In this document: positions 1-64,000 of the stretch, one piece after another
Numbering within the stretch: the first letter of the stretch is position 1
Layout: each line of letters begins with the position of its first letter
Source: Hydractinia symbiolongicarpus
Lineage: Eukaryota; Cnidaria; Hydrozoa; Anthoathecata; Hydractiniidae
NCBI RefSeq assembly: GCF_029227915.1
Contig: NC_079877.1
Location: 15,610,851 to 15,674,850 of the forward strand
Direction of reading: 5' to 3'
DNA: 64,000 nucleotides
Translations under genes and position numbers: made by a program
Notes under the pieces: generated by a model
The model's database searches: none
Told to the model about the DNA's origin: nothing
What the model saw: the letters and a program-made list of their open reading frames with translations, nothing else

Positions 1-949
1 CCCAGTTTTAGGCTTTTTGGCTAGGAACGAATATTTTGAAGGCTAGCTAGCTAATAGCCTTACTTTTTACTAATTTTGTTTGGTATAAGAGGTTTTTCTC
101 CAACCCAACATATCGCAATATTCTCAGCAATAAATCTTATGCTAAATGCAGTTTAGCTAATTAGCTACATCTTTACTTATTTTCTTTAAAAAATTTTTTG
201 CAAATAAAATGGCTGAGCAATTGCTTTAGCTGGAGGGGTAACGACAGGCTGTTTCCTGTGTTGTGATAAAGTTTTTTAGAACTTTATCACAAGAAGGGTA
301 CTGTTCACATCTGTTTGACTGTACTAAGCGGTCAGCTCAGTCTTAACAATAGCTTGTTTTTTGAAAAAGGCTCTTACACCTATGCGGGTCAGCCCACTGT
401 GACAATTAATTTTTAAACTTTCTTGGGAATCACGCCTGTACGAATGTCCAACAATGTTTACCTGGACTAACCGCTTAGCCCTGTGCAAGAAGCGAAGGAC
501 TGTTTCTTGTGTTTTCATTTAAATAGAGTCTGCAAGAAAGTATTTTTCAAAAGGGTATTATCCCTATACACCTGTGTAACACCATTTAACTGTACTAAGC
601 GCTCAGTCCGGTGTCACATTAATTTTTTAACTTTTACAAAAACTTATTCCGCAAAATAAAATAATATTGACCGATTGTTTTTGCTATGACAGAGTCACAA
701 CGGTTGTAAACTGTGTTTTTATTTCAGCCTTTGTTGCGGGAAAGTTATTTTTTGAAAAATATGTTACAGTCGCAACACTATAATTTTGTGTGCGCTTTAC
801 TTGATTTACGACATACTGCATACCTGTACTAAAGCGCTCCACCTGACTGTGCAGCACAGTTTACAGTTCTTTTTAAGCGCTCCTTAGGGCGTTCAACAAC
901 AGTTACTTGTGGATCATCCCGGCGATTCGACGCCGGGTTTCCCGGCTAG
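1..949 (+). mobile_element. Helitron-like element, 3' part
   Basis: No coding frame is convincing here. The right end has a 7-bp GC-rich hairpin (918-937, CCCGGCG/CGCCGGG with a 6-nt loop), then 8 nt, then CTAG (946-949) followed by T. This is the usual 3' end of a Helitron (hairpin shortly before CTRR, insertion before T). The body holds three degenerate repeats around the phrase CTGTACTAAGCG (near 318, 590 and 826, about 240-270 bp apart) and an 11-bp perfect stem at 263-290. The 5' end is outside the window or not recognised. No Rep/helicase is seen, so it would be non-autonomous. Confidence 0.5.
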
Positions 950-1687
950 TCTATATAATAATACGCTAAGTGTGTCTGTGTGTCTGTGACAGGCAAAGTG
1001 AATGTCTTCATTTTCCTTTGATGTTGCCGAAAAATGCAACTCTAATATGTCAAATTTTCTGACGTTACGGCGCGACGAAAATAACACTACTTTAACGTCA
1101 ATATCCTATATTAAATTAATGAAGCCATCACAGTGCACCTAAAACTTTGAGGCCAAATAACTAGGAAACGAGGTGGTGACGTCAATGATTTTTCACCGCG
1201 TGGGTAACTAGGGACCACCTAGGACCAATTTGGGTTATTTTCCCAAACCTGGGTCCCCGAATCCGTTTCGGAATGAACGGGTTGATGACGTCATCAAAAA
1301 ATCTTCAAACCTTAATATCTCTGAAACTGTTTGTCAAAAGTACATAATCCTATACATTTTCTTGATCAGCTTTTCAAGATCTATACAATGAAGACATTAG
1401 ATATATAAAATTCTGGAAAAAAAATTTATGTGTGATTTCGGGTCTTTGCTGACATCAGCCAAATTTTCAAACCCTTATATTTCCTTATACGTTCGTCGAA
1501 AACCCATGATCCTATACATTTTTCTCATGAGGGTTTTAGCCTCTACACATTACAGGCAACCAATAAACTAAACTTCGCTAATTCTTTTTTGTATCTGCAC
1601 TGCTGACGTCAGCAAAAAGTCTAAAATAATCAATTTTTACATTGTCCTCCTGCCTAAGTGGATTTTTCCACGGGCTTTATCGACTAG
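950..1687 (+). mobile_element. Non-autonomous Helitron, tandem copy 1
   Basis: The element begins TCTATATAATAATACG and ends with a hairpin GTGGA-TTTT-TCCAC (1658-1671), 12 nt, then CTAG (1684-1687) followed by T. These are Helitron hallmarks: 5'-TC, subterminal hairpin, 3'-CTRR and no terminal inverted repeats. It is about 740 bp, has no ORF, and aligns along its length with the next unit, including the shared internal phrase GGGTCCCCGAATCCGTTTCGGAA... It abuts the CTAG end of the preceding unit, giving a head-to-tail array. Confidence 0.72.
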
Positions 1688-1689
1688 TA

Positions 1690-2412
1690 TCTATATAATA
1701 ATACGGAGCTTCTGTCTGTGACTTTTGCAAAGTGGATAAAATTTCTTTGATAAAGTCTATAAGACATCGTCTATAAATTTGTTCTGTATGTTACCAAACT
1801 TTGGCGTCAAAGTAATATTGACGTCAAAGGAAAGTATATTAAGATTAGTGAAGCCATTGCATTGCACTTTTAAATTTAAGGCTAAATAACTTGGAAACGG
1901 GTGGAAATAACTTACGTCATCTTCTGCGCAGGTAACTAGGGACCACCTGGGACCAATTTGGGTAAGTTTCCCAAACCTGGGTCCCCGAATCCGTTTCGGA
2001 ATGGACGGGTTGATGACGTCACCAAAAAACCTTCAAACCCTAATATCTCTGCAGCCGTTTGTCAAAAATACGGAATCCTATACATTTTCTTGATCAGCGT
2101 TTCAAGACCTATACAATGAAGGCAGCAGGTATACAAATTTCTAAAAAAAATTTTGGGGGTTTGACTGGCCATTGCTGACGTCAGCAAAATTTTAAAACCC
2201 TTATATCTCATTAACCGCTTATCAAAAAGACATGATCATATACATTTTCTTGGTCAGCGTTTAAACCTCTGCACAGTACAGCCAACGAATAAACTAAATT
2301 TCGCCAAACATTTTTGTAATTGCACTGCTGACGTCAGCAAAAAATCTAAAACAACCTATTTTTCCATTGTCCTTCTGCCTAAGTGGATTTTTCCACGGGC
2401 CTTATCGACTAG
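1690..2412 (+). mobile_element. Non-autonomous Helitron, tandem copy 2
   Basis: Second copy of the same family. It starts TCTATATAATAATACG directly after an A (1689), ends with the same hairpin (2383-2396) and CTAG (2409-2412), and is followed by T, so it satisfies the A|T insertion rule at both ends. It is 723 bp and non-coding. Only two bases (TA) separate it from copy 1, as expected from rolling-circle read-through or repeated insertion at one site. Confidence 0.75.
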
Positions 2413-4185
2413 TGCTTTAAGAATACAAAACGAGCGCAAATATAAGTGACATCAGCCTTCAATTTCTGATGTCCAATCTGTTCTTTTATTTTAGGTAGTT
2501 CGTTGAGTAGTTTTATAAGCATAATGTTTGTCCTTTACTAAATTATAAGAGCCTAGAATTATCAAAAAAGAGTAGAAGATAGTTTGTCATGACACATGCG
2601 TTTGTCCAGTCTGTACTTAGAATTTTGGGTAACAAAAGAAAGGAATCTTAAAGAGCGTAGTTTATGACAAGAACAAACAAACGTTATATATTACGTATTT
2701 TGTTTCATATAATTCAAAAGCAAGTCAAGTTAAACAAACAAAGGAAGATGTTGTGAAAGGTTTTATGTTTCCACATACAATCTTTAAATTTTCAACCACC
2801 AAAAGGTTATTTTGTCTGCATTAAAGATCGCAAACACGAGTCACAAATCAGGAAAGTAAACATGTCTTAAATATACTGTTCGGCAAACTTTACTGTCTAG
2901 TATACGTCGTTAAAACTGTGAAAGATAATAATAATGCGTTGATATTGTTGACGCGAGTGCGTCTCTTTTAGTTTATGCAATAGGGGCATCGTTTGGCAGT
3001 TTTCACACCTGCAACAAGACTTTTTATTAGAATTAATGCAGAAAGTTCTACTGGAGGTAGATAATTGTAATTTATCCCGTCATCGTACGTTGGTGCTTGC
3101 CGTTGGTTTAAGGAAAGTTCTTGCTCAAACTCAAGGCCAACTAAGGTAGAAATATTGCTATTATAGGCACAACAACTACTTATGAATAAAAATAATCGTA
3201 AAAAAATTCTTTGAAAGACGTTCTTTTAACAGCGACTTAACTAAAGAACAACCTTGTACATAATTCGCAACGAAGACTGTACTTACGTCACGTGCATAAT
3301 TACGCACATTAATGTTTTTACGCAGTCCTTACATCGCGCACAACCGCATACAAAGCTGAAAGTGTGACATGACAGATAAATAAATAAGCACGAAGGAATA
3401 TTCGAAAGAATTTTCTTTATTATAGCAACACACTGTGACATATACTAAAGTTTTATTTTCTACCGACAGGGCAATAAAGTTTCTGTTTGTATTTGCTTGT
3501 TGCTCTGACAACGCAATTGGTTTCTATGAATTCAATTGTCAATAATAGCGATGTTATATTATGATTCAAAGTTTCAAGATCGATTTTCATAAGTGTTTTG
3601 TAGTGGTTAGTGCAAGTTTATTTTTGTATAGCTTACGTTGTGATATATTAAAATGTAGTACTGACTAGTATAAATGCGTCTGCTATATTGAAACTCTGTG
3701 ATCACATTGTTTATGGCACTAGCGTTAAAAACAGGTATATTTGTGTTAACCATTTTCATTTTTGTTAACTTTCTAAACACTTTTTTCCTTGAATGTTAAA
3801 TTATCCGTTATAAACTTAGGTGAAGGTGACATGCATTACAGTATTTACGTTATTTGCGATAAAAGTAAAACAAACAAAAAAATATTATTAAGGGCATTCT
3901 CAGGCATTCCTCACGATAAGTATGGGAAACTTTTGAAGTTATTATGAAATTATTCTGCCCTTGACTTAAAGAAAGAAAGAAAATGAGGGCCTTCTTTGGT
4001 GTTGTTTTTACCACTTTATTGCGCATGAAAGCTGACAAGAACTTCTGTTTATCTGCATCAATTGTATTTATTAAAGGGTGCTGGATAATTGATTGATGGA
4101 TAATTTATTAAAATCTGCGAAAATAGATTATAAAGCTCGCATTACTCAATCTGTTTAGATATAAGGATAATTGTGTATAATTACC
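2413..4185. other. Intergenic, no gene seen
   Basis: AT-rich sequence without a convincing coding frame. Short open frames on the minus strand (around 3329-3511 and 3850-4038) show no domain or codon pattern that supports them. The last few hundred bases presumably hold the promoter of the TRAF-type gene, but no specific element could be identified. Confidence 0.5.
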
Positions 4186-7100
4186 ATGGCGGAGTGCAAT
4201 GGTGGATATGATGCCAATTTTGTGACAGAGGTACATGACCTATTGAAATGTGCTGTATGTCATTTTGTGTTAAAAAATCCAGTAATTATTGTGGAGTGTG
4301 GACACAGGCTTTGTAAAGAATGCTTTGAAAACACGAAAGATTATGCAATATTAAGGTACTTGTTTATTTTATATTGTTGTCCCATTTTACCTTTTCCGTT
4401 TTGTTTATTATGCTTTCTAAAATGAATTTTAAGTGTGTTGACAATATATTTGAAAGGTCTGCTGACAGCTGACAGCTTGTTTGTTTTCTATTTTAGAGGA
4501 TTTGAATTGTTATGTCCGCTCGATAGAGCTTTGATAGATAAAGAAAAGGTACGTTGACTTTTTATGGTTATGTTTTTTCTTAATACGTCTTTTTTGTTTT
4601 GTTGTGTGGCTATGGTACTTACGTTATTATATATATCCATCTGACATCTGAATGATAATTTTTTACTTGCCATATCTCTCAGAAACTTACATATTGAACA
4701 TTAATCAAAACTACCCCTTAAGTTTTTATGAAATTCTTACAATGAAAGAAATACTGACTTTCCTTACGATAATCAATATTTAAAATTCAGAACACAGCTT
4801 TATTTTGTCAAGGCGAATCATTTTTATACTTTTTTTATACTTTATTAATCAGATTTCCCAATTTTTTCTTGTTTCTCACCAAAAGCCGTAAAAATCAGAT
4901 ACTGGAAAATTTTTGGCGTTTTTTATAAAAATTCTGTAAAATTTGGAGCCTGTTGTATTTTTTTATCTGTCGGAACTTTAAATAGAATGTTTCTGGAACA
5001 GTAGTTTTTTCCGTCATTTTTTAAGTATGGAGAAATGCTTCACATAATGAATGGTCTACAGCCAGCAGGACACCAGGTCGCTACTTCTACACATACGTAG
5101 GACAAATAGACAGCGTTTAAAATGTGCTAATTGCATGCTCTAGCACGCTCGCACTACGAAATAATCCACGTCGAAATTCGTAGAGAACTTTCATGCTAAT
5201 GTCAGCAACAGACAGCATATTTAAAGAGTTTGGACTTAACCAAATAATCTAAATCCTAAGTCCACTATGAACATTGACAACGTTGAATATGGGTGAATCT
5301 AATATAAAATGGCCTATCCAATTAGTCGTGGTTGCAAACTTTAAATTTAGCTGCATTGTTTCAATATATTTTTACTAGGATTGTAGCAACGTATAGAACA
5401 AAATTTTAAAGTAATTAGGATTTTTTATTTTATTACTCACAACAGACTCGTGGAAAATTTAAGAGGAATGCGCCTCCTTCATGCTTTCGGTTTTCTCTTG
5501 TAATATGAATCTGCAAACGCCATTTGTTGACCATACATTTTTTCGTAGTGAAATAATTCGCGCAAACCAGCTACGAGTCATGTATAGTGATTTTAACAAC
5601 TAGTCATGAATAGGGTTTCTTTTAATTCACTGTCCAATATATCATCCATTTGAAATATTAGTCAAGTAAGTCACACTCTGTGGTAAATATCTAAAACATC
5701 TCCTTTTTTAATCATGCTACAATGACATTTTAGGTTTTTCCAGATAAAGGCATTGAAAGAAGTATCTTGGATTTACCAGTAAAATGTGATAACTTTGACA
5801 ATGGATGTGCATGGACGAATGAATTGAGACAGTTACAGGTAAACTCCAACTTTTTTTTCATGTTAACCTGCTTGTGTCAGTACAGGTACAAGATGTTCCT
5901 ATAGGAGCGTGGTAAAGAAATGAAAGAGTTTAAAATTAAAAAATATATATTTTGAAGAGCGCTTATACTACTTATAACAGTATTTCACGAGAAATCTTTT
6001 ACTACAAAATTCGCGGGCATGGAAACTAACCGTTTAAAGATGATCAACAAAGTGTGCCAGGTAGTTAAAAATACTTTTTCATAACTTGTTGTCAGGTACA
6101 TGTGAATGTGGAATGTCCATTCGAAACAATCACTTGCCTTCATGATGGCTGTGACGAAAGAATTATGAGAGGTGCACTTCCACAACACGAGGAAAAGTGT
6201 CCTATGAAGGTATTTCTATCTTATTCATATCACCTGTGTGATTACAGATCTTCGAAATTTTAACTATTTATTTTTGGAAAGATCTTTTTGGCCAAAAAAA
6301 AAAAACAATTAAGTGCCCATTCTTTGAATAGCAAATTGGACATTTTCAATGGGCTGTTAAGAAAAAGATTGATGGATAATTTTGGACTAGGTTGGGTAGT
6401 CCATTTCCTCCTATTCTTAAGTATTCTCCACAACAACCTAGTCCTCCGGATTTTTCATGGTCTAACAGGGGTGCTGTTTTTTTCATAATTTTATAATTTC
6501 GCCAATTCTCATAACGTGGAAATATCTCATTCTGCTTGTGAAGGAATGTTTCGCTCAATTATATTGAAAATGAAACAAAATGGCCAACAATTTACTCATC
6601 CCGATAGGTTAGACATTTACGTTATATTTTGTCCGCCATAAAAACGTGGAACCACGTGTTTTGAATAAAATTTAACTGAAGGAACAAACACAGGAACGCT
6701 TTGTTGAAAGGAGAATTTAATACAATAGAATTTCTTTTTGCTCTACTTCACCAGCAAGCTACCAGTCGTATTGATGGCGATTCTTAGTTAAAGGTATTTT
6801 ATTTCTTTATTGAAAATAGGAATGCAATCAAACGCAAAAAATCAAGCATTTAGAATCTACTATTGTTCAAATCATGGAAAGACTGGAAGTATGTGAAAAT
6901 CAGTTAAAATTAAATGATCAAGATAAAAAAGATATGTCAACGTTAATAAAGTTTAAAGATGAGCAGTTGGATAACCTGACTGCAAATATGAAAGAAAAAG
7001 ATTTGCAATTGGAAGAGGTGGAAAGAAAATTACAACAGAACGAATATGTATTGGATAAAATAATAAACAGCATTGAAAAATTAAATAACATAGTAAGTAG

Positions 7101-7818
7101 CAACGCAGAAAGAATCAGCGCTATTAGAAAGGGCGTCCAGGATAACGAAAGCGTTGGGAGGATTAAGAAAAGATTGAACAATCACGACAAAGTTTTGGAT
7201 GAGGTAAAAACAAATTTTGCAGAAGTTAAAATATGTATCATCGAAAAAGAAAATGGCGTCCATGAGAAAATTATTCAATATTGTAAACCCTTTGAAGAAA
7301 CATTAAAAAAGACAAATGCCCTAATAGATGGTTTAAAAAGTGAAATAAAATCTATACGTCTTTTACAAGAAACTATACTTGTGGGTTACTTCGAATGGCA
7401 TATCACAAATTGTCACGAAACACGCTTAGAAGAGTATACAGAAAGTTTGCCTTTCTCAACCTTAAATGGTTATTTATGTTATTTGTGTGCAGTGTGGCCA
7501 GATGAAGAGGTAGAAGCTATTGGAATTTATTTTCATCTACTATTAGGTGAGAGAAATTGCGATCTTGTTTGGCCATTCAATTTGAACGTTACCTTTGAGT
7601 GTTGTAGCATAGACAACGTTAAACATAAAAGGTCTATTCAACTTGACGAGTCAGACACTTTATGGAGAGAAAAACCGACTGAGGAATCAGAAGGACTGGG
7701 TTTCGGGCATTCCGACTTTTTGCTAAAACCAGATCTTGATAAATGCATAATTGATGATAGCATTACAATTAAATGTTATATAGAAACAATGCATAAGAAA
7801 TGTTCCTCTCTTGATTAA
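4186..7818 (+). CDS. TRAF-family protein (RING, TRAF zinc fingers, coiled coil, MATH)
   Basis: Five exons join in frame: 4186-4355, 4497-4548, 5734-5838, 6096-6209 and 6820-7818, all with GT-AG borders, giving 479 residues. The start is the ATG at 4186 in a strong ACCATGG context. The RING spans about residues 22-66 (CAVC, CGHRLCKEC, final CPLD with the Asp ligand typical of TRAF RINGs). Two TRAF-type zinc fingers follow (about 84-150; CDNFDNGCAW, CPFETITC...GCDER...H...C). A coiled coil covers about 155-325, and a MATH/TRAF-C domain starts near GYFEWHI (about 335) and runs to the stop. TRAFs are cytosolic trimeric adaptors, often E3 ubiquitin ligases, that bind receptor tails through the MATH domain and feed NF-kB/JNK pathways. 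No lesions are seen. A possible poly(A) signal AATAAA lies at 8442. The paralogue cannot be fixed without a tree. Confidence 0.93.
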
Positions 7819-8752
7819 TGTTCTAACTAAAAAAGTTTCATTCTTGTTATCTTTCCTTTATGTAGAATCATCACATAATGAAGAGCATTGTTATTTAAAT
7901 TAGGTTTTGTTATTAAGGCGTATTAGATTTTAAAGAAGTGAGTATTCATAAATTGCTCTTAGAATAGATATTATAGTTTTGTATGAATAGGCCAGGGCAA
8001 GTAACGCGGGTTTTAAATTTTTTAAAAGGGCGTTAAAGGCATTCAAACACTTACATGTCAATTACTTTTCTTTTTTTTGTTTAAATTAACGTTGCCCTTA
8101 ACTTTAAAGGATTAGCAGTTCCAGCATTGGGCCGAAGAATATGATTTTTCGCGTCCCGCGTCGCTACGTCTTTGGAAACATATATATTGTTAATTAGTTG
8201 TTGTACTTGTAGTTCTTAAGAGATATAGATGTAATATATTGAGTTACGGCTACGGAAAGCACAGGGTGTGACTAAGCTGAAATACTACTAGTGCGAGTTC
8301 TTGAGTCTTTCCTGTCTTAGAAATTAGAAAATAAAAAACGTTATTTTCTGTTAATCACAGAGAATTGAGAAATAACTAAGGTATATTCAATTGTGAACGA
8401 TGCTATTGAAAACACCCATTTATCGTGTCATGTATAACAAAAATAAATTTTTTACTCAAAGTCTCTCTACAGTAATAATATGGCTTCGTTTTTTTTGTGT
8501 CTTATAATTATAAATTTTTGTAATACAAAGTAATTACGTAAAAAGGACGTGATTATTCTCTTTGTAAATGCTTTTTAAATTTAGAATTTAGAGTAAGACA
8601 AATGCTTCCGAGCTAAACTTTAATCGTGAGGCTGTTATTTACATGTCTATTCTATTAATACTATGTGTTCATTGGTTATTAGCGTATTTAGATTACGTAA
8701 TACAATAATATGGTTGTTTCTTAATCAGATTTGGATAAAACTCAATACCATT
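7819..8752. other. 3' flank of the TRAF-type gene
   Basis: AT-rich non-coding sequence that probably includes the TRAF 3' UTR. AATAAA at 8442-8447 is a candidate polyadenylation signal. Nothing else is recognised before the transposon end at 8753. Confidence 0.4.
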
Positions 8753-10248
8753 CCCAGTAAACACAAAGACGTCTTAAAGACGGCTTCTCTTGTCCCCAAC
8801 TCGTCCGTACGTCTCCTGACTAGAAAAGACGTCCCAAAGACGTTTTTATTTGGTCTCTGTAAGACCAGTAAAATCTCGTTCGAAGTAAACGTCTCAAAGA
8901 CGTTTTTATTTGGTCTCTGTGAGACCAGTAAAATCTCGTTCGAATGAATGAATGAATGTCATCATTTCTTTTCGATTTAAAGATAATTTCACAACAAACA
9001 AGAAACAAATAACTACGTTATTTCTTTGCCCATTTTCAATAATTGGCGTACAAAAAAACGTTTTTGATATTTCAGAATTTCTTATGCACAGGTAGCCAAA
9101 AATTCGAATTAAATTTGTCCAATAACGGATACATTTTACAATGAAAACAGCGTTCGAATGACCGCATAGAATAAACTTGTAAAGAACATCCTTCTATTTC
9201 AACTAATGTTGCATTTGACGTTTACTTTTGAACAGAAAGGAAGAATGCGCTCCATAAAACAACAAGTAATTAGTAGCTAGAGTAAAAGGCTCTTTTGCTG
9301 ATTAAAAGTAAGTATCTTAAATTTTTTTTGTACTTTCTCAGGCAGAAACATTTGCGATTTTAGGTCTTCACGCGGAAGATTATGCTTACGACTTATTTTA
9401 AGCCAGTTTTAAATCAAGGGGAGCTTTCATCATATATTGGCGTAATGACTGAAATTCATTTTATTAAAGGGTTGTTTAGATATAACTTCAAAGAATAAAC
9501 ATATCATCCAACGAGCACATTATGACAGACATATTTACAACCAGGGCTCAGACTGAAGTGTTACTGATTGGCGAAAATAAAATGACGCTGTTGTTCAAGA
9601 CAACCTTCAAAAATACTAACTGTTTTTGTTCATGGTCCACAATTTTAATTTTGAAGTATTGCACTGTATATTTTGTGTCAAAACAGCAATAGGTTAATGC
9701 AGCTTAGGTTTTTCTGTTTAAAATTCTGGATTGTTGCTTATCTGTTGCTCATTGAACATTCACCTTTCAGAACAAGAAAAGTTTTCGAAAGTAGTGATTT
9801 TGTTTTTGTTGTTGTTGCTTATAAAAAGCTTGTTTGTGATATTATTTTATTCTTATTAAACTGTATAAACATAAATAAATAATAAAATATAAATTTTATA
9901 TTAAATACTTCATCATCTTTTTCGCAACGCTTTTCTTGTTTGGGTTTATTACACCTCCATCAGAATTAAAATAATAATAGGCATAATACCAATAGGCTAA
10001 AATTATTTGAAGCAAGCCTGCCTTGGCAGTATAACGTTTGAAAGACACTAAATAAAGACGTCTTTTAAGACGTTTCGGTATCTACGGAAACGTCTCTAAA
10101 ACGTCTTTAAGACGTCGCAAGAAGACGTCCTTTTTACGTTTCTCACAGACGTCTTTAGGCGTTGCGCTTTTAGACGTCTTAGAGACGTCTCATCTGGTCT
10201 TTAAAAGACGTTTTAAAGACGTCTTTAAGACGTCTCGTGTTTACTGGG
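8753..10248. mobile_element. Non-autonomous DNA transposon with AGACGT-rich ends, copy 1
   Basis: It is bounded by terminal inverted repeats CCCAGTAAACAC (8753) and GTGTTTACTGGG (ending 10248). Both subterminal regions are packed with AAGACGTC/GACGTCTT palindromic repeats (about 8766-8910 and 10055-10235). Two tandem units of about 60 bp (ACGTCTCAAAGACGTTTTTATTTGG...) lie at about 8830-8945. A second copy at 38230-40060 has the same ends and a homologous interior. The flanks read TT on both sides (possible 2-bp target duplication). No transposase is encoded, so the superfamily is not assigned. Confidence 0.75.
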
Positions 10249-11656
10249 TTAGCCATTTTCATGGGCTGTAACTATGACCTCCAAAAGCACATAGTGCTAA
10301 ACATGTTAAAAATGCGTACTGCAACCGGAAAGACACGGTTCATTGTGCACGTGGTGTAAAGACATTTAACTGACTCCCTTCGATGTTTAACGAAAGCTGC
10401 ACGATCAGATGCAGTTCCAAAATAAACCTAATCGCAAGTTAAGGAACATTGTTCTGCTATTGAATGAATAAACTTTAAACTTTTGCCAAATTTATATTAC
10501 AGTAAAAGGTATAGCCACCAACGTCCATTTAGCATAGGGAAGAGTTGAAAATTTCGTTCCAGCAAACTGTATTATTTAGCTATTTTCCCTTTTTAGCCAG
10601 ATATAACTAACAGCTAAAGTTCAAGATATGCATGTGGGTGGAAACGTGACAATAAATTTATTTTAACGTGTAAAAACGTATAAAAGAACACAAATAAAAA
10701 GCTTTCAGAAGAGAAGAAAGTAAAGAAAAGCAGACTTACCAACGTCATCGTCACAGCTTTCAAAATGGCCGTAGCTCAGATTGTTTCACATGCCGTTAAA
10801 TGCCGCAGCTGCTCCGACCAAATATACTATACCAAAATATATGTATCATATAGTACTTTGCTGATAGCCGTGCGTATATATACACCACCTCACATTTAAA
10901 AACCCGGGTAAGATATTCAGGGGTTTGTTTACACTTAATCGCGCGGGAAAGTTTCAAAGCGCACGTGTTGTCATCGTTCATAGAATTTTTTTTATCCGAA
11001 AAAAAATCATCATATTTATTTTATTTATTGCGACAATCGCCTAGAATTTTTTTTCCACAATCAAGGAAATAAACATGGTAAGAGACTATTAATTCTTTGT
11101 ATAAATAAAAACTAATTCTTTTTATAAATAAAAAGCCCATATAAATAGCATTAAATTGTCTTTAAATTTAAAAGCTCAGTAGGAGTACAACGATTTGTTT
11201 CACAACATTATTTACAGTGAAATGGGTGAGTCAAATTGAAACCAACACACAATTTAATTATTTGTAGGATTCTCAACACGATTTAAGGCATCCTAACCAC
11301 AAAGAATTAATGAACTTTACTCGACTTCAAGCATTTGAATGCGTCAAACCTAAGGGAGCCAATGAGTGAAAAACTTATGCATAGTAAAAGTAACGAGAAT
11401 TGTGCACACCCGTTAAGTAACAATTTTATGCCACCACTAATTAGCCTAAAACACTAGGATCAAAATCTGAAGAACACAGATATATTTTATTACAAGTCGT
11501 CAAACTTAGGATAATATATTGAAATTATGTTTACTATACCATAGCACCAACAAAGATTTCATCTTCAATTCAGTACGCATAAAACATTTAGCTCAATTAG
11601 AAGTACGTAAAAGCGAAATGTAAAAGTTATTCACAGAAGAAAACTTTTTTGTCACG
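10249..11656. other. Intergenic, no gene seen
   Basis: AT-rich, with short frames only. A minus-strand donor-like GTAAGT near 10735 next to a short open frame was noted but cannot be assembled into a gene. Confidence 0.4.
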
Positions 11657-12105
11657 ATGTCTTCTTTGGATATGGATGCAGACAATTTTCCAGATCCTAA
11701 GTTGATAAACGTAAACATTAATCATCTGCAAGCTTATTTCGATAAAAATTGTTAGGAAATTATTACGGATGCCAAGTGCGTACGTTTTGTGTCATTAGTT
11801 TTTAACGATCAGCATATTTTTGCTTAGTGAAGATATTGAAAGAGACGTGGAGGTGCAGCATATGTACAACAAGCAAGTACTCCAATATGATAATGTGTGA
11901 TACATGTCAACAATGGTTTCACTGGTAAATTTTAAATCACCTTAGTATTTAAATTATGGACAAGTAATATGAACATTTATATTTAAGGAATTGCGCCAAT
12001 GTTTCAAAATCTCATGCGAAAGAAGAATGGTTTTGCAAGAAATGTCAGGAACAAAATGAAAAACTACACTTCTTACTTTATTTTGTTTTATTTTATTGTA
12101 CATAA
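11657..12105 (+). pseudogene. Small PHD-finger gene fragment
   Basis: Two segments join across a GT-AG intron into a PHD zinc finger: 11828-11924 ends ...CQQWFHW and 11988-12105 continues NCANVSK...WFCKKC. The visible ligands are CSIC, CDTC, H in WFHW, C in NCAN and CKKC, which is a complete Cys4-His-Cys3 set. PHD fingers usually bind histone H3 tails, and also occur in cnidarian transposon proteins. Upstream, an ATG at 11657 opens 32 residues that end at TAG 11753 before any usable donor. The link to the PHD exons is therefore broken or wrong. After the finger the frame runs into low-complexity sequence and stops at 12105. Best read as a decayed gene or transposon fragment; a short real gene cannot be excluded. 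Confidence 0.5.
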
Positions 12106-13192
12106 ATGTTTTAGCTATTATTTGGTTATGTTAGGTCCTTTTATTACTGCTGGCAATTGATTAAAAGAAAAAAGAAAATATTTCACCGTGTTTTAATACA
12201 TTTTACAGCAGTTATTTACATTATACAGCAGTAGAATAATTACCATCACAAAAAAATATTTGTATTTATATTTATTTACTTAGTTTTTTGTTTACTGCTT
12301 CATTTATTTTTCAAAAAAACCCCTTAGTGCTACTTACGGCGTTACGTTTCACATATTATATAGTAGCAAATACTATGTAGACGATAAATGCTCAAATATA
12401 TGCATTTCTGGTTGGAGTATTTAACGGTGTGTGATTGTTTCATATACTTTTGTAAAAATCGGGTTCTGCGGGGTTTTCAGGGATTTTATCATAGAGAATA
12501 AAATTTCGCCGTCGTAATTATTCCGCGCACCTTTATTTTGCAAAACTGTGATGAAATGATTCTGTGGTAGTCACGGTGCCAGAAAAAATACGCTTTTAGG
12601 CCGGAACTAGTATAAACTACACATTTTTCTTTTATTTTGCCATAGTTTATCGAAAGTAGTGTTACGCAACTTTCTCCTATAGTCTATATAGTCAGGGAGC
12701 TGATGTTAAAAAAATCCTGGAAATTAGAGGGACCTTTTGAAGCAATGTTTAATAGGTTCCTTATCGACTGAAGATTCACAAAAGCTTTACGGGAACTTTT
12801 GAAATCATTTGGGCCACCCTATTAGGTAAAAATAGAATAATTATGACGTCATCAAAAGGCCAGATTACTAGAAGATGTTTTTTGCGCATTTTATTCCAAG
12901 TTATTAGAGAGTTCGGAAAAAGTTGAAAACAAAATTGCTATTTTTTGTGAAAATTCACATTGGAAAAATGTTACCAGGTGTCAAAACAATCAGGGCGTTT
13001 AGAGGCCGGTGGTAAAGTTGGAGAACAAGTGAGCCATCGAACTGCCACGGAGACTGGAATGATAAAAAAGGTATACAAAAGTAATATTCACTGTTTTTCT
13101 CTTTTGTTTCTTAATGCTAGTATCACATATAACAAGAATAATCAATATAATCAACAAGTGTAAGCAATCTGTTGTAAGTAAATCAATTATTC
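12106..13192. other. Intergenic, no gene seen
   Basis: AT-rich sequence; the short frames (for example 12960-13163) resemble no known family. GACGTCATCA phrases near 12844 recall the Helitron interior but are too short to call. Confidence 0.35.
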
Positions 13193-14922
13193 TCACTCTA
13201 CATCATCAATAGCATCTTCGTTATTATTTTCATTCTCTGAATCAGAGGAAGAGACCGAGTCTGAGTCGTTAGAATCGTCTAAAGTTTCATCTTCAGATTT
13301 TGTTGCATTTTAGCATGAGCAGCAACTTCAAATATCCGTGCAATGCAACCCATACGACTTGCATACACACCCTCGTGTGGCACATGATCACCTTTCGCGC
13401 CTGAAAGGAATGAGTTGCAAGACTTCGTCAGGAGCCAGATTTCTAAGCATCCATTGAATATTTATATGTCCCTCCTGCAACTTCCACCTACGCCCGTCTG
13501 CAGCTGGAACTATTGGAAAAGCCGTACATCGCTGGCAAAGTACCACATCTCTGGCCCACGGTAATTGTTGTGGCTCCGGAATTTTTTTATTAGAACAAAT
13601 TTCTGACATCGAGCATCGTTTGTATTGTAAGATAACAAACCGTATAGCTTACAAACGAAACTTTCAAGGCTTGAAAGGTGAGGATAAATTACCATTAACC
13701 CTATTTGGTATGGCGGGGGCATAAAGTGCCCGCGGCATTTTCAAAGTCTCATAACCTTTTAAATACTCGATGAAATTCCTTGAAATTTTGTGACTTTTCC
13801 TAACTTTTAATGGACTTTCAGAAAATATAAAAAAATATTTCCAAAAATTGTCCTGTCAATGTCACTTTGTCCTTTATTGACAGGTTGTCATTTCAAATTT
13901 TGCTGTAGTGCTAAAAATAAATGTTTTCCAAACTAACAAGTTGCATAAATAATGTGATTATGTCTGTGATAGTGATATGATAATGTCATAGGTCATTTTA
14001 TCACATGTCAATCCAAATTGTCTTAATTAAATAGTTACTGACATAAGTGCTAATAGATATACCAAGTTTTCACCCATGACAGCTACTAACACTAAAGTTC
14101 TCAATTCTGATCGATTTCCATTTTCTCCTTAGAGAAATCCTTTGTCTTCATAACACCTGTAAATGTTCCTAATAATATGTTACATTTTTATATCACTTTT
14201 TATGACTAGTACTGTAAATAGTTTTGAAAAGGATAAAATAACGAGAATTTCCAAGAAAGACATTTTCTTCGACCATTGTCTCATTATGACGTCATCACTT
14301 CCTGTCATGACATGTCAACCAAATATTTTGTCACTAATTATGTCACACCATAGTGAAGCTTCCTTGTGCCAAGTTTCGTCACTTAAAACAAAACTGAACA
14401 AAAGTTACAGCCCTCTGGAACTTTATGTTCCCCTCATACTTACAAGGGTCAAAAAAGCCCATACGAAATAGGGTTAAACGCATGTAACACATGTAACGCT
14501 CCCAACAGCTTGAAAATGTTAAGGTCGCTACTTTTGGAGATGTCTCTGAGTTTATTCTTCGTGTAATCCTAAGCATTAACGTTCTTAGTGGAATGGTTTA
14601 AAGTTTTACCCAATAGTTTCAACTTCACCGTTTTGACTAAACCTCCATCTGGTAGACCAAGAGACCATGGTATGGCACCGAGAAAAAACGATAATATGTG
14701 TTTTAGCGATATCTCCGGTCTGCTTTTACCAATGAAGAAAATTCTGGCTGAAATACTTCTTTCAGCTGCATTTGTTAAAGACTTTTCTTTAAATTTGACC
14801 GTTTCTTTCATTTTTAGGTTGTGGAAAGTCTTCAAGCACAGTCGTCTGATTGGATCGTAAAATGACAAAGAAGATGATTTGATGCAATCCGTGAGAAATA
14901 TATTGAAAATTATTGTCTGCAA
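13193..14922 (-). pseudogene. Relic of a repetitive transposon-linked gene, split by a MITE
   Basis: Read on the minus strand, 14922-14569 encodes a block with RISARIFFIGKSRPEIS...LGAIPWSLGLPDGGLVKT. 13692-13388 encodes SLESFVCKLYG, then in another frame LPWARDVVLCQ...GHINIQWMLRNLAPDEVL, followed by an acidic Ser/Asp/Glu tail that stops at 13193. From memory these blocks match the N-side and C-side of a multi-copy, uncharacterised gene common in cnidarian genomes and usually carried by transposons. No function is claimed. The copy is dead: it contains at least two frameshifts, and a 0.78-kb piggyBac-like MITE (13695-14477) replaces or interrupts the middle. Confidence 0.55.
13695..14477. mobile_element. 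piggyBac-like MITE
   Basis: The termini are TTAA-CCCTATTTGG (13695) and ...AAATAGGG-TTAA (ending 14477). A TTAA target duplication with CCC...GGG ends is the signature of piggyBac superfamily insertions. The 0.78-kb interior is AT-rich and non-coding, with a GGGCATAAAGTGCCC palindrome near 13716. It sits inside the minus-strand repeat-gene relic. Related ends occur at 52427 and 42783. Confidence 0.65.
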
Positions 14923-14987
14923 ATTTTAATTTTCCCGCACAAATGTTGCTCCGATACACTTCTCCGCGGAGCTCAAATAAAAACTAT

Positions 14988-15044
14988 TGCAACTTAATAT
15001 ATTATGAAATATTCCTGATATTTTATAATATATTAAGTTGCAAT
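14988..15044. repeat. 57-bp near-perfect hairpin
   Basis: The arms are 26 bp (14988-15013 and 15019-15044) with one mismatch around a 5-nt loop; they start TTGCAACTTAATATATTAT. It could be the core of a tiny foldback MITE or a structured RNA. The sequence around it is non-coding. Confidence 0.7.
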
Positions 15045-16036
15045 ATTAAACAAATTTTTTTCTTTTATTTTTTCCATGTTTTATTTTAAATTTATTATTC
15101 CAAATGATTTTGCAAAACGCTCGACCCCCAAATGACCGCTTGTTATAAACACAATGTTTTTTAAAAAAGGAGTGTCAATAGAGAACAAAGTTAAAAAAAT
15201 ATGGCGCTTACAATCGTTATGTTTTGAAGCAAGTAAAATTAAACACTCCAGTATGAAAAGTTTTAATAATTAACATATTTAAAACATATTAATGTACTTT
15301 TGAAAGGTCCCAGGAAATGCAGTCCTATCCTGTTTTTTTGAACATTAGCTTCCTGACTATTGCCCAATGTATAACATTTAAATTGGGTGAAACGACAGTA
15401 TTGAACAATGTTTATAAACGTTATAAGAATAATCTTGTTATGTACGATAATATTTTGCAGTATGATTTGCATGGTAAATTATTAGATGTCTGTCCAATAA
15501 ATTTTCCGTCAGGGACACGATCAGTTTTTACAGTGCACAAAATTTTGAACACTGTTTGGTGGCCGTCAATGCTGAAAGTTATACAGAATTTTATTGAAAA
15601 TTGTAAAATTTGTATCATGATAAAACACAGTAAAGATAAATCCATTCTGGGTAAACGAGACTTTTCACTAAAGCCAAACCAAATAATAATATCCATTGAC
15701 TTCATTGTTGATTTGGAAGTAACTAAACGTACGAAAGATTACATTCTCACAGTAGTCGACAATTTTTTCAAAATATTCGAAATGTTATGTAGTCAAGGAT
15801 CGACCAGCTTTAACAGCCAGTAAATGCATAATGAAGCATGCTTTGACTAAAGCAAGTTGCCGGTAACATCAAAGGGAGATTTTTAAACAAAATTTAAAAC
15901 AAAACGTTCATGTTGTTGTTTTTCTCACATACGAATGAACTTTAACTTTCATAATACACGCTAAAATCCTCACTTTTAATACTAAAATATTTGCGCATAA
16001 TTTTTATTCTATTGTTTTATGCACTTATAGCAGCTA

Positions 16037-16080
16037 AAGCAAAAATAAAGAGTGACTCGAAGCACTCTTTATTTTTGCTT
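16037..16080. repeat. 18-bp perfect inverted repeat
   Basis: AAGCAAAAATAAAGAGTG and its exact complement flank an 8-nt spacer. It lies in the non-coding insertion that splits the pol relic and may be the centre of a small foldback element bearing AAGCATGC-like phrases. Confidence 0.75.
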
Positions 16081-16214
16081 CATTTAAAGCATGTTTAAAG
16101 CAAGTAAACATAATTTGAAAGACATTTTAATAAAGCAAAAATGCGTTCACATTATTAAGCATGCTGTAAATCGTGCTCTAAATTTATAGCATGCTTTTAA
16201 AATTCTAGTGTGAA

Positions 16215-16243
16215 CACCCCCCCCCCCCCCCCCCTCCCCCCCC
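16215..16243. repeat. Poly-C tract
   Basis: About 29 bases of C with a single T, at the right edge of the insertion inside the pol relic. It is very unusual in this AT-rich sequence, and its assembled length may not be exact. Confidence 0.85.
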
Positions 16244-17001
16244 CTATATGGTTGTTTCTTCGTTTTGCAGGAAATCAAAGTTAAGCGAGGAATTAAACGA
16301 CATCGTGAAGAAGTAACTATTGAAATACGTTACTTTGTTGTGGGAGACTGGGATCAGTGTTTAAATGAAATGCGCTATGCTTACAACACATCGATTCATT
16401 CAAGTACGAGGTTTACACCTACAAAACTTTTTTGTTTGGGAACAAGTTAAGTTACACATTATGTATGTAAATGACGCCGATGAAGAGACATATGATATTC
16501 AGTTGTTCAAGCAAATGTTACAAACAATCTTCGAAATGGCGAGGGAATCGATGAGTACTTAACAAGCAAAATACTTGACGTATCATGATGAAAACGTTTA
16601 CGACGATATATTACAAAAACGATCTAGTCTCCATGTATTTACCACGAGACGACGAAAGAAGTTATCAATTAAATGGTACGGGACATGCGAGGTCGTATGC
16701 CGTTTATTGTATTGAATACGAAAAGAACAGTAAAATACTTAAACAGTGGACAACAAGGGATAAATTAAAAAGATGCGAAAACTTCAAAAAGTCGAAATGC
16801 AGTCGAAATAACGAAAACGTAACCGATAAGGGAACGAATAAGGAGATTCCAGAATATAGAAATTTTGAACCACTTGAGAAAACGAGTAATGACGAAGTTT
16901 GTGGGAGAGGACATATAGGACGATATAGACTGAGAAGATACATTGTACCTTCAAACAGACTTAAAAATCCTTTAACCTATAGCTTTATTTTTAAGAAGTA
17001 G

Positions 17002-19010
17002 TACGTATATATTATATGTAGCTTATTAAAAAAATGTATTATGTTGTAGCTAACATTTATTTAGGGGGTAGAGTTGCGGTGTGCTCTCCTTCGTTAGGTT
17101 TCTTTTTGCCCTTGATACACAGCCCTGTCGAGGGACGGTGCATAGTACGTTAGTTTCTTGAAAATAACAGTCACGTTTTTAAGAAATATTTTTCTGTTTA
17201 AATCTGATAAAAGTAGAAATATATATTATTAAGAAGAAGTATATATCTCATTGCACATAAAACATAACGCAATGAAAAGAGCAAGCAAGAAAACCGATTT
17301 TCACAAATTCTAGCAGTTACAAATATTGCTTCTAGCTTTTCGTCAAAGAAGGGCTAAAATAGTAGTGGCTAGAAAATTAATATTAGGAATTCTTTAAAAA
17401 TCCTCACCTCTAAACAGTATTCCAGTGATAAGAATTTTATGGTAGTATCATCTTCAGATTGCCCTTTTTTGTCAAAACGATTGAAGACATGAACAGGAAA
17501 GATAGCATTAAAAGCTAGACAGAAAAATCTTATCATGACTGCAAGAGTATGAATCAATAAGTATTGGTTAAATCACTTGCCTAAAGGCTGTTTTACACTT
17601 CAAGATATTTTTTATGTGGACAGAAACAAGAAGTTTCGGAGCATGCAAGTGTTTACATCACCTGACCTGAAACTTTTCTTGTGCTTGTCCTTGTCCTTTG
17701 ATTCCGTGGAAAGTATAATATAAAGGGCTCGTTTAATTTTTTAATATATGCGGTACACCGAAAAAGACTTTGCTGAAAATAATGATGAAATGAAAATCTT
17801 AATTTTTGGCAATTTTGAAGCCAAATTTGGTCGAAAGATTAAAACTGCTTTTATTGAACGTTTGGCATAGTAAAGCAAAGCTTGGTGAAAATGAAAATGA
17901 AAATTCTAATGGTTGATTGATGTTGATTTTTACACTCAGTCTAATTTTGTGTTAGAAATACATCCAAAATTAAAGTAAATATTCTGTAATATTCGCACTG
18001 TAATTTTCGAACCGCTGCAACAGCGAAAAATTTCTCCCAATTTCGTTTTTATGAATGTCGTAATGAAAGGTGTGATTTTCCAACCTCTGTCGATATTTTG
18101 AATTAAAAGTTAGTAAGAATTACTCTGGATGTAGTTTTCAGCCCAACACTTACAACATACCATACCCCAATCGAAGCAGAAAGATATTCCAACAAAACTG
18201 ACGTATTGAAACTCGAAACACAGAAAAAATCACGTTGGGTGGAATTACGCTACCTTTCGTTAAAGGCGGCTCGAAAGTTTTTACCACCTGTTTTAAAAAC
18301 CTTTCAAAAGGCGATTTTTTTTACCTATGTTGCTAAAGTATTTTTCTTCTGAAAGTTTTTTTCAGAGCATGCCAACATCCTGACTATGTGACATCGCGTT
18401 ATTTCATTCATCACTTTACGTTTGACGTTTTGTATCTTCTAAACAAACGAAGATGCATCATTCAACAAAAAAAAACTATGAGTGAATTTAATGCAGCACG
18501 TAGATTTTGCAACAGACAGGCACCATATACGCCAACGGCAGAGGAAGAAGAATGGTAAAAAAAGTTTTATTTGAAGTAATATTTCCAGTGAATTTTTGTA
18601 TCAGATTGACCAGGGCACCAGAATTTCACCATGACTCAAATGATTACAAACATTTCGAAATAAAAATAGATATAAAAAGCTTAAAATTTTTCTTTTTAAA
18701 GATTTTTTTAACAAGAAAGCTGTACGTGTAAGCTCGCTTTAGGAAACTTAAAAATTATTTTTTGTGCTGCATTTGCTTAAAGAACTAAGCATTGATTATT
18801 AAACATTTTTTAACTCACATTTCCTGATTCAAAAATGTTATAATAGGAAAATTCAGTGTGTTTGAGACAGGCAAAGGTAACATGCCGTTTAATACCTTAA
18901 ATAATAGGGGGAATCTATATCTTAATTGATGAATAACAAAAGTATTGGTAAAAATAGCTAAAACGATTTTGAAAGTTAGAAAGTATTTATTTGTTTAACT
19001 TTGCGTACAC
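17002..19010. other. Intergenic, no gene seen
   Basis: AT-rich and non-coding. A stretch near 17765-17890 (CTTTGCTGAAAATAATGATG...) resembles, in inverse orientation, the 128-bp tandem repeat at 36721, so it may be a diverged copy. Confidence 0.35.
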
Positions 19011-19092
19011 TAAGTATATCTTCAGACTATATAAACAACTCTTGTTTGTATAGTCTGAACCCAGTTGTTTATATAGTCTGAAGATGTACTTA
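19011..19092. repeat. Foldback element with 30-bp arms
   Basis: The arms 19011-19040 and 19063-19092 are inverted copies with one mismatch (ATCTTCAGACTATATAAACA core). The 22-nt loop contains another TATAGTCTGA. No ORF is present. Confidence 0.75.
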
Positions 19093-19189
19093 AGAAAAGC
19101 TTCACAAATAAACACTTCTTGATTTCAAACTCATTTTTTTTTTTTTTTAACAAATGTCTTTTTTTAACGTTACTTTACAGCGTAAATAT

Positions 19190-19580
19190 ATTAGATTGGC
19201 GTCAATGTTTTTTATTAGATAAGTGAAATCATTGCATTGGACGTTTATGTTTGAGTCCAAATAACTTTGAAGCGGGTGGAAATAGCTAAGGACACCATCT
19301 GGTACCAATTTTTTGAACATGGCTCAACGCACGCGTTTTGGAACAAATGCGTGATAGCGTCAACAAAAAACCTTTAAACACCATTACCTTTTCAACCGTT
19401 CCTCAAATGTACATGATCCTGTACATTATTTTGATCAAAACTGCACGCTCTAACAATTTTAAGTAATAACTGAATTAAATTTTGCAAAATGGTTTTTTTT
19501 ATGTGCACTGTTGACGTCATCAAAAGTTCTAAAACTTCCAGTTTTCTTCATTGTCCTTTTGCGTATTTAGATTGTAAAGT
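19190..19580 (+). mobile_element. Degenerate Helitron fragment
   Basis: It aligns by eye with the interior of the Helitron copies at 950-2412: GCGTCAATGT..., ...CATTGCATTGGACG, GGGTGGAAATAGCTA, CACTGTTGACGTCATCAAAA and TTGTCCTTTTGCGTA appear in the same order. Termini are lost and it is clearly older than the tandem pair. Confidence 0.55.
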
Positions 19581-22500
19581 AATACACTTAATCTATCACT
19601 TTATACACTTTTCTACCCTGTTTATATTGAAAAAGATATTAATTTGAGTCTATGTACTTTACTTGATATGTGTGTGCAAAGTTGAAACGATAAAAGAAAT
19701 TTAAGTTGCAGATAAAATAAATGCAAAGATGTTGTTATACCATTTCATTGCTTTCAATAAATACATAGATGTAGGGACATTTCTTTTAATATCTTTTAAT
19801 ATCTTTTTTATATCTTTTAAAGATTCTTCTATCTTATGAGTTGAAATTTATATAAAATATAGTGTAGGAGTTAAATTTTTTATACATATTTTTAACAACC
19901 GATTTGTTATCAATTGATAACAAAAGCTATCCTGGTTGATTAGCCGTTTGCTGTTCTATACAGGAAATATAGAACGAGGTGCAAATCACAGAGCGCAACA
20001 TTATCTAGTAAAGGCAGGAAAATAGGGGAAGAAAGTCTTTTATTATCCAGCTATATAACCAAAAAGAGAACTTTGAATAAGAAGGCCTGCTGTCACCTTC
20101 GTCCCAAGTTTTTTTTAACCTTTTGATATGAGAATAGACGGGAGAGTAAACCAGCATTTTTTAGGGTCAACATTATAATACCTAAAATCAAATGGCTTTA
20201 TGTGTTTTAGCTTGATATTTTGCTTACATTTAGCTAGCTAGCTATCTCGCCACATAATGAGCTAAATATGTATATTTTGGGACCATCTACACTAATTAAT
20301 TAAATATTCACTTTAAATTGTTGCATTTTTTAAAAAAGCAGAATATTTTTTTTCGGCAATGTTGAGAATCAATGAGTTTCAATAATCATAATATCACGGC
20401 GGTTTTTTTTTAGTACTGGAGTGTCTTTATTTAGGGAATAGGAGAGTGTGACGCAATCCCTGACGGAGCACACATTTTATTCAGGCTTTACCTCACATAC
20501 TTCAATTATGAAAATTGCTTTTAATGTTTTTTGTGCATGTCTCTTTGTCAAAAGTCACTATAACGGTCTAAAAACATGTCATGCCAAGGTTAAAGTCATT
20601 ACTTTTATTTTTACCAACAGTAAACGAAGTTAATTCTTTCTGAACAAAAAGCACATGCTTTATCGCGCTGACTTTGCTAGACATATTCAATTTATATGCC
20701 TACCAGTAAATGTACTCACATGTTTCTTGTTTATATATTATAATAAAATAGGTATTTTAAACAAGAGTAGAGAAATTATACTTTGAACTTGAAAAATTGC
20801 GAGACCACTTTGACCACGCGCATTAGTATCTTCTAATTTTCAACTTCAAATTTTGTCTTCTTTTCCTGTTTAACAGTGAGTGGAAGTACTTCAACTCGTA
20901 ATCGAAATCAAGAAAAGGATATATTTTTTCCAATGAGACGACGTAGAATTTGCTAATAAATCGATAACGTAAAATCAAATCTTAAAAGATGCCTTCTCTT
21001 CATATTGCGAAAATTGAATAAAACATTTATATATAAAATAAACCTGTTTGCTGTTCTTGTCATAAAGTTTGTTATTAATTTTATTTCAGGGGGGGAAAGA
21101 ATTAATATCCATTGTGTTTATTTGCGTTTATTGCATCTCTAATTCTAGTTGCACATGCATTCGATGACAATAGACTAGGAAAGGGAGAAGAATAGGTTCT
21201 CGTCTACTGAAATTTATCTTGTCGGTTTTGGTTTTTACTTAGGCAATTTATAATTAAATTAATTTCTAACATCTATTTTCTGTAGCAAAAATTAATCGAC
21301 CAAGTTTTTGGACGTGGAAACAGCCCTTTAAGTAATGGCCATTATTTATAGTACATGATATGCAGGATATCTGTTATAGTAAATATTGAGAAACTATTTT
21401 CTTTTTCAAAGTCTTGAGCGAATGTTTTCACTTTTACAAAGAATTATAATTCATTCCCGAATTTTTAAGACGATATGATGTGTCCGCGCTGGTTTGTGGT
21501 TATTGTTCAAACATTTGAACTGAGATTCGAAACATAATTTTGAGTCTAGGCTACCTGATAAGATAAACTGAATTTAATGTCCCCGGTTAAAAAAACGTAC
21601 AATGTTCTGCTTCCGAATCGAAAGGCGACAAAAAGAAATACTGATAAAAACCACATTCTTGGGTTTCTCTTCTGCACCCTAGGTATATTCATTAACAACA
21701 AACGTATCAACACTAAGAGCAAGGTTCTGTATATACTTGATAAAACATGATACGGGCACAGGTGCATCTACACTTGACAAAAGTATCGGCACCAATTGGT
21801 TTTTTCTTAATTATTTGAATAAACAGATGAATGCTTAAAGCTCTGATCACACCGGATAAAACAACACCGTAGCATCTGAAAGACAAAGGGGAGTAATTTC
21901 CACTTACTAAATTAATAATTAAAATAATTTACGTTCCTGCACAGGCATAAAAATTCGTAGTTAACAAGAAACATTTAATGACTTCCATGTTTGATTATAA
22001 ATTATTGACTGGAATATTGGATACTTTTTGCTGTCTATTATACATTTCAGTTATCGGGGACGAGGAAAACATCTCAGTGGAAATTTAAAACAATTAAGAC
22101 TGCAAAATTCCAGTGTAAAAAGATATCACCCCAAAAACGTATTATCCGATCTACGCAACCGTGGTCACGTTTTAATTGTTTAAAAATACGTTTTTCGTGA
22201 AATGACTTTGATGACTAACTAAAAGTAACAAAACGGGAAAAAATCCGCAAAATATAAGAAGCACCAAAATTTTGAAAATTTCCTATTGTAAAAACGTGCG
22301 CCCAAAGTAGTTGGGAAGGGTTTGGATGTTAAAGTTAATGCGTTAAAGGGAGTAAAAATACAGAATTTTGATCCAAATAAAAAACCCACACTTGTTAAAA
22401 ATTTTCCCAGTGCAAACTGAAATGGTCTGATTCTTTTAGGGTATCCCGCAACACCCTTTTCCGAAAAAAGTCATATGAGAAGTATTTACCGCTGTTGTGT

Positions 22501-23264
22501 CTTTTCGCCAAATGTTGACCAATATCGTGTAACGTTTTTGTCTTTATATTGCACGCGTTTTAATTGTCAAAAAATATGATAGTATGTTACATAATGTAAA
22601 CGTATCATACATTACATTTGGAGCTTACCTGATATATTCTAAATTATGAGAATCATTGTTTTCTGCGCATAAGTCTTGTGAAAAATTAATAGGTAAGACA
22701 TAACACAAATTTCAAATCATGTCAATTTTGATTGTTATATAACTTTCACTTAGCTAAGCGTTCGTAGCAACTCCTGTTTTTTTGCTTCTTTTGCGACACC
22801 CACCACATTGAATCCTTTGAAGAAAGGAATAAAAAAAGGGTTGTCAATTTGGTAATATAAAAACTTTTAAACATTGAGCTAGATTTGTCTTGCTTAAGTC
22901 AAGTTAATCTTACTAGCTTGCGGATAAATGGACTCCACAGAGGTCTGGCATGTATAGGGTTAAACAACGCTTTTAAATTAGTTTTCTGCTATCAGTGATG
23001 GATAAGGCATAAAAACAAATAATTTCTTAGCAAACTTGAGATAAACAATATCGAATGATTGGCAATTTTTTTTTTTTTTTTTTTTGAGGGGAATTTTAAA
23101 TTAAATGAAATATGTGATCTGCATAAAAGCAATTTGACGATAATTCTTTCGGTGGAAATTTTCTGTATTAAATGAAATAGGTTATCTCAAGAATATTTTT
23201 AAGGTTTTGGAACACATTCTTTAAAAAGTTTGTTGTGATTTTAGATTTACTGAGTGTGTGTCAA
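19581..23264. other. Intergenic, no gene seen
   Basis: About 3.7 kb of AT-rich sequence without a supported coding region. It ends with an 18-base poly-T near 23069 and the upstream flank of gene A. Short frames at 20448 and 21546 (minus) look random. Confidence 0.4.
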
Positions 23265-26200
23265 ATGGTGTTACCGTTACCCTTTAGTCTTCTGGCACTA
23301 ATGCATTTTTTCGTTCTCAAAATAGAATGTCAGGCAAACAATACTTCTCTGTATATATTTATAAATGCTATATCCAATTGACCCTTATTTTCGAAAACAT
23401 GGTTGTTACAGAATTCCTTGGTAAATGGACTCTGATTCCTTCATTTTGACTAAGAAGGCTCTGAATATTTTAGGATATTAAAGTTCAATTATTACGGTGT
23501 TCGAAACTCATAATTTTGAATAATAATCACGTATGTCGGTTGTAACGTTATAAGAAAGGAATAGATGCATGGAAACGGAAAGCAGTTTCAAAATGGTTTA
23601 CTAATAACTTTTTAAAACATGTGTGAGATGTTCCATTTCAATGTCTGTTCAGAGTTCATTAAAAATAAGTTCAATTTTTATACATTTAGCACAAGTTTTT
23701 CTATTGTTGCTTCCTTCTAATTTAACTATACATTTTTTATTTTAGCGAATGGAGTCACAATAACTACAAAATCGAATAACAAAATTGTACTTAAAGGCAA
23801 TACGTTACAATTGGAATGGACTGTAAATGTATCTCCTGGTGACATTATTGCTTTAAGAAGTGTCTACTTGTTACCTGACTTCATTAGTCCAATACTAGTT
23901 GACGGTAGTGTCATAGAAAAAGGTCGAGAATTATTTGGTGGAAACAGATTATCAGCTACATATGGGAACACGACGTACACAATGTCTTTAATGGATGTGA
24001 GATACAATGAAAGTGGGACATTTCGACTATTTGTATTTTTTCGAAATAATGGTTTAAAGGAAACCAAATCCGACATTCATGTTAGAGTTACAGGTGGGCT
24101 GTACAATACTTTTTCAATCGACTGGAAGCCTATTGGTCCTTCGCTGCGAATAGTATTAGTTTCGCATTCAGGCTGAGTCATGCGAGAGTTTATAAGAGTG
24201 TGAATATATCCTTTATGCTTATCGATCAGCATAAGAATAGGATTAATATTTTGGGCGGTTGCCTAGTTGATCGATTTAGGTGCTTGCACATCATTCAACA
24301 TGATAGCAGTACCAATAGGAACTAAAGAGGCTATTTTGGGTAAGCAAGTTCAATAATAAAAATTCAACAATAGAATTATCTCAAAAAAGAGAGATGAGAT
24401 GTTTATTCAATATTCCTATTTTTGCTCAAAAATCGTGATTAGCAGCTATATTTCAATCACAGGTTGTGATTGGTTCAAAAATCAATTGCATCTAATTATT
24501 TGCGACTAAGTAATTATAACAGTCGCGACTTGGTGCAAAAAGTTGCCCTTTTAAAAGCTCAAAATGGAAGCAATAGGTTGTTGTAAGAGTTGCTGTTTTA
24601 ACAACTTTTGGTGGTTTTGTGTAAACATCCCAACTAATGCTCTAGCGGATTAAAAGATAGATTTTTAGGGGTTTTTTAGGGATGAGAAAGAGGCTCCCGG
24701 TGTGCAACCCCAAACTCAAAAAGGTTTTAATTTGATAGGACAAGCAATGTTAGATAAATGTTATTATGTGAGTGATTTTGGATGACGACATCCATTATTT
24801 CCGTCCCTGATATTTCACCTAATACTTTCTTAACATATTACAAGTCCGCTGAAGATATATGTGCGCAAAAAAAAAGTAAACGATAAATAAAAATGATGCC
24901 AAACCCACATCGCTCACATTGAAATCAATCCTTTTGAGTTTTTTTCAATAATTTTTATAAATTATTATTGTAAGTCCATCATATAAAAATTAGACACTTT
25001 AATTACATCAGTGAATCTTATCTTTTTTTTTAGAAAAAATGTCTTTTTTTTAAAATACCTTATTTCTATTTTAATGTTATTATTATTTTAATGGGACGAA
25101 TAGCCATTGTAAATATGGAAGTGCCTGAAAGACAGTTAATAAAAAAATAAAAAATAAAAATAAAATAAATAAAATAAATAAAAAAAAGGATCTTGAAGGT
25201 AGAAAAGAATTCTAATTAATCAGTAAACTATTGTATTTATAATATTTCTTTATAAAAATCAACGTTACAAGTTTACCTGGTTCAACTTTAAATTAAAACG
25301 TTCACTTTATATTGTATCAAACCATTATATAAAAAAACCATTATATAAAAAAAATTTTTAGCTGTAAAGTTATCTCTATCTATCCAACAAAAATAATAAC
25401 TTTAACTTCGCTTTTTGATACCAATACAAATCAATGCAGCTCGTGCTTTTTTTAATAAGATTGATTTATATTACACTGGGTTTTTATAAAGTCGTGTGTA
25501 AAACTTTTTTTGCCTTCAAATACGTTGTTGTTCGTGGGTACAAAAATAGTTTTTATCATTATCCCCCGATTTAAAGGTTAGGAGGCTGGATGTTCTCAAA
25601 TTGTCTTTTATTTTACAATTATGATGTTCTTAATTTCTTTTATTTTTTTAAATATTTTTGTTAAACAATGTTGCTCAACTTGGTGCTTTTATGTTTTAGA
25701 ACACACGTTAGCGCAAAGAGATCTTTCTTTGGTTAGACGTGCACACACGATTACATTTAAAAGTAATGCGATTTTCCTTAAAAGATAAATAGGACCTGTT
25801 ATTTCGAACATATGCAACTGAAGCTTAAAAATTAAAAGAAAATAAGCATGCGTACTTGAAAGACGAATCGTTCTTGCTTTCAAGAATTTCAAAGACCCGA
25901 TATTTAAAAACTCAAAAATTAAATAGTGCTTAACGCTGGGGTATATCCATTTGAAAATGTTAGTTTTAATGCTGCATTTACACTTGAGCACATTTATTTG
26001 GATTTATGAGTGAGCCTAATAATAGAAATATATACGGATTGGGGTCATACGCTAACACCTGTTTTTTTTTCATATTTATACCGATCTGAATAACTTCTGA
26101 ATTATTTTGAGGTGATAATTTAAAATGTATGTTTTGGTGCACGAGCGTAAACAAATGAAATCAGTTAAAACATTTCCGTTTTACAACAATCACATTCCTG

Positions 26201-29200
26201 TTTGATTCCGAATACTTTCTTTATAACCCGTTTAAGTGCTCACGTTTAAACGCAGTATAAATATTAAAGAGTCATGCATATTCAAAGTATTTCTAAAAAT
26301 ATTTGGAACTTTTCTATAATATTTTTAAGGTGGGAAATATGACCATTTAAATCAGATGGTTTAGTAAAATTTCTACTTCTACTCGTCTCAAACAAAAATA
26401 AGATAATTGTGCGATAACATATGCTTTGTTCTGTTGCTGTTTTTGTAAATTTTAAACACTCACCGACAATAATTAGTAATATCTCTTTCTCTGTATGCGC
26501 TATCTTGTCATTCTTTTTTCGGTAGTTGCCTTGGCGAAGAAAAATGACCGCAAAATAATTACAAAAGAAAAATAAATTCTGTCAATATACTTTTTTAATA
26601 AGCATGATTCCACAGATTTTTCCTTAATGCGCAAAGTTTTTAGACCAACCAAGCGTTTGTTTAACGGTATGGTTTTAGTTGCAGCCACTAATGCTTCAAT
26701 TATGCTGAACATGAAGAAAAAAGAAATCAACTAAGCCTCGTTAATTCTTAAAATATTTAAATAATCAGTATCAGGACATCGAAAAGTTAGAAAAAATCTT
26801 TTAAGGAAGAACAAAACCATAGTGATAAAATAAGACTTTAATAATATGCTAATAATTTAAAAAATAAGAATTAATATAGCATATCATAATCTTTACGGAT
26901 TCGTCCGCCTTAAGCAAACTTTCCAGTTGGTCCACCTCTTCACCACTGTCAATGCCGACAAACTCTCCTATTTGAGGACTGTTTAACTATTCATCTTTTC
27001 TGTGAATTTTATTATTTATCATTCAAAGACTAAAGTTAATGTTTTTTAAACAGAACAAGAAACTCAAATATAAGAAAGGTACTGCCTTTTGCTGGCAAGT
27101 CCCAAGCAGAATTTCTTAATTGAAAACCACAGACGGAAATGTATTTAGCGATATTGGCCATTTTGACTTTTTGATGAATTTGATAGTGGCCGCTTGTAGT
27201 CAGCTCCTACAAGCACTTTCCTAAACGTGCGTATTATACAGCAATTTGTTGCACTACATGAAAAGGCCTAAAAAGCGTGAAATCTGCGCGTGCTGAGCAA
27301 AAATTAGCACACTTTAAAATTTTAAAAATTAAACAAATAACCAAAGATCTAAAGTCCAAGCATGATGTGAGAACTGAAAAGGTAACCAAGGTTGAAGTGC
27401 GTTTTACAAACAAAAAATGGCTTTCTCGATTGCTTGTTGTCACGATCTTTGAAAATCTTCCTTTCTATGCAAGAATTTATGTCCAGGATTGTACTAAATA
27501 AAAGAAAGACTTAGTACAGCTATAAGAAATATGCATTAGAAAGGAACCTTCAAATTCGTCCTCCTTTGCAATAATTCATGTCCGGGATTGTGGTTAATAA
27601 ATAGTAAATTCAATAACTTTAAGATATAGTAGTACCCTTTATTATTTTATTCTATTTTATTTTACATGGTTTAGAGTTAATATATCATATATTTAGATAT
27701 CTCATATATTTAGAAAAATAAACAGTCATTTTCTGTAACAAATATGAATTGCTGTTGAATAATAAGTACCGTTGTTATGTCACTTCTTATAGGTAGTTCA
27801 AGTTTTTGTGACATAAATTTGAAATATCATCACACTGTAAACGAAAGTGAAGTTTTAACAGTGGTGCAGAATGTATGTGGATATCCGATACCTGAATTGA
27901 AATGGAAAGTGGGAGATGACAACTTCAGTACTGCATCTAGCCCTTCTGTTATTAATAATGAAACCAGACAATACGAATACAGTTTTAAGACTCGACATAT
28001 CACTCGCAAAGATTGTGGAAGAAACCTCACATTTGTTACTTCTAATACAATAGGAAGTATAGAAAGAAATGCCAAAATTGATGTGAAATGTGAGCATGAA
28101 TTTTAATATATGTTTGTTTTTATTAAATTTTTCATTTTTAAGAGTTCCCTTAAAGTTTCTTTTTGTGATGTTTTTCATAGTTGTTCCTTCACCAGTCTCG
28201 ATGGTTTCGTTGTCCAGTTATAATGGAACCTGTGTTCGTGTCACTTGGGATGGAGAAGATACTGGGAAATGTATTCTCAATTACCATGTGTGGTTTTCTG
28301 GTAGAGAGATTACTTATAACACGTCTAACACATATTTTACACTCTGCAATGCAACAGATGTTCGCAATGTTACTGTTTGGGCATCATACAATGCAAATGT
28401 GGAGGAACATTTTACCACAACTTCATCACCAGATATCACCTTGACAACAAATAGCACCACAACTTTGTCACCAGATATCACCTCGACGCGAAACATAGCG
28501 ACGACCAATGCAGTAAAATGTGTACAGAGAACATGTAAATTAAACTGTAAATATGTTCTTGTTTTAGATGTTTTTTGCCATTGTTTCTAGCAATCACATC
28601 CTGAAAAGGGGGACTGGGTATAGATTAACTGGAGTATAGAAATTTTTAAAATCTCCTAATGAATCAAGATAGATTTGATAATTGTAAAAGGTCAGCAAGT
28701 TGAGTATATAATTATAATATATACGGCAATTTAGTTAAATGGCGGCCTCTTTTTAAGTTAATTTTAAATTATTAATACAACTTGGTTATTGGATCGTAAT
28801 CCCTAGGAATTAACAAACGCTGGTTGGAGAGATTTATAAAATACAAATATTAAGTACGTTAAACAACTACAGAGTAGTATCGATATCGAACTTGTCTATC
28901 AGGTCTAAGATTTATTAAAACAGCTAATTATTTCTCCTTTATCATTACTTTTTTTCCTTTTAGGTGATTGCCAATCTACAAGTAACATTACCGTTTCGAT
29001 CATTGTCACATTAGCTATCACACTGATTTTAATTACAATTGTTTTTATAATTTCAAAACAAAAAGGTAAGTATGTCCTGTTCATGATCTTATTTGTGATT
29101 GCTAATTAAAAAAAAAACCCAAAATACAGCATATTTATTTTGAGAATGTTGGAGAAGTATCGTTTATAAATATTTCCAAACAATATTTGTGTTGGAACCT

Positions 29201-30243
29201 AGGATTTGAAAATTGGCTGTGTTATAATATATACTATTCCGGTAAATACACAAAGGTTTCGACAGTCAAATGACTCGGAGAAAATACAGACACAAACATT
29301 TCTTCTGCTGACAGAGAACAACGGGATCGGACATATAAAATGATGTTAAATTGTAGCAGAGCATCTGAATCTGCAAAATGTAAAAAATTAAATCAACAAA
29401 TTAAATTCTTTATGCCGAGAGAATAAATAATAACAGCTCAAGTCATCACGGCCAGTTCATTTTTACTGATGCTTTTTAAAAAAAAAACTGTACTGCACAA
29501 AAAGGGGGAAGGGGCAGGGAAAGGGGGGAGACTTAAAACAGCCCAGCTGAAAAGCACAAAGTGTAGCTTAGAAAAGTCTCACGAATACCCCACGACTATC
29601 CGTAAGCAGTAACGGGCGTTTAAGTTTGATTAGAACATTTGTTTGTAAAAAAAGTCACGCAAGGAAGGTTAATAAAACAGAGATGAAATATTGCGAAAAA
29701 ATGTTGGATTTCAGTACGAGTGTAGTATTTTATTATTTATTGATAATTTCTCTCACAAATAAGGTGATAATTAATTGCGTCAAGCTTGGGTTAATTGTCG
29801 ATTTGATTGTTCAGAAACGCAACATTAAAGAAACTTAAAACAAAGTTTTAAAACTTTTCCTATTGCCAGTGAAAATCGTTTGTAATTCTTCTGTATCAGA
29901 TAACGACTACTTCAGGGTATTTGTTTTTTTTACTTTAAAAAATTAACCAGCATTATATTTTTTTGTCTTCCTGGCGATTTGAACAACGTCTAAACGTTAT
30001 CGAAGTAATAATTACGAAATACAATAAGGAAAATCTGCAAAAAGTTGTGACAGCAAAGTTTTAAAATTTCACAACAGTAAATGCTTTTTTTATTTAGGTT
30101 TTATTATTGTCATCAAAAGGCGGAAAAGACCACCACAAATCTATAAAAATCGAAGTACTGAAGCAGAGTCGACAATTTCTCATTATTCAGATGTTGACGC
30201 CAAAGCTCTGAAGTATATATGCAAATTTGCCAACGACGACTGA
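23265..30243 (+). CDS. Alr-like Ig-superfamily transmembrane receptor (gene A)
   Basis: Exons: candidate signal peptide 23265-23333 (MVLPLPFSLLALMHFF...); domain 1 23746-24093; domain 2 27793-28089; domain 3 plus Thr/Ser linker 28181-28534 (28546 is an alternative donor); transmembrane 28964-29065; tail 30098-30243. All joins from domain 1 on are phase 1 and in frame, giving about 415 residues without the signal peptide. Domain 1 is V-set-like (LEWTVN, YNESGTFRL) but has no cysteine. Domain 2 is I-set-like with shifted cysteines (NVCGYPIPELKW, KDCGRN). Domain 3 is Fn3-like (VRVTW, VWASYN) with several N-glycosylation sites. The order matches Hydractinia Alr allorecognition receptors. The tail has a basic stop-transfer stretch and one ITIM-like SHYSDV, then a frameshifted short end. 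The exon 1 splice is unresolved: its donor is GC and its phase does not match. Confidence 0.8.
25137..25188. repeat. A-rich simple repeat
   Basis: AAAATA/AAATAA low-complexity tract in the long intron between domain 1 and domain 2 exons of gene A. Confidence 0.8.
29504..29528 (+). other. G-quadruplex-capable intronic tract
   Basis: Four G-runs (5, 4, 3 and 6 G) separated by 2-3 nt lie in the intron between the transmembrane and tail exons of gene A. A recognisably homologous G-rich tract (AAGGGGCGGA...GGGGAGAGGCTAAAA) lies in the corresponding intron of unit B, near 47000. Confidence 0.6.
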
Positions 30244-30310
30244 ACATTAAAAGCAGTAAAATGAAATTAAGTTGCATAAGAAGGACATATACGCCAATGT
30301 CAAGGTCTAA
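30212..30310 (+). pseudogene. Decayed distal tail of gene A
   Basis: In the frame +1 to the used tail frame, 30212-30229 encodes SIYANL. After two stops, 30287-30310 encodes IYANVKV followed by TAA. These match the tyrosine blocks of the unit B tail in order (SIYAGL ... MYANIKT-stop). The distance between the SHY and SIY tyrosine codons is 34 nt here and 39 nt in unit B, so a 5-nt deletion accounts for the frameshift. The active frame now stops at 30241. Confidence 0.7.
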
Positions 30311-31848
30311 AAGTAACTAATTCTTGGACATAATCTACAAAAGTTCTTTATATTATAAACTTTAAATAATTAACCATTTTTAATGCCTTCCAAGGGTTTT
30401 GAATTTACCACAACTTAATACATTCTCTGGTGGACGACAATTCAAAACAAGTATGCGCAATTTTTTCGGTGCTTCATGTTTTTTAGCTTGGTTTAATATA
30501 AAGTAATAACCTTTAGGTAGTCATTTTGCAAAACATTTATTTGTTGCAAATATAAATTTTAAGTAAGCGGTATGTTAAATAATTATTTTTTTTTACTTTT
30601 TTTTTCAAGGAACATGTTACTTTTAAAACTGCTTTTTTTAATGAAATAATTTTTATTCCAAATGTTCCCTAAAAGTTGAAGGATTTAGTGTTACAAAATA
30701 TTCCAGTCACATGTCCTTATTCCGGCAATATTTCTGTGCACAAAAAGACGACTCACGTTTACTAAAAAATAACTAACATGCATCATTGAGAACTTTTTGT
30801 TTACGCAATATTAATGCAAGTATGGAGATATAAGCGAGAAAAAAGGCACTGGGAAAAAAGTTGGAATATATAATATAGCATTTCCTCATTTCGTCTTCTT
30901 GAAAATGTCTTCTAAATCGTGAGATTATCGTAGAGATCAAAACTTCAAGAAAAGAAAGGAAAAAAAATCAACGGGAATTTAAATCAAAGAAACAAAATGT
31001 GCTAAAAGTATTCTGCGACGTTATAATTGCATTTCCCATTTTTATATTCTTATTATAAAAAATAATCTCAAAAAAAAATAAAAAAAATGAGAGTTGAATA
31101 GAATCATTTTCTCGATCATTACATTTTTTGTTTTTGAGCACTTATGCCATATTTTACCCTTAAATCCCCTGACGGGAGTTAAAATTATCATATCAGAAAC
31201 AAATGATTCGAGAATTATTTATTTTGCTTTATTATGACGGTGACATTCTTATGCTGAAAACGTATTGAAAAAGAGTTCTTCAAGTTCACTTTAAATAACT
31301 AATTAATCATTACATATTCTGCAAACAATCACAGGTCGAAAGAAAACACTTCGTTAACGAATACCTCTGAGTAATATCCTCTTAAAATTTTTGGTTGCCT
31401 GCCCCACTTGAAAGGAAACTGCCTCAAAAATACGTTAGATGACGTCATGAAATTTTCGTTTTCGGCTTCACGAGTGTTTGATTTTAATTTTTGGTCAGCG
31501 GATTTGGATGCAAAAGTGATTGAACGAAGAAAAAAAAAATGGAGTGTTACTTTTATTAAGTTATAGATGTTTTACGTTATATATTTACAACGATTAAAAT
31601 TGAAAAAAAAAGACACGCGATTTAAATTCAGACTATTTCTGTAAAACTTGTATACAGTTAATACTAATCCCTTGACAATTGGCCATACCTACCTTTAAGA
31701 CTTTCGCCTATATTTTTAATCTGTTACATTTTAATTTTTTTTGTCCGTCATATTGTACTTGTTTACACTTGTTAACAAGTACGTATTTACTTTTATAATG
31801 TTTTTTTAAAAGGAAAGTTGAAAAAAATTCTTTATACAGAAGAAGTGT
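30311..31848. other. Intergenic, no gene seen
   Basis: AT-rich 3' flank of gene A up to the transposon end at 31849. No coding frame is supported. Confidence 0.4.
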
Positions 31849-31919
31849 AATTCACCGTTCCCGTAAAAGAGAGTTTTCGCAATGCATTGTGGTAAATGTA
31901 GTCAAAAACATAAACAATC

Positions 31920-33483
31920 ATGGAGGCGTCAGGAGAAAAAACACTTAATACAGATATTTTATCAGCTTGTTCAACACCTAAAAACAGCTTTTTTCAAAGC
32001 TTTACTTCACCAAACAACATCGAAGTTTCCTTAGACAATTTATCTACAGATTTCACCGTAGAGAATGCTACAAACATTGGGAATTTGCCAGGAACATCAA
32101 CAACAAACGCTGCAGCTGGGGGAGGATTTACATGTTGTGTACCTTTATGTTACAACAACTCAAAAAGAAACCAGTGTAAAATTTAAAATGTGCAGTGTTG
32201 TGTTTAAATCTGTCCACTGTAAATTTATTTTTATCAAATTGTCGTTTTACGTCATTCCAAAAGATGAAGGTTTAAGAAAGAACAATATTCCAACGATTGT
32301 ACCAAAAACTATAGCACCTACACCGGTTAAAAAAAGAAACACCATGAGCAGTCTTGGTTTAAAAAGAAAGCTACCTTCCCCTGAAAAACCTAAAGATCCT
32401 GAGCTGACTGTAGAAGAGGCATTACATCAAGAGATTCAAAAATTGGAAGCCACCATAGCTAATATAAAAGTTGAAATAACAAAAAAAGAAAACTCATTAT
32501 TAGCAGAGATAAATTCTTTACAAACAGAATTTGATGAAAATAAATTTACAGTGGACAGATTTAAACACAACACTGCACATTTTAAATTTTACACTGGTTT
32601 TGAAAGCTACGAAATGTTTAAACTTGTACTTGAATATTTACAACCAGCTGCTGACTCTCTAATATACTGGGGATCAAATACTAACATTGAAAACACAAAA
32701 ACCTATAATGGTAAACGTAGGCGATCCAGAGCTACAACAGCTGAAACAGAATTTTTTATGATTCTTATTAGACTTCGCTGTGGATTTCCTATTGAAGATA
32801 TGGCAATACGATTTAACATGTCGACTAGTAATGTAAGTTGAATATTCATTACTTGGATAGACTTTTTGCACACTCAACTGAGAGTACTTCCTATATAGGC
32901 TTCAAAAAAAACAGTAGCAGAGACAATGCCAAAATGTTTTAAAGATTTATATCCCACAACACGTGTTATAATAGACTGTACAGAAATATTTATAGAGATG
33001 CCTTCTTCATACCGCAGCCAATCAGCTACTTTTTCCAGCTATAAACATCACAACACTGCTAAAGGATTGGTAGGGATTGCACCAAGTGGAGCAATTACAT
33101 TCGTATCTGATTTATATGCTGGAAGAAGTAGTGACCAAAAAATTATTTGACACAGTGGAATTTTAAATTTATTAGAACATGGTGACTCGTTAATGGCTGA
33201 TCGAGGATTCGATATTGAAGAGGATTTACCTGATGGAGTAACTCTTAATATACCTGCGTTTCTAAAAGGTAAAACACAACTAGATTTGGGAGAAGAACTT
33301 GAAACTAGAAGAATTGCTTCTGTAAGAGTTCATGTGGAGAGAGCAATTAATCGAGTTAAAAACTTTAGAATTTTACAGTCAATATTTCCATTGTCAATGG
33401 CACCTGATTTAAATAAAGTCTGGGTAATTTGCTGTTATTTAGTCAATTTTCTTCCACCACTTATGGAACAGAATGAGGAATAA
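31920..33483 (+). pseudogene. THAP-DDE transposase (IS4EU type), inactivated
   Basis: It starts at ATG 31920. The beginning of a THAP zinc finger is visible (CCVPLC...SFYVIPKDEGLRK), but its second half is missing and the frame changes near 32180. A coiled coil follows, then a helix-turn-helix-like block (AETEFFMILIRLRCGF...FNMSTSNVS). The DDE_Tnp_4-type catalytic core has VIIDCTEIF (first Asp), SDLYAGRSSD / MADRGFDIEEDLP (second Asp region) and VERAINRVKNFRIL (Glu). Three in-frame stops break one continuous frame: TGA 32839, TAG 32896 and TGA 33148. The two TGA codons are explained by CGA-to-TGA transitions and the TAG by TGG-to-TAG. In life the protein would bind the transposon ends and cut and join DNA in the nucleus. 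Confidence 0.82.
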
Positions 33484-33528
33484 ACAATATATATATACGA
33501 ATATAAAATGTATATAAAAATATATATG

Positions 33529-35197
33529 CTATGTATCTTTAAATATTTCGTTGGACATAAAGTCAAAATAAAATTTTGTCAGACATGGTAACCAATTCGT
33601 GTTCCATTTTTCACTCTCAAACTTTAAAGTTTCAATGTGCATAAATTTTTCAGTATAAACTATAAAATCCAATTCACTAATTCCAGTTACTGCCATGACA
33701 CCTTGGCACTGAAAATAATATATGTGACTCCGTTTAAGTTTGGGTTCTTCATCACACATTTGCAAAAAAAAACTTTTGTCGCCACATGCTTCTTCGATCG
33801 TCAAATCTTTTTTTGAAAAAGGGCATTTAACTTCAATTGCTTTTGTTTCGCTAACAATTCCATCTGGACTGCAACCCAACCAAGGCCATTTAGGATTTAT
33901 AAAAAAACCACATTTTTCCACAGTAACTTCTTTTGCTAATTCATATTTTTTACTGCAATACTTTCCGTAGAAATTCCATAATTACAGGCTTCTGAAAAAA
34001 AAGACTTATTTTGACACAAAATCTTTTTTAACAATGAAGTTGGAAAGACCCCTTTACGCCTGTTTATTACACTTCCAAAATTAGATGCAGTTAACCTTTT
34101 TTTTTGTTCTGCAAACCACGCTTTGCTATTAGATTGCTTTATCGTTTTCTCTTCAATAGTCTTAATTTCTTTGCATGTTACACTCAAATGATTTTTCACG
34201 AAATTAAGATTAAGCTCTGTCAGCAGGGTACTTTCAATATCAAAATTAAAGTTTTCGATGAGTTCATTAATATGTTTTCTAACCGGTGCAGTTTCCTCTG
34301 CTTCCATCTCACAGTTTGTCACAGATGTTGTGAAAAAAGAGCAAGGCTCATAGGTCATTTCCTTGTAGCAAAGTAGCCATTGTTACTCCTTGTTTAAGTT
34401 TTAATAAGTTCCCACTAAGCTGCTTCATTTTTTCACTTGACGGTTCTCTTGCAAATAACGGTGTCGAACAGTGCTTTCGGTCACCAGTAACTATTGGTCT
34501 TTTGTGACTTTTATTTTTGTCCTTTTCAAAATCAGCCTTTTCAAACTGCAAGTTTGAAAATAAAATAGCCTCAGAGCTCGCAGCTTCACCAGGTACATGC
34601 CACTGTTGCAAAACATCTGTACATACTTTATAATCAGGAACACTTTTCAGTTCTAGTTCCCTGTAATCTACAAGCTGGTAAAGGACTGCAGCGACATGCT
34701 TACAACAACCCCCCGCTCCAGCTTTGCAGTTGCATTTAGCATATAAAACATCTCCAGATTTTTGACAAAGGTGAATGTACACGCTGCATTGAATTTTCTT
34801 CATGGAGGCTGTTACCAGGCATTTAACAATAAACAAACTTGTATTTGCAACAATATTTGGTTTTACTCTGACCTTCTTCACGAAATGCTCTTTAAATAAC
34901 CTGTATCCCAGAATTTTGTGCTTAATTGCACCTCTAGATTTATTATCCACTTCTAAAGTATCTTCTACCATATACTTTTGTAGTTTTTTATGAGAAATGG
35001 CAGGCAAAAGAGATAAGTCTTTGGACCATTCTTTTATACTACAGGTCAGTTCCTCTTCTTCGTCTCTTTCAATTTCCTGATTTTAAATTTCTCTGAAAAC
35101 TGGCCTTGATACCGTGTTAGAGCTTTGAGAAAAGCTAGGCTCAAGGGCAGTATCATTATCCGTAAAAAAATATACTTAAATCTTCATTAATATCCAT
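33529..35197 (-). pseudogene. SWIM zinc finger plus YqaJ exonuclease-like protein, inactivated
   Basis: The likely start is ATG 35197 on the minus strand (MDINEDLS...). The frame is broken soon after and again at a stop near 35085. The middle part (35007-34348) has a SWIM zinc finger, CNCKAGAGGCCKHVAAVLY, a DNA- or protein-binding motif. The C-terminal part has YqaJ-family nuclease motifs: RLTASNFGSVI, GCSPDGIV, IEVKCPF and YYFQCQGVMAVTG. One-base indels shift the frame near 34350 and in an A-run near 33945. This is the accessory gene expected in IS4EU transposons; its exact role in transposition is not known to me. Stop at 33529. Confidence 0.8.
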
Positions 35198-36070
35198 TAT
35201 AAGTTGTCGTTTCACTATCCTTCCCTCAAATAAGCCTTTTTCTACTTTGTTTTGTTAAACACTTGATTAATCTATTACAGAGATAAAGTTTTTACAAAGA
35301 GCTATGATCATGGAGATAATTATTTTGTAACAAAACATGATTATTCTCCACAATATATTGCTACGGTTATTTAATTGTTATACGCAAGCAATTTTTTTTA
35401 ATTTCGGCTTTTTTTTCTTGACTTTAAGTACCACAATGCATTGCGCATCTCACTATTTATGGGAACGGTGAATTTACCATACCGCTACATTAAAAAGCCG
35501 TAATTTCCGATCAGTTTATATGCATTATAAAAAAAAAAAAGCTTTATATTGTATTATAAGAAAATTTGTATTGATTGCGATAGACATTTGAATTGGAAAT
35601 TTTTTCTTTTTGTAAAGTAAAAATCACACACTCTGCTTGAACCATTTATTTACATTCTGAATCCGAACGTAATTTTGAAATAGTGGTATGAGATGTAAAC
35701 AGGAAAATGAAAGGTTTTGACTATAATGAGCACGGCGTTGTATTTGGTCATCCTGAATTCGAATCGAATTAATTTATTTTGCACATAAAAAATTCGTCTT
35801 TTTAAGAACACGATCATAAATTCACGTTACTTATCTTTAATACATAAGCGAAAGTACGAAGAGAAAGTACTTGTACTACAACCCTATTAAGCCCGGACTT
35901 ATTTTACTAAGTAAACGTTATGTTCCCCAGGTGTTTTTACGATCAATAAAATTTGCATATAAATTTTACTTATGATATTGTCACTTTTAGCGTTATGTGA
36001 TAATGGAAAGCCCTTTTTGAAAGGATTTTTTTAATTAAAACATGCTTTAACTGGCATAATCTCATTATAG

Positions 36071-36169
36071 GTGACTATTAATTTTCAAATAATTTATCAT
36101 TGTAATTATCGTGGCATTAGTTATAACACTGATTGTAAATGCAATAGTTTTTGTATTTCAAACATAAAG
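36071..36169 (+). pseudogene. Relic Alr-like transmembrane exon (unit A')
   Basis: It follows a good acceptor (...CATTATAG) and aligns with the transmembrane exons at 28964, 46535 and 53993: GAC-TAT for GAC-TGT, then a run encoding IIVIIVALVITLIVNAIVFVF. It is 99 nt instead of 102, has a TAA where the others have CAA, a frameshift just before the hydrophobic run, a TAA near the end, and a donor mutated to GC. No ectodomain exons remain upstream. Its downstream flank (37980-38220) matches the flank after unit C (55050-55270). Confidence 0.65.
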
Positions 36170-36720
36170 GCTAGTACGTAATTTTTTCTATTCATGTCCT
36201 TTATTCTGTTCACTCTGTCATATATTTTACCATTCTTTTTTATATCGATTATTCCACAACAACCACACGAAAGTGTTGGTCAAGCATAGCTGCTGATCAA
36301 TCACGTCCTGAAAGCCTAATATTTGTTATATGATATGGGTAAAAGCGTAAATGAAGTTGTTATCCACATATCCAAAAGCTAAAAAATGCCCTGAAAAAGA
36401 GATTCAGGTTCTGATTTTGTAGATTTTAAATTAAAACAAGAAGCCCTGGGGGCTCTAAGAATTTCCGCGCGCTACCAAAATATTTGATGAAAACCTGCTA
36501 ATTCGTTGTGTTATTGTGCCAAACATTCGAAGGGGTTCGGTGCATGAACCTCTGAAGATAAAGCACACCACTGACATTATATCTTACAACAAACGCAAAC
36601 AAATCGAAACGTGTCATTAAACTCACATTTTAAAAGAAATTGCTAACAAAAAATACAGCCTATCATTCATGGTTGAAAGTCTTGCGATTGAAACGTTTAT
36701 GGTCTTAAACGGCATTAGTT

Positions 36721-37208
36721 GACAAAAAATCAAAATTTTGATGTGACCATCATTTTCAGCATACTTTTTTTATTAACTGTGTCAATTTTTGTCGAAAATA
36801 AAGCAGTTTTAATTTTTGGATAAATTTTGGCCTGAAATGACATTTAGGTGACAAAAAATCAAACTTTTGTACCATCATCATTTTCAGCATACTTTATTTG
36901 TTAACTGTGCCAAATTTAGCCGAAAATGAAGTGTTTTTAATTTTTGGACCAATTTTGGCCTAAAATAGCATTTAGGTGACAAAAATCAAAATTTTGATGT
37001 CACCATTATGTTCAGCATACTTTTTTTGTTAACTTTGCCAATTTTTGTTGAAAATAAAGTAGTTTTAATTTTTGGACCAATTTTGGCCTAAAATGACATT
37101 TAGGTGACTAAAATCAAAATTATTATGTCACCATTATGTTCAGCATACTCTTTTTGTTAACTGTGCCAAATTTTGTCGAAAACAAATACCAATTTTGGCC
37201 TGAAACGT
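36721..37208. repeat. Tandem repeat, about 128-bp period, four units
   Basis: Units start at 36721, 36850, 36978 and 37105 with GACAAAAAATCAAAATTTTG and share TTCAGCATACTTTTTTT, TGTCGAAAATAAAG and TTGGCCTGAAATGACATTTAGG. The last unit has an internal deletion. The array may sit inside a larger element, because GAATTTCCGCGC (36468) recurs inverted near 37360. Confidence 0.8.
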
Positions 37209-38229
37209 CAATACGAGACTTCCCAGTAGTTAAGGAGCTTGGGTACGAAGTTTACATCTGTGACTGAGCAAAGTGAAATCCCATGGTCGATTTTTTCTCA
37301 AAAAATGCTCCGAAAGAAAAAAACGACGGTTTTAAAGAATTTCCTACGCCTTCGGGCGCGGAAATTCAATTAAATACCATTTCTGTGTTTGTGAAAAAAA
37401 CATTTTTAGTACCTTGCGCGCCTTGCAATGCCAATCTATCACCCTATTTTTTATAACAATACCAAAACGTTAACTACGCTGTTGCTTAGCTGTTTTTCTT
37501 TTTATAGTTCCTAACAATAGCAATTGTTGCAACTGTTATTTCCAGCCTCGTATTGTTATAAAACATAATTCCTATAGATGGAGATCGCATGCAGAATTTT
37601 ATTTTATTAAATCTTTATGCCTCTAAAGTGTATAAAATCGACCTTCGTTAATAAAGGTATAATTCATTAATTTAGTAATTTAGTACAGAAAGTTTTTGGA
37701 AAAAAAATCAATTCAAACTTTTCCTCAGTGTTTTCTGACTATTAAAGAAATTGTGTAGATCACATAGAAAAGGACGCCTTTATTATTTCTTTTTCTATTA
37801 ACTGTGTATCATGTTCTCTAAATTTAAAATGTAATAATAAAATGCCTGCTTTGTATACCGCTAAAAAATGTCTACAATTGGGTGGAGTACATAAGCACAT
37901 TTTCCAAATAAAGAGTGATAACTAAAAAGTGTGATTTTTTACGTATTTTCCACAAGTGGCTTCGTATTAATTAATTGAATGGTACAGAAGTGAAAGTCAA
38001 TAAGGTCATTCTTAATGAGGTAGCCCGCTTAAATTAAACATTAACGATATGTAATTAAGAAATAACTTATACAATAAATTTGAGAATTTAATGAAAAAAC
38101 TTTCTGATACAAGTTAAAAGTTTTTATTTGTTAAAAATTAAAAGTTAAAAATGTTTCATTATGATAGTGCAAAATAAAACGATCGAATGTTTGCAGAAAT
38201 ATGAAAGTTGTATTTATATCTTAGCATCA

Positions 38230-40060
38230 CCCAGTAAACAGAAAGACGTCTTAAAGACGTCCTTTCTCGTCTCTAGCTCGTTCGGACGTCTCTCGACCAG
38301 AAAAAGACGTCTTAAAGACGTCTTTATAAGACGAGTCAAATCTCGTTCAAAAGAAACGTCTTAAAGACGTCTTTATTTGGTCTCCGTTAGACCAGTTATA
38401 TCTCGTTCTAAAGAAACGTCTCAAAGACGTTTTTATTTGGTCTCCGCAAGACCAGTAAAATCTCGTTTGAAAGAAACGTCTCAAAGACGTCTTCATTTGG
38501 TCCCTGTAAGACCAGTAAAATCTCGTTGGAAATAAACGTCTCAAAGACGTCTTTGTTTGGTCTCTGTAAGACAAGTATAATCTCGTTTGAAATGAATGTC
38601 ATCATTTCTTTTCGTTTTAAAGATAATTTCACAAGAAACAAATAACTACGTTATTTCTTTGCCCATTCGCAATAATTGGCGTAGAAATAAACGTTTTTGA
38701 TATTTCAGAATTTCTTATACAGAGGTAGCCAAAAATTTGAATTAAATTTGTCTAAAAAAGGATACATTTTACAATGAAAACAGCGTTCGAAAGACCGCAT
38801 AGAATAAACTTGTAAAGAACATCGTTCTATTTCAACAAATGTTGCATTTGACGTTTACTTTTGAAGAGAAAAGAATAATGTGCTCCATAAACAACAAGTG
38901 AATAGCAAAGCAAAAGGCTGTTTTTACCCGAGATATGAATGGACAATGAAGAAAATATTTTGGTGATTATTAAAAGTAAGTATCTTAGATATTCTTTTTT
39001 GTACTTTCTCGGCCAGGAACATTCGTGATTTTTGGTCTTTCAAGGGGAGCTTTCATTAATACTTGGGTAAATGATACTTTAAATGCTTAGTTTTAGCTAT
39101 TTATTTCGCTTCAATTGCACGTCACACATGTTCTAAAGCTTGAGACCTATAAAGTTTGTTCTTGAAAAAAAAGCAGTAGCTACTATATATTGGTGTAATG
39201 ACTGAAATGCATTTTATTAAAGGGTTGTTTGGATATAACTTCAAAGAATAAACACATCATCCAACGTGCACAATATGACAGACATATTTTGCAAGCAGGG
39301 CTCAGGCCAAAGTGTTACTGATTGGTGAAATAAAATGACGCTGTTGTTCAAGACAGCCTTCAAAGATACTAACTGTTATTGTTTATGGTCAACAATTTTA
39401 ATTAAGCTATATTAGCTATATTAGCTACACTGTATATTTTGTATAATGCACGCTTTTTTATAAGCAAAACAGCAGTTTAGCTTAATGCAGCTTAGGTTTT
39501 TCTGTTTTAAATGCTTGATTGTTGCTTATCTGTTGCTCATTGAACATTCATCTTTTAGAACAAGAAAAGTTTCCGAAAGTATATAATGAATTTGTTTTCG
39601 TTGTTGTTGCTTATAAAAGCTTGTATGTGATATTATTTTATTCTTATTAAACTGTTTATTTTATATAAATGATATAAATATAAATTTTCTATTAAATACT
39701 TCATCATCGTTTTCTTAACCCTTTTTCTTGTTTTGGTTTGTCACACCTCCATCAGAATTAAAATTACTAAAATCCTAATACGCATAGGCTAAACTTATTT
39801 GAAGCAGGCCTGCCTTGGCAGCATAACGTTTGAAACAGACTAAATAAGGACGTCCTTAAGACGTTTTGGTACCTACGGGAACGTCTCTTAAACGTCTTTA
39901 AAACGTCTTTAACACGTCGCAAAAGACGTCTTTTTTACGTTTCTTAAAGACGTCTTTAGGCGTTACGCTTTTAGACGGGTCAGAGACGTCTTAGAGACGT
40001 CTCATCTGGTCTTTAAAAGACGTTTTAAAGACGTGTTTAAGACGTCTCGTGTTTACTGGG
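38230..40060. mobile_element. Non-autonomous DNA transposon with AGACGT-rich ends, copy 2
   Basis: Same family as 8753-10248: ends CCCAGTAAACA.../...TGTTTACTGGG, dense AAGACGTC repeats near both ends, and a homologous non-coding interior. The left side carries four to five tandem units of about 60 bp (38350-38590). The element is flanked by CA on both sides. The corresponding place after unit C (about 55265-55285) has no insertion, which gives a paralogous empty site. Confidence 0.8.
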
Positions 40061-40356
40061 CAGTATATCTTGTTATACTTAACAGCCAGGCAGGTACTAC
40101 GAATCTTTTTTTCATTTTCGGTTTATTTATTAAATTTGACTTCTACCTTATTTATGAATTAGAGAATATGATATAGAATAAAATAACAGAATTTATCACA
40201 CTTCCATAATTGTGGTTAACTGCTTACATTTTTCATAAACATTTGTTAAATAGGAGAGTGGTTTAATCAATCGAAATAACTTAATTTTAGTTAGTTAGTT
40301 AGTTGCATTTGTTGACACTGTACTTTATTTTATTTTATTATATTTTAATTCATTGG

Positions 40357-40501
40357 ATGAAACGATAAAACACCTATTTTTTGATGATGCAACTGCACCA
40401 ATAGTTTCTTTGAAAAAAAATGCTAAAGAGAAAGAAGTTCTACTTGATAATATTTATGCAGGATGGAAACTTCAGTCATTATACAAACAGTATGGACATT
40501 A
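40357..40501 (+). other. Orphan coding-like segment
   Basis: An open stretch reading ...FFDDATAPIVSLKKNAKEKEVLLDNIYAGWKLQ... and ending in TAA. The composition looks protein-like, but no family is recognised, no ATG or splice context is clear, and it is upstream of unit B. It could be a transposon exon. Confidence 0.25.
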
Positions 40502-41189
40502 AACATTTGTATTTTGACTTGAAGTATATAACTATTCTTAGTTAAGTCGTAGTTACACGACGCTGTTTGTAATTTACATTTATTTTTTATAAGATATTTC
40601 TTCTTTAAGGAATTAAGTTAAGAGTCAAAAATTGTAAGAAATTAATGCAATGGTGTCTAAAAATTTGTTCCAAAAATATGCCGTAAAAAAAAGACAAAAA
40701 AGTGTGTACGGTTAAGCAAATTGTAGTTTTCTTTTTCCTTATAAATTTATTGAAGGTTTTGGAGGAACCATTGAACTTGAATCATCGAATGTAACAGTAA
40801 CAAATGGCGATACCTTAGTATTAAAATGGACAGTAAAGCCATCAACTGCCATCAACTGGTGAACATGTCCATACTTTAATTGTATTTGTGTTGCCAAACA
40901 CTACTTTTGAAATATTATTTGGTCGCAGTCTAACTGTGACATCTTATGCAATTAGATTATTTGGTGTTGGTAGATTGTCTGTTACATTTGCTGGCTCAAC
41001 ATACAAACTAATTTTAAAGAAAGTAACTTACAATGACACAGTAACATTTCAACTTCTGGCATTGTTCATAAAAGGTATGAAAGATGATCACAAAAGATCC
41101 AATATTCAGGTAACTGTTAATGGTAAGTTGTCTTAGGTTTCTTATAGTTACTGCTTTGCCATATTTTGTTCAAAACAAGGTACCTAAAT

Positions 41190-41362
41190 TAAATATCTTT
41201 ACGTTTAAAGCAGTAGAAATGACAACAGCAAAATTGAGGGGAAAATTTCTCAATGATAAAAGTATTGTGGTGGACAAACTTTCTAAAATTTTCAAGAAAG
41301 ATGGTAGTAAAAAAATTTCTTTAATGGAAATCTCACATGTACATCAAGAATTTAGCAATTAA
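41190..41362 (+). other. Orphan coding-like segment in unit B intron
   Basis: The open frame reads ...MTTAKLRGKFLNDKSIVVDKL... to TAA at 41362. It is Lys-rich and protein-like, but no family is recognised and no splice sites join it to domain 1. It may be a captured exon or transposon piece. Confidence 0.25.
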
Positions 41363-42782
41363 CTCAATATGAAGCAAAATTAACCAACATTTTGTATTCT
41401 CTTATTTTTAAAGTATGTTGTTACACAAACTTATGCCCTAACTCCAGTTCTATTTTTTGTGGGTTAGTCGCCTCGTTAAATCATTAAGTTTGATCCAAAG
41501 TATTGAAAATAGTTGCAACAAAATAGCTTTCTGATACTCGCCTCTTATGGAACAGAAAAAAATAATTTTTAAATCTAAGATTAAGAATAATAATATGTGC
41601 ATAAAGTTTGAGATAAGCATTCGCCAACAAGACGTCCAAGAAGCTATCAAGCGTTAAAAGAAGAAATGTAATTATAAATATAAAATGTAAATATAATTAC
41701 GCTATTTAGGTGTATTTCTTTTCTTGTCAACCGCATATAAATAAGGATTTTATATAAATTTCGCCTCGGTCCTAAGTTTACTTTCTATAAGCGTCAATTA
41801 TCTTCAACAAATCTCTCTAACGCTTTATTTACGATTTTTACATGCTAATTTCTTTTCATGGACTTATTACTATAAAAACATTTTTTGATGTATGAAGCTT
41901 GTTCAAACCTATTTATACTTGTCATTGAGTGAGATCCTTTCAGCAATTTTCTTTTTTAAAACAAATCTGAATTAATTCTGTTCCAAAAGGCTTTTCTATT
42001 TAAAATCTTTTCAACAAAACATTCAAATTCTTATTTCTATAATTTTTACAGTGTTCTAGGTATGGTTCTAGAAGAACAAATCCCTTATCTTAGTATTGTT
42101 TTTAGTAACGCTTAGTGTTGTCCAGCTAAATAATAATATAAAGGGTAATAACGTAAAAACTATCTAGTAAACGAAAATTTGGCCTAAACCAACCTATATT
42201 AGTTAAAATTAAGAACGCACTTATGTAAGCAAATTTATACTATTTTCAAGCCTTCCTAATTATTCTATACTACATTCCTTACAATTTTCGTTCAAAGTGT
42301 CATGGTGAGAGAAGTAATAGCCCTTCCCCGATAATTGCAGAACTACTACCTTACACCCACCAAAGATAAAAGTCTCCTACGAATTGTTATTACTTGCACA
42401 GCTGTCTAATTGCTTTAGCAGCACGGTTTCTTTAGTTTTTTTCCAGCTACACAAGTCGACAATGTTATAGAAGGATTTCTATTATCATGCTTTTATGGAA
42501 ATAAAGTTGCGTTGTAAGTTTTAATCTATAAGTGTAATCCTATCAAAAGTTTTCTTAGTTTTCTAATCATAAGGATTTTAGAGAAATGTTTAGTCTCAGT
42601 TTCGAGTAATAACCAATATCGACGGCTCTGACAGGTATGGGGTCAAACAATTTAGTACGCAGGTGTCTTATGGATTATTATTAACACTCAAGATGGTGCT
42701 AACAACGCAGGCGAGCAAAAAAAAGATATTAAAAAAAACGCAGCATGGAGTGCGGAATCTGTCCCCTCCTGGACCGAATAGG

Positions 42783-42783
42783 G
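42783..42783. repeat. piggyBac-like MITE right end
   Basis: GGACCGAATAGGG ends here, followed by TTAT (a decayed TTAA). It matches the inverted end of the family at 13695 and 52427. The insert occupies roughly 42715-42783 and is absent from the aligned part of unit C. Confidence 0.45.
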
Positions 42784-42878
42784 TTATTTGAGCATAAGGC
42801 ACTACAATTGGGGCGCGAGGTTTTAAAGAGTTGTTTTTTTATTAGTTTGGAATTTTGCAAATTTTATTAAAAGAATTA

Positions 42879-43213
42879 CAGTAAAACATCTCTATAGCGG
42901 ACAACATTGGGACGTCAGAAAGGTGTCCGCTATAGAGAGGTATTCGCTACATATAGATTCGTCACAAATTGTCACATATTGATTCAAAAACTTGCTCTGG
43001 GTTGTTAGGGTATAGTGAAATGTCCGTAAACTTTGCCAAGAAGCTGGATTTGGAACAACAAGACAATAATGTGCTGCAAAAATGCAAAAATGTATAACAG
43101 AATTAGACTTTACAAAAAATTTATATTAGCGCAGACAACGGAATATTTAAAACTTTATCATAATATTGTTTGACCCATTCCGGTATAAACTGTTCGCTAC
43201 ATAGAGGTTTTGG
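42879..43213. mobile_element. pogo/Tigger-like MITE
   Basis: The left end reads TA-CAGTAAAACATCTCTATAGCGGACA and the right side TGTTCGCTACATAGAGGTTTT, an imperfect inverted copy. CAGTAAAAC...CTCTATAGCGGACAC termini with TA targets are typical of pogo/Tigger (Tc1-mariner) MITEs. The left end also folds on itself (14-bp arms, 42890-42903 and 42924-42937). A diverged counterpart lies in unit C near 53110-53390, so the insertion predates the B/C duplication. Confidence 0.6.
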
Positions 43214-44884
43214 GATGAGAGTTTGACCGTCATTGGATTTGTTCCTGAAAAAAAGTATTTATCGAGGACAAATTGCTTTCACAAAGAAGGAATAATAAAG
43301 ATAATAAAATATTATTATCCTCGAAATAAATAAATTAGGCAAAATAAAGCTTAAATACATTTTCTTAAAAAACAAAAATATATCGATCCATCAAAGAAAT
43401 GTTATTTACAGTCAGTATGGTGAACTGTCAAGACAAATTTTTGTCCGGTGTTTTTCTTGATATGGGTACATAAGAATATTTAGTATGGCAGTGTGGTAAT
43501 ATGTAATATCTTGAAAAATATACAATTTTCAGAGCTATGGCTGTATATGAAGATAAGAAAACTCGATTAGTAAATGCTTTCCGAATAAGCAAGTCTGCCC
43601 AAAAATAGTGTGAATGGAGTAAATCCGCTCTATAGTCGCTTGAAATAAGCTAAATGCTTATGTAGTTTGTATTTTAATGTTATAGGTATTCTAGAAATAT
43701 GTGGTGAAAGTTTAAAACCTCCTTACAAAATAATTGCAAATGTCAGCTTGACAGTCACACAAGACATATGTGGAAATCCCAAACCTATTGTTAAATGGAA
43801 TTTAGAAGAAGACGTCACTTTTAGTTGTGCGTTGGGCTGTATGTTAATAAATAATGCATGAAGAAAATACAGATATAGATTTGCAACACGAAATATGATA
43901 CGTTCACAGTGTGGGGAAAGAATTATGTATACTGCCAGAAATATATTTGGAAAAGTCGACGGAAACACACTAATTTATATTTCCTGTAAGAAATTATATT
44001 TATTTAATTTTGTCGTTTTATTTATTTTTTGTTTCATTTATCAGCTTAAAATTGTTCTTATTTTGTTATTATTTTATTTTGTTATTTTTTTGGTTATTAT
44101 TTTTAATATTCGCTTTTTTTTACTTTTTTTACAGTGTATTTATGATCAAGTAAAAATTTCGTAAATTCGAAGTACTGACCTAAAGAAATTTTGGCTTCAA
44201 AAACTAGAAAAATGCCAACTTTACCACTGTTTTTATTTTGTTTCTTTATCTTAACCATCTGCAGCCTCATTGTTCTTATAAATTGGTTCGTGCAAAAAAT
44301 CAGTGTAATTTTCACCTACTAAGGTTCGTGCTCTAATGTTTTTTTTTAGTCAAACCTTTGAAGATCACGTTAACATCACCGCACAGACATAACGCAAGCT
44401 GTGTTTATTTGACTTGGTATAGAGAAGATACCGGAAATTGCTTATTTGCATATCATTTGAAATTTGATGATAAAGACGTTTACAGATGATGTTTACAGCA
44501 CCTTTAACACAAATTTTTGTCTCTGTCATTCACCTTGTGCTTCAATTCTGTCTCTTTGGGCATCATACAGAGGAAATGCTGGTTATAAAAATAACATTAC
44601 CTCCGCTCAATATCATCACGACCCGTTATTTCCAACATGCCAAGCTCTAGAACAGGTATAATACAAAACATTCTTCTATTACTTGTTCAATTGTACAGCT
44701 TAATGGTGGTTGGTTAAGTTAAGGCGCTTTAAATCAAATTTTATCGTCATTCGCAGTTTTCCTTCAAAATGTGTGTTATTTTAGATTGGTACTTTTAAAA
44801 AATGCAACTTTAAAACGGCTACAGAAATGATGTTATAATTATTAAAAGCTGGCTATAACTTAGAACATTTTATTGATTATTATC

Positions 44885-44902
44885 GACCGCCTGAAGGCGG
44901 TC
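44885..44902. repeat. Short GC-rich hairpin
   Basis: GACCGCC-TGAA-GGCGGTC, a perfect 7-bp stem with a tetraloop. It is near the left side of the insertion inside unit B and may be part of a transposon end. Confidence 0.6.
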
Positions 44903-45094
44903 ACTCCCGGAGGCCCTGGGTGCGTAGTCTTTCTTGCAAAAAATTTCTGCGTTCGTAGCTGTGGTCCCATGTTGAATGTAAAGGTCGCGGAATGATGGAG
45001 ATACAGCTGAAAACAGTTGAAGATTTGCTGGCTTCGCCATCATATGATGAGCAGCAGACTGCCCTTGAAAGAACAAGTGTGCACGCTGCTGTTC

Positions 45095-45154
45095 AATTCT
45101 CTCTCTTTCGAAACGAACTTTACTAATTCTCTCTCTTTCGAAACGAACTTTACT
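45095..45154. repeat. 30-bp exact tandem duplication
   Basis: AATTCTCTCTCTTTCGAAAC... is repeated twice without change, just upstream of the USP-like gene fragment. Identity suggests it is recent. Confidence 0.85.
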
Positions 45155-45302
45155 CTAAGCACGTGTTTTTGGTGGCGGTATTTTCACAAGTAAGTAGAAT
45201 TATTATAGAATTTTTATTTCAACGGATGAGCGTGAAGGCTCGAACAAGCATGAAAGCTTCACTCATATTTGATTGTTCAGTAAAGTGAAACTCGTATAAA
45301 AA

Positions 45303-46108
45303 ATGTTCATTTCTCAGCGCTACCATCTCTTGAATGCGGTCCTTAAAAGTCCAGGTATATACAGCTGTGCAATAGACACATTTTTAGAGTTGTGTTACTA
45401 TGTTTTTTATCCATATCTGAAAAATATTCATCCAGATATGACACATTTCTGTCACAAAATATATGACGCATGTGTCAAATATGACCAACATCTATCTTCT
45501 AATGTCACTGATCTTTCACTAATTTACGACTTGATCGCCTATAATGTTAGGGATCCCATTTGGACTTTGATACAATCAAGATGTCCCTCATTTCGTAGGA
45601 GGGACTGCAATGCTCAGTTCTCAGAAATTTTTCAGGAATCAGTGTTTGGATCTTTGAATGATTCTGAAAAAGCATTATTTATCACATCTTTTCAATATAA
45701 TGATTGTTGCGAGTGTTGTGGGAGAATTATATGCGGTTCGATGTGCAGTTTCGTACAATACGTGTCCAATTATAGATCTCTTCCACTTGCTCATTTCAAA
45801 GACAATTGGCATATGTATTTATTTGCACATAATTTTTTTGTCACTAAGATTGTTTGTCCTCTGTGTGGAGAACGTACTACTGTCCAAATGCTTTGACCAC
45901 CCCAGCAACAGTTTTGTTCATTGAGTTTTCCAATGAAATGCAGAATCAGTTAAAAAATACAGACCATCATTGAAGTGGGTGGTTTGCAGTATAAACTTTC
46001 AGGTGCAGTGAAAAATAAAAATATGCATTTTACGACATGTGTTACTTTTCAGAATTCATGGATGTATATAGATGATTTGAGTAGGCAAACAGAAATCTTC
46101 ACAACTTT
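45303..46108 (+). pseudogene. USP-like cysteine peptidase fragment inside unit B
   Basis: The first frame (45303-45896, 197 residues from ATG) has a Cys-box-like SCAIDTFLEL near residue 22 and a Cys-rich zinc-ribbon-like part (CCECCGRIICG ... CPLCGER). After a frame change the sequence continues through LFIEFSNEMQNQL and then KLSGAV...HFTTCVTF...WMYIDDL, which resembles the His box and final acidic residue of USP (C19-type) deubiquitinases. The Cys...His...Asp order supports a USP-like fold. From memory such proteins occur in cnidarian transposons. Frameshifts near 45893 and 45980 break it. It lies in the unit B intron between domain 3 and transmembrane exons. Confidence 0.55.
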
Positions 46109-46534
46109 TTTTTCATGGCCAAAAATTTTCCAATGAAAAGTTAACCTGCCCTAGCCGTACTGAACGATGGAAAAATGAATTTCGCGGTATTGCAAATTGG
46201 TCACCTATCGTAGCGTACCACTTTTCCAACTGCTGCGCATATGTAAGCTTCGCAGAAAATAGGATAAGTTCTTGCATAGAAAGTATGGAACCAGCAGCAT
46301 ATTCAACTGATTCAGATATACAAATAGGTTGAAAGGCAGTCAATAATAAATATCTGTAATATATATACATATAAATTGGCCTTCAACAAAAGTGATGATA
46401 TATATGACCATTCGCAAGAAAACTTATTTATTTGAACTGAAAAATTGATGCACGCAGCGGTCGCACCAGTGTGGACACTGCCCTAGTTGTAGTTTTTGAA
46501 GTGCTGTTCTTACAATGCAACTAATTCATTATAG

Positions 46535-46636
46535 ATGACTGTCAATATGCTAGTAAGTTTGCAATTGGCATTATTAGCACTATCGTAATTGGGTTGACTA
46601 TAAACATCGTTATATTTGTAATTTTGAAAAACAAAG
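46535..46636 (+). other. Intact transmembrane exon of unit B
   Basis: 102 nt, phase 1 at both ends, no lesion. It encodes DCQYASKF..., a single hydrophobic span, then ILKNK. It is nearly the same length and sequence as the transmembrane exon of unit C and is more diverged from that of gene A. Confidence 0.75.
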
Positions 46637-48253
46637 GTGAATATGATTATTTTTTCTATTTATTTTTTAAGCACATTTAAGCCTTGATTCTGATTTGCTG
46701 CATTTGTCGCTAGAGCACAAAAAGTCACAAAGCAAAACACTTACGAAAAAATCAATTTCTATTGCGTTTTCCTCCACGTGAAACAAAATTGGAAAGAAGT
46801 GTGGTAAATTCTGTAAACAATAGATCTAAATTCAAGTAATTCGTATCCATGAAAAAGAAAGAATGTTTATATTAATAAAAACAACACATATTTAAAAATA
46901 ATCTGATGCTGCTTAATCAGCAGGGATTCTTTTTAAGGCATTTAGCCCTGCTCTTGCCGGGGTATACGGAATGACTGTAGTGTCTGGGTGAAGGGACAGT
47001 TGGAAGGGGCGGAGGGGGGGGAGAGGCTAAAATGGCCCTACCTCATATTAGCTTGTAAGTCGTATAAGTTGATACACACCATGTCTTTAACATAAAATTA
47101 TAAGTTATACATAAAATGTCGACTGCCAGCAATAATTTTTGTTGCCGTCAGAATTCCTTGGCCGAATTTCAGTTTCAAAAAATCTATTATTTGGGATATA
47201 TTTTGGGCTATATTTTCTCATAAATAGTGACATTGTGTATTATTTGATACTTTGAGTAACGTTGTAACTTTTTATCTATAATCCATTATTGAAAATTTTG
47301 TTTAAATGGCCTGAAAATGTGGTAAAGCGTAACTTTTGGTAAAGTATTAAAACTCTTTTGCGTAAAGGAAAGTGTGCTGCAAGGGACTCGAAAACTCATA
47401 TAAGGAACTTCAATAAAGAAAATAACGAATACCTCAAAGAAATCGAAAAATATGAAATTGACGTTTTAAAAATGGCCGTCGTAACCATCTGCCTCACGAC
47501 TCACCTACAGAAAGTTTCAGTTTCATTGAGTTAACGGTTCCAATGTTATTAGGGAAAGTATCCCGGAGTAGGCATTTTGCCTCCCCCTTCCACGGCATGG
47601 ATAGGGATTTATTATGGATGAAGTGAACGTCCTTGTTGTTTGCCATGTTCTTAGATTTAAATTCCATATTAATATTTGTATTATTTTCAGATAATTGGTT
47701 AAAATATGTAGTAACTCAAATAACTCAGATATCATTGACTATTTCGTACTAAAGAGACAATGAACGTCGTCTAAATTAAAATGAGTTTAACTTTTGCTGA
47801 TTTAAGAACAGCTTTGGGCGCAAAACAACAATTAACTAGCTGCAACTTTAATTGTGCATGCGTTAACTATAACGTTCTTGGCCTTTTTGTGTTATGGCGA
47901 AAGATATTTAGGGTTCACTTCATGCTGTGTCACTGCTGGCCATTGCCAATTAAAATAATAGATTGAGGCATAATATCGATAATTTCATTGACGGGAATAA
48001 TTTGACAAGTTAAACACTTCTATTATGTCTATAAGGTGGTATGACAAATGGTTAATATTTGAAGTTTCAACTACGAGTGTTGAAATTTGCCAGCAGTAAG
48101 TGTTCCTAAAGCATTAGAAAAAAAGTGCTGCGTGAAAACTGTTTATTTATCTGCAGGGATAATTTATGAAACATGAATTGTTGCTTTAGTTTAACGATGA
48201 ACTAAACAACTAGATCTTCTACAAGTAATTTACAAATTTTTTCTTTCGTGTAG

Positions 48254-48489
48254 GTTTTATAATATTCACTAAAAATCATAAGAAAACACTGCAGCATACG
48301 GAACGAAGATATGATGATAACTATGAAGTAACAGAAACAACATCATCTCATTATACCGACCTGAACGTCAAATCAGTGAAATCGAGTATTTATGCCGGCT
48401 TAACGAAAACATCAGGTTCGTCGAAAGAATATGCCGAAATTGAGTCAAGCGAAACGAAACCGAACATGTATGCTAACATCAAGACATAA
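48254..48489 (+). other. Intact cytoplasmic tail exon of unit B with four tyrosine motifs
   Basis: An open 78-residue tail after a good acceptor (TTTCGTGTAG). The tyrosines at exon residues 34, 47, 60 and 73 lie in SHYTDL, SIYAGL, EYAEI and MYANI, exactly 13 residues (39 nt) apart. SHYTDL and SIYAGL fit the ITIM consensus (S/I/V/L-x-Y-x-x-I/V/L). Neighbouring pairs fit the ITAM pattern YxxL/I-x(9)-YxxL/I. Such tails recruit SH2-domain kinases or phosphatases when phosphorylated. The stop is at 48487. Confidence 0.8.
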
Positions 48490-48937
48490 GGTTTATCTTC
48501 CAATATTCTGTAAATTATTGTTGTAAAATTGATTTGTGATTTTGCCTTTACACTTTTTTATCAAACGAAATCATTTACATTTTTTTTTGTTACCGCATGG
48601 AGTATACACTTTATAATTATTTGTATACGGTAGCTTTATTGTTATTGTAAGACATGTTGACGACTTCGTAGTTTTTTTACAACTTTATAAATCTAGTTGC
48701 TTCTAGACGTATGAGATTCTTTTAGGCATTAAGAACTTATGTTCAAATAGAGAACTAGGTTCGCGTTAATATAATGTATTTAAAGTTACACTGTGTTATA
48801 TTTAAAAATTTATTTATTCTATTTAAATATCCGGAGCTATGTGTAAATTCATTTTTTTTCGGTGGTATAAGTTTATAACTTGTCAAAAAATGGTTTTCAC
48901 TCCTGTGGGGGAACAACAGTCGCTTTCAATGTTTGAG

Positions 48938-49158
48938 AAAGGTTGCGAATACGAATCATTGTAACGCAGCCGCGTTGTGAGAATTCAAGATCAGCATCAA
49001 CTTACAGCGGCAAAGAAATTCAACTGCACCAATTAAATGCTGCTACGGCGTTGCAGCATTATGAAAGGTCATTAAAGTGCTCTAAAAATTCTCAAGTATG
49101 TCAAGGAATGTATTTGGAAAATAACACATATGTTAGAGAAGAAGAATCATCTGAATAG
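48938..49158 (+). other. Possible second tail exon
   Basis: After TTTGAG| an open phase-1 stretch runs to TAG 49158. It contains STYSGKEI, LQHYERSL and GMYLENNTYVREEE, hydrophilic and tyrosine-bearing like receptor tails. It lies 450 bp after the unit B stop. It may be an alternative or orphan cytoplasmic exon; no homologue is visible in the window, so the call is weak. Confidence 0.3.
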
Positions 49159-49888
49159 TGTAAATTACTTTTTTATTTTGATCGAATTTTCTTTCTTGAC
49201 ATATTTATTTTAATTTTCCTGAAACAGCATCGGATATTTTATGCTTCAGCAACACAAACTTATACAAGAAACAGTTTTGAAAACTTAAACAAATATGTAT
49301 TACATTTCATTTCCAAATCTGGAAATACGGATTTTTGTTAAAAAAACTCTTTGTGATACGCATATTTTGAATGCCTTGAAAGTCCCAACGCCTTTACAAT
49401 GCCCTTGGTAATCGATTTTGTGAATTATTTAGGAATCTAGGAATTATCTAGAGTCTTACTTCTTTCGTGTCTAAATTTACCTGCTGTAGTAAGCGTAAGT
49501 GCAACCCTTTCTCCTGAAAGTATGGGTAAATAATCTAGCTAGGTCCATGCACATCGTTTTAGTAATGGCAAGTGTATATTAGTGAATTGGAGCTGTAAAT
49601 ATCCATGTATTACAAACATTTGTGCAGTTGCAAAATGTTTTTGAAGTCTCTATGTATTCTTAGCTAACTCGTAGTTACACGACGGTGTTTGCAATATACA
49701 ATTATTTTTAATCACTTACCTCTAAAAGCATAAACTTTACGAATAAGGAATCGTGATAAATTAATGCAATATGTAGCGGATATTGACTCGAAAGATATGC
49801 CGCAAAAAAAAGGAAATAATTGGAAAGAAGTGTGTACGGTAGAATAAATTATTAATTTAGTTTTCTTTATTTTATAAATCAACAGTAG

Positions 49889-52800
49889 ATTTTGGATTGT
49901 CAATTCAACCTGATGCATCGAATGTAACTGTAATAAATGGCGATACCTTAGAATTAAAATAGTAAGTAATTCAAAGAACTGGTGAAATTGTCAATAGTTT
50001 GTGTTACCAAACACTAATTTGACAATATTAAGTGGTAGAGCCATTCCTGTTGTGCAACCTCATGTAATCACGTTATTTAGTGTTGATAGATTTTACATTC
50101 ACGGAATTGTAGAAACATACATGCAATCTCATAGAAAAAGAGATAAAAATTCGAAAATAATTACAAAAGATATTAAATGGTTATTCCGCCGGTGTCTAAA
50201 ACAAAACTTACAACTTATTTAACTATTCCTATCATTAGCGTGGAAAATATCTTTAACCTGATTGGCTAGAAGGAGATACATAAATATAAAATCTTTTATT
50301 TTACATGTAAAATATGACCGCGCAAAATTTTTAGGGGTCTCGGTACTGAGTGGAAAAAAAACAAAGGTTTAACAGAAAATATTGGAATTTCAAAAATGTC
50401 AACAGGCACCTCAAGATTATTTTACAGAGAAACCTAACGGCCACCCCAAAATACATGTTAGTGTGCACACGATGAGCGATAAGCGATCACCTAGGACGGA
50501 GATAAACAAAAGTTTGTTCATAATAAAAAGGGTTAAATCAGCGCTATTAAATTTATTTGACTCGTGGTATATCAACCAGAAATTGTAATCTTGTAAGTAG
50601 CTTGATAATGGGTGGATGACCACCCGACAGGTCTCCCAAACTGTAGAAACGAAATTAAAAAATTGGTGTTGGATGGATTGATATGTTTTTGCTTGATATA
50701 TCAATATTAATTTACAGCAGCCATGCTGTTTTTTTACATGAGAAATACCTTATGGAGGACTGTTTTTTTCCTGAATTTTAGGGGTTTTTAATGAACAGTC
50801 CAAAATTTATTGACATTTCTTTCTTGGTGTCGGATGGAGAGATAGAAAAACGCAATTTTTCAAGACTTATTTAAATATATATTCTATCACAACGACTAAA
50901 GATTTCAAAATTATTATTTGGTTTTGTACTAATTTGCACACTGAAGATATTCAAATTTTTTTTTAATACCTGTCTAATTGGCATTGCCTAAAATTCCGAA
51001 AAAAGTTTCTATTTTCATGGTGTTGTATGGACGTGTGGGGTGGACATTACCAATGTTATCGATTTAAATTGTCACTTTTATATTACAAATTTGACTTGTT
51101 ATCATTTTTTCACTTTGACGTACTATGTCACCTATTTCGTAATAGCCTCTCTAGCTTTATTACACAATTTTGTCACCTAAGTTGTCTTTATATACACGAT
51201 TTTGTTTTATGAAATAATTCATTACAATTATTGCACACCAAAATAAAGCAAATGTATTTTTCAATGTGTATTCTCAATCACACTCAAACATCGTATTATA
51301 GACTTTAAAGCTGTAATAACATTAGGGAACGTTAAAATATGAATTTGAAAATGTTGCGTGAGCGCATTTTTTTAACATCCTAGGAATATTATGTCTTTAA
51401 AAGTAAATGGATGTAAATAAATAGAGCAAGAAAAATACATAATATATAAGGAACTGTTGTTAGTTTGTGGAAGAATGCTTGGATTTGTCGTTCCTCGGAC
51501 TTTCATCCATGCTTTATCTTTCACACATTGATAGTTTGTGCATATTTGTCAGCCTGTTGGCATAAGTAAATTAAACTACTCTGCAGTAGCCTGAAATATA
51601 TCTGCGCGCAACCATTTTGAACAGAATATGGCTAATTGTAAAGAGGGCCATTAAAATCAAGAAGAAGGAAGGTACACGATTTACATTTTTAAAAACTAAT
51701 TAACAAAGGCTGAACGGAACTTTAATTTTTCTGTTGATGACGCCATATAGATCAAGCACAGTTACTGTGAGGTTAAACAAAATTCTATGAGGCAATAAGA
51801 AGTTACAGAGCTAAAAAAGAAATTTAAAGGTTATTCGAGTTAGTTATATACTTCCCCACAACTGCCATGAAGTTTGGTACCCATAAATTCAAATATAGAA
51901 AGTATTAACATTCTCAAACACAGCACGAACCCATTTAACAGGAATACAAATCTTTACTACTGGCACAGCTGCGTAATTGCTTCACCGACATAGAATTTTC
52001 GCAAATATAGCTTTTTTAATCTGGAATCTGTTTTCGATGACATATTTACATGCTCCATACCACACTCTTATCTTGCGTGATACATGTACGGCAATTAAAA
52101 ATATGCAATAAGAAAGCTATGTATGGTTTTCACAATTTGTTTGCGATTTGGCCCTACCTATTTCTTTTGAACAATGTGAGCATAGGGCGTTATATTTGAT
52201 GCGCAATAATTCTAAAGAGTTGTTCTTTTGCATTCATTTAAATAAATGTGTTGTAGCTTCCTGGCTAATAACGACTATCATTTAGTTGCTTGTAAAAAAC
52301 GTGATTCTCTTAGTCCTTAAGCAAGATGCTAAAAGTTGCTCTGCGTCTCCTTTCCGACCTAATCATAATATAACATTTTTTGTTTCTTCACATTTATCCA
52401 TTGTTCATGATTTTCGTGTAATTTATTTAACCCTATTCGGTCCGGGGTTTTTCGAACATATTATGACCGCGGGTGGGTGTTGGCGATTCCGCCCCCTCCC
52501 CGTCAATAACTTTTCATAGGGTTGTTCAATATGAATCAAACTTGGCACACTTATAGTACGTTACAAATGGAACAAAATGGCTGCTATAACTTTTTGCTTG
52601 CGTCAGAACGTTTTCTGTGACGTCATCAGAAGCTTGAAATTTGTTAAAAACACCATTATCTGTATAAAATTTAATTACTTGAGTTCTAGAGCGAATTTTT
52701 AAATTCTGTTTGAAGTTTGTAAAAGCTAAATAAAATTTATTTAATATATTTTCCGGTTTTTATATAGATCAAAAGAAAATTTGCCACATATTGGCCGAAA

Positions 52801-54094
52801 GCTCGGGTTTTTCCGATTTTCGGATAAAACCCGAAACAATCAGGAAATCGGATTAGTTACGCGTCCAAATTATGCAAATTAAGTCTTCTTGATAAAGCAA
52901 ATGTGTGTTGTAAGTTTAAAGTTCTAAGGTTAATCCTACCAATAGTTATTGTATTTTTCATATTATACGGATTTCATAGAGCTTTTTAGGGGTAGTTTCG
53001 AGTAATTACCAATATCGAAGCCTCTAAAAGGTATGGGACATGCATGCAGGCGTCTAATAGATAAATATTGAAACTGACGAAATAAAAACTGTCTAAAACT
53101 CTCTAAATTAGTTTATATTGTTTCAAAAACTTGCTGTGGTGTGTTAGGGTATAGTAAAATGACCGTAAACTCCGTGACTGCGTTTAGGATAATAAAACGC
53201 CTAAAGACAAAATATATTGTGTATGCAAAAACCTAAAACAAAATTAGACTTCGCCAAAAACTTTCAGATTCTGCTTCATCTTAGGTCAGGCAACTTAATA
53301 TTCTGCAATAGAGAAGTCAGTTTTATGAAGAACAAAAACTAAAACCATAAAACGACGTCTGCTTTAGAGAGGTTTTCCTTATAAGCCGTCTATGAGTTAA
53401 TATGGTATAATTGTAGTATGTGTTTTCGATAATAGACGCATCCTAAAAGACATAATTTTTAGAGCTACAGCTGTATATCACGATAGGCAAATCCGCCTAA
53501 AAGTCATTTGGAATAAGCAAATCTTCCCGAAAATTGTTTCGATGGAGTAAATTGTCCTACTTGTTTTAATTTTACCCATTTATTCATTTTTTGTTTCAAT
53601 TATCCAGCCTCTAACTGTGCTGATTTTGTGATTGCTACAAGTTTTGAATTTGCAGCAACTTATTCCTCTAAAAATTTTGCCTTAAAATGTATTTCTCTCG
53701 CTTTTTGTTATTAGATAAGAAAAAGACATAATTAGAGCAACCTTATCACCTTTCTTATTTGATCTTATATTTTAGCCATTTTCAGCGTCATTGTTCTCAT
53801 AAATTGGTTCTTGCAAAAAGCCCAGTGTAATTTTCCGCCACATACGTTCATGTTGTAGTTCTAATTATTTTTTTATAGTCAAACCTTCGAAGATCGCGTT
53901 AACAACATCGTACAGTTAAAGTTCTTATTGACACCTATTGGAGCTGCGAAAATGACGAATATTTTTCTGACAATGCAACCTTTTTATTATAGATGACTGT
54001 CAGTATGCTAGTAAAATTACTATCGCCGTTGTTACCAGCATAGTTATTGAGTTGATTTTAAACATAGTTATATTTGTGATTTTGAAGAATAAAG
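49889..54094 (+). pseudogene. Alr-like receptor relic (unit C)
   Basis: A tandem copy of unit B. Domain 1 begins at 49889 (FGLSIQPDASNVTVINGDTL...), but the conserved Trp codon is TAG and is followed by TAA; the rest drifts out of frame and ends near 50160. Intron landmarks of unit B recur in order (52910-53050, 53110-53160, 53500-53560). The domain 2 exon is missing cleanly where B has 43686-43985. Only the first part of domain 3 remains (from 53879, KPSKIALTTS then TAA), and it runs almost directly into the transmembrane exon at 53993-54094. That exon is fully open (DCQYASKI...VILKNK) with a good donor GTAAGT. No tail exon was found downstream. Confidence 0.75.
52427..52670 (+). mobile_element. 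piggyBac-like MITE fragment
   Basis: TTAA-CCCTATTCGGTCCGG at the left, then a GC-richer interior (GCGATTCCGCCCCCTCCCCG) and CAAACTTGGCACAC. The right end was not found, so the end coordinate is approximate. It is related to 13695-14477 and lies in unit C. Confidence 0.5.
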
Positions 54095-54642
54095 GTAAGT
54101 ATGATTAACTTTTTTTATATAACCGTCTATTTTTTTGTACAATCCTCATCAAGCGAACGTTTTAAAACTCGCAGCCACACAATGTAATCTCTCGAAGTCA
54201 CGACAAGCCTTTTAAGCCCATTTACTGCTCCATTTCTATTTGCTGCTTGTTTCACAATCTGTGAGAGAAATCTATTGCAATTGTGCTCTATTCAAGCGCA
54301 AATGAAATTTACAAGAATTACGTCAGCTAATGTGTGTAATAAGATTTTTGCATTTCCGGCCAAGTTTTGGCCTGTTTTCATGCGAATTATATAAAACTGG
54401 AAAATTTGCTGAATAAATTTTATATGGCTACAAGGAACTTTAAACAGAATGCTTAGAGCTAAAGATTTGACTTTTAAGTTGGCATATTAGGCAAATTTAA
54501 ACTTTGTAATAGATTTCCAAGGAAAGTTCTTATAAAAGCACCTTTGGTGCTACTTGCACTATATAATGCAGTCATTTTGTTCCTTTTAAGATACACTATA
54601 AATATGAAAAGTTTGATAACATGTGAAGGTGATTGCGGAATT

Positions 54643-54662
54643 CCCCAACCCCTATCCCGCCC
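54643..54662 (-). other. G-quadruplex-capable tract on the minus strand
   Basis: Four C-runs (4, 4, 3 and 3) separated by 1-3 nt lie about 550 bp after the transmembrane exon of unit C. They form a canonical G4 motif on the minus strand. Confidence 0.55.
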
Positions 54663-54699
54663 AAATTTATAAGCATAAAAAAGCACGTATATTTATGAT

Positions 54700-56600
54700 T
54701 ATCATCTGCTCAAACTTTCTAATGCCATTCCATCTAATGCCATTTCATCATCGTTATAAAGCGCAAAAAATTGTTTATAAACTTAGAGATACGTGATCCG
54801 GGCAAGTTTTTATAAAACGAATTTCACCCTGTCCCTTATTTCCCGCCTCATTAGACGACAGGCGTCTTAAATTTGTAATACACTTACATGTCTTCATTAT
54901 TTTACAGTTCATCGAAAAATACTGGCGATAGAGTATTTATTTGAAGTACAAAAGCGCTTTTTAAAATCAAAAGTGATATATTAATAGCCTGGAAAGTTTA
55001 TAAAATACGTATTATAGACAGTAAATGACGTCGTGTCATTTAGTTCAATCGCACGGAAGTAAAAGTCAAAGTCAAGGTCATTCTTAATGAGTTAGCCCAC
55101 TCAAATGAAACAATAACGACATGTAATTAAGAGATAACTACGGATTGTTTAATTTGTGAATTTAATGAAAGGGTTGTTTGATATAGATGTGCTACAACTT
55201 TTGGTATTTAATTCTGATCATGGCTAAATGTTGGCAGAAATGTAGAAGATGTATCGATATTTTACCATTACTATATATTGTAATGTTTAAAAGCCAAGCA
55301 GGTACGAAAATTTTTCTATTTTGTTAGTATTTTCTAAAAATTGGCTCTTATCTCATTATTATGTTATTACTATTAATGTCTACTCGTAACTTAGACTATA
55401 AATCGGCCAAAATGTCGTATTTTGGTTGTCGTGGTAAAGGTATAGGTATTGCAAAGGCATAGAAATTGTATAAACAAAATAAAAACTCAAGGCCCTGTTA
55501 CGCTTATGAATAATTAGTTTACATGCAAACGTTATCTGTAAGGAAACAAAAAACTGTTGCATAGCTTGTTTAAGACTATAGGGTTGAAAAAACCAGCATC
55601 TGTTTAGGATATTTGTTTTAAACCTCAAAATTTTCTAAACGCAGAATTTAAAAAATTATATGTAAATCACAAAATGGAAACGGTTTATTTTATACAAATA
55701 CTTAATTTAAATTTAGTTTAAACATTGTTTTTACTATGTGTTTAGTCTTTCCTACTGACGCTCATGTCAGTGCAATAAAGGTGCCTTCTACGTAAATTCT
55801 CAAAAATTCGTGCCATTAACCCACTCTTCACGATAACACACAGTACAATCAAATCGTGTTTTGCTAGTTCTCGTGACATATACCTACATCTGTGTGCAAT
55901 ATATAACAAAATTATTTGTTTTTAATAATTGTCTATTATTTTGTGTTGATTAGGGACTTGCGTTTTAGGAACAATAGAGCTGATCAGGATTATAATAAAT
56001 TTCTTCCAACAACAGAAATTGTTAAAACCAAAACATTGTATGTCATTGTAAGGTAAAATCCTCCCAAAAGAACAACTCTTGTATGCAAAGATTTTAAAGC
56101 AAGGAACTCCTGAAATTAAAAAAAAACAAACATAAAAAGATTAGCTATAAACATCGGTTCGAGTTGATAAAGAAACGCTCTAAACATGCTTACAACAGCG
56201 ACTGGATAAGTGATCATAAGCAAGATGCGAAGATAACATGAATTATAATCAATGAAGTAATGCATGAAACAAAATTAAACAGAATAAAACTCTGTAAACT
56301 TTTCTTAATGATTAGAACACACAAATTGGGTATTATGATCTAAATAAAAAAGAATTATTTGAAGCTATTAGCTAAGTGCAATTAAATTAAAGTCTAGGTT
56401 TTAATAACGTTCATAGTGATGTCGTTAGCAGTCAAAAAAAAAGCACTGAAAATTCAATTCTAATGTAGATATAGCATTTCTTTGCAACAAGAATATTTAT
56501 CTAACAGGAAATCATGCATTTATTATAATGGAGGATAAACAAATCACAAAGCAATTTTTTATTGAGTTCCAAAATGCTCAAGGTTTATGAATATAAAATA
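54700..56600. other. Intergenic, duplicated flank
   Basis: No gene. 55050-55300 matches 37970-38230 plus 40061-40100 by eye (AAAGTCAA...GGTCATTCTTAATGAG, GACATGTAATTAAGA), which shows that the sequence after transmembrane relic A' and after unit C was duplicated together. Confidence 0.5.
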
Positions 56601-56607
56601 TAAGAAC

Positions 56608-57060
56608 ACTCTTTCACATGGTGAATAATAAACTCTTCAAAGTGACCGAATGGGCATTGCAAAAAAAAAACTGTACTTTAATAAATTTAGGAAGAGCACA
56701 TTCCATAAAATTCTTAGGAGTTATTCGTGATAATAATTTTACTTGTAGAGAAATTGTCTTAGACGAAAAGTTTGCAAGGAATATTTGAATAGTTTTTAAA
56801 GCAAAATTTGTACTAGTTAAAACTTGTTTTAATAGCATATTTTTGCAATACACTGCTCTGTAAATTATGCAAACATTGTGTGGTGCAACACCAGCGTTAC
56901 AAAATTAAATGAAATGCAAAGTAAACAAAAACATGCAATCATACAAATTTTATATCCTGATACATCCACTCGTTCCAAAGTTTTCCTAAATTATTAATGT
57001 ACTAAATTTATACCAAACTAAAATTTGTCACACTCTTATTTTCCTTGAATAATATAGATA
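56608..57060 (+). pseudogene. LINE reverse transcriptase 3' fragment
   Basis: Translation in shifting frames gives NLGRAHSIKFLGVIRDNNFT, then ...FKAKFVLVKTCFNSIFLQYTAL, then ...LNEMQSKQKHAIIQILYPDTST. This is the thumb-side pattern of Jockey/CR1-like non-LTR retrotransposon RTs (IKFLGV.ID...; LY.ALI.P; L..Q...IR). Several stops and frameshifts make it inactive, and the 5' part is missing. Confidence 0.6.
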
Positions 57061-57093
57061 TTATCATGTCATGAACAAGCGAGTTTATTTTAA

Positions 57094-57130
57094 GCTACGT
57101 TTCGACAGCTACAGCTGTCATCGACGGGCA
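57094..57130 (-). ncRNA. Decayed hammerhead ribozyme motif of a Penelope-like element
   Basis: On the minus strand: CCCGTC-GATGA, then a 6-bp stem II (GACAGC-TGTA-GCTGTC), then GAAAC-GTAGC. This is the hammerhead core CUGAUGA...GAAA with one U missing after the C. Hammerheads of this form are known in the pseudo-LTRs of Penelope-like elements, and such an element lies immediately next to it on the same strand. The missing core base predicts loss of cleavage. Confidence 0.6.
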
Positions 57131-57410
57131 ATGATCGTAATCATCTTTGGCTATTTATTATTTGAAGAGATAATTAGATCACAGCAATTAAAGTAATTAA
57201 CTTTTTTACGGACCCAGATGGAAGCAATAGATTGATTAAAATCTTTTCTTTTTTTCTAAACGTTCTCTTTATGTTACGTTTCTTTTTCTAAAAGTTCGCT
57301 TTTTGTTACGTTTGTCCCGAACCATTTTGCACTTTTTTCTAAATATTCGCTTTCCGAAGTGTGGGTAACCATATTTCTGGAAGTTGATAGGAAATACTAT
57401 TGATGTGAGT

Positions 57411-59035
57411 ATTTTTGCCTATACTATTTATGGTTTCTTTCACTTTTTTTTGTTGTCCAACCAGTCTCTCTGTCTATGATCTTTTTATTGTCCCAGTCAA
57501 TAACATGATCCTTCTTCCAGCTATGGTCCCCAATCTCATTTTTGTCTGTATCTGCGTTGCGTACGGCTCTTTTGTGCTCTTGCACACGTTGGTTGAACAT
57601 TCGTTTCGTTTCACCGACATAAACATCATCACAATCCTTACACGGGATTTCGTAGACAATATTACATTAACTCTTCAGACATATTTTGTCTTTCGGATGC
57701 GACAGTATACTACGTAGCGTGTTTTTAGATTGAAACACTGACTTTATTTTATGATCTTTCAATACCCGACGAAGTATGTTACTTGTCTATGGTATATACG
57801 GCATACACACTGTAGCTACTGGTTCATTTTCTGCATCCTCCCCGTCACTGTTCTTATCATTTCTGTTCCTGATTTTCCTCTCAACCTTTTTAACGGTTTG
57901 TCTCGAGTACCCATTTGCAAGTAAGGCGTTGTTCATATGAGATAACTCTTTCTTTCGGTCATTCTCTTCACTAACTACATTGACTGCTCTGTGCAGTAAT
58001 GAGGACACTACACTTTCTTTTCCAGGACATTTGATGATTAGATGTGTAGTTCAGATAATGATCAGTATGAGTTGGTTTGCGGTATACTGATACTGATAAG
58101 TTACCACCGTTGCAAGACACTAGAGTGTCTAAGAAAGGAAGCGTACCATTCTTCTCGTGTTCAATTGTAAATTGAATCTTTGAGTGAAAATTATTGATAT
58201 GTTCATGAAATGTGTCTAGATGTGCTCTTTAAATTATTAAAAAGACGTCATCCACAAATATTTTCCAAACTCTTGGAGCGTGATCTACAGTTGTTAAGGC
58301 TGTAGTCTCATGAGCCTACATATATATTTCAGCTACCACAGAGGAAGTTGGGCCACCCATAGCCACACCGTCAGTTTTCGTAAAGAAGTTACCGTCAAAT
58401 AAATACCATGTTTTTGTAAGTACAACTTGGACCAAGGACATCAGTTTGTCTATAGGGATGCGTGTTTTATTCTCATACACATCATCATTTAGCTGTAATT
58501 CCCTGATGATATATAATGTGTCCTTTGTCGGTACATTTGTGTACAGTGAAGTAACGTCAAATGATACGATACACTCGTCGCCTCGATCTGTATGTTTCTA
58601 AAAAATCCCGAAAACTCTTTCGAGTTTTTACAGTGATCACTCTTTGTGTAATTGCTAAGAATGGAAGCTAGATATTTCGTTAAATTATACAAGGGGATCC
58701 TGTACACGACATGATTGGGCGTATAGGAATTCAAGGTTTATGATTTTAGGAAGACCATAGTCTCTGAAAGTCTAGGTTTATAATACAACCTATCATCAAT
58801 GCTATCGTCTTTATTTAAACGTATCAAGATATTCCTTGTGTCACGCTTGATAGTTTCTGTTGGATCTCGTTTGAGGCGTGCGTATGGACCGTTGTTAATG
58901 TGGTCATAACATTTATCAAGGTAATCCTTTTTGTCAAAAATGACCGTCGTTCGACCATTGTCAGCTGGCAAGATCGTAATACCTTTATCCTTTCTTAATT
59001 TAGACAGTGTGATGCGTTCCTATTTGGATGGTATG
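57411..59035 (-). pseudogene. Penelope-like element: reverse transcriptase plus GIY-YIG endonuclease
   Basis: Minus strand, 5' to 3'. 59035-58738 reads ITLSKLRKDKGITILPADNG... and GPYARLKRDPT. 58734-58489 reads VYRIPLYNLTKYLASIL...KNSKEF. About 58375-58316 has GVAMGGPTSSVVAEIYM, and about 58265-58230 has the catalytic-loop-like WKIFVDDVF. A GIY-YIG nuclease follows at about 57670-57415 (IVYEIPCKDCDDVYVGETKR). RT followed by GIY-YIG is diagnostic of Penelope-like retroelements. Frameshifts and stops (for example near 58735 and within 58020-58480) make it inactive. Confidence 0.8.
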
Positions 59036-60349
59036 TACCAGTTAACATGAGAAATAAGACGGAAACGAACCAAAAATACTTTACCTATCAGTAATAGTAA
59101 CAATATTTCATATTTCCTAAAACTTAAGAAATATTAAGGATGACCAGGACTAACAATTTTTCATCTTTCGAGTCCCTTTTTCACAACATACTATCAGAAA
59201 GTTTGTGGTGATGAGATGGCGCTAAATTTAATAAATATACATACCGGCAACGTTTCACCAGAGTTGAAACGCGCAATATGCTATTTAGCTAATTAAACAT
59301 ATAGGTACCGCAACTCTTGGGGGATATTTATTATACGGTACCGGTCAATTAGTTGTTTTTACAGACACTGGACGAAAATAAGTGCTATTTGCGCTCGATT
59401 TTGACAGGAATATAGGTTTTTACCTTCTTAGACAACATTGGAAACGCTTTTATTAGTGGAAAAAATGCTTGTAATGCAACGTGTCTTATTCAAGATAACA
59501 TTGAAAAATTGTTTTTTTATAAAAAAAAAACACTGAACGTACCCAAACAATACCATCCCTACCGATTTATATTTATCTATAGTTTTTTACACAGTGAAGG
59601 TAAATTAGTTAACATAAAGTAAGCGGATAAAATTTTTCAAAAAATAATATAATACAACTCTAGATAGGAATCAAATTAGTGATATTACAAATTCGTGAGA
59701 GATTTCTGCATTTATTAGGCAATGTTAATAAAAGTGCAATACGGTTTACATTTAGTGTCTCACTTAATGTACATTCCATGGGCCTGGTTAGTATATCAAA
59801 TAAGCTTATTATATTGACCTACTTATATATACGTGTTCCAAAGTTCACGTTTTTACGAGATTCTTGCGCGTGCCTTGAAAAAATCAGAAAAATGGACAGG
59901 CGAAAAAATGCAGATTTTAGGTGAAAAAGTCAAATTATGGTTGAAAACTTTTGTACTGTCGCAACTAGCATCTTTTTACTGGTGTTTTAAATATAAACTA
60001 CATGCATGTTATAATATATATATATTAATTTGAAAGGGTGCCAATACCTGAAAAAAAAGTTTGGAATGGACTGGTATACGGCTTACCGCCTACATTATTT
60101 TGCCTGTCGATTTGCATAAAAGGTTTAGTGATTATAAGCAATGCACGTCACGATGAAATAGTTTTTAGTCAACAAAATGTTTTTTAGAAATGTAACAGAT
60201 AATTTAACTCATAATTTGCGCACAGAAAATTTAAAGAGAATGCAGCTAGTTTGTCATCAAAATGTTTATAAAATTAGACTCAAACATTCACAAACAACAT
60301 TGACTTTTGTATCCACGTAGGGTAATGAATTTACCAAAATTGATATATA
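59036..60349. other. Intergenic, no gene seen
   Basis: AT-rich, short frames only. Confidence 0.4.
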
Positions 60350-60462
60350 GTAGCCGGTGGCACGTGAAAAAATCGCGGTTTATTCCGTCCTTTTAATACC
60401 TCAACTCGCGGTGCTATTTTGCGTGACAGACAGACATTCGTATACGGGTATTATAATATAGA
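60350..60462 (-). mobile_element. Helitron 5' end fragment
   Basis: Read on the minus strand from 60462 the sequence begins TCTATATTATAATACCCG and continues ...GTCTGTCTGTCACGC, like the 5' ends at 950 and 1690. The base before it is A, as expected for Helitron insertion. The 3' end is missing. Confidence 0.5.
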
Positions 60463-61647
60463 TGACTACTAGCAATTAATTGAGATTTGATTTAATTATC
60501 AAGATAAATTTGCTTTATATCATGTAGAACTAAGAATGGTATCTTATAACATATTTCTCAGACGAGCCTCCGTAAAGTTGATGCAAAACTTTAGCTGGTC
60601 TTTTTTTCCACTTCACAAAATAAATCAACCACCATATTTGTTGTATTTTTGTTTACATAAAACTCCCGCGCAGGCTAGAAATAATTTTTCGCAGGGCAAT
60701 ATTTGTTCATAAATTATTTTTCGGGTATAATTATCATAAATTAAAAGAGATCATGTGACCAGCCTGTTCCAGGGCCTATCAATTTCAACAACAAGGCAGA
60801 AGCACTGCGAACGTTGTTGCCCTTCATTTTGATTGAGAAACTTTTGAATGTTTTATGTTATTAAAATCCAACACTACGGTGTTGTAAATCCTAATTCTGA
60901 ATATTCTCATTCCATGGTTGTACGAAGAAAATACACGCAGGAAACGAAAATGGAGTTTAAAATTTTGTAGTGTTTATTCTTCGATATGGTTTGAGAAGTT
61001 TGTTTTGATGAATTCCCGTTATGGTGAGTTTTATAATTAGGCCCATCAAAGCTTTTAAAGCCAGGGCAAACTTCATAAATTTACCCATATTAAAACTGGG
61101 GATTTTTTGTCTAGTATAGCAGCGGTTGGTGAGGGCATAAAGTGCCCACGGTGTGAAAAAATCTGAAAATACTTAGGTAATAAACAGATTTAAGGAAAGA
61201 AATAGTTAAAGATGTTATTGGTATCGCAAATCACATATGCCTAGGGAGACATTTCGACAATTTTGCAGTAAATTTGAATTTCTGGAACAAAACTGCCAAT
61301 AATGACTTCATTTTTTAACTATAAAGCTAAAAATGATCATTAACTCGCTACATGCTTTGTATATAGCATTTATGGACGCTCAAGATAACGCTCGCTAGTT
61401 CCTTATATTCTTTAAAACTGGCCTCTATTTTAACCCTAAGACACATATGTGTCCTTAACAACACCGTAGTTGCCATCTGGTAACATACATGTATTAAATA
61501 ATTATATAACTTACGTGCCGAACAAAAGTCAAAAAAGCCGCAGGCACTTTCCACCACTCGCCCTCCCGGCAGAGCTAATGGATTTAACATAAACGTTTTT
61601 AGTGTTGCTTCCTTTTTATTTAGTCATATCTTTATTTTTAATTTTAG

Positions 61648-61968
61648 CTAATGGAGTCACTGTACTTAATGGCACTAACGTGAAATTAGTATGGACTGTA
61701 AACGTATCTCCCGGTGATACTATTGTTTCGAGAAGTGTCTACTTGTCACCTGATTTCACTAATCCAATACTTGTTGACAGGAGTATCAAGAAAAAGGGTC
61801 TAAAATTATTTGGTGAAAACAGATTATCTGCTACATTTGGTACCGGGAAGTACACAATGTCTTTAATGGATGTGAAATATAATGAAAGTGGAACATTTCA
61901 ACTTGATGTAGCTATTGAAAATGATGGTTTAATAACGACCCAATCTGACATTCATGTCATTGTTAGAG
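61648..61968 (+). CDS. Alr-like receptor, domain 1 exon (gene D, partial)
   Basis: An intact 321-nt exon after ...AATTTTAG, ending AGA-G|GTAGGC, phase 1 at both ends like the other domain 1 exons. It encodes a V-set-like Ig domain without cysteines: ANGVTVLNG, LVWTVNVSPGD, NRLSATFG, DVKYNESGTFQLDV. It is closely related to domain 1 of gene A, and both upstream (60815-60990 versus 23440-23620) and downstream (61970-62300 versus 24094-24680) flanks match, so A and D are segmental duplicates. No signal peptide exon was recognised upstream. No further exons occur before the window ends; in gene A domain 2 lies 3.7 kb downstream, so the rest may lie beyond 64 kb. Whether the gene is functional cannot be told. 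Confidence 0.7.
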
Positions 61969-62363
61969 GTAGGCTGTAAAACTAGTCTGTTTATTTTCTA
62001 GCGTCTTTCACTTTTTTTTATCAAAACGTTGATAACACATATAATATTTTCCTCCAAATATTCGATATTCACACTCACACTCCACAAATCCTGAAAAGCA
62101 GCTATAAACCAATAACAGATTGTGATTCGTTGATAAAAAAATTGCATTTAATAATCCGTGACTGAGTAATTATTAAGGACGCGCGTTTATGCAGAAGATT
62201 TCCCTTTCAAGAGATTTTAAAATAGGAGCAATAAATGGTATATGCTGTTTTCGTTGAGTGGTAACGAAATAAGCCTGAGGGAGAGGTTCTCTAAGCCCTC
62301 TTACAGAACTTAATCAACAGAAAGAGCCATGAACATCATATCTATATATTAATATGCCTTGTT

Positions 62364-62387
62364 TGTGTGTGTGTGTGTGTGTGTGTG
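62364..62387. repeat. (TG)n microsatellite
   Basis: About 12 TG units in the flank downstream of domain 1 of gene D. Confidence 0.9.
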
Positions 62388-62647
62388 CGCATGGTAAGGC
62401 CAAGGACAAACAATTACCAGTCACTTTCTTACGGATCATGCATGCGCCTGCCAAAGCGTGGCGTTACGTTAATATTTTACCATAATAGTTATACTGTTAC
62501 TTCATAGAAATCACATATAAGTTATAACTATATAAGCGCCACAATATACGATATAAATATATATACCATATGACAAAATACCTATATAGGAATACATATA
62601 TAGGTATATGCTACATATGAATTAACGGGATTCGATATTCACATTTT

Positions 62648-63006
62648 GTGGCGCCGCAGATTAGTGGTTATAGCTCTCGTACTCTGTGCGGGAGACCGGG
62701 GTTCGATTCCTCTTGACGGCGATTCAACATAGGCGAGTGAATGTTACCATAGCCCCGGGTTAACCCAAGCCATGTGAGGGAAATTGGGAAGATGGCACTG
62801 TGTGGGCCGTTGGATGTTGCCGGGAGTTGTCTAGTAGAGCGCGGGCTCATATTGGGTCTGCGTAGCTCAAAATGAGCATTAAATACTCTAGGACTCTCCA
62901 TCTACGCCATGGCCCCTCCTGGAAATAATAGACAGGGTATATCCTTCGATATTTGCGAGGCTAGCGATGCAAAATATGCACATCTATCTATCTATCTATC
63001 TATCTA
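62648..63006 (+). mobile_element. tRNA-derived SINE
   Basis: The head is tRNA-like: a CGCCG/CGGCG acceptor pairing, an A-box-like TAGTGGTTATAG (62662) and a perfect B box GGTTCGATTCC (62700-62710), the internal RNA polymerase III promoter. A GC-richer body of about 250 bp follows (...CCGGGTTAACCCAAGCC..., ...TCATATTGGGTCTGCGTAGC...). The element ends in an (ATCT)n tail at about 62981-63006. An intact tRNA is excluded by the poor anticodon arm and the long body. Confidence 0.75.
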
Positions 63007-64000
63007 CAGACTACACACGGACTGTTAAATGAAGTTCCTAGCATAAAGGAACGGAAATTGTGTTTACAAAGAAGATGGCTGTTCTTTTTGAGTATTTTGT
63101 ACTCTTCCCTTCGAAATAAATATCGAAGAAAACATTTGAAGAAGAGCATGGTTATATAAATTAGTCAAAGCAAGGTTTCTGTGAGGTTTGTTCATGTTTT
63201 TTTCAGTTTTGATGATAATATTGATGCGAGACAGGTTTTTTAGCTAGCACCATAAAGCCATCAACTAACAACAACTAGCTAGCTAGGAAGTAGAATTGCT
63301 ATCTACTTTATACCTAGCTAAGTCTCCAGTTTATATTTAACTGACCAGCTATTACCTGCTGTAGCTAGCTAATGTTGTCTTTAAACTAAAGCTCCCCAGT
63401 ACCTAGCTAACCTGTGAGTTTTATGTTGCTATTACATTTAGCTAGTTATCTTAGTGGTCTTTCTTAGGAATATGGGTGTAAGTTATTAACTAGACCTTTT
63501 GAGCTTAAATTGGAAAATATAACAAGCCATAACACCTTTTAAGATATATTTAAGGATGGTTAAGGACTCTTTTTTATGCAAATATATACATATATATATA
63601 TATATATAATGTATTTTTCACATTTTATGTATATAACTAAACTTACATCGCTTGCATGCAATATGACAAAATGATTTTTATTTAACATAGTAATACTTGT
63701 AGCTTAAGTGTGGTGATTTTTGTTGTTCTAGAAGTTCTGACTCAAATGTTTTTGTTTATGACATTTCGTGTTATTTAAGAAAAGTTTAAACCTTTTTGAG
63801 GGAGTACTACATGTTAACACGGAAAAAACCTGTCTTGTTTAAAATTCTTATGTGACAGAGATTTTTGACATTATGAGGAAAATTTACGTAATTTTCACAT
63901 TTGATTTTATTACAGTATTTACGGGGGTTTTTGATTATGTATTTATTTATTTTATTTTTTGGTGAAGGCGGGGAAGGATTTACATGGTTTTTCACATTTA
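63007..64000. other. Non-coding end of window
   Basis: No coding frame is supported. It contains several AGCTAGCTAG phrases (63240-63445) and an (AT)n tract near 63590-63608. It would be intronic if gene D continues downstream. Confidence 0.4.

What the first reader, a model, noticed from the sequence alone, without database searches (positions are those of the whole stretch)
23265..61968. Tandem array of Alr-like allorecognition receptor genes and relics
Five units on one strand (A, A', B, C, D) share the same exon order and phase-1 borders: cysteine-free V-set-like domain, I-set-like domain, Fn3-like domain, transmembrane exon, tyrosine tail. This is the plan of the Hydractinia allorecognition complex. 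The mix of one near-intact gene, a partial intact gene and three relics records birth and death of a self/non-self receptor family.
Basis: partly seen in the sequence, partly recalled or inferred. Interest (0 to 1): 0.92.

Follow-up and report, generated by a model that had tools for sequence, protein, structure and literature searches.

The report
Self/non-self receptor genes and relics
This stretch of a colonial hydroid's chromosome holds a row of genes and decayed gene remains from the known family of receptors by which the animals tell self from non-self; the family is already known, but two members here look pieced together from parts of different relatives, one of them the well-studied receptor Alr1.

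Summary
The window is Hydractinia symbiolongicarpus DNA: unit A matches predicted protein LOC130636866 and the last unit's domain 1 matches LOC130636868, both at 100%, on a 37,015,953-base sequence, inferred to be chromosome 3, which carries the published allorecognition complex. A profile of units A and B (plus one relative) finds four proteins named Allorecognition 1 at E 2.8e-111 to 1.7e-76. A profile of the wider family reaches unrelated Ig proteins of solved structure at E 4.2e-7 at best.

Corrections: the claimed start (23265) has no supported exon. Only A and B show the full exon order. A's tail is cut short by a frameshift. B has at least two frameshifts and a stop. C lacks domain 2, most of domain 3 and a tail. 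A transmembrane-only relic lies near 36.1 kb. Only domain 1 of the last gene is in the window. No convincing signal-peptide exon was found.

Extra: A and B look mosaic: their domain 1 and domains 2-3 have different relatives (four AU tests, p at most 7.4e-5; groups named after seeing the data). The family, its pseudogenes and the donor-exchange idea are in print, so interest is modest.

The parts
23746..24093 (+). Unit A, domain 1 exon (V-set-like, no cysteine), phase 1-1, open
   Evidence: absent from the NCBI model LOC130636866 (P0005)
27793..28089 (+). Unit A, domain 2 exon (I-set-like), open
   Evidence: Pfam I-set 21.2 bits, cut-off 23.7; 77% to Alr1 D9ZHS9; in LOC130636866
28181..28534 (+). 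Unit A, domain 3 (Fn3-like) plus Thr/Ser-rich stalk exon, open
   Evidence: 86% to Alr1 D9ZHS9 over the domain; exon bounds, in agreement with LOC130636866; fn3 only 13.9 bits, cut-off 25
28964..29065 (+). Unit A, transmembrane exon, open
30098..30243 (+). Unit A, cytoplasmic tail exon, ends early (stop 30241-30243); keeps one ITIM-like motif
30212..30304 (+). Vestige of A's longer ancestral tail in another frame, with two stops
   Evidence: matches LOC130635934 residues 429-459 at 58% and LOC130635939 residues 382-412 at 61%
36062..36179 (+). Transmembrane-exon relic, fifth unit; stops in all three forward frames of 36050-36190
   Evidence: 73% to A's TM exon and flanks; 0 of 500 shuffles reach the score
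40757..41124 (+). Unit B, domain 1, relic: frameshift at a 10-base tandem duplication
   Evidence: 62% to Alr1 D9ZHU1 and 67% to LOC130636865 when read through
43686..43985 (+). Unit B, domain 2 exon, relic: one in-frame stop
   Evidence: 60% to LOC130635917
44349..44592 (+). Unit B, domain 3, relic: frameshift
   Evidence: 77% to LOC130635917 when read through
46535..46636 (+). Unit B, transmembrane exon, open
48254..48489 (+). Unit B, tail exon, open; three overlapping ITAM-like pairs and two ITIM-like motifs
   Evidence: 0 of 2000 shuffles of the tail give as many ITAM-like pairs; motif patterns recalled; 81% to LOC130635917 over 42 residues
49891..50138 (+). Unit C, domain 1, decayed
   Evidence: stretch 49641-50092 is 69% to B 40519-40976; profile E 2.5e-4 and 0.07
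53738..53915 (+). Unit C, intron plus first part of domain 3; domain 2 not found
   Evidence: 77% to B 44216-44386; no domain 2 match
53992..54096 (+). Unit C, transmembrane exon, open
   Evidence: 71% to B's TM exon
61648..61968 (+). Unit A', domain 1 exon of LOC130636868, open; the gene continues past the window
   Evidence: 100% to P0009 (LOC130636868) residues 98-206

Best explanation
This is part of the Alr gene family of Hydractinia symbiolongicarpus on the chromosome that carries the allorecognition complex. Shown: tandem copies on one strand whose parts match Alr1 proteins and Alr-like genes; decay of B, C and the 36-kb relic; conflicting domain relationships in A and B. Inferred from Alr1: an intact member would be a single-pass cell-surface protein whose outer domain 1 binds matching alleles on a touching colony and whose tail passes on or damps the signal through tyrosine motifs. 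A' (LOC130636868) is the best candidate for a working receptor. A would be a receptor with a shortened tail, one ITIM-like site and no ITAM-like pair, or a young pseudogene. B, C and the 36-kb relic are dead. Likely process: tandem duplication, exchange of phase-1 exon cassettes between loci, then decay.
For: Profile hits to four Allorecognition 1 proteins, E 2.8e-111 to 1.7e-76, and 100% matches to LOC130636866 and LOC130636868 on the 37,015,953-base sequence. PMC11876637 (passages): ARC on chromosome 3, 40 Alr/Alr-like genes on it with some potential pseudogenes, and three homologues outside the ARC, among which neither LOC130636866 nor LOC130636868 is named. Exon phases. Domain-wise identities and trees. 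Decay of B, C and 36 kb.
Against: No convincing signal-peptide exon for A, B, C or A'. V-set, I-set and Fn3 matches are below Pfam cut-offs; no structure could be predicted. No expression, polymorphism or binding data here. The window's place inside the ARC is by elimination; the genome search did not complete (11 tries). No protein named Alr2 was among the 15 hits.
Confidence: 0.93

Rival explanations
1. Generic Ig/Fn3 adhesion genes (titin-, IgLON-, Robo- or NCAM-like) that resemble Alr only through the shared Ig fold and phase-1 exons.
For: A profile of the family does reach titin, opioid-binding protein, NEGR1, MDGA1, Robo and NCAM2 chains at E 4.2e-7 to 9e-3; phase-1 Ig exons are common in animals (recalled).
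Against: Named Alr1 proteins score E 2.8e-111 to 1.7e-76 against a profile of the window's units. Unit A's domains 2 and 3 are 64-86% identical to the two closest alleles (D9ZHS9, D9ZHT3) and 45-58% to the other two (D9ZHU1, D9ZHT4; local matches).
Confidence: 0.02
2. Unit A is a pseudogene rather than a shortened receptor: the tail frameshift and the missing signal-peptide exon mark early decay.
For: Tail frameshift and two further stops in the old tail; no convincing signal exon; NCBI's model skips domain 1.
Against: Domains 1-3, TM and the tail up to the stop are open over five exons with phase-1 splice sites. The absent signal exon may be a search failure: such exons are short, and the models of LOC130635937 and LOC130636868 also lack an obvious one (my reading).
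Confidence: 0.45
3. The apparent mosaics are not exchange: domain 1 simply evolves fast, and trees from short exons mislead.
For: Domain 1 exons are about 107-118 residues; the domain 1 tree carries a long-branch warning under both models; the groups tested were chosen after seeing identities; in the domain 2-3 tree the fork that would join A to D9ZHS9 is unresolved.
Against: Unit A's domain 1 is 61-67% to LOC130635937 and A' yet 25% to Alr1 D9ZHS9, while its domains 2 and 3 are 77% and 86% to D9ZHS9; uneven rates alone do not swap nearest neighbours. In domains 2-3, A' groups with LOC130635937 and LOC130647443 without A (99/98 and 99/97). Four AU tests reject a common partner at p 6.5e-5 or less (LG+G4) and 7.4e-5 or less (mixture model).
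Confidence: 0.12

Closest known systems
Alr1 (Allorecognition 1) of Hydractinia symbiolongicarpus, UniProt D9ZHU1, D9ZHS9, D9ZHT3, D9ZHT4
   Same: Same ectodomain plan; domains 2 and 3 of unit A 77% and 86% to D9ZHS9; domain 1 of B 62% to D9ZHU1
   Different: Alr1's tail is longer and of another type; that of D9ZHU1, the one scanned, has no ITAM-like pair. A's domain 1 is a different lineage from that of D9ZHS9
Alr-like genes LOC130635917, 932, 934, 937, 939 and LOC130636865
   Same: Same family on the same 37,015,953-base sequence; A' is nearest 937 in domains 2, 3 and tail, B beyond domain 1 nearest 917
   Different: None is encoded in the window; their best matches in it are 81% or less
LOC130647443, Alr homologue on chromosome 6 (PMC11876637, passages)
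   Same: Domains 2-3 group with A' and LOC130635937
   Different: Lies on another sequence (33,855,397 bases); its predicted protein lacks domain 1
Podocoryna americana ARC (PMC13119343, passages only)
   Same: Duplicated ALR genes in a syntenic complex, as reported there

Membership tests
Hydractinia Alr family | Sequence homology to Alr1 or Alr2 | tested here: met
   Four Alr1 proteins at E 2.8e-111 to 1.7e-76 among 15 hits; no protein named Alr2 among them
[quoted passage not shown]
   Same 37,015,953-base sequence as other Alr-like genes; LOC130636866 and 868 are not among the three homologues reported outside the ARC; exact position not obtained
Hydractinia Alr family | Domain 1 V-set-like, without the canonical cysteine pair | tested here: met
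   No cysteine in domain 1 of A and A'. V-set match below cut-off in 5 of 10 family domains scanned, 10 of the 15 I had; unit A itself has none; the fold was not tested
Hydractinia Alr family | Domain 2 I-set-like with unusual cysteine positions | tested here: met
   I-set 21.2 bits, below the cut-off of 23.7; shared cysteines in A, B and the aligned relatives. That these are not the canonical positions is my reading against a recalled I-set consensus
Hydractinia Alr family | Third, Fn3-like or spacer extracellular domain | tested here: inconclusive
   Close match to Alr1 domain 3; fn3 only 13.9 bits, in 1 of 9 scanned, 9 of the 13 I had
Hydractinia Alr family | Single transmembrane helix and tyrosine-motif tail (ITAM/ITIM in some members) | tested here: met
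   B and A' (model P0009) carry ITAM-like pairs; A only one ITIM-like motif
Hydractinia Alr family | Signal peptide on exon 1 | tested here: inconclusive
   Six known signal peptides gave no match better than E 0.37. A scan for ATG exons with a hydrophobic core listed 6 rows upstream of A, 2 of B, 0 of C and 5 of A'; I judged none convincing
Hydractinia Alr family | High polymorphism, self-binding, control of fusion or rejection | not testable with these tools
   No population, binding or breeding data

The most novel reading that the evidence does not exclude
Genes and relics of this array are live sequence donors: phase-1 exon cassettes (domain 1; domains 2-3; TM plus tail) are exchanged between them and Alr1, so new Alr1 alleles are assembled from neighbours, including ones that no longer work. 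Unit A, built of an A'-type domain 1, domains 2-3 close to Alr1 D9ZHS9 and a shortened tail without ITAM-like pairs, may also be a receptor whose signalling output was changed by tail loss.
Probability: 0.3. Interest if true: 0.6.

Novelty: already known. Interest (0 to 1): 0.32.

Why it matters
Allorecognition in Hydractinia is one of few invertebrate self/non-self systems whose genes are known (so stated in PMC11876637, passages). The window shows in one place how its receptor family is made and lost, names two reference gene models to check (LOC130636866 lacks its domain 1; the 5' exons of LOC130636868 look unrelated to the family), and gives an explicit mosaic link between a family gene and an Alr1 allele. 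That makes the donor hypothesis, attributed to Rosa et al. 2010 in PMC3276163 (passages), testable with phased haplotypes.

Tried and rejected
Rejected: a domain 1 fragment at 23265; p53-inducible11, DUF604 and tRNA-synt_2e Pfam matches (below cut-off); a signal peptide read straight into A' domain 1 from the pyrimidine-rich intron end; generic Ig adhesion molecules. Led nowhere: PDB search with one domain 1 sequence (two non-Ig chains, E 0.41 and 0.59). Domain 1 profile (10 of 15 sequences) against PDB: CD79b E 0.03, with a non-Ig bisphosphatase just as good at 0.032. Domain 3 profile (9 of 13) against PDB: CRLF2 E 0.25, EphB6 0.4, and an unrelated phosphatase 0.4. Paper searches for the LOC names of the window's genes: 0 papers. 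The key papers Huene 2022, Rosa 2010 and Rodriguez-Valbuena 2022 are not held; what I say of them comes from passages of papers citing them or from recall.
Full report
WHAT THE SEQUENCE IS. A profile made from spliced unit A, read-through unit B and LOC130636865 domain 1 was searched against 5.77 billion proteins (only the 8000 candidates sharing most words were scored). Of 15 proteins with E up to 1, 13 are labelled Hydractinia symbiolongicarpus and 2 come from an unnamed source. Four are named Allorecognition 1 (E 2.8e-111 to 1.7e-76). P0005 (LOC130636866) is 100% identical to unit A over 72% of the spliced query, that is from domain 2 to the tail. P0009 (LOC130636868) matches domain 1 of the last unit at 100% over 109 residues, plus stretches at 60183-60317 (100%), 60563-60649 and 60972-61028 (both about 90%). 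The window is therefore H. symbiolongicarpus, on the same 37,015,953-base sequence as LOC130635917, 932, 934, 937, 939 and LOC130636865. PMC11876637 (passages) puts the allorecognition complex, with an Alr1 gene (LOC130635943), on chromosome 3, with 40 Alr/Alr-like genes across that chromosome including potential pseudogenes, and names three homologues outside the complex; neither LOC130636866 nor LOC130636868 is among them. That this sequence is chromosome 3, and that the window lies inside the complex, is inference; the genome search that would settle it did not complete.

ANATOMY. Unit A: domain 1 23746-24093, domain 2 27793-28089, domain 3 and stalk 28181-28534, TM 28964-29065, tail from 30098 to the stop at 30241-30243. 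Its four internal exons have lengths divisible by three and phase-1 borders. Domain 1 has no cysteine. The tail stops early: the longer tail of relatives continues in another frame at 30212-30304, broken by two stops, so A keeps one ITIM-like motif and no ITAM-like pair, whereas B, A', LOC130635934 and LOC130635937 carry two or three ITAM-like pairs (motif patterns recalled). Unit B spans 40757-48489 with all five parts, but domain 1 is frameshifted at a 10-base duplication, domain 2 holds a stop and domain 3 a frameshift. Unit C (49891-54096) has a decayed domain 1, no detectable domain 2, only the start of domain 3, an open TM exon and no detectable tail. A TM-only relic lies at 36062-36179. 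A' shows only domain 1 in the window. The scan of both strands gave no other match better than E 0.25 apart from this relic (0.038). No convincing signal-peptide exon was found; the candidates that a scan listed (6 rows upstream of A, 2 of B, 0 of C, 5 of A') resemble no known Alr signal peptide.

DOMAIN ASSIGNMENTS. V-set for domain 1 is a sub-threshold Pfam match (16.6 bits for A', cut-off 26; none for A), found in 5 of the 10 family members scanned, out of 15 that I had. I-set for domain 2 is just below cut-off (21.2 versus 23.7 bits). Fn3 for domain 3 rests on 13.9 bits (cut-off 25) in one of 9 members scanned, out of 13, and on weak matches to cytokine-receptor and Ephrin-receptor chains, no better than an unrelated phosphatase in the second case. 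The whole-family profile aligns with titin chain 2nzi_A over profile positions 92-272 (E 4.2e-7), and I recall that entry as Ig-Ig-Fn3. No structure prediction was possible.

MOSAICS. By identity, A's domain 1 is nearest an unnamed relative (P0002, 74%), A' (67%) and LOC130635937 (61%), but its domains 2 and 3 are nearest Alr1 D9ZHS9 (77% and 86%), and its TM nearest LOC130635934 (76%). B's domain 1 is nearest LOC130636865 (67%) and Alr1 D9ZHU1, 932 and 939 (62%), but its domains 2 and 3 are nearest LOC130635917 (60% and 77%), and its tail matches that protein at 81% over 42 residues. Trees of 15 domain 1 rows and 13 domain 2-3 rows (rows without the domain left out) disagree accordingly. In domain 1, A groups with A', LOC130635937 and P0002 (96/96, 96/95). 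In domains 2-3, A' groups with LOC130635937 and LOC130647443 without A (99/98 and 99/97), and B with LOC130635917 (100/100). AU tests under LG+G4 and under the mixture model reject A with D9ZHS9 in domain 1 (p 3.0e-7; 6.9e-6), B with 917 in domain 1 (6.5e-5; 7.4e-5), A with A' in domains 2-3 (2.9e-7; 1.5e-100) and B with D9ZHU1 and 932 in domains 2-3 (1.7e-15; 1.3e-7). Against: the fork that would join A to D9ZHS9 in domains 2-3 is unresolved in both trees, so that partner rests on identity; the groups were chosen after seeing identities; exons are short; the domain 1 tree carries a long-branch warning under both models. The four Alr1 alleles themselves fall in three domain 1 clades. This fits the proposal, which PMC3276163 attributes to Rosa et al. 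[quoted passage not shown] No recent, near-identical tract was seen; the best shared domain is 86% at the protein level.

FUNCTION. From Alr1 (polymorphic, thought homophilic, present in epidermal cells, as described in PMC11876637 passages), an intact member such as A' would recognise matching alleles on a touching colony. Nothing in the window tests this. A versus A' domain 1 gives dN 0.20 and dS 0.35 over 106 codons, which fits constraint on many sites but is no proof of function.

NOVELTY. [quoted passage not shown] The kind and its decay are in print there, and its ITAM/ITIM tails are mentioned in PMC12065747 (passages). I found no paper naming LOC130636865, 866 or 868, but A and A' probably fall within the published counts, whose gene lists I could not see. 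New here, as far as I could check, are only details: the skipped domain 1 of LOC130636866, A's tail loss, the relics B, C and 36 kb, and the mosaic partners.

Noticed in passing
window 6820-7818, +: Open frame of 332 aa with a coiled-coil-like stretch and a MATH domain (MATH_2 E 4e-9, above cut-off); a possible TRAF-like gene upstream of the array.
   Followed up: partly
window 32062-33480, +: Remains of a DDE_Tnp_4 transposase gene (HTH_Tnp_4 and DDE_Tnp_4) between units A and B, with a 73-base inverted repeat (32168-32240 against 32528-32600, 98.6%).
   Followed up: partly
window 33532-35082, -: Adjacent opposite-strand frames with a YqaJ domain (E 1.1e-10) and a sub-threshold SWIM zinc finger, probably part of a mobile or repeat-borne gene.
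   Followed up: partly
window 58319-59019, -: Reverse-transcriptase-like fragment (RVT_1 sub-threshold, one of two frames scanned), perhaps a Penelope-like element (my guess), upstream of unit A'.
   Followed up: partly
window 8753-10248 and 38230-40060: Two copies of a long interspersed repeat, pieces 79-87% alike, with 60-base tandem repeats in both.
   Followed up: no
window 60183-60649: The first exons of the NCBI model LOC130636868 show no likeness to the N-termini of the other Alr proteins aligned and may be mis-annotated.
   Followed up: partly
P0011, P0013, P0015, P0016: The four Alr1 alleles fall in three different domain 1 clades and apart in domains 2-3 while their tails are nearly identical.
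   Followed up: partly
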